This document shows positions 1 to 64,000 of a DNA stretch of 64,000 nucleotides, piece by piece. Source of the stretch: Paramacrobiotus metropolitanus. Its lineage: Eukaryota; Tardigrada; Eutardigrada; Parachela; Macrobiotidae. The first letter of the stretch is position 1; each line of letters starts with the position of its first letter. Position numbers and translations under genes: made by a program. A model generated the notes under the pieces. The model worked only from the letters and a program-made list of their open reading frames with translations, did no database searches and was not told where the DNA came from. The DNA lies in the NCBI RefSeq assembly GCF_019649055.1, contig NW_026570233.1, forward strand, positions 1,550,001 through 1,614,000. The letters are read 5' to 3'.

Positions 1-2321
1 GCTTATCGGCAATGTTTTTCTCGATAGCGAAAATTATTTTTACCATTAAGCATACTCTTATTGTTCTTGATCTGCACTGCATAATAAATAGACTAGTTTG
101 GCGTATTCAGCGAACCAGTAATGATGCACTTATCATACTTAGAAAGCCGGTATTATTAAATGGAAAAACCGGCTCGTGTATGTTAAGAAAACATTTTGTG
201 CCAACATAAGCATAATCCAAAGCATTCTAATCTGGCCGCAACCGTGGCTCGCACTCTCTGTGCATTTTCTCTCACTCTATCTCTCTACTATTAATACGGT
301 CATGTCGTAACGCGGTGATACTTGCACGCGGTTACATAAGCGCCCTTAATATCAACCGGCTGACTGCGCATTGCACTATTTATTACACGGGGTACATTTT
401 ATTCTCATTTAAATTTTTTTCTACCCCGGCAACACTGTCATCCGCGCAAGTAACTTCCCTGTGCGCACAGTGGTGAGCAGCTAACGCCCCGCAGGAAACA
501 TGTTCAGATCGATTAACGACATTTTGACTTGTACGGTTTTCTCGGCCTGTGTGTATATAAATGTGCACGTAGCCCCGTTTGATGCAGCGATTATGCAACC
601 GGCATAGCGCACACACCGGCATGCAAATATACCGGCTTTTTTTCTGCTCTTTCCTTCCTTTGAATTTGTGGACAAATGAAACTGTGCGCGCCGTTGGCTG
701 AATGTTTACCGGCCAAATGGAAGTTACCCGCATTGTTGTGTGCGCTGCTTTGAATGACGATGCAGAGAATTGGCAGCGACCGCGGTGAAAAAAAAACTAC
801 CAAACACCGAAATTCACTTAAACGCTTTGCGCACTTAATGCAAATCATGCAAGCGTATTTTTAATATTTTCAAACAAAGCCGCGCAAATTTTCCAGTACA
901 AGTAAAACGTTTTTGATATTTAAAGTGTTTCCTAAATCACACTTCTGTTAATGATATTTTTAATATTTTTAATAACATTATTTTATAAAACAGTACTTCT
1001 ATAATATTTTTGTTAATTTGCACATTTGCAAATTTTTCACACATGTAGTATTTTTCAACGATCGAATACAAGAATTCTTTGTGGTCTCTGATTTTGCAAC
1101 TGCACACGAAAAATGCCGGTTACATCGCTTGATGAGAGAGTGGGTCAAGCTGTGCAGAGCACCAGCCACCGACCGCTGCGTTTTTTTCTACTAGCAGGCC
1201 CCGCTACCGATAAGGACGACGCGTAGGTAGCGAAGAAGAACAGCGATCGAGAGAGAAAGAGAGACCGGCAAAAAAATGGACACAACGCTTTTTCTTGCAG
1301 CCTGCCCTGATAATAACACGGTCTAGCAGCCGGTACGTGTTTTTCTAGCCTTCCACCACCGACACACCACGGTCACTACTACGTGTGTTGATGTATCATG
1401 CATGTGTATCTTTCTACATGAGAAGAAAGCCTTGACGCGGTTGGGTCAAGAGGCTGGACTGGCTCGGCCAATTACACCCCCCTCAACACAACACGGGGGG
1501 AACACAGGCGCCTTATCAGGGGAGTTATGCGGCAGTCGAGTGCACTCCTGTATGCACATACACACACAGTGCACACTCACACACGCACATAGAAGCCAGC
1601 AACGCACAGCTCACGCGCGTACTCCACTTCCGAGTAACAACCGGCAGCAATCAGCTGATCGGCCTAGTAGGAAATATGGGTGCTGGCTGCGTCACCGGGT
1701 GACGATCGATTCTCCTATCCACTTGGGCTTTTTATCAGCCACGAGTGTTCTATGCGTGTGTACGGGGTAAACCCTCTGCAGTGTTTCTATATACTGCTAA
1801 AAATTGCTTTTACAGGAATCACTGTAATTAACGACATACAACCGGTGAGTAATGCACAATGTTTGCTCTCGCTTGCAACGGCCGGCAACCGGCAAAAATG
1901 CCACGGCACACAAATGGCCACACATGAGTATATGTGTGCAGCCGGCATCCGAGCAGAAACCTCCCGGAAGCTGTGGCCAGACAAAGAAAAGAAAAATCTA
2001 TATTTTCACTTTGCTCAAACAATACGCTATGCCTGGTTTCTATCGAGCGCGAGGACGCCCGCTTGTATATGTTATCGATGTTTTCTTAAACAGGGGGCAG
2101 CGATCGGCGGTTTCTGCTAGATTTCCTCCCATATAATTACCATCAGCCGCCGGCCTGATGCTGCTGCGCGCATCTGCCGGGTTAATAACCATTTAATGCA
2201 CTAGTCCAGCGTCACGGCATCCCGGACACTGGGCGGAGCCGGTGAAATTAAGGAAAATGATACACCCGGCATTTCGGGAGAAAGCTCCGGGTTGCGAGAA
2301 ACCTACACAACCGACACTCAC
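1..2321. other. Gene-poor AT-rich sequence
   Basis: I see no convincing coding exon here. The open frames are short, overlap on both strands and lack family motifs. The stretch around 1240-1265 is rich in GAGAGA, and 1555-1620 is rich in CACACA. Both are low-complexity and could be promoter or UTR sequence of the short gene exon that ends at 2322, but nothing decides it. Confidence 0.5.
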
Positions 2322-2550
2322 CTTGCCCGATGATCTGGCGTTCCAGGTACCACTGCTGGTTGCCGTCGTCGAATTTGAGCAGGAGCTTATCACCCTGGGC
2401 AGGATGTGCGGCGCCGGCGAAGCTGGCACCGGCTACCTGCTTATTGGTCACATCGGCGACGGTGGCCGGTTCATAGAAGCCGGTGTCGCGCTTGGCAGCC
2501 ACCCGCAGTCCGATCAGTGAGCGTTTGGCCGGGCGCTTGGAGGAGGACAT
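2322..2550 (-). CDS. First coding exon of an unknown gene, Tudor-like fold suspected
   Basis: From the ATG at 2550 the frame is open for 76 codons and stops at a strong splice donor (CAAG|GTGAGT, cut at 2322). It starts with a basic stretch (MSSSKRPAKRSLIGLRV). The continuation contains GFYEPATVADV, then DKLLLKFDDGNQQWYLE. This alternation of small aromatic strands and a FDDG turn resembles Tudor or DUF4537-like chromatin-reader barrels, but that is inference. A TATATATATA run lies just upstream at about 2556. No downstream exon was identified to the left, so the gene is partial here. Confidence 0.4.
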
Positions 2551-5500
2551 CTTTGATATATATATATGGCGGATTAGCTTTCTCGGGAATACTTTCAGGG
2601 ATCCAATACTGAAGCTGCGCGCGCGGGATGAGCGCGTACAATCGCTACGATTGCATCTTGTCCGCGAAAAACTGGCCGATAGTGGCTAAATGCAAGCAAC
2701 GCCTTGAGAGGGGCTTTCTACAGAGGGAAATCTGCTTTCGAGGCCATTCAGCAGGGCTCACATGACTGAACAAGTAGATCACCGAAAAACCTTCGGATGT
2801 GTCAATGATACCCCGGTGCAGCATACAACAACAACATCAACAACACGCCATGACTGTATTCGTTGAGTTTTCTCTCTAAACGATCTCTACGCGCTGTATT
2901 ATTATCACACAGAGCACGGTGTGGGTAATAAACTAGTAAACAGCTTACGAATGATTAGAAGCGAGGCCCTTCATCGCTTATAGCCAAACACGGAATATGC
3001 GCCCAGCGTATCTGTACGTGTATCAACTGATCAACCGCTGCAGCACGCTATAGCGCCGTATCAACTGTGCACGCTTTACAGCGCCGGCGCCGTATCAACT
3101 GCCGTTGACAGCCGTTGCATCCGTGTATGCGCCGCTTATCGGACTTGCAGCGCGTGTGTGTATGTACGCGTACGAAAGCGCGGTGCAGTGGCATATTGCG
3201 GATTGAACAAAGGCGCGTGTTTAATCGACGGGAGGAGCCGAGTGGCTCGTACTGTACTGACAGTTGAACTGATACGTAACGCTCTGCTGCGTCTTTTCTT
3301 GTGTATGTGTGTGTGTTTGATTTCTCTCTCTCTGTGCAGCAATAAGCATGCGACGAGAGAAAAAGATTCCGGATGAAGTTTGTACGAGGCAAAGAAAGAA
3401 AATGCGGTATGCGTGTGTGACTGTGTGGATTCTGTTGCGGCCCGTTCGTTAAACTTGTGCCGTGTCCAGTTGGTGGCTGCTGCTGCTGCGAGGAGAAAGG
3501 CCAATTGTTTAAGTGTATTGATCGTGATTAATGGGTGAATCGGATGAGGATTCCCCCCTCTGTCTGCCGCTGCTGATGCGCGCCCCGGTTTAGAGTGTTA
3601 ATAAAAATGTGCGATGTTTGCGTAAACGATTACTTTAGTCCCGGCGAAAATGTCGGCGACGGTGGCATGTTGTGGAGGGAAGATAAATAGAGAAACACTT
3701 TTCACTGCTGTGACAATTAGGACAACACTGTTTATCACCCGACTAATTTCCGACAAGAACAACTGCCAGTTGTGACAGTGAAAATGGACACTATCGGTTA
3801 GAGTGGATTTATCAGACAGACTGGGACACGCGTTGTCACCAATGACACTGGACTGTGGAACGGATGCTTTTTAAAGTCGAAAAAGACAAAAACAATTTCG
3901 AGGTTAATGAAACATTGATAATGTGCGCTGGGTAATGAGGCATTGTTTCTGCCATGGCAGTCAATTGCCCTGGTCTCACGTGAACGACAACGATCGCGAT
4001 AACCTTTCTTTCTCTCTCTGCCCTATCTCTCTTTCTCTCTCTCTCTCTGTCGCGGTCTCTGTCGCAGTTGAGTGCAAAATGATTAATCGTTCAATAAGGT
4101 TAACGTGATTGTGTACGTGTGTGTACGCTTTACAAAGACAACTGCTTGTGCCAACAACGACGCTAATCGGTTAAAACACCGGTCGGTTCCACAGTCCAAA
4201 GAAGAGAACGCCGGCGAAAATGTGTGCATACACAGTAATGTGTATACGTATCGGAGAAAAACATGTAAATTTTTCCCGGTAACAATTCTTTCCGCCGCGG
4301 AAGCGATAGAAAATTGTTATGTAAGCCGGCATTTTATAGGTAAACAATGTAACCTGTTTATTCATGTTAAACGTGACTGCACCGCTGTTTTTACGTAATT
4401 TTCCCGCTATTGTGTAGAGTCATGGTGCGGTGGAAGTGTAACATACAATGTAACCGAATTTTTCTTGGTGTATCACGCGATCAAACAGCCAGTAATCGTT
4501 TGACATGATTATTTATGGGCTGTGCGCGGAGCAATTAGGCAGTGCGGATAATTAAACGCGCTCGGCGGAGACAAACACAACCGGTTTTTGTTGCGGGTAC
4601 TGGCTTGTCCGTTGTACCCGGTGTTTTTCGTGGTTTAGGGTGATTACAACTTCGAGCGGATCGAGTGAAAAGCGTACACATTGTTTAACGGTCGAAAATG
4701 CCGGCCGGCTTTTTTTCCTACGTCCTTCCGCGGTGTTTACAGGTTAATGGCGATTTTATACGATTGCTGTTACTCGCTGATTGCATAGAACTCTACACAA
4801 AAACCTTTAATTTTGACGCTACGGTGGTTTTCTGTGACCATCGCGAGGGTACAGGTGGTAATTACCGACTCCTACATTTGACCACGTCCTGAGCCGGTCC
4901 TTCGTATACTGTACTGCTTTAATTAACATGACCTATCAAAAACTAGCTCGCACATTCTACATATTCGCAAAACCATTTTCGTAAACAAACGCTTCTAGAA
5001 AATTTTATTGTAACGTAAAAGTTCAATAAAACATGTCAGATGGTGTAGTACCGTATTGCAAACGGCCGCCCCAATTACGTAATTACATTTTTCCATAATT
5101 ATCACTTAAGCTAGGACGCCGAATTATTATTACCGGGCAGTACTATTCCTATGATGCCTAGCAGAGGAATAGTTATTGCTAATTGAAAACTTTTACCAAT
5201 TACCCGCACGCTTGGGGTGAGATATCCTCGAGTGATGCAATAATAATAGTACTGCATGGGTAATATAATATTTATTCGTTTAGAAGGAAATGAGTAATTT
5301 CGGACTGTTCGGTATGCACAAATACGTATTTCGATGACGATGCTAAGAACAGTAATTTCCGACAGGAAATGATCAAGCCCGGTATTTGTGCGAATCCGTA
5401 TTTCGATGGTTAATAAATCAAGTTTTTTTGTCGAGCTGGTAATGTACAGCACAAAATGGCTGTTGGGCTATGTAACAAGTTAGTAACTTGTCGCCGGCGA

Positions 5501-7737
5501 CAGTAATAAATCTAGTTCATGATTTCAGTGCCGCACGTTCGTTACAGATAGCTGAAATTAATTTAGTTGGATACTTCATTGTTGAAAAATGAAAGAGGGC
5601 GTAAATGTTCGGATTGATAATTATTTATACTTTACATATTCTATATTACGTTACTTGTACAGTACGATGCTGGAAATTTGTTCTCTACGTCTGTTAAAAG
5701 CGGTGTTTTGTGCTTTGCTAATTTATATACTCATATTTTGCCTTCGGCCTCTTGTTTTTACATGCGGAAATACAAAGTGCAAGTAAAAGCTATTAATATA
5801 ATAAAAAGCATAGTAAAAGCTATTGATATTTAAATGACGCGAACATTCATACAGAATATATAGAATCATCACAGATACGCCACCGATAAAAGTTGTAAAT
5901 GCCGACAATTTGCAGCTGGTATGCGCACCGGTGCAGCTTCCGGTGTACAGTGCAATTGCAGATCCATGGCCATAACCGCTGCCATTATACGAAGGTGCAC
6001 CGCGGGTAATTGCTGCTGATCAGCTGGGCCGATCGAGGTCGCCGGCCCGGTCGAACAAGGATCTTCCCCCGTTGGTATAATGGCCCTTAAGCCATTAGAT
6101 CCCTAATAGGCGACTTGATTGACAATTGGCCCCTGAATGCAACCATAGTGTAGCACATAAGATGCGCACACGTATGAATTATACCCGTATATATACCGAT
6201 CTCAATGACGTATATATGTATGCCGGCATTACCATTTTCCACCGCGCGCTCACTAGCACCGTCTTCGAAGAACGGGGCATGTAAATTGCCGCAATTATCC
6301 GTCCACTTCCGCTGCACTCTCGAGCCGTAATTGAGGATGGTTACAGATGGTGCACGGATGTTGAGTGTACATCCGATATAATCATGTAATATTATGGATG
6401 TCATAAAGTGTGGTCAATGGCGCATCACTTGGCGGTCATGTGTATACGCGGATGACGATTTATTGGGGGAAATCATATGCCGGTTGCATATAAATCTCCA
6501 AAGTTATTCGAGTTACATGTGGCGGAAAAAATTGCTACGTACAATTTACAACAAAGAATGACATTAGTTTCCGAAATGAAATTCAGTAAACCTGTTTGCG
6601 CAATTACTTGCCATATACTATAATTAGATCTGCTTTTATCAAAAACCAACATGGTGTTGAAGCAAAGACTTGCAAAGTTCTAAAACGTCAGCCATACATA
6701 GGAGAAAAGAGCCACCATTTTTAGCACAAGCTGAAGTGAAACGAACGAATACTTTAAAAATTTAAAAAAACCTGCTTGTGTTTTTACTGTAGATTAAAAC
6801 TAGGCGAGAATATAAATATATACAAATGCTTCAAAGTAAACATTGCTTATTTGAATTTGTTTGGCGTGATGATCTCATTGAATGGAAGTATCAAAAATAA
6901 GAACTAATTTATAAGCTTTCCTCGTATAGTACATGTATATGCACGCCACACAAAAGCGAGTTGGTAATTATAAAAAATGTGCTGTAAGAAACCGAATATT
7001 CTATCAGTGCTGACAGTATTCGGCGTATCATGTATTTAATAACTTCCGTGCATTCTTGCACTGTTTTATAACACTAACACATTGTCCACATCGCCGTTGT
7101 CATTGATATATTTGCACGCCGCTGCTCTTTTTCTTGCATCCTTATACAACCCATACAAACCAGCACAAACAACCGGCATTCTTCCATTATTTGAATTTCT
7201 CACTGACATGGCGACACAGCTACAATAGCGCCACTGCTTTTTTTGGATTACCGGCAGCAACCTTTTCTTGAGATTCCCAGGCCGTGCGCACTGCGCACCC
7301 TATCACAACACATATAAGATAAACATTTCCCCCACTTCATTAAGAAATTCACAAAAATCTTTAGTGCTGCGCTAGCAGATGGCATACATAATGCACACGC
7401 ACTCACATGCACTTGATCGTACCCAATGTTAAACGCTGCGATATAGAGTACTTCCTTTCCAAACATTAATCACATTGTACGCATTGTTCCAAATATCCAG
7501 AGGGTTCGATTGCGCCGCGCACCATGATATGTACTGTATATTTTTGCTACTAACTTTGTGAGTTGATGTGTTCTACTTTTGCCGGGGTGGTTGTGTTTGG
7601 TTTTCTTCCGACTGCCACTGCTCCAGTAAACGTTTATCTTGGACTGGCACACATTTTCCACTTTGATTTCATCCAGTGTGTGTTGACATTGACCGGGGAT
7701 ATTATACTATAACGTGATTTATATTTCTTCTGTGAAG
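2551..7737. other. Long non-coding stretch with CT microsatellite
   Basis: No gene is supported. A pyrimidine microsatellite (CT-rich, 4006-4056) and smaller CTCTCT tracts around 3321-3340 are the clearest structures. ORFs on both strands are short and overlap each other without motifs. The recurrent short word CCGGC occurs throughout the window, so it is not specific to this stretch. Introns or regulatory DNA of flanking genes are possible. Confidence 0.5.
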
Positions 7738-9283
7738 ATGGAGTCATTCCAGCGAGCTTTCATCGTAATGTTCGCTGTGCTCATAGTGGCTTGGAATAAC
7801 TTTGTATCCGCACAAAGTAAGCGCTCCGATCGATTTTTCAGCTTTATTATTTCAAATATTATTTTTCCATCCCGATTCTGTAGGCCAAATATTTTTCTTA
7901 ATTTTTCCCATCTAATATGTACTATGCATACTTTTCACAGCTTCTATATATTTGTTTTAATTCCACTGCGCTAAATTACCAGAAATACGAATATCTTCTT
8001 CTAAAGTTTAATTTATTTTTCATGTTAAGCATGTTTTGCTAGTAATAATATTATTATAGTGTTTGACGTATGTTAATACAGGAGCCCGGATCCCACAGAA
8101 ATGGAATAATGGAATTGTTCCTTACAAAATCAGTGATAAATTCTGTAAGCCAGTTTTTTTCTCTCAACAACGGAGCAGGATATTTGTGCAAAAAATATCC
8201 GGTTTATCATTTTTTTTAGCCACCGCTGATAAACGCGCTATTCTGGAAGCACTGCCAATCTTTGACAAGATGACATGTGTCCGCTTCAAGCCATACAACC
8301 AGGACAAGCCCGAAACCAGTTATGTGCAGTTCAGCGTGGGCCTACAGTAAGGAAGAACTGAATAGGTTACGTGTCGGCATTTGTTTCAATTAATATAATG
8401 TCAACCATAATGTACGCGCTGGCCAGGTGTCAATCAGCCATCGGGCGAACGGGTGGCGCGCAGATTGTCATGCTGGGCAAGAACTGTATGGATAAGCGAT
8501 CTATCCTGCGGGAGATGATGCACGTCCTGGGATTCAATGATGAGCATCTGCGCAGCGATCGCGACGATTACATCACCGTTAACCTCAATAATATCAAGCA
8601 AGGTAAGTGCACCGGTCAACGGTGCCGGTACATGATATACATGATGGTTCTATTGGGAATATGACACTGCGTAATGTACACACGCATACTTTTTAACTTT
8701 ATTCTGGAAACGGAACATGAACGGATCATATCATAACGTTTCTCAGAATTTTTAAAAACTGGTTCTTCAAGTTTTTTTGATACAGCAGCTGCTAAAGCTG
8801 AACTATTTAACACCGATCTGTTTTATTCGCTCTTAAGAATTCTTACTCTACCAATAACGAAGCCTTTCGCTGCTTATTTGTGGTTAATTGGAATATTTGT
8901 GGTTGATGCAATTTATGTAGGGTACGATTTTTTTCGCATAATGTAAAGGAAACTTTGTCAAACTACTAAAAATGTTTAGATTATAGTAACCGAAGCTTTC
9001 TGTCCATTGGTTTAACTGGCTCCACATAATACATATGTTATTTTCAGCGGACTGGTTGTTCTTCGAGAAACTAACCGACAAAGAACTGCCGCGCTTTGGT
9101 CTGCCGTACGATTTTGATTCAGTTCTGCAGCGACCTAACAATTGGAAAGTGGACCCGGCTGCCGGACCCAACGCCGTCAGCATGTTCGTCAAGAAGGCCA
9201 AAAGTCAGCCCCTGGGACGCGTTGATTCCCTAACACATTTGGATATCAATAAGATCAAGGCGTTCTATGAATGTCCAGCCTAG
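7738..9283 (+). CDS. Secreted astacin-like protein, probably catalytically dead
   Basis: Five exons can be read: 7738-7816, about 8082-8144, 8220-8346, 8427-8602 and 9048-9283, each with GT-AG borders (for example ACA|GTAAGG and TTTTCAG|CGG). Exon 1 encodes a signal peptide (MESFQRAFIVMFAVLIVAW). The mature part follows the astacin (M12A) plan: WNNGIVPY, TCVRF, CQSAIGRTGG, a zinc-site region and a C-terminal DINKIKAFYEC. The zinc site, HExxHxxGxxH in active astacins, reads REMMHVLGFND. The first and third His are replaced by Arg and Asp while the Glu is kept, and the Met-turn SVMHY reads SVLQR. It is therefore a likely pseudoprotease that may still bind peptide substrates. The exact acceptor of exon 2 (8082 or 8086) is uncertain. 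Confidence 0.8.
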
Positions 9284-9504
9284 AGCAGCCTAGTGATTTC
9301 TGCCCTACGTACTAATGAGAGAAATATTTAAAGTTTCGCCATTTCAATGCCGGTGAATAATATTTCTTAAATTTAATGGATGAAGTCATATGGAGTTGAT
9401 GCGCTGATGGCAGTCTATTCGTTCGTAAAATCAGCGAACGAACAAGGACGCGAGTCGGAGAAATAACAGCAGTATCAGCCTTGAAATATTTCGCACACTT
9501 CATT

Positions 9505-9700
9505 GTTAATAAGTACAGCAGCAGTACGTAACTTCTGCGTTGTGAGCAATTGCTCATAACGCACAAGTATTGTCTTGTAATCTTTAAGCGTAAGCTCGAA
9601 GTAAAGACTGGTTTTAATCGAGCGGCACGATTTTTGCAAAAATTCGTCAGATCATTTATCGGCAGACTATCATTCGGAATTTGAATAGCCGTCGGCCTAC
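9505..9700. repeat. Diverged repeat, copy 1
   Basis: This segment resembles 11190-11335 with many mismatches. Both contain GCTCATAA, a GTCTT-AGCG-AAGCTC stretch, then GATTTTTGCAA or CAATTTTTGCAA followed by ATTCGTCAGAT. On the minus strand both can be read as related peptide (SDEFLQK versus SDESLQK), so they may be two relics of one old coding exon rather than a transposon. Confidence 0.5.
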
Positions 9701-10009
9701 CTACACATCGGTAACAATCGTGACATAAATACGATGCACGGATGATACCGCAGTGCAGTGTCAACATCGGCCGTTGTCGGACTTCAGCTGACTAAGATAT
9801 TTATTACATAATTAATTAAAGCTCTTCGCAGTTTTCATTTTTAGAATACTCGTACATTTTTGCCGTCACCGAAGAGCATGTTTTTACGATAACAATTTAT
9901 TCTGTTCTATACGACATATTCCGCTGACTGGAGTGATAGAAAGTTCGCCATGGTTTAACCAACCTTTTTTTCATATGTAGAAAAGATTTCAGACTTTTTA
10001 TAAGAATAG

Positions 10010-10877
10010 TTAACTGTTGCGGAAAATAGAAAGTAAGCTGACAAATAACGCTAGCAACAGAAACGATAAAAAGCCTCGTTGTGCTGTCGCGGAATTGCAC
10101 CCGAACGCTTCGGTCAGTTGTCCATACAGTTTGGCCAGACCTTGCTGATCATCGGCACCACATTTCGCCAGCAGCTCCGCGTCGGAAACTCGTTTGCGCA
10201 TTTTGCGAAGAAACCTGGAACATTTGTTCTTATGATTTCCTTTTTCGCTCCATTTTTACTGAATTACTAATAAAGGTCATTCGCATGTACTGCTTCGTGT
10301 AACAATTACTTAAAGTACAAATCGTCTTACTGGCAATTGGTATCCATGAGCTGGCTGCCCGTGCTAGCCGTTATATTTCCCAGTTTCTCAAGCTGGACTT
10401 CGGCGCTGACGTTGGCCGCGTGGGCGTAGATACCGGCTTTATGGTTGCACTCGAAGAAATCCTTGAAATATTTGGTGATGTCGTCGGCAGCACAGATTTT
10501 GTAGGCTTTGACGAAAGTCTGGAAGAAGTTGGAATAGTCTGAGGGGCACTGTGTGGAATGGACGTCCAGGCAAGCCGATGCTTGGGTAAACCCGCTAAAA
10601 TTGATTGCTGCTCCTAAACATCTTCAGATTCCAGTTGCTAAAATTTCGTTACTTACGCGCAGACCACTCGAACAATTTCACCGAGGTTGGTAAAGTTTCC
10701 ATAAGTCAGCGCATCCATCAACGGCGTCTGGATGGTGACCGTTTGATCCTCGATGAGTTCATTGCAGGCTTTGAATTTTGTGTCAATGTCGACTTGGCAT
10801 GCTGTATTATCCTGTGCTTGGCACCAGCGACCAATGCAGATCATCGACAAAAACAGGACATATAAAACTTTGGCCAT
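10010..10877 (-). CDS. Secreted or membrane-anchored Cys-containing protein, three exons
   Basis: The gene has exons 10657-10877, 10331-10594 and 10010-10214, giving about 229 residues. Borders are good (TGCGC|GTAAGT, TTTTAG|CGGG, TGCCA|GTAAGA, TTCCAG|GTTT). The N-terminus is a signal peptide (MAKVLYVLFLSMICIG). The body has spaced cysteines (CNELIED, CPSDYSNFF, YKICAADD, FFECNHKAG) and N-glycosylation sequons (NFT, NVS, NIT). The last exon ends in a hydrophobic stretch (FLSFLLLALFVSLLSIF) close to the C-terminus, as in GPI-anchored or tail-anchored surface proteins. The gene at 12869-13942 has the same exon phases, cysteine pattern and hydrophobic tail, so the two are paralogs. I do not recognise a named family. 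Confidence 0.75.
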
Positions 10878-12868
10878 CTTCGAAACAAATTGTACGCTGA
10901 GAGCCTGAGATTATTTAGCAATACAAAAATGAGAAAATTTGTTATTTATTAACATGTAACAACGGTGAACGTTTCCGTGGGAAATATAACCACCGGTAAA
11001 TGCTTCGTCAGGCAGCCGGTGTGGCAAGGTGAAACATACACTTATCATCGCATGACACAATGTTTCGCAGATTCTTTATTATGCATATATCTTATCAGTG
11101 TCTCTATTATTCGAAAGACAAATGGGGGTATCTTTCTTTTGGTCTAATTAAACATTGAATCAGCAATGGAATGTATCGCGGACTGGATACCATATTATTG
11201 CTCATAATGCAAAGTATCGTCTTCGAAGTTTCAGCGCAAGCTCAGTGTAAAGATCTGTGTTATAAACTGGGTTGCGCAATTTTTGCAACGATTCGTCAGA
11301 TAGTTTATCAACAGATACTCGTAATTTTAATGACTGCTGTAACTTGCACAACAATAACAAGCAAGACACAGAAGCAGTTACAATACTTGCAAGTGCGAGG
11401 TGATTTCGTAGTGCATTGTCACCGGTGTATTCGTGATTCACAGGTTCAGTAATTCACAACCGACAAAACTAATTAATAAAAGGGGTCAGCAACTTTAGAC
11501 TATATTTTTGACATCACCGAACACCACGATTCCATGATAAAAAATTTAAATCCAAAATCCATCAAACATACGAAAGAGAAATTTTTTTAATGGTAATATT
11601 ATGAAAACAGTACGATAAAGCTATTCGATATGCCATACGCATGGCCGGTTTTATGTTGCACCTCCTGGAGATATATCAGGACCCGCTGGCGCCGGGGTGG
11701 GTTCGGTACAGTTGCAATCTCGGCTAAAAAGTAAGATAGGTCAGCATATGATGGGAGGCAACAAAATTTAACGGTAACTTGCTGTTTTTCTTGAGCAGGC
11801 AAAAGAGACATTTCCAGAAATACCAAAAAGTTTACTGCAGTCTTTACAATCCCTGGATTTGCGGCTTTGCGCTTAAAAGCGTAACTTACGCGGTAAGTTC
11901 AAGATAATCCGCCTCCGAAAAATTCGTTGATCGTCAGATCATTCTTGGTCCTAGCAAGCTGCAGCTGCTTATTCAACGCCGTACCATCCACAATCTCCAC
12001 GGCATCTTGGCGAGGCTCAAACTGCACTGTATTACTGGCCGAAGTGGCGAAGACTGCCACGGCACATACGGCTAACACGTGTCCCATTCTTATACCACAG
12101 TAATATTAAGTGCTAGCAATGTAAACCATAAAATCTTTTGACGGATCAGACGTTGAAATTTATTACTGGCCGCTGTAAGTAGGCTTTTTTAACTCATTAT
12201 GAAGACTGCACAGGGCAGTTGTTTATCTTGCATTTTGCGCAAATGTTATTGGTAGCTATTGTGACACAGCAATTGTTGCCGATATGGAATAGATGTAGCA
12301 TAATGGAACAGACAAATGATTAAGAAACTGCCTGATTTAAAGAAGTAGAACGTCTTCTTAGTAATCTTGCGAGCGTAGAAATGTGCAGATAATAATTGTT
12401 GACAGGCAAATGCCGTTGGTGCGTATCAGGATTGTTCCTTAAAAATGTTATTTATACTGCAGATATCATCCAGGTTTATCCTTCGCTTCAATTTATGTAC
12501 TGGTCGCAAGCTTGTACTTTGTACTTGCTGAATAATTTGGTACACATACAGAGTACACGCTGAATAGTATTTTGTTTTCCAGTGCATTTGTTCGTGTTCA
12601 CACTGAACAAGTCTCTGCAGAAGTTTCATGCATTATCACTTCAAAGTAGCAAAACCGAGAAGTGATTACGATTCGGTCTCTGCTTTATACTTTCCGCTTC
12701 ATAATTAGTACGCCTTATAATCATTAAAAAATTAAAAATATTGGAAGAATTTGGAAGGAACGGAAGTGCTTCCTTCCGTGTTTTATGCATATTATACAAT
12801 GCGCCTGATGTCTTCGTCTTCCGGAGACGTTTGTCTAGCTACACTGGTCATTGATTGTCTGGGAGTGG
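10878..12868. other. Spacer between two paralogous genes, one weak exon candidate
   Basis: No full gene can be supported. The best candidate is 11899-12087 on the minus strand, a 62-codon frame starting with a signal-peptide-like MGHVLAVCAVAVFATSA and ending at TGA just before a donor-like GTAAGT. It may be a remnant of a further secreted gene. Another open frame at 11599-11826 (-) follows an acceptor-like TTACTTTTTAG, but I cannot join the two. The repeat copy at 11190-11335 also lies here. Confidence 0.4.
11190..11335. repeat. Diverged repeat, copy 2
   Basis: This is the partner of 9505-9700, with the shared blocks in the same order and orientation. Minus-strand reading gives SDESLQKLRN against SDEFLQKSCR in the other copy. 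Neither copy has an obvious start, signal peptide or clean splice junctions, so both are called repeats or gene relics and not genes. Confidence 0.5.
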
Positions 12869-13942
12869 TTACCACTGCAACTTTACTAACTTTGCAACCA
12901 AGCATAAAATAAAAGTCAAGGTAACAGCTCCAACACTAGTCACAATTCGGTGTGACCCATTCGGGAGCGATAATCCACAACCGTACCCTTCCTCGATTGT
13001 GGTCATGAATCCACTAAGAAGACTTCCTGGCTCTACGCCACATTGTTCTTTGACGAAAATATGAGGAAGTTGTCCATAGTATTGCCTTAGTATTCTGCAA
13101 TGATCACCATTAATCGTTTAATAAAGAGCAGCTGTTATTCCCCAATTTCGCAATTTATCCGCTCGTTAGTTACCGGCACTCAGCGCCCATCACTACGGTA
13201 TCAACGGCTGGACCCTCGACCGAGCCGTTTTGATGCAGTACTTCGTCGATAACTGAGCCTTGGATCGTCTGGAATGCATACAGCCAGCTTGTGCTGTTGC
13301 ACGCCAGTAAATTGTTCAGAGTGTCCGGGGTCGTGGTGATGTGGCACAGCCGCGCGGCACGGGCAGCCAAACGGACCTGGAAAAGCTGAGGACTGAGGGA
13401 GAGGCAAGCGGAGGTCAAAGTGTCGGGACAAGTGCGGGATGTGCTGTTCAGAGCTCTACAACAAAGCGAGCAACTATTGTACATTTCCAGCTTTGGATAA
13501 CCGAACTAAGGAAGTGTTCGGTTAGCGTTCGAACCGCAAAGTGCAATTAGGATTAGTTGCACTTTGCGTTAATAAAACTTCGTTGGCTATGGTGTACTGA
13601 ATAAACTGCGAACTTTGTTTCCTATGCGAGCGACGAAAAGATATTCTAAAAACGGTCCGCGAATCCAAACAAACTTGTAAGAACACTACAGTAGTACGTT
13701 CGAAAAGGAATGTTCTATCTTTTAGTTTGTTTTACGTACTGACAGACATTGGAAACCAGGTCGTGGAGCGACGTCTGATTATTTGTGGCCTGGCCTAGGA
13801 GCATTCGGATGGTTGTCTGGGACAACTGCGTTGCCAGACTGCATATTTCAAACGGCAATTCATCGCAAACCTTCTCCGAAAACGCACCGGTTTGTAACGT
13901 TACTAGCCAGCTTAATAGGAAGGTGAACCGAAATAATTTCAT
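12869..13942 (-). CDS. Secreted or membrane-anchored paralog of the 10-kb gene, three exons
   Basis: Exon 1 starts at the ATG at 13942 with a signal peptide (MKLFRFTFLLSWLVTLQTG) and ends in TGTCA|GTACGT. Exon 2 runs from TTGTAG|AGCTCT near 13450 down to TGCCG|GTAACT near 13172. Exon 3 is 12869-13085 (CTAAG|GCAATAC at its start) and has no usual start codon, so it is easy to miss. All junctions keep phase 2, as in the gene at 10010-10877. Landmarks are CDELPFEIC, TCPDTLTSACLS, ARLCHITTT, EQCGVEPGSLL and a hydrophobic tail (SVGAVTLTFILCLVAK). The cysteine layout matches the neighbouring paralog. Function is unknown; surface location is inferred from the signal peptide and tail. Confidence 0.7.
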
Positions 13943-14582
13943 GGTTTTTGTAACACGTTAAATTCCTAAAATTTCCTTATAACGCAGCATTAATTGATCA
14001 ACTGCACGATCACGGATAGAAGCAGAAATAGATAGCAGGAGTTCTTAACCATAACCTGTGACACAGATCAGGAGCTCTGTACACTACTGTAGCTCGATAA
14101 TCAGCCACCATTGTCTTATCAGCTTTACGGCATTTTGAATATTTTCTTGCTTAAGGAAATGCCACGCTTTAAATATTATCTACACGACAGTCGTGCTGAT
14201 TGCATGGCGATATTGTTTTCATTTTGCCACCTTGGCAGTTGTAGTTTCACAAATCTCAGCTCCACAATTTACAGTATATTAGGTCACCTAACTCAGAAAA
14301 TATATCATGTTTGTGTGCATATACTGCAGGTGTATTGCATAACAAGAGAATCCAACGGAAGCCATGGAGCAAAAAATTATACAATAAGAAGCTTTCGCAA
14401 ACTTATACAGCACAGTTCCGGCAGGCGCAAAATTTACCGATTAACAAGCGTTTTTGCAGTTAGCTGTACGAGTACACGTCGAGCAACCTCTGCTGTTTTC
14501 ATAGTTTTTAGTAGCCTCAAAGGCTTACTCAGAATGCAAAAGGCAAAGAAGCTGCTGCTTAGAAGAGTCGGCTTCGTTTTTG

Positions 14583-17264
14583 GCAGGCAATGGAATCTTA
14601 TGCACAGCATTCATAGAAGGAGAATTTCAGGGCATTGTTTTGGTGAAGTTTAAAGCTGAAAACCTGGAAAATTCATTGCTCGGTAGGCAGTCAGATTATA
14701 AATTACCACAATTCCACAAAGTTCAGGGGATGTCTTGGACTGAACTCGACCGCGGCCACAGGAAAACGAATCTTTCGTGACCGAAAACGACGCAGCTGGA
14801 ATTTGCACAACTTGGGCTAGAAAAGGGGGCAGTCGGCAGCGTACTTACAGTTTGTGTTTGAAATGGAGTACGGTTCGTTCAGTATTCCATATGCGCCATT
14901 AAACTCGCCATTTCCTCTGATTTTAACAACTAGTTGTGTTATCAGGTCATCACAAGCGTACCAGCGTCAACAAAATAGCGCACTAGTAAGTACGGACGTG
15001 TCAGACGGGAGAAGGAAGACGAACTCATTATGTATTACGCCTTGTGATTTACGAAGGCAGAGAGTTACTGCGCCTGGGCGCCGATCTTCAGGCAAAAGGA
15101 CCATCCAGTCCGTATTGTCTTGTCGAATTTGGAGGGAAGAAATTCCGTACTATTCGTGCAGCGAACGCACACCCGAAGTGGAGGTAAATATTCTAAACGG
15201 CCAGAAATTTCGTAAAATTTGCATCTAAACGGCCAGAAATTTCGTAAAATTTTACCGCGGTGTACAGGTTTTTGTGACAACATTTTCGTTAGAACCGATT
15301 ATGGATAAAATAATAACGGATAATTATCTACGTAACATGATTACTGGTTTCGTTGCAGTGCCTATTATGAATTCATAGTTGACAAGCCTGATGATCGGTA
15401 TATAAAAATTACCGTTTTCCACAAACATAAAAGGTCTGGTGATGAGAGTCTTGGACGTCTGAAGTTAGATGTTCTCTCTGCAGTCTACGACGGGAAAATT
15501 GACAGGTGGTTCCGCTTAGAAGATAACAAAACTGGTACGTTCCTTACTGAATATCAAACTCGAAAAGCGTGGGCTCGAACTAGGTATTACTGCATTGGAG
15601 TGACCTCGTGCAACTGGTGATGGCCACATTCCCAAGTGCAAGTGGTGTCGTGTTGTATACTGTCACCGCTCATTTCGATGACCACTGTAGAAATCTCGTA
15701 ATGTCTCGATAGACGTGGTGGTCTGTAACTTTCTTTAGGATGGCTGCGAATCGGACTTCACTGGCTGGGATTGTCAGCAGAAAGAAATCTGACAAGCGCA
15801 AGTGCTCGAGAATCCGCTCTGCCAAGCTATCACACTTTAAACGATGACATCGAGCCTTCCGCGTACATGCTGACCGTATTTATAGACAGTGCTACGGGAC
15901 TCTCCAGAAAAAACGCGAATACGAAACCGTCCCCATACTGTGTCGCTACTATGGGGAAGAACGAATACAAGACCAGAGTAGTCGAGCTCAACGATAATCC
16001 AACATGGGAGTCAAGAACCTGTATGTTACTGTTGGACCCTGAAATTGATTATATCAGGTTTGAAATCTTTAGCGAACAGGTTGAGGAGTTAGGGCAAGCC
16101 CCTGTTGACCCAGTTAAAAAGAAATTCGGTTGGACTGAAGTTCCCTTGTGGATTCTAATGGAAAAAAACCATATGGAAATCAGCGGTTTGTTTACTCTCA
16201 GACAGTCTGGACAACTGAGCAAACTACGATTAATCCTCCGTCTTCGTGTCTTGAAGACACTGTCCAAGCCAGAAGCCGTGTCTACCATTCAACGGATGGA
16301 TTTCGACTGGAATCTTCCAATTAAATGGCAAGCGCAGAGCGAATTACGTGAGTCGAGCACTCCGGCTGTGCGCATAACAATGCGCTGGGTGCAGGAACGT
16401 CGCATACTGTCCATCACGGTTCATGACGTGCGCAACATCACCAAACTTAAGACAGCTGAGTATCTCGGGAACACCTTCTATGTGTAAGACGTTTAAACGA
16501 TACCAGATAAAACTTAATGTGACCATAGTTATTGCATTGAAGTTCGATTACTTGCGTTATTGGACAGAAAAAGGTCAAACGACGTACGGAGCTGTTTACC
16601 GGCGAGTGCGACCGGCAAAACTATGAAGAAACGCTAAAATTTCCTCTAGATTCCAAACAAGTTCTGCAAACCACACAACTGGAGCTAAAAGTGAAGTCAA
16701 AAGGCAGCAAATTAACCAAGGCGGCGGCTGTTGCCCACAGCCTGGTGACCATGGAAAACCTTTCCGGAACATCTATGCATTCCGGTTGGTTCAAGTTACG
16801 AGAAGGGAACCGGAAGACCAGGTGCTGACTACAACGCTTCTGCTTAAAATACACTGTTAAGCAAACCCAGAAAACAGAACGAAAAACAATCTTAATTCTG
16901 TTTTTCGTTTGTCTTTAGTATACCGGAAGCGGAAGTCGTGAAGAAAGTGATTTTCAAAAAGTTTTTCAGCAAAGTAGAATTACCAGTTCGATCAAAAAGT
17001 GTCATACGGACAAGAAGAAAACAGCGAACTGGAGTAACTGGGGCAATAATGGCAGCCCAGGCACTGGCATACAACATCGGCCATAGAGTGCTTACGACTA
17101 ACCTCGTCCGCTCAATAATTGGCCCCACTGGTTACTTCCGTCATCTATACCAGTCACTAGTCCCTCCTCGAATCGTTCATTTGCTGGATGATTTAGCACT
17201 TGGCCCGTTAGAACAAAGGACATCAAAACAATCCAGAAATAGCTGTAAGGCAGTTACTGATTAG
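14583..17264 (+). CDS. Multi-C2-domain protein, extended-synaptotagmin-like
   Basis: Several exons together encode at least four C2 beta-sandwich domains. C2-1 begins with GIVLVKFKAENLENSLLG (about 14620-14780). C2-2 is split by an intron near 15181-15358 (SPYCLVEFGGKKFRT, then YEFIVDKPDDRYIKI). C2-3 (YMLTVFIDSATGLSRK, SPYCVATMG, NPTWESRT) and the start of C2-4 (VRITMRWVQERRILSITV) lie in the frame 15771-16487. The end of C2-4 is in an exon at about 16568-16835. A basic tail exon (16921-17264; VIFKKFFSKVELPVRS) may finish the gene. Such proteins tether endoplasmic reticulum to plasma membrane and bind lipid, often with calcium. The acidic calcium-binding loops are poorly kept (SPY instead of the usual SDPY), so calcium binding is doubtful. 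The SMP lipid-transfer domain was not found upstream, and the 5' exons are uncertain. Confidence 0.65.
15193..15252. repeat. Two-copy tandem repeat in an intron
   Basis: A 28-bp unit starting CTAAACGGCCAGAAATTTCG occurs at 15193-15220 and again at 15225-15252, almost without mismatch. It lies in the intron splitting the second C2 domain and looks like a recent local duplication. Confidence 0.85.
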
Positions 17265-17290
17265 CTCCTCTCTGCCATTCAACTGCTGCA
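17041..17290. repeat. Duplicated block, copy 1 (3' end of the C2 gene)
   Basis: This block is related to about 19915-20190, with shared words such as CATAGAGTGCTTAC versus CACAGAGTTCTTAC, and CTTGGCCC versus TGTGGCCC, followed by near-identical TTACTG...CTCTGCCATTCAACTGCTG text. It places the 3' end of the C2-protein gene within the unit that was duplicated with the secreted gene family (A, B, C). In the second copy the reading frame is broken. Confidence 0.6.
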
Positions 17291-17752
17291 TGGCTCCTGA
17301 CTCTGCTTCACTGCGTACAAGTACAGTGTAATCTATTTCGTGCTGAGGTTGCGTAACAATTACCGGTGGTTTTGATTAGATCATTAAGGATTTTCTATGA
17401 AATGCGTTCACTTGGATGGTTCGTGATACTAGTTGTAACGCTCACCACTCCAGGCTACAAAGTTAAACAAAACAAGAATGCGGGGAAAAATTAAGTAAAC
17501 TGGAAACTCAAGTATCTGTAGGTAATCTGTCGACTGTACATTACGTAGATACACCTGTACACCATGGATACACATTGCAAAAGCCAGCTATTGCGCAGCT
17601 CGGAAAAATTTGGGCATCCATACTGATTGAAAGCAGGAACGCAAGAAATAATGGTTGATACTCCAGACATTGTCAGCGAGGAGAGTACATTACACTGAAT
17701 TACAGTAATTACTGTGCAGCTGCAAGCGGCGACTTTAGAGGATGCTTTGCTG

Positions 17753-18838
17753 CTAAATGCGGGGCAACGTATTAACAGAGTTATCATGCAGCGAAGCGAT
17801 GTATTTGTTGTATTCCTCCATTTCACAAACGTCCTCAAGGGGTATCGTGCTATTTCCACGCGGACAATAAGAGATGAATGTCCGGTTCATGGTGTGATCG
17901 GTGTCGTTGTCCGTCTGAACACGGGAAACCAAATAGGTATACACCCGCTCTGAAGATTCGTGTCTCCCATTCTTTATAAGACCGGTGGCCACTGAGTAGA
18001 ACGCCATCCTGCTTAGATTGACTTCCAGACCTTGGACGGTAAAGCTCCCCTCAAGCAACACGGAGCACCGTAAACCCTTCAGACCATCCCATGCGGTATA
18101 GAGCTCTAATAGCGGGTTTTGCATTGTGGACAGCCAGGACAGCTACAAAACTGGCAGTGGATTTGGTATACAGCCTTGAGAACAAAGTTAGGAGAATACG
18201 GTGATACTTATAATAATGCGACAGGTGTTTCACTACATATGCCCCAGAGTTATATCATATTTCTTTAGCTTTCTTGGTGAAGTATTACTTTTGCTGTACC
18301 TTAATCAATTTAATAATGGAAATAAAATACCAACTTCGATTCCTGTCGATTCCGGTTGCATTTTGTCTGTCAGAGTGTTCCAACCAAATTTTGTGGTGAT
18401 GTTACGCTCATCAGCCAAACAGTAAATACCAGGAGAATTGTTTGTATCGCCTTTCTAGAAAGTGAGGTAGAATGTTTTTTTTTTAAATTTTAAAGTGTAG
18501 ACGTTCATTCGGTTGAAAAATTATTAGAAAAAGGTGTGTTGTACCTCGGAAAAGCTTAAGCCAACCCAGTTGTGGGTTATTCCACCGAATGCTTTCGCCA
18601 GTAGCGGAGAACCCCAAAGGTCAATGCGTGTTGAACCGAACGGACCGGCTTGGACGGTCACTACAGCGTCGCAGTAATGGAATTTCACTTCCCCGTCGCT
18701 TTTCACTGGACACCCGTTCGGTATGCCGATACACACATTACCATTGTATCCACACACGTTTTCCTTCACGACTTGCGAGTTTCCCATTATGACCATTAGC
18801 ACGAGCAAGCCAAAGCAGACCATGGAAAAGATACGCAT
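17753..18838 (-). CDS. Secreted protein family, paralog A (intact)
   Basis: Exons are 18545-18838, 18335-18454 and 17753-18142, with borders TCCGAG|GTACAA, TTTCTAG|AAAGG, ATCGAA|GTTGGT and TTTTGTAG|CTGTCC, all in phase 0. I start at the ATG at 18838 (MRIFSMVCFGLLVLMVIM), a signal peptide matching the starts of paralogs B and C; the ORF extends 17 codons further upstream. Conserved landmarks are CIGIPNGCP, HYCDAVVTVQ, RIDLWGSPLL, FGWNTLTDKMQP, WDGLKGLRCSVLLEGSFTV, MAFYSVATGL and FISYCPRGNSTIPLEDVCE. The cysteines and signal peptide point to a secreted, disulfide-bonded protein of about 267 residues. I do not recognise the family. Its value here is as the intact template for the broken copy B. 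Confidence 0.85.
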
Positions 18839-18959
18839 TTTGTAACGAAATAATTTATGGGAAAAAAGGGTAATTTCAAACATACTCAAAGTCGAGTAAG
18901 GCGAGTTCGCGATTTAAATACCTTCTCACTGTATACATACGAAAACGACCGGCATTTGA

Positions 18960-19215
18960 GAGCTTCGAACAGATCACATAAATTTCGGACTAATGTTCAT
19001 GTTTCTTTTGTTTTTTATTGTTTTCAGGTAAGCGTTATGTGCACCAGATGCGACAGTTTACGACTTGTGTTAGTTAATGTGTACGAAAGTTAGGTACACC
19101 AATCAAGGTATATTTATGGTTAATTTTGCCTATTCAGTGACGACTGCAGTGCTGTGAGCATGTTTTCCGTGATTTTTGCGTGATCGTCTTTGATGTTGCA
19201 GCAAAACTTGCATTT
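18960..19215. repeat. Shared 5' flank of the secreted gene family, copy A
   Basis: Upstream of paralog A lies sequence related to 55990-56260 (upstream of B) and 60395-60640 (upstream of C). Shared blocks include TAAATTTCGGACTAATGTT, a TTTTTTATTGTTT tract and the strongly kept GTGATTTTTGCGTGATC at about 19165-19185. Their position upstream of three paralogs could reflect promoter conservation or simply recent duplication. Confidence 0.6.
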
Positions 19216-19914
19216 TGTGTACGGCTAACAATAAGCAAGGTGCCGGCAGGCGGCATGTACAGAGTAGGCACATTACCTGCTGCAGTAAATTAGGATACGA
19301 AAGTGCGACTCTTTCCATGTTATTTGACGGAAACTTCCGAAATAGACAAAATGTTGCGTTGATACCATTAAGGCAACACAAAACATTTAAGAAAAAAATT
19401 ATTTTATGATTCTAAGTCTATATCTGTACGAGTATGCATTATTTTGCTGGTGTTATATGTCGCAAGACGTTTCACTGGTCGTTTTACACTGGACAAAAAT
19501 GGCGGCCAAAGTGACGAAAGACACGGCCTGAAAAAAATATAACCCAGTGTTTACAGTGTGCCATATAATTCCTTACAACGGTTGCAATAGTTCGTACAAT
19601 AGTTTCAATAGTTCGGCACAGTACGTCATTGTTTGCTTGCTACCCGTAAGAGACATCCTTAACTTATGCAGTAACTTCAGTAGCAAATTAGTAAGGTCTT
19701 ATCGTACTCGTACGACGTACAGTACGAAAGATGTACTTTCATCATCAGTTACATGTATTTTGAAACATACTTGACTAGAAACCTTTATGCCAAACCGCTT
19801 TCTGATAAATTATCTGATATTAGTTTATCAATAAAGCCTAAATGTTCGCTCATGTGATTTTTGACAGAGAACATCATGGGAGGCATTGGAAGAAATACGA
19901 TATGACGGCACTGA

Positions 19915-20190
19915 TGGAGTCACGGTAGGCAGTGACGGAAGTCAATGCACTATTTTACAACACCGGCCACAGAGTTCTTACAAGTTTACGACTAAACTAG
20001 TCCGTTCAACAAGTGGAACCACTGGATAGTTTCGTCGGGCATACCGATACCACTTACTGGTTCCCCGGCGAATTGTTGGCATGCTTGACGATTTAACCTG
20101 TGGCCCATTTAAACAAAGGTCATCAAAAAAGATTTCAGAATAGGTCATAAATCAGTTACTGGCTAGCTTCTCTTTGCCATGCAGCTGCTG
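19915..20190. repeat. Duplicated block, copy 2 (decayed)
   Basis: This is the partner of 17041-17290. It lies downstream (3' side) of paralog B in the same relative place that copy 1 lies downstream of paralog A. That supports tandem duplication of a unit of about 3 kb containing the gene plus its 3' flank. Stops and indels show that this copy is no longer coding. Confidence 0.6.
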
Positions 20191-20637
20191 CACGGCTAGA
20201 TTTTTGCGGGATTTTATTTCGAAATGTGTCTTTTCACGCAATGCACGTTGCACGGTGCGTAGGAAATAAATGCACTTTCTTGAACGTTTCCAGCCGATCT
20301 TCGCAATTGACGTCATTTTATGTTTTTCTGTGAAATGCATTTGTTTGCAATAAGTAAGAATGTGCTGCAATGCCCATCACTCAAGCCTACAAAATTAAAT
20401 TAATAATTAAAGAAAACTTGTCATTCTGTCTACAATATGTACAAGTAAGCACATCAAACACCTGTACAATTGTTTGCCAAACATACAGATACATATTGCA
20501 CAAATCGAGCGACACAGGCTGGTAAATGAATGAACGCCAAAAATAAATGTTTCGCTTTGCATTATAGTACTCTGTAAGGAAAGAGGACTCATTGGTTGAT
20601 ATGCAGCTACAGAAAACGTTGCTTGTTGAGTATGCTG

Positions 20638-20919
20638 CTACGTATTAACAGAGTCGTCGTGTTGTGAAGCAATCGAGCGCGCCACATATCTATTATATTC
20701 CGTCATGTCACAAAAGTCCTCCAGCGGTGCGGTGGTATTTCCACGCGGACAATAGGAGACGAACGATCGGTCCGTGCTGCGACCGCTACCTTTGCTTGTC
20801 CTGACACGGGAGGCCCTGTAAGTGTATGTACACCCTTCCGGAAGATTCTACTGTGCCGTCGGTGACGAGACCGGTGGCCACCGAGTAGAACGCCATCTTG
20901 CCTAAATCGATACCCTGGC
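20638..20919 (-). pseudogene. Secreted protein family, paralog B: 3' half of exon 3, cut by the element
   Basis: This is the downstream part of exon 3 of paralog B, on the far side of the 34-kb insertion from its other exons (55016-55855). It aligns with exon 3 of A and C through GIDLGKMAFYSVATGL and SFVSYCPRGNTTAPLEDFC, ending at TAG at 20638. Besides the insertion it has one more lesion: four extra bases in GTGTACATACACTTAC (about 20819-20834) relative to the paralogs, which shift the frame. The element sits exactly between GGCCAGG on one side and GCCAGGG on the other, so the pre-insertion codons can be inferred. The gene is dead in this haplotype. Confidence 0.9.
20914..20919. other. Target-site duplication, left copy (CCTGGC)
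   Basis: Six bases CCTGGC directly precede the left inverted repeat and recur at 55016-55021 after the right one. A 6-bp duplication is what Maverick/Polinton integrases are known to make. Removing the element and one copy rejoins exon 3 of paralog B in frame. Confidence 0.95.
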
Positions 20920-21202
20920 TGATGATAAGTGATCATTCTGGCGCCATTGGGCGCCACCCTGATCCACTGCCCCAGAAGCAGCAACCCCCAACTGCCCCTG
21001 GAATTAAATAATAAATTAAAATAAATAATAAATTATTATTTACAAAATTAAAATAAACGTCTGACCAAATTAATATTTTAAATATTAATAAGGCCGGCAA
21101 CCAACCACCCATGGGCCAAAGTGACGTAGGTCGCTACCTGCGAAGCAGGCGTCAGCCAGCCCGCGGGTGGTCAGGCTGTGCGGTACATATAGCGGTCATA
21201 AG
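20920..21202 (+). repeat. Left terminal inverted repeat
   Basis: It begins TGATGATAAGTGATCATTCT and can be aligned over about 283 bp with the reverse complement of 54733-55015. The outer 80 bp are nearly identical (differences mainly in C-run lengths). An AT-rich middle (about 21000-21090) diverges more. An inner block (GGGCCAAAGTGACGT, CGAAGCAGG, GTCAGCCAGC, GGGTGGTCAGGCTG) is well kept. It contains GGCGCCATTGGGCGCC, itself an inverted repeat. Identity fades after about 21200. Confidence 0.92.
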
Positions 21203-21808
21203 TACTGTACTGTACTTAGTTGTCTCATCTCTGCAGCCTCAAAGAAGTGGGACTCAGTACGTACTGGCTACTCTCGCTGCTGTGCGCTGCAAACGTCTAC
21301 TTATTCCCTGCTGCTTGTACACGCAGGCTTATGGAAGATAGAAAGAAAGAATGCAAGCCGTGTGCAAAGTCACAGCTGTATTGCTGGCCGCTGCTTATTT
21401 ATTCAGTGTGCTCATTTTCATGTCTTCAGTGGTAGACTGATAAAAAAACTGCATGTGGAGGAAAAATGGCCATCTAGCTCAAGTTCTCATGGCTCTTATC
21501 AGCGTAATGAAGCGTAAACAGTGTCTTACAGCAGAGAGAATTTTAGCTGTAATGGCATCATAGTCTTATCTCCTGGTAATTTTTTCTCTTTCAAAAACCG
21601 TCGGCCCAGAGAATGAGAGGAAAAATGAGGTAAGTCGCGATGTTGAAAACTAACTCAACCATCAGTTGATTATTTGCGCATTCAGTTCAGTCATTTGCAT
21701 TTGAAATGATGTTTTGCCAGGCTAGAATATTTGTTAACAGCTCTTATGTGACATAACTATAATAACTGTATTCATTCTAATTGACCTGTGTGTTTACCGT
21801 GCATAACA
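21203..21808. other. Sub-terminal spacer inside the element
   Basis: No gene is supported between the left inverted repeat and the first gene of the element. Several overlapping short frames carry no motif. This is the likely promoter region of the membrane protein gene at 21809. Confidence 0.5.
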
Positions 21809-22632
21809 ATGGCAGTGGTTTTTAACCTTATTATTGCCGGGGCTGTAATGGGTGTAATTACTGTATGCAGCGTTGCTTACGGACAGTACTATCCCATCGT
21901 CGCTACCAACACCGCCGTCGCCGCCGCCGCTTGTCCATACTTCTGCACCTGCAAGCCTACAATCTGGCAGTGCTCAAGCAGCAGCTCGATGACCTGGCCG
22001 CTGGATAATCAACCGCATGTCGTTGTGAGAGGTGTGAAGATGTTGGATATGACAGGATCGGATGTGAATGTGCTCCCGAATTGGCCGCCAACCCATAATT
22101 TCCCGGATTTGCAACTGATCTTCCTGGTCAACACAATTTTTGACGGTTATCAATGTCGTGAATTGGAGTGCCTGGAGAAACTGGGTCTGAAGATCATCGC
22201 TCCCCGATGCGGAAAAGGTTAATTACCAATAAAAAGTTTCTGTAAATAGTTTTCTTGACTCAGAATCGTTTCCCATCGAAATAAGTTTCACGCAGAAAAT
22301 GTATATCCATCCGTAGACAAGCGTAACGGCTGCGCGTATGCCCCGTGCTGTCCGTGGTCCAGCCGCCCTACACCAACCGGGTTTCCAACACCCTGGCCTT
22401 TGCCATATCCGCCCAAAGTCTTCACTACCACCCATGCTGGTAAGTAAAGATTCAGTCAAACATTATTTTCGATAGAAGGTTCGGATAGTTCTTGTTGTAT
22501 GTATGTAGCTGCCGCTATAACTACAACAACGGCCGGGGCGGTGGCGCCTGCGGCAAGCACAAAAATTGTGCAAGCGACGATTACATCACCTGCCCCTTTA
22601 TTAATTACGGTTAGGCAAGAGAGCAAAAGCAG

Positions 22633-22664
<32 letters not shown>

Positions 22665-24657
22665 CCACCACCACCACGACAGAATCGGCATTTACGTCGA
22701 GTGATGATAGCGCATACGTTGTTTCTCCTGTCTTGACCGATGCTGCTACGGCCGTGATAGATCCCACCACCATAAAATTTCGAATTTATCGTCAACTTTA
22801 TCTATGCTGTTGTCTCCACCTGCAGACATTCGTTTTGAAATAAATAATATCCACCCTTCCTCCGTCCCATTGTCCACGGAAATAGAAAATGAAATGGACA
22901 CCAGCAGCAGCACTAGCGCGCCTGCTGCTACCACATATCAGGTGATAAACAGTTTCCCGACGACAGCACCACGGTTCATACCCAAGTTACTGAAACCTTT
23001 ATGGATGAAGGGATAGTAGCGGGGAGTTGGTGGCGCTGATCGGAAGGATTATGGAAACGATCGTTCATCTATCCCCCGTTTTCCTCGGAAAACAATATAA
23101 CTTCAACGAGAAGCTACATACCCGATATTTTCACCACCGCTACCGCTGCTGTATTTGACCACGAGTTATCAGCGGCCATCTCCACCACCACCACCAGCAC
23201 CAATTCCGTCTCTGTTATCAGATATGTTGCTGAGTCGTCGTCGTCATCGACGACGACGACACCCGCGTCACCCGCGTCGACATTGGCGACGGTGAACCAA
23301 ACGGGAGACAATTCAAGCGTAGCAGATGTATTAATCTTGATCAGTACTGACGGCAGCGATGTAAACATATCCGGAACAGATAACAACATGTCTAACCACT
23401 CTTACCTTCTTGAGGAGGAGGTCGTTCACCCGACTCTGCAGCTACAGCCATGTCAACCATGTCCACCGTGCTTTTTTAGGTAGTAGCAGTGGCAACGACA
23501 ACGATGACGACGACAACAACTACAACAACAACAAAGCCAGCCACAGCAGCAGCAGCAGTGCACCACTTCTGGATACTAGCGGAATAATCGGGATCGCTGT
23601 GGGAATTGTCCTGCTCGTCCTGGCTATCCTGGGATGCGCGGCATCACGCTACAATTTATTTCAGCGCTGCATGGCACGGCTGCACGCACACAGGACTGTC
23701 GATCTTTTTGCGGTTCGAATTCCCAGAACTCCATCCGCTCCGCCACATCCCTTTGGTGGCCCTGGCAACGGCCGCCAACCACCGCGCTCATCGCGCCCAT
23801 CAACATTCTTGGGATTCCATAACTCTAACGCTAATCTAAGAGGTCCTGGCCGCCAGGATCCGCTGCAACAACAGCTTCGCCTCATCATCCACCTTGTCCA
23901 AATGACGGTAAGTATGCGTGCATGTGGCACGCCAGCCGTGCTTTTGTGTTGCGTGTCTTTTTAGTTGATAATCATAAACAGCGCTTATAGACGTTACCGG
24001 GTTTGACGGCATTAACACCGCTGACCCTAACCAGGAGTGGGAAAATGTGAATTTGCGACTCGACAACAGTATTAATCGTCTAGGCGAAAGAGTTAGTGTC
24101 ATGCGGGCAGCTCTGTCTCGCGGAGAACAACAGCAGCCGCCGCCACAACTACCGCACAGGCAGCCGGGGAATTTTTCCCTGGAAAGCGTTTCTGGAAGCA
24201 ACCCACCATCAGATTCCTCTTATCACAGCGCCATCGACCCGGAGCGATACAACAACACAGGTATCACCGCAGTGTTGCTTGGTTAATTGTGTTAAACAGT
24301 TGTGTGATTTGTGTGGTAATGATATCTGTAGACCGGGAAGCTGTTAACGATAGTATGGCCCATTTCGTGGAGAATATGGATGAACGGACCAGAAGACTGT
24401 CTGCTGTGTGGAGCCGAAGCGTGACGGACCCAGCCTTTCCCGCCCATATGGCCGCCTTCTCGACCAGTATTCTGTATGATACTGTTGCAAGTGGACCGGA
24501 AGGAGAGCGTCAGATGGCTGATGGAATTCGAGCGTGGCGCGAAATGGACTTGGAAGTTCGGGCACAGGGTGGTCCAAGCGATGAATTTGAAGCGCAGCGT
24601 GAAGAATTCAAACGTCGCCGCGAGCGTTTCAAGCGACTTCGGCGTCAGACACAGTAA
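21809..24657 (+). CDS. Spliced mucin-like type I membrane protein of the element
   Basis: Five exons fit: 21809-22217, 22296-22439, 22476-about 23907, 23991-24260 and 24332-24657 (donors include GCTG|GTAAGT and ACG|GTAAGT). The order is: signal peptide (MAVVFNLIIAGAVMGVITVC); a Cys-rich head with CPYFCTCKPTIWQC, resembling an LRR N-cap, and LPNWPPTHNFPDLQLIFLV; a Pro-rich exon (CCPWSSRPTPTGFPTPW); a long Ser/Thr-rich stalk with a poly-Ser tract and N-glycosylation sequons; one membrane helix (IIGIAVGIVLLVLAILGC); and a charged, partly coiled-coil cytoplasmic tail (EFKRRRERFKRLRRQ). Three apparent one-base frameshifts lie in the stalk exon (near 22770, 23000-23100 and the T-run at 23470), and the phase at the 23907 junction is uncertain. 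Role is unknown; an envelope glycoprotein or captured host receptor are both possible. Confidence 0.7.
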
Positions 24658-25119
24658 TTCGATCATCGGTTGCGTTTCCTTGATTGATACATTGTATGTA
24701 TATACCTATACCCACACAATTTTGTATTTTAATACCCAGAACTAAGGTTTTGAAATTTGTTACGGAATTGCTTTTAGTTGATCTTTTGTTATATGGCTGC
24801 ATAATGTTGGAGCTTTTTTGTTTCGACAATTCCTGTTATTTCCTATGCTGGATCACTTACGTTTACATTATGTTCCCGGGATGGCAAGTTTGTACAGTCA
24901 CTTTTTTTATTTCTTGGATGTTTCATTGGTTGAACAACAAAACATTTCCTTCGTTGTTAACAAAAGGCGGCTTATCAACTAAAATTCCACGCATATGCCC
25001 AGTTTGAATTCGTTAACAGATTTGAATCATCATCGTTGTCGCAACACGGCCGTTCCGTAAGTCAACCTCGTTTTACACACGCTTGCAGACAAACGTATTA
25101 GCCTGACATGCTAAGCAAA
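24658..25119. other. Intergenic spacer in the element
   Basis: No gene is seen here. The stretch separates the plus-strand membrane protein gene from the minus-strand dsRNA-binding gene, so it should hold both 3' ends. The frames present are hydrophobic and short, with no start context. Confidence 0.5.
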
Positions 25120-26500
25120 TCATGCATAATTTCCCATTTTTCGTACAATGACAGTCGAGCAGCTTCTGCAATGCTGGCACTGAACAAATTGATTAAAGTA
25201 GTTCTTTATAACCTGGAAGATATGCCGAAGATTGAAGTGGCGGTAAAGTTCTAGGTAGTTGTATTTCTGGTAAACATCATGAGAAAATCCTCGTGGCAGA
25301 TCCACCTCTGTTCCAGTGCGTTTAATGGCTGTTGTTCGCAAAGCGTTTTGAAAATAGGTGTCCAGAGGAATGAGGCTTTGTTCCATGAGGTTTTGGAACT
25401 GGTAAAGTTTACTACGCGTGTGATGTTAATCATCGTGTAGCGGTAGCGTAGAATGGGCTTGGGAAGAGGCTATATAAAAACAGAACGCCATAAGTAACTG
25501 AAAAATTTGAAATTGAGGATGTCGATAAGGCTTACCAGGATTATGGAGCACGTCTTGGTGCACAGCTGCAGCTCGTTCCGTATCTGGCCGGTGTCGAGAT
25601 ATCCAGTGTACTTTTCGCTGCTCCTGCATCGGGGTGCTTTGGCGGAGTGAAATAGCTGCTGTCATTGTTGTTGTTGTCGGAGATGGTTCATTAGTTTCCA
25701 AAGGTGAAGGGGTGAATTATATGGCGAACGATATCGGTAAATCATACTGGGTCGGAAGCTAAATCTTTGCCGCCCGTTTGTCCTACTGTTATAACCACTG
25801 CTCATGGTGATGCCGGCGCCGTCGTCGTCGTCGGTGTCGTTGTCGATGTCGTCGCTGCCTTGGAAACAGAGGCGATGCGGGGTGGAGAATCCAAGATTTC
25901 TAATAAAAGTCGAATATAATGTACCAGTAGTTTCCGAGCAAGTAGCCTAGCAGCATCCGCTTTTGCCAGGTGTGTTGTTGGTCCGCTCCCTATTATAAAG
26001 AGATCTTCGTTGGCAATTGCTGCCTGATAATTCCAGTTGTTCGCGTCGATGGACGGAAGTCGGCGGTATTCCAAATCAAAACCGAGTATGTTTGCTAGGC
26101 TTTCCGCGAGTGCCTGATAAGGCGGTTGTTTTCTCGGGGCGAGAGAGGATGGATCTGGCGTAGGCGCTGATTTACTGGTAGTAGTTGTGATGGTAGTGGT
26201 GTTAGTGGATGTGGATCCTGATTGTTGCTGCCTTCTTTCGCTTTCCAACACTTCCAAGAGTTTGGTATGGTAATTCCGCAATAAAATAGCAAGTAATTTT
26301 TTAGCCGCGTCCTGTTTGGCTGTCGCTGTTGACTTTCCAACACCTATTGCAAAATGTGTTCAGCCAAAATGCCGGCTTGGTGTTTGCAGCAAAACGGTTC
26401 GTTAACTTTCTTTGGAACACTCTTGTAGTCAATTTTAAAAGATAAAAGTTTCCCGATAGAACTAACAATAGTTGTAAAGAAGCGGCGCACCATTCCCAAA
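25120..26500 (-). CDS. Tandem double-stranded-RNA-binding protein
   Basis: Two dsRBD signatures lie in order on the minus strand. The first ends GVGKSTATAKQDAAKKLLA (about 26277-26345) and the second has NYQAAIANEDLFIIGSG followed by LAKADAARLLARKLL (about 25925-26045). Both keep the G-x-G and the Lys/Ala-rich helix 2 that contact RNA. A Ser/Thr/Gln-rich linker separates them, and Thr-rich sequence follows. A further exon (about 25120-25490, after the intron with CCTG|GTAAGCC and TATATAG) may encode the C-terminus (QCQHCRSC). The first repeat is broken by a one-base shift near 26350. Host proteins of this layout (TRBP/Loquacious/R2D2) help Dicer, and some DNA viruses carry dsRNA-binding proteins that blunt antiviral responses. 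The role here is inference. Confidence 0.6.
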
Positions 26501-26967
26501 ATCCGCAAAACTGCACTGACTGCAGCATCGAATTACGCCGGGTGATAGCTATTATATATTATACGGCTTGCATATCGGATCTGCTTAGTTGCAATGCTCA
26601 CATGCCGTGCTGATTCTAGCCGCATCAGCCCCCTGGATCGATGGGCCGGGTCTGTGCGATAGTTGCCCATGCGCCTCACCCCCTGTTGTGAGACGTCCAG
26701 CGGAGTATAAGTCACATAATGTCACCACAACTGTTTTGTGTGTTCAGCGTGTTTATCACCCTGTATAAAAGCGGTGCACAAAGACAAAGAATGACGTGTG
26801 AATAAGAACTTGGCTTTTCGAGATTTCTGACAACCTTCTGCTCGTAAGCGGATGCAAAAATCGAATTATATCTCCGATCATAAATTGTTGTGTAATCAGG
26901 AAAGGCCCCCCTCCCGCATGACTATAGATTATTTGCTGGCGGTGGAGCTGATTATTGTTCTTGATAC
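26501..26967. other. Divergent promoter region, dsRBD gene and integrase gene
   Basis: This region lies between two divergently transcribed genes. It holds TATAAAAG at 26764-26771 in the plus direction and an AT-rich TATTATATATTATA at about 26551 that could serve the minus direction. No coding sequence is supported. Confidence 0.5.
26764..26771 (+). promoter_or_regulatory. TATA box of the integrase gene
   Basis: TATAAAAG stands about 200 bp before the first integrase ATG. The same octamer or TATAAAAA recurs before the major capsid, ATPase and BIR genes, which suggests a common promoter class. Confidence 0.55.
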
Positions 26968-28158
26968 GTGGAATTATTCAGAGAGGCTCTGCTGCTACCG
27001 CTTCCGCTTCCGCTGTTGCTAAGAAACACAAAACCCGGCAAAAAAGGTAAGAAAGCTGCAATGGCGCGAAAAAAGTTATTACCAGCAACCGCCACTGAAA
27101 GTCGGCGAAAGGCTTCCTTTCTGAAATCGCTCTATACTGATATTACGTCACCGGGGTATTTGGGTGGAACGATGACTCTATACCGGCTTGCTAAAGAGGC
27201 AGAGAAAGCTAAGCACCTGACGGTAACCCTACAGGACGTCAAGGATTTTCTTTCTGAGCAAAAGACTCATACGTTGCACAGGCCTACCCGAATTAAATTT
27301 AAGAAATTAAAAAATTTTTGCGTTGGCGTGGATAACGTTTGGCATGGTGACCTGGTGGAGCTGCAGAAAGTTAAAAAATTTAATGAAAAGTTCCGCTACA
27401 TTCTAACGACAGTAGACTGCGTTAGTCGTTTTGCTACATCGTACCCGCTGGTCAACAAATCGGGTGAAACTGTTTCGAAAGCGCTGGATATAATTTTTCA
27501 AAAGCGGCGGCCCGTTGTTTTGGTGAGAATGAATAACGAGACTGAACAGCACACGCTATCCTAAATATACAGAAAGCTTTTGTAAATTTAACTGTTTTAG
27601 TTACTGATGCGGGAAAAGAGTTCATCAATGAAAAAGCAAAATCCGTATACGACAAACACGGCATACGCCACCAAATATCGTCTTCAAGATTTAAAGCCGC
27701 GCTAGCGACGTTTCAATCGAACTCTTAAAACGACATTATTCCGTCATTTTACGTTCACGAAGAGTTCAAATTGGTTTTCAGCGTTGCAAAATATTATTCA
27801 AAATTATAATGGAAGCGTACATAGTGCTGTGAAAATGAAGCCGGGAGAAATCACGGTCAGCAATCAATCGCAGTTATTTAAACTGGGCCAGGAAAAGCGG
27901 TTTATTAAGTTGCAGAAGGCAGCTTTTAAAGTTGGTGACAGAGTCCGGATTGCACTTAAGAAATCAACATTCAGCAAGGGATACACTCAAACGTTCTCCG
28001 ATGAAATTTTTCAAATTTCCGAAATTTTGTTTGGGCCGGTGATAACGTATCGTCTGCAGACGCTCGATCGCGTACCGAAAACTCTCTTGGAAGGCAATCG
28101 GCCACTGCAGTTTTATAAGGAAGATATTTCCAGAGTGGGGTCAGGAAGAATTAAATGA
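26968..28158 (+). pseudogene. Maverick rve-family integrase, broken frame
   Basis: The DDE/RNase-H-fold integrase joins the element to target DNA. The first frame (26968-27564) holds a basic N-terminus, the conserved VWHGDLVELQ (first catalytic Asp) and TTVDCVSRFATSYPL (second). A second frame (about 27562-27720) holds TDAGKEFINEKA with the conserved Gly-Lys-Glu-Phe. The third (27784-28158) holds NYNGSVHSAVKMKPGEI and a chromo/SH3-like C-terminal barrel (FKVGDRVRIALKKSTFSKGY). The breaks lie near 27540 and at about 27700, where an in-frame TAG also appears. With the sequence as given, no intact integrase can be made; assembly error or true decay are both possible. The family assignment is strong because of the order of motifs and the 6-bp target duplication. 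Confidence 0.88.
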
Positions 28159-28234
28159 AATTCTGAAACTGTATGATCAGTCAGTTGTGAACTTTTCATA
28201 TTTATAAGGTAAACCTGTCTTTTTGTAGGAAACC

Positions 28235-29127
28235 ATGATGGAGGGAGGATTTTATACCGTACTGCATAGCGGAGCTTCCGTGGCTTATGGCTCACTGGTG
28301 CTGCGCAACACCGCCACACAATTTTCCAATAAACAACAACTACCGATTTTATCCTACTACGAACAGCAAGTGCCTTGGGAGGTTGCCCTGGTTAGGGCGT
28401 TCACTTCAGCGGAGCTCAGCACCATCCACCTGAGCATCGGCAGCTGACAGTCTGCGTAAACAGTGCTGATAGCCAACTTTATTTAGATGCCTACCTTGCG
28501 GAGGCTGAATTCGACAAATCGCCGCGTGACTTCGTTGCTGCCGTGTCAAAGGCAGTCCAGATGATGGTCACCAATATGGCTGGAGTAATTGCGCCTTTAA
28601 TTTTGCTGCAAGAAGGAAAGTTGCACTGGCTGAGTCAGAACGAGCAGGTGCAAATTGTCAATAGAGGTAACCTGCTGTCGGTGGTACTGGGTCTGCTCTA
28701 CGATGACGATGCCGGCGTAATGCGTCAAGAAGTGGCTGCAAGCGCATATTTTCACGATCAAAACTTCCAAAAATATGGAGACACTCGGCTCATTCGAAAT
28801 CGTCTGCCGGTGGACACGCAGCGGGGGCGCAAGCAGGCCATTATCTGCATGAATCAAATAGTTTCTTTTGCCTTCGGAAATCGGACGGAAAATATTCTCG
28901 CGGTAGCCAGTGTCGATGATTTGGAAGAAAGGTTATGAACCAAAAGTCGCATGTATGTCCCCGTCAAAACTGGTTCTACAAGTCCAATCCCACTGTTACC
29001 ATCCAATCAGACTGGAAAATGCCTTGGAATGAAAATGCTCTGGGAGAAACCACTCTGACGCTCCATTATCGAAAATGCCAATCCAATAATGGGAGAGCGG
29101 AAAAATCGGAGACTTCTTTTCGTGAGT
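28235..29127 (+). CDS. Penton-like minor capsid protein, probable
   Basis: The gene starts with MMEGGFYTVLHSGASVAYGS, then NTATQF and PWEVALVRAF. This matches the N-terminal plan of Maverick penton (single jelly-roll) proteins: a short aromatic strand, an N-T-x3-F motif and W-E-V-x-L. The frame shifts near 28445 and continues through 28938 (LLQEGKLHWLSQNEQ, IVNRGNLLSVVLGLLYDDD). A third frame (28935-29127, HVCPRQNWFYKSNPTVTIQ) probably belongs to the same protein. The position between integrase and major capsid fits the usual neighbourhood of the minor capsid gene. The assignment is by motif and context only, and the breaks appear to be single-base. Confidence 0.6.
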
Positions 29128-29292
29128 GAGTAGTTCTGCGGTTTTGCTAATTTGTAACCAGCAGCGTTTTTTGTGAAACGAATGTGTGTTGCGTATTTCT
29201 TGGAACGTGAAAAGCGAAAACGTTAGTGTTTGTCTGATTGTTTGTGGATCTGCTTGATGTTTAACGGAAAAGAGCGTTGTTGCACCGCCGAC

Positions 29293-29300
29293 TATAAAAA
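29293..29300 (+). promoter_or_regulatory. TATA box of the major capsid gene
   Basis: TATAAAAA lies 314 bp before the capsid ATG, in a purine-rich leader. It belongs to the recurring TATAAAA set found before element genes. Confidence 0.5.
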
Positions 29301-29613
29301 GAAGAAGACCTAACCATTCAGCATTCAGTCTGTGCTAGTAGTTTGTGGTACTCTCTTAAAACGGCTCGCTATCGGAGAAAAACAAGTGGGAAAAGAAGAA
29401 GAAGGAGAGGGCGCATAATTAAACGAACAATTGTCAATCAACGGCTGTAATTGGGCGAGGGCCGATATTTGGCACGAGAAAAAGACGACGAGGGCGAGGC
29501 CGACGTAGGCGAAGACGTACTTTCGAACCGGATTATTTCAAAAGGTCACAAAGGAAAAAGTCTAGCTTCAATAGTCTAGTTCACACGCACGCACACACAC
29601 GCAAACAGTTGGA

Positions 29614-31385
29614 ATGGCTACCCTAAAAAACCAGTATACAATCGAGAAGTTTCCAGACGAGCTTCAGCTGTTTGATCCACCCGTATCACAATCTACAGTA
29701 GAATCGTATCATTATACGGATGTCATGCCACTGAATCAAATTGTAAACAACACTGACGTTATTGAATTTCTCATTCCTGCAACTGAATATTACTTAGACC
29801 TGTCAGATGTGCTGCTGAAAATGAAATGCCAGATTTTGGATCGTGATCCTACCAAAGTTCTTGGAGTGATCAAGGCTCAGCAGCCTATACGAGCTGTAGT
29901 TGTACCTGCACAGCCTGCTCCAGTCGTCCAGCCAGATTCTTCTGCTGACGCTGGCGCAGAAGCTTCTAGTGCATCTAATGCCATAGTCTCACAGCACCCA
30001 CCACCACCGCCACCGCAGCCGCCGCCACCGCCGCCGCCGCCACCGCCGCCGCCGGCGCCCAGGCCAAATCAACAACAACAACAGCAAGGCTTGATGACAA
30101 GCAATAGCAACGCGGCGGGGCAAAGTTACATTGACAATCCTTTAGCCGACCCATCTATTGCCCGTTTGGTGGGGAATTAGATTTCGCCGACAGAGGTCAT
30201 TATACCAACGTGTTAAACACTCAGGGTGTGCGTGATGCGGCTCCAGTTAATTTACTATTTTACATGATGTTTGAGCGTGTGGAAATCGAAATAAATGGGA
30301 CGCCTTTTGTTGTCAACTACAATAATTATGGCTACAAAGGCTATATGCATACGCTGCTAAACTATTCTCGAGGGTGAAAAAGCATCTGCTCCGACCTATA
30401 ATGTGGTTCAGAGATAAGTTAAGCCGAATTCAGCCACAAAATACCATGGATAGTGTGGACTTAACGAACCCTGAATTAAATCAAGGACTCTTGGCGCTAC
30501 GATTTGACAAAAGAAGGAAGGTATTCGAAATGGTGGGGAAAATAATGCACGAATTGTTCTTTCTCGAACAGTACTTACTACCGGAAGTTTCTATTCGAAT
30601 TCGACTTTTCAAGCGCAATCCTTCTTTTATCTTATGTCTGACGATATTGCTCCTAATTATTACCTTAATTTTTTGGATATGCGGCTGATCACTCGTTTTG
30701 TTAAATTGTCACAAAAAACGCAGGACCAAATGCAAAAGCGGCTATTGTCACAGCCGGCGATTTATAAAATGTACGCAGCTAGCGATGTCCGCAGTCGGGC
30801 ATTAATCCCTGGTCAGCGGCAGTATACGATCGACAACTTTTTTGGTTCCGAGAAAATACCAAATAGAATTGTTTTTGCTATGGTCACTCACGACGCCTAT
30901 CTAGGAAACTACCGCAAAAATCCAATAAATTTCCAGCACTTCAACCTTGAGGAAATAACGCTAATAGTCGATAATCAGATTCTATCGTATAAGCTCGATT
31001 TTAAAACGGGCACTATGCCATGCTTTACATTGCGTTGGCATGTCAACTCGGCAATAGAGATTATGCCTGCTCCACCGACACATCGTATGCCGACATTCGC
31101 TACGGAACGGTACAAATGATTGTTTTAATTAACGCTCTATCGTTAGAATTTTCTTATCGTTATGTATTTGATTTGTGTTTTGTGTTTTTCTCGCAGAGCA
31201 TCTTCCCTTTTGATTTGACGCCCAATCATGATATCGATGATATTCCGGTCGAAAGGAGACAGCTCGCTCGATTAGAGCTTAAATTCGCTGCGCCGCTAGA
31301 AGAACCTGTCGAACTGCTTGTATTTTCTGAGCAGCCGCGCATTTTTCAAATTGATAAGAGCAAGAAATTTATTAATGTCATGTGA
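29614..31385 (+). CDS. Maverick major capsid protein (double jelly-roll), interrupted and spliced
   Basis: The N-terminus (ELQLFDPPVSQSTVESYHY, then VIEFLIPATEYYLDLSDV) matches the conserved start of Maverick hexon-like capsid proteins. A low-complexity insert follows (poly-Pro at about 30000-30058, poly-Gln at 30073-30087). Next come VEIEINGTPFVVNYNNYGY, IMHELFFLEQYLLPEV, PNRIVFAMVTHDAYLGNY with a KNP motif, and the C-terminal SIFPFDLTPNHD. An intron fits at 31110-31196 (GGAACG|GTACAA ... CTCGCAG|AGC) and keeps the frame. Four single-base frame changes occur, near 30174 (GGGG), 30372 (GGG), 30622 (TTTT) and between 31020 and 31060, all in the same direction. Either the gene is decaying or homopolymers were under-called. 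The protein forms the hexagonal capsomers of the virus-like particle. Confidence 0.85.
31110..31196 (+). other. Intron in the major capsid gene
   Basis: This is an 87-nt sequence with donor ACG|GTACAA and acceptor TTTTTCTCGCAG|AGC. Its removal joins two blocks conserved in Maverick capsids in the same phase. The intron itself happens to be open in that frame but encodes hydrophobic text absent from the family. Confidence 0.65.
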
Positions 31386-31649
31386 AGGTCACTAGCAAGT
31401 TATAGTGTTAGTTTTGTCGTTCGGTCGTTTTCTACTACGTAAATCATCATGTGTCTGTTCTCTTAGATTATTAAAGCATCCGAAAAGCATCGAGTCGATT
31501 TTCTGTGATTTATTAAATATCATACACACGACAGCAGATCATAAAAGACGGTGTCATAAAGAAAAAACATACCTGACGTGCACAAACCATTATTACGATT
31601 TTTTTACGTGTGATAGTTATCGAAAAATTCATGCAAAAGTTTACGGGAC

Positions 31650-32321
31650 AGAGAGCAGTTTGACAACATCAAAGGTTTTATATACGAAACGCTTTTTACA
31701 AAAGTAGGATCGTTCAACAGCTGTTTATAAGCTTGATAAACACGACCGAGATCGTCAACAATAACCTGTTCGGGTGCGGTGTCCCATCCGCTCGCTTAAT
31801 CATGCGCCGAATAGCTTCCATAGGCTTCACATCCATAAAAAGGTTAAATCCGGAATAATAAAGGACGCTGAAGTGGCTTCCCCTTCGCTGGTTTCAATGC
31901 TCTTCATCCAGTCCATATCATGTCCACGGGCACTGCCGTAGGCCAAATCGGATAGGATATAGCGGTCCACAATAACAATATTTCCGTCGGCTAAATTACT
32001 GCGAATGTCATTAATGAGTATCTGGCGTCTCGCGGAAAGGATAAGATAGGTAGCGCGGGTGTGAACAAGGTCACGGTTAGATAAGGCAAGAACAGAGGCT
32101 CGGAATAAGTCAGGCAATGCTGGCTGGGTGAGGCAGTTCGACATGGAAAGGTCATTGTGTAAGGAAACATTATACCCCATATTGGCAAGCGCATCAGCAA
32201 GTATGACAGATCCATTGGTTTTCTCTGCGGTGTTAATTCCTTCGAATACAATTAAAAACGGCTTCGGTTTTGTCTGTTTCTGGTTGCACTGCTGCTGCTG
32301 CTGCTGATGCAACATATCCAT
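31650..32321 (-). CDS. Thymidylate kinase-like protein with damaged P-loop
   Basis: dTMP kinase makes dTDP for DNA synthesis. Starting at the ATG at 32321, a short poly-Gln leader is followed by FLIVFEGINTAEK, which occupies the P-loop position; then LILSARRQ, IVIVDRYILSDLAYG (the DRY motif of thymidylate kinases) and PDLTFLWM. The usual P-loop ends in Gly-Lys-Thr/Ser, but here the Gly is Glu (codon GAG), which should impair ATP binding. The frame breaks at a T-run (about 31829-31833) and family-like text continues in other frames to about 31650. It faces away from the RNR gene, but both would supply dNTPs. Confidence 0.75.
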
Positions 32322-32476
32322 GATCGTAATGTGCTGCAAAATGAAATGAAACACTATGTAAGCTGCTGTTACACGGATATATAGGCACAGTACTGAAAAT
32401 GCTTCAGGAAGCGAAGCGAGAACGAGCTGTCTGTAGTGAGAATGAAAGAAACCTTACTTTGCTCAGTCATTCATCT

Positions 32477-33842
32477 TCATGCGTTTGGATGGTGATGGTT
32501 TCCCCCACTGGTATAGTCACTCCCTCCAGCTTCCTCACCGCTAGCTCCTCCTCTAAGCTGAATGGCCGGCGCATTAGCTTCGGCAAGCCGATCCGCTAGT
32601 TCAACAACAATACTTTTGATGTTGTTAGCGTAATCAGAATTCCTCCTCAAGAAGTCGGTTAAGCCCACTTCACAGAACCACTTGAACGCTGCGTCTCGGT
32701 AAATCCAGGTTTCTCGACTCATGCCCGCTGCGTGGGCTGGACCTAATACGCTGTCCCTGAGAGCGGTTGTAACACGTCGCGCCGTATTGATTCGGTCCGG
32801 GCGCAACAATCTTTCAGGGTCAAGATATCTGGAAAGTGGTTTCTCAGCGAGGCAACTGGATGACAGGTTTTTGGCCGGTGTAACTACCTCCTTCTTAGTG
32901 GAAACATTATTAAAGCCGGTGGTGGCATCCATTGGTGACGACGGTGGTGTAATCGTCGTGGCGGTGACAATAGGGTCCATAAAATTACGGCACGCAAAAC
33001 CGTTATGATTGGGTGGAATGTAAAGCACTGAAGACATTGCCGACTGTGCTCCTGATGAAGGAGGATTTTGTTCTGCAGGCAGATGGAAAAACGACGCCAT
33101 TGGATATTCATGCTGTTGCTGCTGCTGCTGCTGCTGCTGCGGCGGCGGGTCAGCGTGAAAGGTCATCATCCCTCCTGCAGAAGCGAACGGTGGCGGCGCA
33201 AAGGCGAGATTCTGCATTCTGTGGTCGACAGCCGCCGACTGTTGCCACAGTGAAGCCAAAGAACAGTGCCGGTGGCGGGGGCAGCGGCGGCTGAGAACTG
33301 CAGTGAAACTTTGCAGAGAACGTAGTTGGGTTGCTGTTGTTGCTGATGCTGTTGTAGGAGCTGGTCAGGCTGGTGGTATTGCGGAAATGCAGAAAGGAAT
33401 TGACTAAGAGTTGTTGCGGTTGCCGATGGCGACAGGTCCGACAGCTGCGCTGGCTGAAAGTGATTACGCAACTGTTCGGTGGCTGGCAAGGACATGCTGT
33501 GTGAGAACTGATGCGGATGTAGCAGTGGCAATGCTTGATGCGGGGACTTTTGGAGTCCTGCTGTTGTGGCTGTTGTTGTTGTTGCTGTTGTTGTTGCGCT
33601 ACGATCATCCCGTCGGCCGTGGTTCCATAGCTGAACGGATTCTGAATATAACAACTGGCCATTACGTGATGCTGTGGTGCCGATGATGATGATGATGTGA
33701 TAACTGGAGTATACGTTGCCGCAGAAGGTATTCCGAGACTGTTGCTGCTGCTGCTGTTGCTACTACAAGTAGATTTTGCCGGCAAGAATAATCCTTCGTC
33801 AATAAGAGGAACTTTTACACAAGTATCAACTTCAGGCATAAC
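32477..33842 (-). CDS. Low-complexity Gln/Pro/Ser-rich protein, function unknown
   Basis: Two overlapping frames (33150-33980 and 32477-33259) make one protein if a one-base shift near 33200-33600 is allowed. I prefer the ATG near 33842 (MPEVDTCVKVPLIDEG), since it follows an AT-rich promoter region shared with the RNR gene; the frame is open to 33980. The N-terminal half is Ser-, Gln- and His-rich with several poly-Gln tracts. The C-terminal part (LDPERLLRPDRINTARRV, ETWIYRDAAFKWFCEVG, DYANNIKSIVVELADRLAE) is more compositionally normal and may fold as helices. I recognise no family. Confidence 0.5.
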
Positions 33843-34047
33843 AAAATTGTAAACTGATCGGTTTAATAAGCGACCAGCAATACTACTAATCCTCCTCCCA
33901 AAAATCCTCACGCGCTTAAATAGAGTAAAAAAGGGAGAGGATGAAGAGGCGCTCATCCAGAGTGATGGGAGGAGCTGCACAGAGAGGAAGCAGATGGGCT
34001 AGAAAGTATAGCAGGAACCCCCGGTGCGGCTGCCAGAACAGATGGGG

Positions 34048-34055
34048 TATATAAT
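34048..34055 (+). promoter_or_regulatory. TATA-like element before the RNR gene
   Basis: TATATAAT lies about 70 bp before the ATG at 34120. On the other strand the same AT-rich core could serve the divergent low-complexity gene. Confidence 0.45.
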
Positions 34056-34119
34056 CAACTTACGCGGTTAACTCCGCTAAATATTGGTATTATTACTATA
34101 GACTGACTGCAAGGACAAA

Positions 34120-35287
34120 ATGGATAGCGGGTCAAACACCTTCGCCGTTCCTAGCGGCGCTGTCATAAAACTGATTTTGAAACTGGCGGTAATGATGGTA
34201 GTAGTAGCGACAACAACAGTGACCACAACAACAACACTTGCTATAATACTGAAATCGATAATAATGATAATAATAATAATATTAATAATAATAATAGCGA
34301 ATTTAATGGAGAAAACAGAGAACCTGTTGTTATATCGTCTTGGAAGAGGCTAGTTATTTTCCTATCGAGTGCGACGAGGCGTGGGAAATGTATAAAAAGG
34401 CAGTTGCTTGCTTTTGGACACCTGAGGAAATTAACCTCTCGCATGACACACGACAGTGGCCAATGCTCAGCCAGTTTGAAAGAGATATCTTGGGAAACGT
34501 TCTGGCTTTTTTTGCTGCCAGTGACGGCATAGTCATGGAAAACCTTGCAGAGAATTTCCTATGTGAAGTTCAATTGCCGGAAGTCAGGGCGTTTTATGCT
34601 TATCAGATTTTCATTGAAAACGTTCACAGCGAAACGTATTCTCTGCTTATTAATACGTATTTCCAGGATTCCGAAGAAAAACAGAGGTTACTGCAAGCAA
34701 TCATTAATAATAGCAATGTTATGGAAAAAGCAGAGTGGGCAGCGCAGTACATACGCGATAAAGAGCGTTCTTTTGGCGAAAGGCTAATTGCCTTCGCCTG
34801 TGTCGAGATGATATTTTTCTGTGGGGCTTTTGCAGTTATTTTTTGGTTCAAGGGGCGAGGCATTTTACCTGGTTTGACATATAGTAATGAGCTGATAGCC
34901 CGCGACGAATCTCAGCACGTTGAATTTGCTTGTTGGTTATATCTGGGATTAGTAAAATTTAAAATCCCACCTGAAGTCATTTATGAACTAGTGTTAGAAG
35001 CTGTAGAAATTGAGTGTAGGTTTTGGGAGAATGCGTTCACACATCCTCTGCGGGGCCTTAACGAAGCCTCCATGAAAACCTATGTTATGTTTGTCGCTGA
35101 CGTCCTGCTGAAAATGCTGGAAATGGAGCCGTACTTTAAAGTGGAAAATCCTTTGCCCTACATGGAAACTATCTCGCTAGAGGGAAAAACCAATTTTTTT
35201 GAAAGACGCGTCTCCGAATACCGCAAGGCTCATGTTGGCCAGGGTGCCGAAGTTATGAAAGAATTTACAACTGAAGCAACGTTCTAA
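34120..35287 (+). CDS. Ribonucleotide reductase small subunit (class I, R2)
   Basis: R2 carries the di-iron site and tyrosyl radical that let ribonucleotide reductase make dNTPs. From 34340 to the TAA at 35287 the frame is unbroken and family-typical: WEMYKKAVACFWTPEE, the ligand helices QFERDILGNVLAFFA and IENVHSETYSLL (Glu, His and the radical Tyr position), ERLIAFACVEMIFFCG, ARDESQHVEFACW, and a C-terminal tail EFTTEATF like the tail that docks on the large subunit. All expected metal ligands appear present. The first 75 codons are low-complexity, with an Asn-rich run. Relative to the ATG at 34120 the frame changes twice, at an A-run near 34169 and a T-run near 34357. No large subunit is in the window, so it would need the host R1. 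Confidence 0.92.
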
Positions 35288-35511
35288 CGAATGCTTTTAG
35301 GTTAAATGAATTCTTGATTTCTTTGAATTTAAAACAGAAGCAACGTCTTGACTGCTCTCGTCGTTCTAATGTTTTTATTAGTTTCTCTATAATGTTGTTT
35401 TTTGCAAGGAAAAAACGATAGTAAAAAGCAATTTGCATTGAAAAAGCATCTTTTTATTCGTAGTCGTCATGTAAAAGCATATTATTGCAAAACAATCTTG
35501 GCGGTCTGCTA

Positions 35512-36201
35512 TCATAGGGTGGTACATTTGATAGCGGTGTACGCGGCCATGGCTGTAGTTTTTAAGTATTCCACGCACTGTATTTCCTCCCAATTTCCCG
35601 TCCAATCACATTTTGGGTGAGCGCATTGTATAATATTGGTTGCATGGAATCCGTGAGCAAGGAGAAATTCGATATCGTTTAGATCAGGCAATTCTTTGTT
35701 GTCGAATGTCCTACGACGACTTTTGTAGGTCCGGCGGCGTAGAGCGCCGAACTCTACAGGATCCGGGTCGGTTAGGGAATAGTTCTTTAGATCTTGGCAC
35801 TCTCGCTCAAAATGATGAATTATAGCAGCTGTATCGCGCCAGTACAATTCCTTTTTACAGTGATTGCAGCGTACAGTGCCTTTGAAATTGTATCCCCATG
35901 ATGCCAGTACAAACCGCGTCCACTCTGATGTGCGGAACATAAGCAGAAAAGAATCTTTGTGCTGTTGATACATAGGGCATACGGCAGCGGTGGCCGGGGG
36001 GTAAACATCCAGGTCAGTGGCAAACGAGTCAGCATCAGCAGTAACAGGATCATCATCATAAGCTGATGATGACAACCGGCTTTCATTGTAATTGCCGGCA
36101 TCATTGTCACTGCCTTGTTTAACAACTGCTGTTGTAATCTTTTGCGCTGCAGCAGTGGACTCCATAATTGAATTAATAGAAATGAGCAGCAGCTGCAGCA
36201 C
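35512..36201 (-). CDS. BIR-like zinc-finger protein
   Basis: An unbroken 229-codon frame. An acidic, low-complexity N-terminus (about residues 1-75) is followed by EWTRFVLASWGYNFKG, VRCNHCKKELYWRD and HHFERECQDL. Together these follow the BIR plan, in which a GF/GY-x3-G leads into C-x2-C, then W, H and C zinc ligands. A second, weaker unit may be FLLAHGFHATNIIQCAHPKC near the C-terminus. BIR proteins bind caspases or regulate ubiquitin signalling. No RING domain is present, so it would act by binding. Start: the ATG at 36201 or the next at about 36165 (MESTAAAQ), the latter better in context. A TATATA lies upstream at about 36240 on this strand. It is one of the few element genes without a frameshift. 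Confidence 0.6.
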   Translation of the reverse strand: MLQLLLISINSIMESTAAAQKITTAVVKQGSDNDAGNYNESRLSSSAYDDDPVTADADSFATDLDVYPPATAAVCPMYQQHKDSFLLMFRTSEWTRFVLASWGYNFKGTVRCNHCKKELYWRDTAAIIHHFERECQDLKNYSLTDPDPVEFGALRRRTYKSRRRTFDNKELPDLNDIEFLLAHGFHATNIIQCAHPKCDWTGNWEEIQCVEYLKTTAMAAYTAIKCTTL

Positions 36202-36506
36202 AGCACTAACCAGGCTTCATCAAACGCATCGAGTCAAGCTGTTTATATACAAACTGCTAAAACGTTTAGTACACAATAGTGATATTCCCGCTGAGCGAGA
36301 TCCCCACTGAGCGGAAAGCCACCTCCTTCTAACTGATGGTGCACCGCAGGGCGCCGCAAGCACTGGGTAAACATGACATTAGCGCGTTGTGCTTTGCCGG
36401 GATGCATATATAAATAAGCTGACTAATGTATGTCACCCCGCAGAGTAAAGCTGCTCACCATCCGGTCGCTAACGAGCGATCATCATGACGCTGTTGTTTA
36501 GGTTAT

Positions 36507-39500
36507 TTGTTTCTAGCTTTAGATTCAGTGTTCACACCTGTTGTCCCAGTGTTAGTGGTGGAAGAAGAACGACATCATCAGCATCAGCAGCTGCCATCTG
36601 CGTTAACGATGAAAATGAACCCGAAAAGCAGCAGCAGCAGCAGTCAGCGCGGCAAAAGCTTAACCAAATTACCGAAGAATTTATTGCACGAGAGAAAAGG
36701 TCACCAGCAACACCCCACCACAGACGAAGTCGCAACGACAAACGACAGCGGCAACAAAAGATTCGATGGGAGAAGCGAAACTAAAAGGCTCTACAACAAA
36801 TGCAAAGACGTGCAAGCAGCATCACTTTTGTTTCGGCAAACGCGTCACATTGCATTCTCGTACAAGTTGTTTTACCAACAATTAAAAAACCTGACTGGTG
36901 GTGGTGGTGATAATAAAAGTAGTGGGCCTATGAACACGAAAAAATCAAAACAGCTGCTGGTGACGGAGCCAGCGCCGCCAATAACGACCGTATTGACACC
37001 GATGCTGAAGAAGAAAAACAAGAAAATCGTGTCGCTCTCGACGTCATAAAAAATCCCGCGCAGTTTTACGCTCTGAAATCAATAACGTCGCGGCATAGCA
37101 AAAGTTTAATGTCTGGGCAGGGAATTTTCAGCTAAAATTGAGTCTCTACCGCTAGAGGGAATCGATACGGTCTTGCCTATTTTGTTGGCGATATTGGAAG
37201 ATTTATTCAGCAATCTTCGCAGCTACATTCCAAATAAAGAAGATCTTGTTAGCGTGTCGCTGGAATCTAGTCAGCTATCCCATCCTATACAGATGCGTCT
37301 AGCCGCACAAGACCAGGTTAATGCAGAAATGTTTCTCTATCTTATTGCCAACGCACTAACTTCAAAACTGAATTTTCGCTTGATTGGCCGGTATATATCA
37401 ACCTTACACGCGTGCCAAAGCGTCCAGCTGGAGGTTGCGATCATGACAAAATAATAATAATAATGATGATGATGATGGTAAAACTAGAAAAAATAAAAAA
37501 AGTAATGCTGCTGCGCGCCAACACCACCTACATAACCTAATTCGAACCCCTATGGCGGCGGGATAATTAACGTGCGCAACAACGATATGCTATGCTTCGG
37601 GCGTGCCCTAGTTATATCAATGGCATTTGTTAATAACCTTCCTGCGCGGGATAACGGGAAATGGGAAACAGCTCTGCGATGGAAGAAAAGCGGTTCAAAA
37701 AATTGAAGCGATAAAGCTGTATCAGCAGGCCATGGTACCCTTGGCTCAGTGACATTCGCGCAATATACAGCCTTCCAAAACCTTCTCGCCCCTAACTATT
37801 GCCTTAAAATCTATAGAGCGCCCGACAATGAAACCGGGCTGGTCTACTCGGTAGTGAGGACCAGCAGGTGCAGCAGCCGCTTGTCTCTACAAGCAAAGAT
37901 GTGTACCTGTTCTTGTCGGATAACCACTATACAGCAATAACAAAACCCGCTCGATTTTTTGGTAAAGCTAAGCAATGTCAACACTGCAAAAGTTCTGCTA
38001 TAGGCTTGGTGCGGCGCACCACTGTCCGAAAATGTGTCCGAACTGTCAGCGCCCGGAATGCTTCTTTGAAGTGGAGAAAATCTGCGGCTTGTGTAATCGC
38101 GCTTTTCAAAATAAAGTCTGTTTTCTCTTCATCGCTCCAAGGTGGTGGACATAGGAACGGGAATGACTGACTGTCAAATGAGACAGAAATGCCTGGATTG
38201 CGGCCTGATTACCAATGCAAACAAAAAAGACACGGCGACAATCCGGTGCATTGTTGTGGTGAATATTTCTGCAGAAATTGTAAGATGGTGGTGGGAAAAC
38301 TTCACCGCTGTTTTGTACAAGTGCACAAGGCGACACCGAAACCTGCACGGCCGTTTTTGTATTGTGATTTTGAAGCGGACATTAGCGGCGATCAGCATGT
38401 TCCAATTGCAGCAGCAGCAGTAGATGATCAAGGCATCGCAACGTCATTTTTTGGCCCGAAGGCCGGAATCCAGTTTTGTAGCTGGCTATTTGCTCGCTCC
38501 CATCTTAACCATATCGTCATCTTTCATAATTTAATGGGATACGACGGCAATTTCATTATGCAGTTTCTGCATACAAAGCAAATCTGGCCACAAGTCATTA
38601 TGCGGGATTAAAATTTCTCCAGATTTATGTACGAAGGTTGCTCTGTTATTGCTCTGTTGTTGTTGTTATTGCTGTTGCTTGTTACTTTTACCTAATCCCC
38701 CCCCCGACTTTAACTTAAATCGTGTGTTAACATTTTAGGTGCCCAAGTTTAAAATAACATTGCGTGACTCTCTGGCCTTCCTACCGATGAGCCTTAGCGA
38801 AATGCCGGCTGCATTTGGATTCCCAGCTGCAAAAGGGTGTTTTCCGTTTCTTTTTGCGCGGTCGGAAAACTTCAATTACCGCGGAAAAATTCCCGATGAG
38901 CAGTACTATCTTAGCTCTCAAATGAAGTCAAAAGAATACGCTGCCTTTAAAAAGTGGTACGATGAGGAAGCTCTTCAGACAAATAAACGTTGGGTTTTTG
39001 AGAAAGAAATTATCAAATACTGCATTAACGATTGCCGTATTCTACGCGATGCTTGTCAGCGTTTTTGTACTAGCATGGCGGCATTGTCAGGCGGGTACAA
39101 CCCACTAGTCGAGTCCGTATCCCTACCCAGCTTCGTGAATACCGTATATCGAGCACGCTTCATGCCCGCTGACAGCATCCAGTTTTTTACATATCGTGAT
39201 CTTCACACGCATCGATCTTATTCTTTTGAGAGCCTGGAATGGCTGCATTATGTGGCAAAGTCAGAACAAAAATCAATACGTCACGCTCGCAACCATCCCG
39301 AAGGTGAAAAGCAGATTGGGCGCTTCTTTGTGGATGGGTTTGATGAGGAGAATAATGTGGTGTATGAGTATCACGGGTGCTATTTTCACGGTTGCCCAGC
39401 GTGCTATACTAAGGACGCCAAAACATATGGAGGGCAGTCGATGTCACAGCTGTTTCATTCAACCATGCACAAGCAGAAATGTTTAGAATCACGGGGATTT

Positions 39501-40941
39501 GTATACCGTTCAATTTGGAGCTGTCAATGGCGCGAGCTCAAGCGGCAGCAGCAGGAGGCGGTCCAGCAGGCACTAAACGATTTCTGCCATGTGGCACCAA
39601 TGAATATCAGAGATGCGCTTTTCGGTGGGCGGACTGAAGCTTTTCGATTGTTGGCTCTGCCAGACTCTTCAAAGGGTGAATATGTATCATACTTGGATAA
39701 AATTCTCTGTACCCTGCTGTGTAAACAGAAAAGCTACCCGCTGGGTATTCCGGAAAAGATACTCAGTAACTTCAAACCATTAGAAGAGTATTTTGGGATT
39801 GCCCACGTGCGCATTTTGCCCCCTGTCAGCTTACATCTGCCTGTTTTACCCCAGCGGATCAATAACAAATGCTTATTTACGCTTTGTTGGCGCTGCGCCG
39901 AGCTGAACAATCAGGATGCCACATGTGGGCACACTGACGAACAGCGATGTTTCAATGGGGTGTATACAACACCCGAGTTAACACTGGCCATGTCGTTGGG
40001 ATATACTTTAATTAAAATCCATGAGATCTGGCATTATCCGCGACAAGGGATCTTTTTCCCATTATATCAGTACATTTATGGCCGAGAAAGCGGCTGCCAG
40101 CAGTTACCTACGGGTGCATCGTGACAGTGACAAAAGAGCCTATCTGCAGCTGCTGTACGATCGCGATGGTGTAGTGGTTGATCCGTCCCGCATGGAAAAT
40201 AATCCCACTAAGCGCTTGCTTTCCAAGCTCATGCTTAATACGCTCTGGGGACGTCTGGCAATTAAGGAAAATAAAACACGATTCGAATATGTGAAAGATA
40301 TGAAACGATTTAATGATCTCTTCTATTCCGGTACTTACAACGTTTCTTACGTAGACGTTCTGAGCGATGACGTTCTGCAGGTGCAAAGTAGTTTTACTTG
40401 CGATGTTGACGGATCAGATCTGCATGCGAATGTAGTCATTGCGAGCTTTGTGACTAGTTATGCGCGCCTCGAATTGTACGCAGGAATGGCGTATGTGGGA
40501 ATAGAACGGCTGCTGTATGTCGACACTGATTGCGTAATTGCTTTAGAGGGACAAAACTTGAAGAGCCTACCTGTTGGCGAGTGTTTGGGAGAATTTAAGT
40601 CGGAGATTGGTGAAGACCAAATTATTGTGTTTGTCTGTGGAGGTCCTAAAATGTATGCCTATCGAACGCGCAAAGGTTCTGAAGTATTTAAACTGAAAGG
40701 AATCAGCATAAATCAGGGTAATAAAGATTTGTTTACCGTGGACACGCTTGAGAAAATGGTGCGAGATCCCAGACTGGTTAAGCATTCCGTGAACCCATAC
40801 AAGATATTCCGGATTAAAGGAAAATGGCAGTTAAAATCCAGTGAACAACGCAAAGTTATTCGTTTCACTTTTGACAAGCGCAGAATCTTAGAAGACTTTC
40901 GAACGGTGCCTTTCGGCTACCATCCGTCAGCAGAAGTATAA
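36507..40941 (+). pseudogene. Protein-primed family B DNA polymerase, several frameshifts, possible intron
   Basis: This is the replication enzyme of the element. A low-complexity N-terminal part is followed by polymerase-associated blocks (IINVRNNDMLCFGRALV, FAQYTAFQNLLAPNYC, DVYLFLSDNHYTAI) and a Cys-rich zinc segment (about 37970-38330). The exonuclease is visible as YCDFEADISGD (Exo I) and FHNLMGYDGNFIM (Exo II). After a possible intron (about 38637-38738, ending TTTTAG) come FKITLRDSLAFLPMSL and the palm. Motif B (KLMLNTLWG) and motif C (LLYVDTDC) are intact. Motif A (D-x2-SLYP type) is scrambled at 39695-39735 by what look like three one-base losses that together restore the frame. Another break lies near 40050. 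The order of domains is that of Maverick polymerases. Confidence 0.9.
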
Positions 40942-40944
40942 AAG
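40937..40944 (+). promoter_or_regulatory. TATA box of the ATPase gene, overlapping the polymerase stop
   Basis: TATAAAAG overlaps the last codons of the polymerase gene and lies 55 bp before the ATPase ATG at 40999. The spacing is right for a TATA-dependent start, so the two genes are probably transcribed separately despite being close together. Confidence 0.6.
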
Positions 40945-40998
40945 CCAGAAAGTTAAACACTTGCCAATTGTTCTGCTCCGTTACTGTTACCGGAAAAA

Positions 40999-41648
40999 AT
41001 GTTTGAGCAATTTAGTTTTGAGCCGCTTCTTGTGCACCCGTTCAACTTGGTCTGCAGCTGCCAAAGCCAAGGTGGCAAAACATACTGGATTTCGCGGCTG
41101 CTCGAAATGCGCAAGATTACTCCTTTTCCTAAAAAATCTATTTTATTTTCTCTTACGAGTCGGCTTTTTTTAAAACCATGAAACGTCATACGAAAAATAT
41201 TGTTTTTATTAAAGATATTCCAAGCGATATTGCAGAGGAGAGTTTTACTAATAAATGCGAGCCATCACTGATTATTTTAGACGATCAAATGCAAAATATA
41301 GATAAAACGTAGTGTCACTTTTCACTCGCGGCACCCATCATCTCAATCGTTCAGTAATTCTGACAGTACAGAACGTATTCTACCAAAATCCTTTATGAGA
41401 ACCATTTCGTTAAATGCGCATTATTTAGTGTTGTGGAAACAGCCGCGCGATATGCTGCAAATCGAGATTCTCGCTCGACAAATGTACCCTCGTAGTTCTA
41501 GTTTTTTTATGGAAGCATATAAATCTGCGACCGCTCGCGATTACGGTTATTTGTTCTTGATTTCAAGTCCTGTACGCCAGATGTTCTGCGCGTACGTGCT
41601 TGCATTCTAAACGAAACCAGTGACCTTTACCAGCGCATTTACGCCATA
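40999..41648 (+). pseudogene. Genome-packaging ATPase (A32/FtsK-like), broken frame
   Basis: Packaging ATPases pump DNA into the capsid. The first frame (40999-41181) has FEPLLVHPFNLVCSC and then QSQGGKTYWISRLLE, the Walker A region, followed by the conserved K-I-T-P-F-P. A second frame has PSLIILDDQMQNID (Walker B with two Asp). Further on, text matching the family sensor region (a GTHH and VQN-type stretch at about 41325-41390) is in other frames. The C-terminal part (41395-41610) has ISLNAHYLVLWKQPRDMLQ and ARQMYPRSSSFFMEAYKSA. Breaks lie near 41170, 41310, 41390 and 41560. The first residue of Walker A is Cys where Gly is usual. The position after polymerase is common in Mavericks. Confidence 0.85.
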
Positions 41649-41660
41649 AATACAACATCT

Positions 41661-41882
41661 ATGGAGGAATTTGCTCTGGTCCCTGTAAAACACTTGACGG
41701 CCACTGGATCAAAAATGGTGATGACACGAAAGAAAAGTAAAGGAAGCGGGAGCGGCGCCGGTAGTTCAAAGAGTCACACCAAGAGCAGTAACAAAAGCAG
41801 CAGAAAAAAGAAGCTGAATGCTGGCAAAAAGAAACGTCACAAAAGTGGTAAAGAAGGCGCTGGACTGGGGATCGCTAGCTAG
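41661..41882 (+). CDS. Small Lys/Ser/Gly-rich basic protein
   Basis: A 73-codon protein starting MEEFALVPVKHLTATGSK and continuing as a Lys/Ser/Gly-rich chain (SSRKKKLNAGKKKRHKSG). It follows the ATPase gene by about 12 bp. Its charge and size resemble adenovirus-type core proteins that neutralise packaged DNA, or a cationic tail of a larger product. Composition is the only evidence, and no family is claimed. Confidence 0.5.
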   Translation: MEEFALVPVKHLTATGSKMVMTRKKSKGSGSGAGSSKSHTKSSNKSSRKKKLNAGKKKRHKSGKEGAGLGIAS

Positions 41883-42040
41883 CTAAAATGGATCTGTCTG
41901 TTTTTATTGTAAATAGCAGAGACAGTAAAATAATGTCTTTATGTATTACTGCATGGTGGCTGTATATGTCAGTAAAGTTTAAATTATGAAAACAGATGGG
42001 TCACTACCGTCAGAGCGCTGAGATTTTATTGATCTTTGTT

Positions 42041-42883
42041 CAACATGTTCAAACACAGGTACGAACATCATTTCTTCACAATCTCACAAACTTCACTATC
42101 ATCACCGTCAATAGCATCTCCATCATCATCGTCATCATCATCATCATCATTCACATCACCCTCATCGTCGTCATCCCCACCTTCAATATCACTACCGCAG
42201 TTTGCTTTAGTGGAAACACGGTCGACGCTATCCGTAGTCTCATCATTATCATCATCATCATCATCATCATCTTCATTGTCATCGACAAAACCGTTGTTAT
42301 TGTGGCCGCCAGGTTTATTACTATTTCGGATTTTATAATTCGTCCTTTTCTTCGGGTTTCCGGTTTTGTTGCCGCTGAATTTTCGCTTATATTGCTGCTT
42401 TTTCGAGGAATAAGGTGGTTGCTGAGATGATTTTCCTTTCCGTAAAACTGGTTGGGGCTGACAAAACTTATTATCCTTCTGCCACTCTTTTACTTTTTCT
42501 CTGAATTTCTGAGCGCGTTACTGATTTCCGAAAGGTACTGCAGGGGAAAATGTAGTCCACATCTAGTAGCTACGTATTCGTCCTTTTGTTGAGATCTGAC
42601 GATAAGCCGAATGTCTGCTCGCGGCTGGTTCTCTACATAGGTGCTCAGGCTTAGCATTACCTTGGTGGGCTTGTGCTGCAAGCAAGCAGGGATATTTAGT
42701 AGTGCCTGTACTACCGCTTCTACTGCGTAGTGACGGAAATTCGTCTTTATGTAAAGTAGAGCTCATAACAATAGGCGGAGATTGCTGAATGATTTCGCTG
42801 ATGTTTTTTTCCGTGGGAAAAAGAATTATGTCCAGGCGCGGCTCGCCTTTCAACCAGCTATTTGTAAGAGCAGTTATATTCAT
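42041..42883 (-). CDS. PC4-like protein with long acidic tail, frameshifted
   Basis: Three frames in series make one protein. The first (from 42883, MNITALTNSWLKGEPRLDI) leads into a second (about 42490-42681) with MLSLSTYVENQPRADIRLIV, CGLHFPLQYLSEISNAL, and a third ending in a basic stretch and an Asp-rich tail (up to nine Asp in a row, about 42120-42280). The middle part resembles the PC4/Sub1 single-stranded-DNA-binding coactivator: a beta strand with x-D-I-R, a K/R-x-G-I/L-x-L turn and a helix. PC4-like proteins aid transcription or replication and occur in several large DNA viruses. Frame changes lie near 42670 and 42500. The GAT/ATC repeat coding for the tail is unstable, so its length may vary. 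Confidence 0.45.
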
Positions 42884-43842
42884 TTGATAATTTAAGGTTT
42901 TTCCGAGAGTGCTCGTATTAGCCTGTTAACGGACCCATTCAGCGGTCTGAACATCGAAAGAATATTTTCGACACCGCGACCGTTTTTTAAAATTGCCAAG
43001 GTGTCATTAATAAAACTGCTAATTAAAAAGATTTTCCGTTTAAAACGGCAGCAGTCTCATTAGTAAATTGATTAAGCATTCTCCGCTTCTCGTAAAAGGC
43101 ACAGCGTTGTTAGTTGGGTTGCAAAAATTAAAACTAAAAGGTCGGTTGGCTATAGCGATGCCAAGCGGAAATAAGATACTCATGAAAGGTCATTTTAGCA
43201 AATGCTTATGCCCAGGGGCGGCAGAAGAGCGCAACTGTTCTCGACAGCTCCGCTCTCCTTCCGCTTTTATATCCAGCACAATCATCATTCCGCCTATGCC
43301 AAAATATTATTGTTGAAAACCCTGCATTTGTTTACAAAATGTTTACAGAGAAGGGTTATTGCATGCACTTACAACAAGAATGAACGGGGCGGTATTCAAC
43401 AGCGTTTCGTATTCCGATCCTCCAGCATCGTCTTGGCTTAAAATTTTCAGATTACCACTACCAGCATTGCTCTTAGTATTTCCATGTGCCATTTTTCCGT
43501 AATGCCAAGCAAAGTGAATTTCGCGCATTCAGCATATTGCTCAAATAGCCTTTTTATTGAGTAGGGTAGTAAGTAGGTCATGATGTTAAATTGTCAACGC
43601 CTCCTGCTGCCTGTTGGGGCAGACTGGAGAGCCTTTGTTATTGCCTGGCAGCAGCTGCATGGCAGAAGGCGCACAGCTTGTCGTCTGGCAGGGCGGAGCA
43701 TGTCCAGCTGGCTGTTGTTTACGGCCAGATGAACGCAGCTTACCACCCGCTGCTTCCATGTCGGTGAATTGACTCATGCAGAGCATAGGGCGGCTATGGA
43801 ACCCACCCCCACCGCGCAGAAAACTACCATTATAGCGGAAGC
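42884..43842. other. Small unresolved frames in the element
   Basis: Several short frames occupy this stretch. On the minus strand, 43343-43493 (MAHGNTKSNAGSGNLKILSQ) and 43586-43786 (MLCMSQFTDMEAAGGKL) follow AT-rich or TATAAAAG-like sites (the reverse of CTTTTATA at 43264-43271 points to a minus-strand gene starting near 43200). This is where a protease, pVI or other small structural gene could lie, but I could not match any family. Confidence 0.4.
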
Positions 43843-43850
43843 GTATAAAA
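43843..43850 (+). promoter_or_regulatory. TATA box of the BIR gene
   Basis: TATAAAAG stands 69 bp before the ATG at 43912. The spacing and sequence match the ATPase promoter. Confidence 0.6.
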
Positions 43851-43911
43851 GCAAAACCGTAACTATTTCAGCTAGCTACTCGATCAAGTTGTTCAGCGGC
43901 AAATTTCCAAA

Positions 43912-44545
43912 ATGTCCGATTTTAGTCCGCTTATTCAGCAGGATACAGAGCTTGGTCTGAAAATTGTTTGGCCAGGAATGACGATGAAGTAGCTATTAAT
44001 CAGCTAAGGGCAAATGGCTTCACCCCGTTAATCTTCTCGATTCCTACTTATGCGCTTATTGTGGACGGATAGATGTTGGATTAACTACACAAGCCAATCC
44101 AATCATTTGTCATATTCAGAAATATTCTGATTGCGAAAAACTCCGTGAAATGTGTATGGATGATGCGGATGATGATGAGCGCCCTATCAAGCTGAAGTTA
44201 CCGGAGTTTCCAGCTTTTCAGAACCTGGACGATCGCCTGAAAAGCTATGCCCATTGGCCCGTGAAAATTGCGAAGTCTCCCTATGAACTTGCACAAGCAG
44301 GGTTCCACTATTGTGGACGAAAAGATATGGTTAAGTGCTTCTATTGTGGACTTATGGTCAGTGGGTGGATTAGCTCGGATGTTCCGCTGCTGGAGCATCT
44401 GCGCTGGGCCCCCAGTTGTCTCTACGTTCTCCCTTACAGATCGTCGCATGCCACCCATATATGCCACGTGCTGCTCACCAACAGACAGCGAACCATCATC
44501 ATCGACAGCTATAAGCCCCAGATCGCCACCCACACCCTTCTCTGA
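43912..44545 (+). CDS. Inhibitor-of-apoptosis-like protein with two BIR repeats
   Basis: IAP proteins block caspases through BIR zinc modules. BIR1 is spread over frames between 43925 and 44150: AYSAGYRAWSENC, LRANGF, then LCAYCGRIDVGLTTQ and HIQKYSDCEKL give the C-x2-C...H...C ligands. BIR2 lies in the frame 44150-44545: RLKSYAHWPV, LAQAGFHYCGRKDMVKCFYC, GWISSDVPLLEHLRW and SCLY, with all zinc ligands present. No RING domain follows; the C-terminus is Ser/Pro/Thr-rich. One-base breaks occur near 43975 and 44030. Viral IAPs that delay host cell death are well known in insect DNA viruses, so an anti-apoptotic role is plausible. Confidence 0.8.
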
Positions 44546-44678
44546 CCCGAAAAACTGACCACCACTAAACAAGCTTAATTAAACGTATCGGACTTGCTTC
44601 CTATCACTGAAGGTCATTGAAGATTACTATCAGCAAAATAAAAACCACCGCTGCAATGAGTTCCTGTCTGTTTACTAT

Positions 44679-47600
44679 TCAAGTTTGAAAAAGGTTTCTG
44701 ATTCTAATCGGATTGCATGAAACAATAAAATAAAGACGGTACCAGAAAGTTGTCGCCGGCGCAAAAATGTTTGTAAACCCTAAAAAGTTCATACGATACC
44801 GTTCTTTCAAGATTAAAAACCAAAACAAGTAGCCTGTAAATTGAAAGATCTGACCCTCATTGTCAGCTATAACAAGTAACTGCGCAGTAAGCCATCGCCA
44901 GTAAAGGAGGAAATGTACTGCCGCAAAAACAAAAAATTCAACAATATCTTCCCATACAGTAGGGAGAAAACGATTTCTAAAACAGCTGAAGAAATTGCCC
45001 GGACGATATTCCTTGCAGTTGGTTTTCTTAGGAATTACGGCGTAAAAGTGGCGCTGGATCTTGACGTTCATGATGCGCAAAATCGGAAGTGATTTATCCA
45101 CGACACCATCTTTGTTCGAAACAGGGCGAAAATCGAATGCTACCGATCCGTTTTTCGTGGGAAATAGGAGAGCTTTCCTTTTCATCTGCAAGGTATATTT
45201 TGCCATTTTACATTTGACAAAAATAGAAAACCAATACGAAAATTGCTTACTGGGCAGTCCAGTGGCAGAGATCCAGGATCAATGAAAGGACTGTAGCCAT
45301 CATAGCTGTAAATCGCTTGTCCGATGAAAAGAGCTATTCCGCCGCCATGTCGCTCCATACCATATCGATCTGCGTTCACTGAGGCCGCGGAAGACTCTTC
45401 CTTAGAGAGGCAGGCGATTTTAAGGAGTTCGGGAAGGTACGCGGCTTGGATTTCGGATGCGAATTCTCATACAGCTGCTCGAATGCCTGACCATAATGGA
45501 GCATTCCAAAGACGGCAGCCAGCCGCATCGCAAGGTAGTGCTCGTCACTTCCCGTCTTTGCCAGTGAGATGGCTCGAAAGAAACAGTTGCCATCGCCAGG
45601 CACGTTGTATGCTGTGTACTCTTCACAAAACTCCACTGATTGCAGCATTTCGTAGTGCCATTTGCAGCCCACATGCCGCGAATCGACATTTTCTACCAAA
45701 ATTTGGCGTGAGGCAGCCTGGGAGAAGTCTTTAGTTGTAGTTGTTCCGCGATATTTCCATATTGCTACTTTAATGTAGCTACAAAAAAAAAAAAATGAAT
45801 CGCTCGCTCCCACATTATACATACGCACACATGCGACACACACACAAACACACACACACAAACACAGGGTTTAGTTGTTATCCTTACATTAAGGACAGCA
45901 AGGTGGAACTGTTCAGCCGCAAGCAGTGTGGCGTCGACACAACATCTGTCGACCAATTCCAACACATCCACAATAACGTCCCGAGTGAGCGATGATGGGG
46001 AGAGAAGGGGAGAAGTCAGCTGCAATTTGCAAGATGCCGCATATTTCTAAAGAACAAAACAGAAATTCTGATGATTCTGTGCAAATATCTCAGACGGATT
46101 TGCCGGCAAAGCAGTGCTTTTTACCTCCTGGTCAACAAGCGCGCTCATCAAATGGTTGAAAGCGCCGCGACGGTGATCGGCAGAGGCGGTGCCTGCCAAG
46201 AGCGGCAACAAAACCTCATCCGGATACAATGTGCATAGCTTGCTGAGAAGATGCTGATTAATATCGACTTCGATTGTGAAACTCGGCTTCTTGACTTCGC
46301 TCAGAATCTCATTCCCGGATTTGGAAGGCGACGACAGTGAATCACAATCATCAATGGGGATGATATTCTGCAAGCATTTTGTGTGTACAGGCTACAAACG
46401 TAGCAGTGAATCCTAGAATCATACCTCTTCAAGGACCATTTCAGGACCTTCCTTCGGCTCTACGTCGATGACTACCGCAGGGACAACGGGCAAAAGATCG
46501 CGAACGTCTACTAGCGCTTCCATGCTTCCACTGTTTTGTACGACTGGCCCCAAGGGTGTTTCGGCGATTAAGCCTGCAGCGCCGTCATCAACCACCAAGT
46601 AGCCGCTAGCGCCACACTCGTAAATGCTGGAATAAGACTTCAAATCGGCTTTCACGGGCTCGAGGGCATCAAAACTCGACGAAACATCAAGGAGCTTCTG
46701 GCGGTGCTTGTACAAATCAAGCTTCTTTAGCTCGTTCCCAATTTGTTGTAAAGTCTGGGGTTTCTCTGCCAGTAGCTGCCGGTGTGCTGCATTTCGGTCC
46801 GTGCTTTGGGGGTGTGGATCGACAGTTTCTACCGCCTGTTTTTTTGGACCACTTGGCTGCTGCAAACCGATTGAGCCATTAAAACTGAAACGTGAAAAAC
46901 TTAAACGAGCATGTTTTTCACATACTTCGGTTGCGTCTTCAGCATCATTTTTGGCGTTCACTGCCAGCGAAAAACCAAAGTGAGGGGGATTGGGTTCAGA
47001 GCCAGAGCCGCGACCGCTATCCTGCAGAGACTGCGCTTCCGCATCGGGCTTCACGGAATTCGGAAGCGATTGTGACGTGCTGGCAACTTCCATTTCGTCA
47101 TTGGGAGGAATACTGTGAGTAGGGGATTGTTCTTCTTCCACAGCATCCAATGAGGTTGATGACGGCGACGGTGTCGCAGTGCCCGGTTCCTGTCCGGCAG
47201 ACGCGGTAGGACTCTGTTCTGCTGACACAACCACCGAATCGCTGCTGCCTCCATCCCCGGACAACGACTATAAAGGCACGCACATTATTAACAACGGGAA
47301 GAAAATTTACGAGCTTGGTACTATGGATACAGTTCCGGCAACGCACCTTGATTGTCTTTCTACGTTTGGCTGATGGCTCCTCATCGCCGGTGGAAGGATG
47401 ATGCGCTTCTTCCTGATTGTGGTCACCATTGTGCTCATGCTCTCCGTCGTCTTCAGTGCTCTTAATAGCACTCACATCCGCCCCGAAGTGCTCGTCCAGT
47501 GTGCGGCAGCGTTTTCCTGAGCTTGCCGGCAGCGGTGTGGAGTGGCGCATATCACCGGACGATGACGTAGTGGAGGTAGTGACGGGTAGAATAACAGGTG

Positions 47601-50600
47601 GCTGTTTAGAAGCTGCTGCCCTGCTATACGCTGTCCGCGTTGACCGAGTCGCACCTCTCGAAAGCTTCACAGTGGACGGACGTTTCTCTTCCGGCTCTGG
47701 CAGCGCCCGTTTTGTCGTTGGCCAGGGGACCTTGCGCAATTTTCCCACCGCTTTTTCTGCATGCAAGGAATAGATCAGTCAAAATGTTGCAAAGAGAATC
47801 AATCGCGTTTTCAAATATCTTACCACTACATCTGGCTTGCAGGCCTGAATGATGCTCAGGCTCCATCCAGAATCCGATCAATGCGAAATCGACCATGGGC
47901 CAAGGATCATCTTTGCGTAATTGGCGCAGGTCGTGCAGCTTTCGAGGGGTTAGAAGAACACAGAAGAGGCTGCCCAGTTTGTTTTCACGCCGGGCCAGGT
48001 TATCGACAGCCGGCTTTGCCCTTCGCTCCACTAGATCCCAGAGTTGATCGAATTTCGACTGCAGCGCGCGCGGATAGCAGGCAATTTTGAGAAGCCAGCC
48101 TATCGCTTCGGACTGATCTTTCGTCAGAGCCTGATGGTCATCGCAAATTCCAGGCATTGCGGGCTCAAGATTTGACAAAAGCGTTGGATAATGCTTAATA
48201 AACAACAGCTTAGCTGACGCGAGCGGCTTGCTTTGTTGAGTAGTTGGAACTGGAGTGAAATGAAAGCGGTGGTCAGGATTCGTAATGGGAACGGAGTCCG
48301 GTAGATCTACGGTATCATCCACGGCCTGGTCATCACTGAACGGAACAGGAACGTTATCTGGAATCCCAAGCTCTTGTGCATGCTGTCGTGCAACTACTTC
48401 GACACATTTCCTGGCTGTACTGAAAAGCTGCTTGCCCGTGTACTGCAGGGCGACCTGCGCGTTGACTTCCTGAGCTCGACAACACAAAACTTCTGCTCTT
48501 CTGCCGTGGGATTCAGGTACAGACAAACCTGCACAACAAAACAAAGAATACAAATGTGAATTTTAAATAAGGCATTGCGAGGACTGATGAACACGCACGT
48601 CCAGTTCTTCCCATCCCATCATTTCCGCCGCGGCGCACCGCTGTGCACCTGTAAGAGTAATCCTGTTAAATACTTTTCTACATGATGCGCCTAGCGTAGT
48701 TCGAGATTGCATACCGTCGTAGATGGAAATCTTGATTTTGCCATTATTGACCAGCTTTTCCACGTCTTCCCATGTACCATCCGGTTTATTGTAAAACACA
48801 ACTCCCGTAACTGTCCAGCCAACTGTGTCGGGAGTTTCGTCTGTTCGATGGTTACGTAAATGGTGGCGTAGATCATTGGCATAGCTTAAAGAGACTGGCC
48901 GGACATCCGGGTGCGGGACCTTGCTGCCCCAGACCAGGCAACTAAGAGGAAATTTCCGCCTAACCAGGAACCGCGTTGTCAGAGCCGGTGGTTCAAAAGA
49001 AGTGGGTTTTTCTGGCAACAAGATATCGTCCTGCCTTAGGCGCTCCTGAGCTGCATATGCCCGACCGGAATAGTGGTACCATTCCACTGACTCCGGAGCG
49101 GAAGATTGGAAGTCAGGTCAAGCTGGGGATTATTTGTTGCCTTGGCAAGCTGGTCTCGGGCGTTTAACCAAGCTTCCATCTGAAAAACTTCCATTCTGCA
49201 CATTCCGCGGGAGGTAGCCTTTGGATCTGTATTGTTGGCAATATCGTCAGGGCATTGACGATAGAGATCCGTACCAATAACTACGTCTCTGTAGTTATGG
49301 ATATCCGCAAAGTTTCCTGCAATGGCTTCATTACGTCCAATTTGTCCGCCTTGATGGATCACCCGCAGCCGACAAGAACGAGATCTCCCGGTCCCTGCTC
49401 GATGTACCATGCATGACCTCCTTGCCGCAAGAAGTCTCTCCAGTCGGCCAGGATGAGGAGTTTGTGAAGATGGTTCACGCCGATATCGTCACACGTTGCG
49501 GTGTCTGGCGCGATAACTTGAGCGTACTTGTCTATTAAAATATTAAAACAAACAAACAGATGACACCTAAGGACGTTCTCATATGGGAGCCACACCCGTT
49601 GCAATTATTCTATCGCTTTCTTACCTGCAAATATTTTCTTGGCCAGTGGAAAGTGCTCAACCGGAATTCCATCCATGACTTAATGACGCTTTCTAGTGTG
49701 AACAGGAAGTTGAAAGAAGCGAGCATCCCATCTTCACAGTGAGAACCGAACCCGGTAAGTCCGGCTGATATGAGCAGCTGATTTTGGTAATGCCGGGCCG
49801 AGGACCGCGCTTGAACATCCGGTCAAGCTCTTTAAGCACACAGGGCACTTCGAAATCGCACAACTACAAAAAAAAAACAATGATTCCCCTACGTTTACTT
49901 AATTCCCCTACGAAGATGACACTTAGCAAAAAGGACGCATGCTTTAATTATGCTTACTTCTGGAACAATCTTCACTTCGTCTACAAAGGCATAATAGCCG
50001 ACGTCTCGGGATGCAGCTTGTGAATGGCGAAGTGCGGCAAAGAATCTCACGCCGGCCTCAGCATCGTGCCGCCCGGGATTTCCCTTCAGGACATCACTGG
50101 CATCTAGCTGGCGTAAAATGTTGTTCTCTGATTTCCAGAGCGCACGTTTGGCACATTCATCCCAAGATAACCGTTCATCAAGGGGACAGTACTGCTTGCC
50201 AGCATTTTGAATAACGACTAAGCCGTTAGGATTGGCCGTGAAGAACTGTTTGGAATACGTTAGCTGTCCGTTCCTTTCAAACTCTTTGAACGCGGATGTT
50301 CCTGCATATCATTTCGCGATATGCACAGATGTTTGTTACCGGTCACCTGAAGATGTTCAGATGGATGTTTTAAGAAATAATTATCGTGGAAGTTTTACTA
50401 GCACAAAGGTTATGGGATAGGCGTTCAGCAGGCAGTTTATAGACAGACACACACCTTCATAAACAAACTGCGTGGGAATTGGTATTGACCGGGGTTTTCT
50501 TTCATTTGAAGATATTCACGCTTAAACAGATCGTAAATCTGCGGTCCCACATTGTTCCGATCGAATTTACATTCCACCTCGCGCGCTTTGTGCAGCTGAC

Positions 50601-50682
50601 CAGGAAATTCAACGTCAAGGTTGGCAATATCGTTGCTGGATAAGCAGCCCATGGGCACTGTTGTTGCAGCGGGGAACGACAT
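44679..50682 (-). CDS. Large multi-exon OTU-domain protein carried by the element
   Basis: About 14 exons with good splice sites can be chained: 50455-50682, 49958-about 50290, 49752-49863, 49625-49678, 49363-49531, 49092-49288, 48595-49050, 47824-48528, 47347-47756, 46425-47267, 46125-46367, 45888-46046, 45251-45717 and 44679-45185, giving about 1,620 residues. Exon 2 has no ATG and is easily missed. The N-terminal two thirds match no family I know (SWDECAKRALWKSENNIL, GYYAFVDEVKIVPE, CDDIGVNHLHKLLILADW). A disordered Ser/Pro/Glu region follows. The C-terminus is an OTU fold: NVPGDGNCFFRAISLAKTG with the catalytic Asp and Cys, a YGMERHGGG segment, and RHFYAV as the likely His strand. The only clear lesion is a missing base at a T-run near 45467. 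OTU proteases remove ubiquitin. It looks like a host gene captured with its introns. Confidence 0.7.
45839..45867. repeat. CA microsatellite in an intron
   Basis: CACACA tracts with two AAACA interruptions lie in the intron between OTU-gene exons 12 and 13. A 13-A run at 45782-45794 is in the same intron. A minus-strand ORF running through it gives a poly-Cys/Val peptide that is an artefact. Confidence 0.85.
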
Positions 50683-51300
50683 TGTTGAGGAATTACTGGG
50701 GAATACATGAGCGTGAGCGTTAATTCTAAATGTTACAAGAGTATAATTATGCTGGTTTTTTAATTGGCTACACGATGGATACAGGGCAGTGTGTCTTTAA
50801 ACATGCTGTTCCTAATATTATTAACTGCAGAAATTTACCTAATCCGTACATATATGTTTGACAACTGCTACAGATTGGTAGAGGTTAGAGTTATTGACAC
50901 TCGTGTTTTGCTGATAGACTTCTGATTCCATTCCACTTCCTTACCATCATCACACATTCTTGTTTTGAACAAAGAATTACATACAGCCCAGTATTAAAAA
51001 CAAAACAATCAAAAAACTAATAACTGTTATTAGAAATCTATACCAATCAGCCATGAACAAGATACACATCATCAACGTTAGCATGGAAAAGAATCAGGAA
51101 ACAAAGGTTTTAACACAAATCCAAATCTTCATTCCACTCTCCGCTGGTCCATCCTTCACCATCAGATCTACAAAAATGCCGTGATAGTTAGAAAATAACT
51201 CAACAGACTGCTGCTATGTGGCAAACGATGCAGCGGAAAAGATTATTGCACCTAAATAATAATATTCTACTGTTATTATTTTTCTTGTCTCACCTTACTA
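50683..51300. other. Spacer between OTU and SGNH genes
   Basis: No gene is seen. It separates the 3' end of the SGNH gene from the 5' end of the OTU gene, both minus-strand, so the OTU promoter should be here. No clear TATA box of the TATAAAA type is present, unlike the core viral genes. Confidence 0.5.
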
Positions 51301-52639
51301 CTACTGCTGCTTCTTCTCGTTGACCTTCTTTTTCTTGCGCCGATCATTGCGGAGACCTGTGCCGAGCTTGCTCCGTTCTTGGCCACGGTCTGCCGCTCTT
51401 TCCGCTGCTTCTCGGCACGGTGGGCACGGACGGCAGCTTTGTGCTTCTCCTCAGTTCCTTCCGCTCTTTGGCAGCGCGCTCATCAGCATCCTTCCGCGCC
51501 TCAGCCGCCCGATCATCGGCCGCTTTCTTCTCCGCCGTGCTCGCTCATCCGCATCCCTCTGCTCCTGCGCTTCCCGCTCTTCCTTTTCCTTCTTTGCCCG
51601 GGCAGCTCGCTCGTCTGCCGCCTTCTGCTCCGCTCGACCCGCTCCGCCACTCGCTGCTTCTCCGCTGCCTCACGCTGCGCCGTTTTCTCGCCTGCAGTTC
51701 GGCTGTACGCTCTGCAACAGACAAACAATTAGCATTAAAAACTAAGAGAACATAAATTTGACACAGAACCGAATCTTTAATTCACTGCACTTAGCATCAT
51801 ACTTTGGGCGACGCGCTCAATGGCTCTATACATGGCAATGTACAGCCGATCGCCCATGGCGGGAGCAATATGCACATTGTCTGTGTGCAGGAACTTGTCC
51901 TTATGGTCGGCGACATTCCCAAGCTCGAAGGCCGGCATGTTGATGAAATGCCAGTTGTTCCGGGCATTTTCGCCCTCCACGCAAAACTTCCGCAGGCTTT
52001 CATTGATATAGCCGATGGCGATATTGCAGTGGGGGCGGTTGATCTCGGTCTCCGGCACTTGCACCACAAAAATTGGGCTATAATAATGCTGCAGGGCGTT
52101 TTTAACAGCATTTAATTGGCTGATTATGTCGGATGCCGGCTTGTGGTGATGGGTAGTACTTAAGCGCTTCCCGTACCAGAAATTCTTCACATCGTTGGTG
52201 CCGGCGAGGAGAATGAGCTTCTTCCGACGGTCGGCAGGAGGCAGCGCGGTCCCGTAGTGGGCGCGGGCCAGCTGGATCATGTTCCACAGGACCTGGTTGA
52301 AGGTGGCCCCGGCCTCCACGTGGAATAGGGCATCGCGCTTCGCAATGGTCGGGTAGCGGCGGTATACTACGGTGGTCGAATGGCGCCAGCCCTTCCCGGA
52401 CTTGATCCAGCTGTCCGTGACAAGGAGCGTACGGCGGCCCTGGGAATCGGTTCCACTACGACCTTCACCTGTCCATATTCGCCCACAACGTCAGTACTGT
52501 TGAGGCGCTTCAGCTTCGTGAATGCTTCTTCGCTCAAGAAGCGGTATTGGGATTCGTGTTCCTGAAGAGGTGGACGCGGATGGACCAGGTAATCGCAGTT
52601 TTCAGCATCTGGAATTGGGATGTGTTCGTCGTGTGTCAA
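51301..52639 (-). CDS. SGNH-hydrolase-like protein with charged coiled-coil tail
   Basis: SGNH enzymes are small esterases or acyl hydrolases. Exon 1 (51803-52639) starts MTHDEHIPIPDAENCDYLV. The core has block I-like LLVTDSWIKSGKGW (Ser in a D-S motif), EAGATFNQVLWNMIQLA, block III LILLAGTNDVKNF (Gly-Thr-Asn-Asp) and block V DNVHIA (Asp and His). One frame change lies near 52440 at CCC/GGG. The donor GCCCAAA|GTATGA and acceptor TTGCAG|AGCG join exon 2 (about 51301-51711), an Ala/Glu/Lys/Arg-rich stretch (ERAARAKKEKEEREAQEQ) likely to form a coiled coil, in which the frame drifts several times. SGNH-like proteins are known cargo of some mobile elements, and the role here is unknown. Without splicing, the SGNH part ends at 51777. 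Confidence 0.6.
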
Positions 52640-54732
52640 CAGTTCTGACTACTAATCAGCAGCTGTCCGGTAAACCGATTGTGAGTCAGTTACGCGGACT
52701 GCAGGCGGTGGCACACCGACCGATGCGCTGCTAAACCAACGGTTAGTCAGTTGCCACAACGCATCAATCGGCAACTGGTCCTGATGGAGAGGTGCAGGAC
52801 AGCAGGTGGCTGGAATACGGCACGGACACGTCGCGGCAAAGAGGGCAGGAGGCGATGCTGGGATTGCTGAACCAACTGTAAAAGTCAGTTACCGCAATAC
52901 CCCCGCACTACCGGAAGGAGCTGGCTTGGACAGAGACTGCGGAGCGAGGAACGGCCGGCACTGATCAGTCAGACGATTCCGGTGGAAACTGCAATAGAAA
53001 AAACACTGGTAGATACAAGTATTGGTACACGTACACGTACACCTACACCTACACCACTACTGCTCCGCAAAATATGCACAGAAAATATTCATATAAGCTT
53101 TCCTTGTTGCCAGTATACTAAAGTATTAGATAAATCAGTACTGTGACTACTTGCATAATGTGCAGAGAAAACACCTCAACCGCCTGCGGGTTGCACTGGT
53201 CTGAACACTGACTTCGCTAGTTGCGAAGTTGGTCACTACAGCCCGTGGGTGGCTGGTAGCTTGCCCGCCAAATACACGAACATACAATTCCGTTGCACTT
53301 TAGACAGCAATAAGTGGCAGCAAAGAAAGATGTCGATGATAAATTTCTGTTTTCAACACTTATTCCATTGCATTTTAATTTTTTGGGAGCAATAAAAAAA
53401 ATAAATTGAAATTCATTAGAAAATAAGTTCGAACATTTTGAAATTTGGTCAATAGTCAGTCTTCCCAATGGGTCTTTCTTGATAAGCCTCTCACAAATAT
53501 CTGTTGCTGTGGAATACGAAATATTTAGTTTGCGCTTTGTGCAAACTATAAATAACTATCTTTAAGGAATTTTGTTGTATTTTTTTCGATCAAAATCGGC
53601 TTATTGAGAGCGTAAAGCTATAGCAGTCTTACTGGAAATGGGTTATTATTATCATTTTCTTGTGCATTTTGGCTTGAATTTTTTCGGTTCTTCAAAATTA
53701 ACAAACAGTGAAAGCACTGCATCGAATTGTATTTAATGTTGATATCCTCGGGTGGTACGGTATCATTGAATCTACCATAATATTATTGCAATTTTGTTGA
53801 TGAAATATTTTAAATGCCGATATTTCCATAAATCAATTTTGGATTATGCGAATTTGAGAATTACCTAAACCTAGACTAACGGAAGTGGAGAATACAGCAT
53901 AATTCACGAACCAATAACTGAAGAGGATTCTCAATAAACAGAAAGATACAGTGTGCAATTTAGTATTTTAGAAATGCACATTTACACTATGAGAACGCTG
54001 AGAAATAATTATGCGAAAGCAGACGGAGAACTTACAAGTAAACAGGCAACTCAGCGGGCTCCTCGATATGCGATGGCACTTGAAGGCAGCCGTAGTTCTC
54101 GGTAGTTTTCTCTTCGCAGCAATTCTCTGATCTCGCTCTTCCGCAATGCTCAAGCCTGATACCGTTTCGCAGTATGCCCTGTAAAAAGCAAAGAATTCGA
54201 TTCGTTTCTCGATAAATATTGACGAACCCGTAGCCAGTGCACGTCGATTCATTTTACGATCAGCAGACATACAGATTGCAGCAATGGTCGAGGGCTAGAT
54301 GTGCTAAAAACATAGCATTCTGCATCGTAAACAACAGCGCTAAAATGCCTGCTTACCAGTTTTTACGACTGCTTTCCCGAGTAGGAAGAATAACACGGGG
54401 TGGCTTGTGGTGTGGATGAGGATCCAGATCCTTTGCGTCGCAAGAGCACCTCCGCCTCAGATCAAATTGGCAGGCCGCGATGGACACCAGAAGCAATGGA
54501 AATTAACGGCGAACACAGAGATATTTTCCCTATAATCTCCAATACACTCCAAAAAACTAGTCAGCGATGACTAAATTAAAAAACCTCAGAAATTCACGCT
54601 GGTTCTTCGTTATGTGTTAAGCTTCAGTCACGCACGCGGAACACTGTGTGGCAAGAAGTGTGCCGTGTGCCTTGGCAACTGGGCGCAGGCAAATGCAGGT
54701 AAAGCTGTCTGCGCTGTATCTCTAACACATAT
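52640..54732. other. Non-coding right arm of the element
   Basis: No gene is supported. The first 400 bp repeat the word AGTCAGTT (three times between 52680 and 52890). A degenerate copy of the inverted-repeat core lies at 53175-53265. The rest is AT-rich. This arm could hold replication or packaging signals. Confidence 0.5.
53175..53265 (+). repeat. Degenerate internal copy of the inverted-repeat core
   Basis: It aligns in direct orientation with about 54755-54840 of the right inverted repeat. Shared blocks are CTGCTTCG or CTGACTTCG, then TAGCGAAG or TTGCGAAG, GTCACT, GCCCGTG and GTGG. Both have the CTTCG...CGAAG hairpin. It may mark an older element end or a duplicated binding site for the integrase or terminal protein. 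Confidence 0.6.
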
Positions 54733-55015
54733 ACAGCGCAGTTATATGTGCGGCGCAGCCTGACCACCCGCAGGCTGGCTGACACCTGCTTCGGAGGTAG
54801 CGAAGCACGTCACTTTGGCCCGTGAGTGGTTGACGGCTTTATTAATATTTTAATTTAATATTGATTTATACAGTTGTTTATTTTAACTTTGAAAATAGTA
54901 TTATTTATTATTTTATTTTATTATTTAATTCCAGGGGCAGTTGGGGGTGGCTGCTTCTGGGGGGCAGTGGATCAGGGGTGGCGCCCAATGGCGCCAGAAT
55001 GATCACTTATCATCA
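54733..55015 (-). repeat. Right terminal inverted repeat
   Basis: This is the inverted partner of 20920-21202, ending ...GATCACTTATCATCA at the target duplication. Indels relative to the left copy are mostly in homopolymers (for example CCCCCC versus CCCC near the GCAGTGG motif). The conserved inner block includes a hairpin-like CTTCG-N7-CGAAG. Confidence 0.92.
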
Positions 55016-55021
55016 CCTGGC
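55016..55021. other. Target-site duplication, right copy (CCTGGC)
   Basis: This is the second copy of CCTGGC, directly after the right inverted repeat and followed by paralog B exon 3 sequence. It matches the left copy exactly, so integration was by the expected staggered cut and the site has not been rearranged since. Confidence 0.95.
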
Positions 55022-55855
55022 CCTTGAATCTAAAACTCGTCCCCAACAACACAGAGCAACGGAATCCTCTCAAGCCGTCCCAAATGGTCTTGAGCTCCAG
55101 TAGCGGGTTTTGCATTCTCGAAAGCTACAAAATACCGACAGATTCTGTGTTAAGCGTTTCAAGAACAAATTACTCGTAATAAAAATAATTGCAATTGCGC
55201 CTGCAGTAACGGGACACGGCGTTTTACAGTAATACAATCATAGTTAAGAAAAGATGAAATATGCACTTTTTTCCTTTAGACTTTTAATGGTTCGTGAACT
55301 GGTTTATCTAGATATCGTAATGTCCTGTAATTCAACTATGGATATATATTAAATAACCCACTTTGATTCCTGTCAAAGCCGGCTGCATTTGGTCATTCAG
55401 AGTGTTCCAGCCAAACTGTGTTGTGATATTACGCTTGTCCGCCAAGCAATAAGCGCCGGGAGAATTTTTTGTGTCCCCTTCCTAGAAAATACACGTAAAC
55501 TTATTGAGAGTTACTTCGCTTTCGTAGACGTTCATGAGTTCTAGAAAGGGAAGGTTGCGCTGTAACAGCACCTCGGAAAAACTTATGCCACCCATTTGTG
55601 GGTTGTTCCTCCAAATGCTTCTTCCAAAAGCGGAGAACCCCACAGATCAATGCGTGCGAAGCCAAACGGAGCGGGTTGGACTATCGCCAGTGCGTCGCAG
55701 TAGTGGAAGTCTATCTCACCGTCACCGCTCATTGGGCAACCATTGGGAATGCCAATACACACAACACCGTTGTGTCCACAAACATTTTCCTTCATTACTT
55801 GTGCGTTGGCTAATAACGCAAGCAAGCCGAAACAGATCGTGGAAAGAATATACAT
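55016..55855 (-). pseudogene. Secreted protein family, paralog B: exons 1, 2 and first part of exon 3
   Basis: Exon 1 is 55572-55855 (signal peptide MYILSTICFGLLALLANAQ, then CIGIPNGCPMSGDGEIDFHY). Exon 2 is 55362-55481 (FGWNTLNDQMQPALTG). Exon 3 runs from 55124 down to 55021 (MQNPLLELKTIWDGL), where it meets the target duplication and the end of the element. Splice sites and frame are intact in this part, so the gene was probably functional before the insertion. The remainder lies at 20638-20919. Transcripts from this promoter would read into the right inverted repeat. Confidence 0.9.
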
Positions 55856-57100
55856 TTTGTAATGTGGAAAATGTACCGAACGAGAAATACCGAACGAGAA
55901 ATATAAAAACCAAAATAACTCATAGATCGAGTCGGGCGTATTTCGGTTTAAATATACGTAATTTTTTTGGACAGATGACCGGCTTTCGAGAGTTTCAAAC
56001 GATTACTTCGAACAGCCGTAAATTTCGGATTAAAGTTAAGTATAACGTTCTTTATAGCTTATTTTATTGTCTTGTACACACATTATTTGCGCTAGACTCA
56101 ATATTTTACGACTTGTTTTGTTAGTTCATCCGTTTAAGTAGGTGAGCAATTAATCAAATATATAGGTGTTTACCGGTTATAGAGTAACATAGTAACACGT
56201 CAATGCTGAACATGGTTTGGTCGTGATTTTTGCGTGATCTTCATTGGTCTGCATTGTAACTCTCTTCTTTATTTCGATTCATAATTATGACAGTGTTAAC
56301 CAGACACTACTGCTACAAAATTAGGTCCAGACACTACTGCTACAAAATTAGGTCCAGACACTACTGCTACAAAATTAGGTGTTGCATTGTTGCACTTCTG
56401 TGAACCATCATATTACGTGCGATCGAATATGTTGCCGGCATGAACAGAATATGCGCAGAGCCTGCTGCAATAAGTCTCGTGAGCGATGCTGTGGGTTTTT
56501 TCATCTTATCGGTATTTTGGCGGTAACATATAAACGACGCTTGATACTGCGCCATTTCCATAGCGATGATGAAAAGCACCTAAAGAAAAAAAACGCTTCG
56601 TGGTTTGCTACCGCTCGCAGTTTGTAGAAAACCGCGAAAATAATGAGTACCGTACCTAAATTACCTATTTGACAGGGTAAGAAATTTTCTTCTCCCCAAG
56701 CCCAGTCGCACTGCAGAAAATATTCATATCTGGCACGTAATAACTGCACTCCAATATCTTATCGTTCAGTATAATGCGAAACAATTTAATTTTGCTATCA
56801 ATAATTTAGCAACGTTTCGTATTTGTTTGCAGATTTCCCTGCTTAATCGCTTACTGATAAGTTACACAAAGATTTTATCTTTACAACGCCACTATTCACT
56901 TATTAAGTTTAATTTTGCGTGATGTTGTACTACGGTTGTAGAAGAAAACTGTATTATGACAGTGTCCCAGGCGACATAATAATTATTATTAAGAAGTTTA
57001 GATGCCCGTACGAACCATATGGCGCAAAACGTGCCATTTTAATGTTCCAACTGAGCTTCGTAGTCGCCTTTCCAACTTAGCAGCATTAACTTACCGTATC
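55856..57100. other. Host spacer with shared family 5' flank and tandem repeat
   Basis: It contains the 5' flank of paralog B (about 55990-56260, related to the flanks of A and C, with GTGATTTTTGCGTGATC at about 56220) and the 27-bp triplicate at 56300-56380. No gene is supported. Confidence 0.55.
56300..56380. repeat. Three perfect tandem copies of a 27-bp unit
   Basis: The unit begins CCAGACACTACTGCTACAAA and occupies 56300-56326, 56327-56353 and 56354-56380 without mismatch. Perfect copies suggest recent slippage or array variation. Confidence 0.95.
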
Positions 57101-58878
57101 ATGGATTCACCAACGCGGAAGTTATTGTTCAAGCCAGGTGACTTGGTTGCCGTAGCGCAACCATGGATTTACGTCTCGTTGCCAAAGTTTCTGGATACGG
57201 CTTGCTACCACTGCTTATGTACGCCTGACAAAGAATTGAAGCGATGTTCCCAGTGCCATTTTGCTCGATATTGTAGCGAAAGCTGTCAGGTCAGTTAAGT
57301 TTTGGAGAAAAATAACTAAACTAATTACTTTAAAAAAGTTTCGTTTTATTTCTACGACATGCTAGAGTAATTATAATTTCAGAAACTGGATTGGAAGCCT
57401 CGTCATAAGGACGAGTGTCCTTTGCTGCAAGAATTAACCCGGCTTAACGGTGACATCTTGAAAACTCACTGCCCTGAATTTGCATACTGGCTCTTAATAA
57501 TGAAAGTGGTAGCTAAACTGAAGGTGTGTTTGCCTTCAATTTTACCCAACAAACTTCCATGATTTCTCCAAGCAAAGCGTTTTGTAGAAACGTCGCCAAG
57601 ACGATCTGGAAACGTATCATAAATTCCATTCCAATCCAGAGGCCGCTGCCTTGGACCCTATTGCACAGTCGAACTTTAAAGAATGGTCTCCAGGCTTTGA
57701 TTACATTGATCCGGGAGTAAAGCTTTATTTACGTCCTGCTTTGTTTTTCGATGTGTACAGCAAAGTTAAGTTCAATGCCAAAATAATTGTGGGCACCCAA
57801 AAGGACGGGTCGTGCGCTGCTGAAGGACTGGCACTGTACACACCAGGCGTTCCGGAGGCGGTTGTCGGTTGCAATCGGAATGTGGTGTATTACAGTCGAG
57901 ATAATAAACTCTTTGTCAAGGCCACTAGGAATATATATCAAGGAGATAAGGTACGTGGAAAATGTGTAAAAATGAATAAGGAATATTATACCGTTAGATC
58001 ATCTGAACACTATTTGTTTATACAGAATATTGCCTTGAATATACATATACATATAAATAAAGGGAAAGGTAGTGGACGGTGTACAGAGTGGTCATCTTGT
58101 ATTAATCACGGGATCAAATAATTGCAGGTGGTATCTTCCATAGGGTCACCATTTACGACCCCGAAACAACGTGCTGCTACGTACGCAAAGGTTTATGCCG
58201 AATGCTCCTGTGAAGCCTGTACAGATCCGTCTAAGGAAGCTGAGCGAAACGCTTTTAAGTGCGGAACGGTTGGGTGTGCCAATGCTGTGCCGTTGGATGG
58301 GCGGTGCCGAGATCCATGCGAAGAATGCGGACGAATGAACAACGACAGAATGGAGGAAGCCAAATATTGTGTTGCTTCTATTCTCAAAAAAGCTGATTCA
58401 TTTCACACCGTTCATACAATGTCTGAGAATGATGTCTCAAAACTTAGCTTGATGATCCAACACGCCGCAAAAATTCTCCATCCAACAAACTTTACCCTTG
58501 GGTTGCTGTACAAACTGGCGGTAAAAACCGTATTATCTGTCAACTTCGGCATAGATGACACAGCCTTACAATGGATCGAAAAAATGTTATTGCCAATGGA
58601 GTATGTACATCTGCATCTTTTATTACCGGAAACGTGTTTTTAAAAGGTGTATTCGCAGGTTACATACAGATGGCTACCTGGAAGAAATTGCCCAGAACCT
58701 TCACCATGTCTGTCTGCGTTATGCGGGCGCTGGTAACCGGGAAATGGTTGAAAAATATCAGCCTAAATATCGACGCATTGTGGAAACTGTATACGGAGAA
58801 GACTCAGATGAAATGAAGATTTTGCGCTTGAACGAGCTAATGACTACCTGCAATTTAAACGCGGCATTATCCCGTTGA
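57101..58878 (+). CDS. SET/MYND (SMYD) family protein with degenerate SET domain
   Basis: SMYD proteins are lysine methyltransferases of cytosol or nucleus. Exons: 57101-57289, 57383-57523, about 57590-57950, 58127-58600 and 58659-58878. I start at ATG 57101 (MDSPTRKLLFKPGDLVAVAQ); the frame is open to 57002. The MYND zinc finger is complete (CYHCLC, LKRCSQCHFARYCSESCQ, then W-x2-RHKDEC across the intron). The SET part has VYSKVKFNAKIIVG and LALYTPGVPEAVVGCNRNV where the family has NHSC-x-PN, so the cofactor-binding Asn-His-Ser-Cys core is lost. The post-SET cysteines are kept (ECSCEACTDP). A helical C-terminal repeat region follows. Methyltransferase activity is doubtful. The acceptor of exon 3 is unclear. 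Confidence 0.75.
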
Positions 58879-59263
58879 AGGGAGGGGATTTAAATGTCCC
58901 AGACAGCAACGAAACAATTGAGACAAAAGAAGAATTGTCTACTTATTTACTGACTTGTTCGGATCATTGCAGATTTTAAGTGATTTCGTTGCCATAAACC
59001 GACTTAGGAAACACTTTATAATGAAGTTTGCAGAAGTCCATCTACAATGTAGGTACATCTGTACAATCATTCAGTATGAATAGTACACATTGCATAAGTC
59101 GATTCTGTGCGGCCCGGAAAAATTTGTCGATACAGACTGACTGAAACCAGGACAAAAAATGGGTAAGTTTAACGGGGAAGGATCTATATATAAATATGCA
59201 GCCATATGAAACAAACTGTTGCTGCTAGGTATGCGACTACGTATCAACGTATTCCCATTGCGG
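58879..59263. other. Spacer: 3' flank of paralog C
   Basis: No gene here. The text TGTACAATCATTCAGTATG...CACATTGCATAAG resembles the 3' flanks of paralogs A (about 17545) and B (about 20460), again showing that the duplicated unit included flanking DNA. Confidence 0.5.
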
Positions 59264-60288
59264 CTAAGCCATCGAGTCCGCGACGTATTTTGTGTATTCC
59301 GTCATATCACAAAAATCCTCCAGGGGTGCCGTGGTATTTCCACGCGGACAGTACGAGGCGAATGATCGGTCCGTGTCATGACCGGTATTCCGGGTCTTAA
59401 CACGGGTGACCATATAACTGTACACCCGCCCTGAAGGTTCGGCTGTGCCCTTCGTAATAAGACCAGTGGCCATCGAGTAGAACGCCATCGTGCCTAGATC
59501 GGTGTCGTGACCTTTGACTGTAAAACTTCCTTCAAGCATCAAGGAGCAACGGAATCCTTTCAAGCCGTCCCATGAGGTCTTGAGCTCTAACATCGGATTT
59601 TCCATGATAGATAACTAAAAAATACCCAAGGAATTCTACATTTACGCATCTCCAGGAACAAACCTATGGAAATCGCCTTTATAATAACGGGGCATCGCGT
59701 TTTAATGTGATCATCATAAAAAGCAAGATCAGACCACTTTTCGTTAGCTATTTTGATTGTTTGTAAACGGGTTTGTAAGCATAATTTCTGCTGCAATTCA
59801 CCACTGGGATGAAAGTCTTACTTCGGTTCCTGTCAAACCAGGCTGCATTCGGTCTGTAAGAGTGTTCCAGCCAAATTGCGTTGTAATGTTGCCTTCAGCC
59901 GCCAAACAGTAAACGCCGGGAGAATTATTTGTATCACCTTCCTAAAATTTCTTCGGAATTATCACAACATCACAGATCTAATGAATCAAAAATGGCATTA
60001 TACCTCGGAAAAGCTTAAGCCAACCCATTTATGCGTTGTTCCACCCACTGCTTCTTCGAAAAGTGGAGAACCCCACAGATCAATGCGTGTCCAACCGTAT
60101 GAACCGTCCTGGATTATCGCTAGTGCATCACAGTAGTGGAAGTCTATTTCACCGCCACCGCCCATTGGGCAACCATTGGGAATGCCGATACACACAACAC
60201 CGTTGTGTCCACAAACATTTTCCTTCATGACTTGCGCGCTGGCTAGTAGCGCAAGTAAGCCGAAAAAGATCGCGAAAAAAACATGCAT
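59264..60288 (-). CDS. Secreted protein family, paralog C (intact)
   Basis: Exons are 60004-60288, 59822-59941 and 59264-59614, with borders TCCGAG|GTATAA, TTTTAG|GAAGG, ACCGAA|GTAAGA and TTTTTTAG|TTATC, the same phases as in A. It begins with a signal peptide (MHVFFAIFFGLLALLASAQ) and gives about 251 residues. Landmarks are CIGIPNGCPMGGGGEIDFHY, WTRIDLWGSPLFEEAVGG, FGWNTLTDRMQPGLTG, WDGLKGFRCSLMLEGSFTV, DTDLGTMAFYSMATGLI and FASYCPRGNTTAPLEDFC. It is closer to B than to A (VMKENVCGHNGVVCIG is shared with B). Function is unknown; extracellular location is inferred from the signal peptide and cysteines. Confidence 0.85.
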
Positions 60289-61358
60289 TTTGTAACAGAG
60301 AAACTCTAGCCGAAAAGCAAGAATTTGAAATAACTCACCACCGAGTGAAGCGCATGTTTGCGTTAAATATTTGTTCACTGATTAGATGACCGACAGTCGA
60401 CAGTTCCAATGATTACTTCGTGCAACCATAAACTTCGGACTAATGTTTACGGTTCTTAGTTTTTTATTGTTTGTACACGTTATGTGCGTTATAAGATCTG
60501 ATGGTTTATGGTTTGTCTTCCTAGCTCACTCGTATGCACACGTTAATAAAGTACTAGAAGTACATGCATTGTTTACCGGCTCTAACAGTTACACCGGCAT
60601 GGATTGTCCGTGATTTTTGCGTGATCGTGTTCGATCTTGCAGCACCAGTGAAATCTTCGTTCTACAGAAGTACGGCTGGACGTGTTGCTGGCATGTTCAG
60701 AGTATGCTGTCTGCTATCATAACAAAATTAATGCTATGCACATACGATGCTGTGGTTCTTTCCATCATGTTTTGATGGTAACTTCCAGACTACACATAAT
60801 ACAGAATACTGCACCCGCTTCGTTCTTAATCATGATAAAAATACTCAAAAAGAACTACTTCGTGCATTGCTACCGATTTGCAGTCTCATATAGAAATTTT
60901 GGTACAATTAACGTACAGTTAATGTTGACTTGATACAATTAATGTTGCACTTTAAACTGCTGCACTTTAGAACCGTAATTCCCATTTTTTGGACAAATTA
61001 GTGCCAGAAGTTGCTGGCGAAGACTCAAGGTGTATTCCATGAATGCGCATTTACTGACCTTTCTGTTGAAGTGAAGTTATTTCTATTCTAAGTTTGCAAC
61101 TAGACCGTGCCTATACCTGAAACGTTACGCTAAACAGAAGCCGTTTCGGTGCCCCGATTAATATTTAACTGTCAGATCCTGATACAGACTGGAAAATCGA
61201 CCTACGCAGTTACCCATGTTTTTGTATACTTCGGCAAGCGTATTATTGGCAACACGCATGGAAAATGGAAAAATTAGCGAACCATTTGCTCGTTTGCCAA
61301 GTAATAGATTTAGTGCTGCAACTCAATACGAATGATACGTATTTTGAAAAGAATTTAG
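60289..61358. other. Host spacer with the 5' flank of paralog C
   Basis: It contains the shared family upstream block (60395-60640, with GTGATTTTTGCGTGATC at about 60610). No gene is supported in the rest. Confidence 0.5.
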
Positions 61359-63615
61359 TCAGTACTGAATCGAGAAAGTTCCTGTGAGAGAGTCGGAAAA
61401 CCATTTGAGAGTTTTGGAATCCGGAAAGCAGAGCGTAACAGCTGAGTGGTCAACACTCTGCACAGTGACGACCGCATCATGCTGGTAAATCAGTTTCCAA
61501 TGGGCTTTCGGAAGCAAGTCTGTTTGCAGTTCATCGTCGAAATAGTGTTTACCTTCGCTGGGCCTCACGATCATAAGACTGCGCTGCTCTGTATAAACCG
61601 TCACGATGCTGGGATAAAAGTCGGCGTTCTGGACGGATGCGGTTGTGGGACCGCTCAGCGGCCGTGACACTAGTGCGACGAAAGCGGCGGTCTGTTCGCC
61701 GACGTTAGTTGCGATGGGATCAACTGCGAAGAATAATAGAAAGTAGACCTCATAGACTACTATATAATTATATAATACAGATACATGTTAAATCAGAGTA
61801 TAGTTTCAGCGGGCATCGCGGTCGTTGTTCGCACTGAGTCGCACAACTTAGAACTTAAAGCGCATCTCTGTGTACGGGAAAATGTGTGGCAGCGTTCTGT
61901 ACTGCCCGTTTACATAAAGACACTAAGAATTCTATAAAGTTCGAAACGAGACTACAAGACTAAAGGATTACCAATTGCGAAGCAGTTAGTGAAAACACGA
62001 AACTTTTCATACCTTGTTTATCGCGAGGAAACAGCTGCAACATCTCGCTGTAACGGTTATCGTATTCGTCCCTGATGTGTTGGCGGTCGTCCCGCCTGCC
62101 GGGCAGAAACGTCAGCACACCGCGCACCGCTCGTCGAGATGTATTGTGCCAACTGACCAATCGTAGGCAGTAGCGAGCATCCGGAATCCGCTCCCAGAAG
62201 ATCTCTAAGCGGTGCCCAATGATCTCGTGTAGAAAAACTCTGGATTTCTGTCCGGCATCTTGCTGCAGCTGTACGCAGTGAACCTTGCTGCCGTTTACGA
62301 CTGCCGTGGAAAATACAAGCAGGAAATTAGGTGAACGGACGGTTTTCTGCAGGAATCCCATGCACAATTCGCCCCGAAAAGCTACCGGCGGCAAATGGCT
62401 GCTCAGACTGGTTATCTCTAGAGATTGTGTAGAGTGACCATTTTCTAGATGGTTAACTACTTTAACTACTTCATCCATATCCAGTAAGGATCCGATCTGC
62501 AGTCGATGGACTAACTGCACCATGTCTGGATCCCCTTGAGAAACACGGCTGTCCAGATAAGCGGCCACCGCTGCGCCAAAGGTCTCCGCATCGTCCACAT
62601 AGCTCACTATGCGTTTGTCTAACGGTTTCTGCTGCAACGTCTTCAAAATGCCGCGTAATGGGACAAAACGGGAATTCTCGCCTACCAGCAGGATATCGAT
62701 CGGCCCGGCGATGCAAGAGCCCGTGTCCAGCATACCTAAGCGCGCTAACTGCAACAAAAGCCGATTGCGAATATAGTCGACAATCGGCATAACAATCTCT
62801 TCGTACTGATGCCGTGTGATAAGGACCTCATAACTATGGTACGGTGCCTTTACGGTAACGGACTGCGTGTTCTCTTCGTTGAATTCTTTCCACTGTCGCT
62901 CACATTCTTTTTCCAGTTCAATTCCGCCAGTCAACTTCCAGCTCCGGCATACCGGCTTGCTGTAGCCCCTCCATGACCTTTTCCAGCAGACGATCCCGCA
63001 TCTTACTGAAGACATTCAGAAGCGACGCATTAGCTAAGTGTGCCAGATAGTTCGTGCGCACCACCTCGAAGGTGTCGGTGTGAATGTCGTTGTAGGTGGC
63101 GTTATAGACCAGGAAGTGCGCTTTGGATTTATCGGGTCGCAGTGGTATGCGCCGATCCAGTGTCAAGGTCGCATAGGCCAGCAACACAGCGGTGGCTTCG
63201 CTGACTAGCAGGAGCGATTTAATGTCGCTGTGCTGGCAAGCGTCCTGGAGCACTTTCGGCATCGTAGTATGCTCCAGCACAACTTCCGGCAGAACCAGAC
63301 ACATTCCTGTTACACTGGGGACCCCGCTAGCGGCGGCCACCTGCTTGACATAGAGCAGGAATCTCTCTAAAAGTGCAGATAGGAGTAGTGGAACCGATTG
63401 CTTTGCTGCCGTATCCAAGAGGGTGTTTTAAGGGAACGGAGATGTTCAAAGGTGGGCTCGTTGCGGTAGCTGCGCGCTTCTAGGCCAAAGTACCACTCGG
63501 TCTGGTCTTCCCGATACGAGACAATTGCCGGAAAGGACGCTACAACCCGCGGGACTCCCTGCTGAAATGTGCTGACAGAAACGGTTTTATATCCAGTTTC
63601 CAGTCCAATGTTCAT
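61359..63615 (-). CDS. Divergent Hsp70-like protein
   Basis: Two exons, 62013-63615 and 61359-61723 (AACAAG|GTATGA, CTTCGCAG|TTGATC), with two frame changes in exon 1. One is at an A-run near 63427 and one near 62930. The order of blocks follows the Hsp70 ATPase domain: MNIGLETGYKTVSV at the phosphate-1 position (usually a D-L-G-T-T loop), LLLVSEATAVLLAYATL, FLVYNATYNDI at the phosphate-2 position, DILLVGENSRFVPLRGIL at the adenosine loop and VDDAETFGAAVAAYL. The nucleotide-contact residues are altered in the first and third. A substrate-binding half follows, ending without an EEVD tail. It is best seen as an Hsp70-related protein with weak or no ATPase activity. About 650 residues would match the family length. 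Confidence 0.7.
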
Positions 63616-64000
63616 GATTTAAATGGATGGTGTCGGCACGGTCTAAACACTACGTTATTGGCGGTTAAAAATCACATGAACTGATATTGAAAGTAATGAT
63701 TTAAAGTAATAAATCGCTGCTTACCTGAAGAAAACGGAAACTGAGATACAAAAGAGGTATATAGAAATTGGTAACAATTTAGCAGAGAACTGCAATACTT
63801 TTAAACGGGACTCATAACGGTAGAGGTGAACTAACCGAGTACAGTACTAATATCAAAAATTAGTGGCAGCCATGAACCGCCTTCTAAAGTACTTATGGAT
63901 GGTAACATGCTCGATGAATGCACTGTGACATCAATAATTTAAAGTTAGGCTGCGCTGCAACATGTTTAATTATGCACTACTTGTATCGCTTACCGGCATT
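63616..64000. other. Upstream region of the Hsp70-like gene
   Basis: No gene is supported. The region should contain the promoter of the Hsp70-like gene on the minus strand. I found no convincing heat-shock element array by eye. Confidence 0.45.

Follow-up and report, generated by a model that had tools for sequence, protein, structure and literature searches.

Structure and borders of the element

We analyzed a 64,000-nucleotide stretch of the Paramacrobiotus metropolitanus genome (GCF_019649055.1, contig NW_026570233.1, positions 1,550,001 to 1,614,000 of the forward strand), referred to here as the window, whose own coordinates are used throughout. Positions 20920 to 55015 are occupied by a Polinton/Maverick with base-exact ends, which measures 34,096 bp between its target duplications (Table 1). 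The perfect CCTGGC copies that a preliminary description had placed on either side of the element are present, and a random 6-bp match has a probability of 2.6e-4 at the base composition of the window. The inverted repeats, previously put at about 283 bp, are also there, but they are about 272 bp long, the earlier borders overshooting inward by about 10 bp; the two repeats are identical in 240 of 279 aligned columns (86%, E 2e-81), and the outermost 40 bp match perfectly. With inverted ends, a 6-bp duplication, and integrase, polymerase, and ATPase genes all found, the assignment to Mavericks/Polintons with precise ends held. No Rfam families or tRNAs were found, ten element pieces gave no credible match in PHROGs, and scans of IMG/VR found no exogenous relatives.

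Table 1. Features of the element and its insertion site, in window coordinates
Feature	Position	Strand	Evidence
Tandem host paralogue with an uninterrupted insertion site	17764..18134		Joined flanks align 69% through junction
Left 6-bp target duplication, CCTGGC	20914..20919		Identical to 55016-55021
Left terminal inverted repeat	20920..21191	+	86% to right end; 98-100% to left ends of 3 other copies
dsRNA-binding-domain protein	25805..26532	-	dsrm PF00035, 25.3 bits (cut-off 23); at 19/19 other integrase loci compared
rve integrase, with spliceosomal intron	26965..28155	+	PF00665 1.8e-7, 31.8 bits (cut-off 32.6); four relatives with single frames of 361-375 aa
Penton-like minor capsid candidate	28229..29126	+	Matched at 19/19 other integrase loci compared, directly upstream of capsid gene
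Major capsid protein candidate, with 87-nt intron	29614..31382	+	Counterparts at 19 other loci
Thymidylate kinase-like gene	31607..32453	-	PF02223 3.6e-12 (window piece), 1.3e-18 (C7 copy)
Ribonucleotide reductase small subunit R2	34110..35284	+	PF00268 1.3e-92; PDB R2 1e-99
Conserved protein, zinc-binding or BIR-like by eye	35515..36216	-	At 19/19 other R2 loci compared; weak zf-BED, E 0.02
Family-B DNA polymerase	36489..40938	+	PF03175 2.2e-28 and 9.7e-8, two pieces
A32-type genome-packaging ATPase	40957..41879	+	Pieces match C21 element; window piece alone weak, E 0.094
Two overlapping conserved genes, one PC4-like by eye	42071..43056	-	51-87% in C21 element
Inhibitor-of-apoptosis BIR protein	44000..44542	+	PF00653 2.2e-22
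OTU-like cysteine protease candidate	45185..45870	-	PF10275 weak and under cut-off (E 0.019 and 0.037); GDGNCF motif
Right-arm gene region, JmjC-like part near 49039-49488	46422..50796	-	tblastx 48% over 48 aa to C7 counterpart
GDSL/SGNH hydrolase-like gene	51780..52490	-	PF00657 6e-4, below cut-off
Right terminal inverted repeat	54743..55015	-	86% to left end; 98-100% to C57 and C99 right ends
Right 6-bp target duplication, CCTGGC	55016..55021		Identical to 20914-20919

Integration, replication, and virion genes

The window integrase falls 0.8 bits short of its profile cut-off, but it has many full-length relatives, and more than 20 relatives belong to the same clade. The polymerase, which by its sequence is of the organellar/viral type, has three homologues in P. 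metropolitanus that are 65 to 95% identical, and its N-terminal pieces match a single long frame in the C21 element. For the ATPase, the C57 copy matches Pox_A32 (PF04665) with 25.0 bits, above the cut-off of 22.8.

The capsid candidate is related, at 23 to 44%, to capsid-like genes that other elements in the same genome carry, and its dN/dS was 0.075 to 0.253 in six of seven pairs. One of its 11 members touches the DJR-like family PF21738, with a weak E of 0.062. A search of the PDB gave no relevant match for this candidate, the capsid-like genes of two other elements, tried as a bridge, gave no Pfam or other relevant match, and the AF2 model of a capsid relative (pLDDT 37) was unusable. The penton-like candidate had no Pfam match and no meaningful PDB match. 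Conservation and position are the basis on which we name both genes as candidates. In the gene set reported earlier, the polymerase and, through the C57 copy, the ATPase pass HMM cut-offs and the integrase comes close, while the capsid and penton genes are putative, with fold support that is weak or absent.

An adenovirus-type protease was matched neither in the window pieces scanned, which make up part of the element, nor by a crude motif scan; a cysteine protease of this kind is identifiable in 74% of Polintons, according to the part of the source available (PMC4028283). The element had been called complete, which is borne out for its borders and most core genes, but not for this protease in the scanned pieces or for the several frames that are interrupted in the assembly.

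Two introns were recognized from the sequence, one of about 80 nt and spliceosomal type in the integrase gene (near 27530-27610) and one of 87 nt with GT-AG ends in the capsid candidate (at about 31114-31200). An intron is present in some copies and missing from others.

Nucleotide metabolism genes and other cargo

The R2, thymidylate kinase, BIR, and dsRNA-binding genes and the introns, which are the most unusual content of the element, were absent from the preliminary description. The open frame of R2 runs from 34307, and its N-terminal end lies in another frame, as judged from the C99 copy, so that the start is approximate. Most of this gene was found at about 25 loci in the genome (82 matches, grouped by eye), 22 of which have a same-clade integrase about 7 to 8 kb upstream on the same strand, also by eye. 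Tree analysis placed the 17 viral rows used in a single clade (support 100/100), and a branch with support of 71/87 unites the viral rows with the host C11 row; the idea of an R2 with no relationship to host R2 was not supported and was abandoned. Values of dN/dS were 0.017 to 0.124 in 8 of 11 pairs, the other three being saturated, and by this measure the clade is under purifying selection. When aligned with insect and fish R2, the proteins share conserved residues that we take to be the iron ligands, the radical tyrosine, and the C-terminal R1-binding motif; among the 18 C termini listed, 15 end in F-x5-F and one in NFDSDF. By family and motifs, the protein fits a class Ia ribonucleotide reductase R2. 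The single clade, the purifying selection, and the R1-binding-like tail make the host large subunit the probable partner of this R2.

We also considered whether R2 and the other cargo are host genes with a function for the host that were trapped by accident. The NCBI annotation includes this R2 among its P. metropolitanus gene models (P0023), and the branch joining the viral rows to host C11 is compatible with a host origin. However, 17 of 20 R2 loci compared give a single unbroken match, whereas two likely host R2 loci are split into 4 and 3, and the shared position relative to the integrase (22 of 25 loci) and the single viral clade also speak against chance capture, which we regard as very unlikely. 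One close relative has no recognizable R2, and the gene is therefore dispensable for some copies. The C55:835k element groups beside the R2-bearing C11 copy (100/100), so loss of R2 is likelier than a later gain, and a gain after the split of C55:835k was rejected.

For the thymidylate kinase gene, dN/dS was 0.17 to 0.36 in all five pairs, and the P-loop in the family of the window element deviates from the pattern kept by a relative. The dsRNA-binding gene likewise gave 0.10 to 0.23 in five of five pairs. The GDGNCF motif of the OTU-like candidate is typical of that family. In the right arm, a Pfam scan of the window's own pieces found no JmjC match, and the C7 counterpart of the region matches PF02373 with an E of 8.1e-5 and 23.5 bits, slightly short of the cut-off of 24. 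The single piece scanned from the two overlapping genes at 42071..43056 had no credible Pfam family. Some of the cargo genes, as judged from their families, probably blunt host defenses.

Copies in the genome

A genome search for copies with the same termini, a check raised with the preliminary description, found three more, and all four have perfect, differing 6-bp duplications (CCTGGC, GATACC, TACGTT, and CTCCTA, read by eye) and different flanks. Left ends agree 97 to 100% among the four copies and right ends 98 to 100% among three, the right end of the window copy and that of C7 being only about 60% identical over 283 bp. Copies diverge by 0.06 to 0.72% in five pairwise tests and by up to 1.76% (C57 versus C99); this very small divergence indicates a recently integrated family and suggests recent movement of the element. 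It is scarcely credible that the copies arose by segmental duplication of a single old insertion or as duplicates in the assembly: they are near-identical, and the nanopore read N50, about 17 kb (available part of PMC11191345), falls short of the element's length, but the four copies have different flanks and their own perfect 6-bp duplications, and the joined flanks of the window copy match the host paralogue.

Interrupted reading frames

Seven genes of the window copy have interrupted frames (integrase, penton-like, capsid, thymidylate kinase, R2 N terminus, polymerase, and ATPase), which, with the 86% identity of the inverted ends, could mean that the element is the dead fossil of an ancient integration, all of its genes decaying. 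The ends do not carry this argument, however, because the left-right differences, of 12 to 13%, are ancestral and shared across copies, and dating by end divergence was therefore rejected. In the 3,289 bp compared between C13 and C7, there are 2 substitutions and 10 one-base gaps, every gap lying in a homopolymer of at least 3, and over five pairwise tests 47 of 62 one-base gaps fell in such runs, which make up 17 to 20% of bases. Other copies have single genes with longer uninterrupted frames, and the published genome was assembled by Canu with nanopore reads, as the accessible text of its report describes (PMC11191345). The few substitutions set against many homopolymer gaps argue that the frame breaks are probably nanopore errors, uninformative on activity, and decay of the window copy as their cause was set aside as unproven. 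One-base gaps outnumber substitutions in three of the five tests; the reverse holds in two (18 to 10 and 26 to 15), and 15 of the 62 gaps lie outside homopolymers of at least 3, so some breaks may be real. On balance, a dead fossil is improbable, though the least so of the alternatives.

Proposed life cycle and significance

We favor, with a probability of roughly 0.85, an integrated Polinton (polintovirus-type) genome that is part of an expansion in this tardigrade and works as follows. The integrase would cut the target with a 6-bp stagger and insert there a linear genome copied by the polymerase, the element genes would be transcribed and spliced in the nucleus, and the capsid-like and packaging genes would permit virion formation. 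R2, with the host large subunit, is predicted to raise dNTPs in nondividing cells, and the thymidylate kinase would feed the same supply. The BIR protein may block apoptosis, the dsRNA-binding protein may counter RNA interference or sensing, and the right arm would be an exchangeable cargo region.

A broader view, to which we give less than even odds, is that of a living lineage of tardigrade Polinton-type DNA viruses, larger than its vertebrate relatives, that acquired one half of ribonucleotide reductase (R2) and a thymidylate kinase and can thereby replicate in nondividing cells of its host, has a set of genes against apoptosis and dsRNA defense, has entered the germ line repeatedly, swaps right arms between coresident genomes, and has picked up introns of host type in virion and integration genes. 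Earlier work puts Polintons close to where several groups of eukaryotic DNA viruses arose (PMC4028283, in the part available). A clade in which R2, thymidylate kinase, BIR, and dsRNA-binding genes are kept under purifying selection would be a case of an animal Polinton becoming more like large DNA viruses in metabolic and immune-evasion content; with about 25 R2 loci, four base-exact insertions, and a patchy intron, gene and intron gain becomes testable.

Comparison with known systems

A literature search of titles and abstract openings, with most subscription journals outside its range, found no tardigrade Polinton and no R2 in an animal Polinton. The element resembles the Polintons/Mavericks described in the available portions of PMC4028283 and PMC8097293 in its rve integrase, family-B polymerase, packaging ATPase, capsid-like genes, inverted ends, and 6-bp duplication, and differs from Polintons in that the scanned pieces gave no match to an adenovirus-type protease. 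The earlier statement that its size exceeds the usual range is correct relative to intact vertebrate Mavericks, which the accessible text gives as 12.7 to 24.6 kb (PMC8097293) compared with 34.1 kb here, but protist relatives are reported, in a source likewise available in part, to span 14 to 40 kb (PMC10120064). Unlike the vertebrate Mavericks, as far as that text describes them, it carries R2, thymidylate kinase, BIR, and dsRNA-binding cargo, and it has spliceosomal introns in its capsid and integrase genes, where the same text gives none for intact vertebrate elements (PMC8097293). Adintoviruses, from the part of PMC11071296 available, are similar in being animal associated and in combining a family-B polymerase with an rve integrase. 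R2 has been reported in EMALE07, a virophage-like endogenous mavirus-like element of Cafeteria (PMC8547959, available in part). In that account, EMALE07 is a virophage relative in a protist host, and R2 is unique to one EMALE type, whereas the tardigrade R2 forms an animal clade of about 25 loci. Thus, R2 carriage was already known from EMALE07, and the tardigrade element is an unusual animal variant.

Element borders, insertion site, and copies

The preliminary description proposed inverted repeats bounded by a 6-bp target duplication, and both are borne out: the two ends align at 86% identity, and the same six bases lie in both flanks. The element has a GC content of 45.7%, compared to 43.0% in the flanks. 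The host region at the insertion is a diverged tandem repeat, and the joined flanks match a nearby stretch at 69% with an ungapped junction, so the insertion split one member of the host repeat and the neighboring member is uninterrupted. The host flank also encodes a C2-domain stretch.

Using the left end as a query against the host genome (169.8 Mb, 533 contigs), we found that other copies with the same termini, the proposed check, do exist: there are three, on contigs C57, C7, and C99. The 6-bp duplications, read by eye, are perfect in all four copies and each different in sequence. The C99 copy has ~13.7 kb of extra DNA, perhaps a nested insertion, between the genes for the small subunit of ribonucleotide reductase (R2) and an inhibitor-of-apoptosis domain (BIR) protein.

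Locations of the element, its copies, and associated features (window positions unless a contig or stretch is named)
Feature	Location	Size	Detail
Element (window copy; the window is G000:C13:1550001-1614000)	20920-55015	34,096 bp	
Left inverted end	20920-21191		
Right inverted end	54743-55015		
C57 copy		34.6 kb	
C7 copy		34.5 kb	
C99 copy	G000:C99:124512-172773	48.3 kb	
Host C2-domain stretch	15771-16487		PF00168, 1.5e-10
Neighboring host-repeat member	17764-18134		
Ser/Thr-rich frames	21785-24654		left end
Thymidylate kinase with deviating P-loop	31830-32453		
Gln/Ser-rich frames	32480-33998		between thymidylate kinase and R2
C55 relative	C55:835087-846000		stretches L064, L075
C21 JmjC-like and SGNH-like proteins	L071:3019-3981 and 5852-6709		by eye

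Divergence among copies

Left ends agree at 97 to 100% among the four copies and right ends at 98 to 100% among three, with the C7 right end standing apart, while left and right ends differ by 12 to 13%. Since same-side ends are nearly identical across copies, the left-right difference is inherited and provides no clock. Over 3,289 bp of the integrase region and 3,397 bp of the capsid region, the window copy and C7 show 2 and 5 substitutions, respectively; against C57, the window copy has 18 in 3,505 bp (integrase), 3 in 3,399 bp (capsid), and 26 in 3,630 bp (R2); C99 is more distant, at 0.6 to 1.8% divergence.

The left part of C7 is nearly letter-for-letter identical to the window copy, whereas at its right end, across the 6 kb retrieved, the DNA-level match is limited to 108 bp of terminal repeat; this arm encodes GDSL- and JmjC-like proteins that are related to those of the window but diverged. 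Because the same 6-bp duplication lies at both ends, C7 is a single insertion in which one arm has been swapped. The related C21 element had no match at E 1e-8 to window pieces right of BIR; judged by eye, its right arm may also encode JmjC-like and SGNH-like proteins.

Gene content and reading frames

Strong HMM matches were obtained for R2 (1.3e-92), the family-B DNA polymerase PolB (2.2e-28), BIR (2.2e-22), and thymidylate kinase (3.6e-12). Matches were moderate for integrase (1.8e-7, slightly below the cut-off), a dsRNA-binding protein (2.3e-5), and, via copy C57, an A32-type ATPase (1.5e-5), the latter two exceeding the cut-off, and weak for JmjC (8.1e-5 in C7, just below the cut-off), GDSL (6e-4, below it), and OTU (0.019). 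Three P. metropolitanus polymerase homologues share 65 to 95% identity with the element PolB. Candidate capsid-like and penton-like genes were assigned from conservation and gene order, and no adenovirus-type protease was found among the element pieces scanned. The low-complexity Ser/Thr-rich frames at the left end include a hydrophobic stretch and could encode a membrane-anchored surface protein; three pieces scanned there gave no credible family match. For the Gln/Ser-rich frames, matches were confined to the C21 element and the closest copies. The thymidylate kinase P-loop of this element family deviates from the usual pattern, which a relative retains.

Frame changes occur in the window copy in the integrase, penton-like, capsid, thymidylate kinase, PolB, and ATPase genes and at the R2 N terminus, and some relatives have longer unbroken frames. 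All 10 one-base gaps between the window copy and C7 in the integrase region lie in homopolymers of at least 3, as do 47 of 62 when five pairwise tests are pooled; such homopolymers hold 17 to 20% of bases in these tests, and one-base gaps exceed substitutions in three of the five. The published genome of this species is described as a Canu assembly, with a nanopore read N50 of ~17 kb, and Illumina data also existed (PMC11191345, available text). Many of the interruptions are probably sequencing errors, and all statements here on gene integrity should be read with that caution.

At one codon of the capsid gene, a GT-AG intron of 56 to 91 nt is present in 12 of 20 copies, absent from 4, and unreadable in 4; on the capsid tree this pattern requires a single change, a count that covers 15 of the 16 copies that could be read, all but the window copy, which has no row in the tree. 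A second intron, in integrase, was read in 11 of 20 copies. The C55 and C382 integrases seem to have no such intron: their frames continue unbroken and are ~25 codons shorter.

R2 relationships and predicted function

The R2 tree used 17 of the 20 fetched loci, with C57, C361, and C99 left out for split matches; five of 25 R2 loci lie outside the fetched set. The 17 rows form one clade (support, 100/100), with 52 to 56% and 43 to 47% identity to two likely host R2 genes. They group with the host C11 row at 71/87 support, and placing them with both host rows has a p-AU of 0.234; these values neither establish nor reject an origin from a tardigrade R2. Pairwise dN/dS is 0.017 to 0.124 in 8 of 11 R2 pairs and 0.075 to 0.253 in 6 of 7 capsid pairs.

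Eukaryotic R2 binds the large subunit, R1, through the tail FTLDADF. Among 18 listed C termini, 15 end in F-x5-F, one in NFDSDF, and two run on, and the aligned sequences retain motifs that we take to be the iron ligands, radical tyrosine, and electron path. The tails suggest a model in which element R2 would pair with host R1.

Distribution in the genome

The R2 search gave 82 matches, which we grouped by eye into 25 loci that cover most of the gene with an identity of at least 61%. By eye, a same-clade integrase lies ~7 to 8 kb upstream on the same strand at 22 of these; the exceptions are C19, C149, and C294, the last at a contig end. Searches with integrase (at least 151 matches; best 150 of 293 candidates scored) and capsid (at least 150; best 150 of 250) gave several matches per element in places, and the former may include other rve-family elements; in both, distant elements outnumber the R2-bearing clade. 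By eye, about a hundred more loci among the matches listed have Polinton-type capsid-like genes. BIR gave at least 167 matches (best 150 of 362 candidates scored), possibly including host genes. In six distant elements chosen by visual inspection (C143, C49, C51, C133, C17, and C62), integrase, capsid-like gene, and BIR share one order and strand, so BIR looks like general cargo and R2 like the marker of one clade. In the close relative on C55, R2 is not recognizable, and thymidylate kinase lies in a single frame with the zinc-binding gene, an arrangement that looks like the result of a deletion.

Comparison with known systems

Intact vertebrate Mavericks lack introns, as far as the available text of PMC8097293 describes them, in contrast to the capsid and integrase introns of the tardigrade element. 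The proposed Maverick/Polinton identity stands, as the integrase, PolB, ATPase, inverted ends, and 6-bp duplication of Polintons are all present. R2 is already known in a relative, EMALE07, which has this gene in common with the tardigrade clade (PMC8547959, in the portion available). Thus, with these hallmarks and that precedent for R2 in a relative, we class the element as a variant within a known group.
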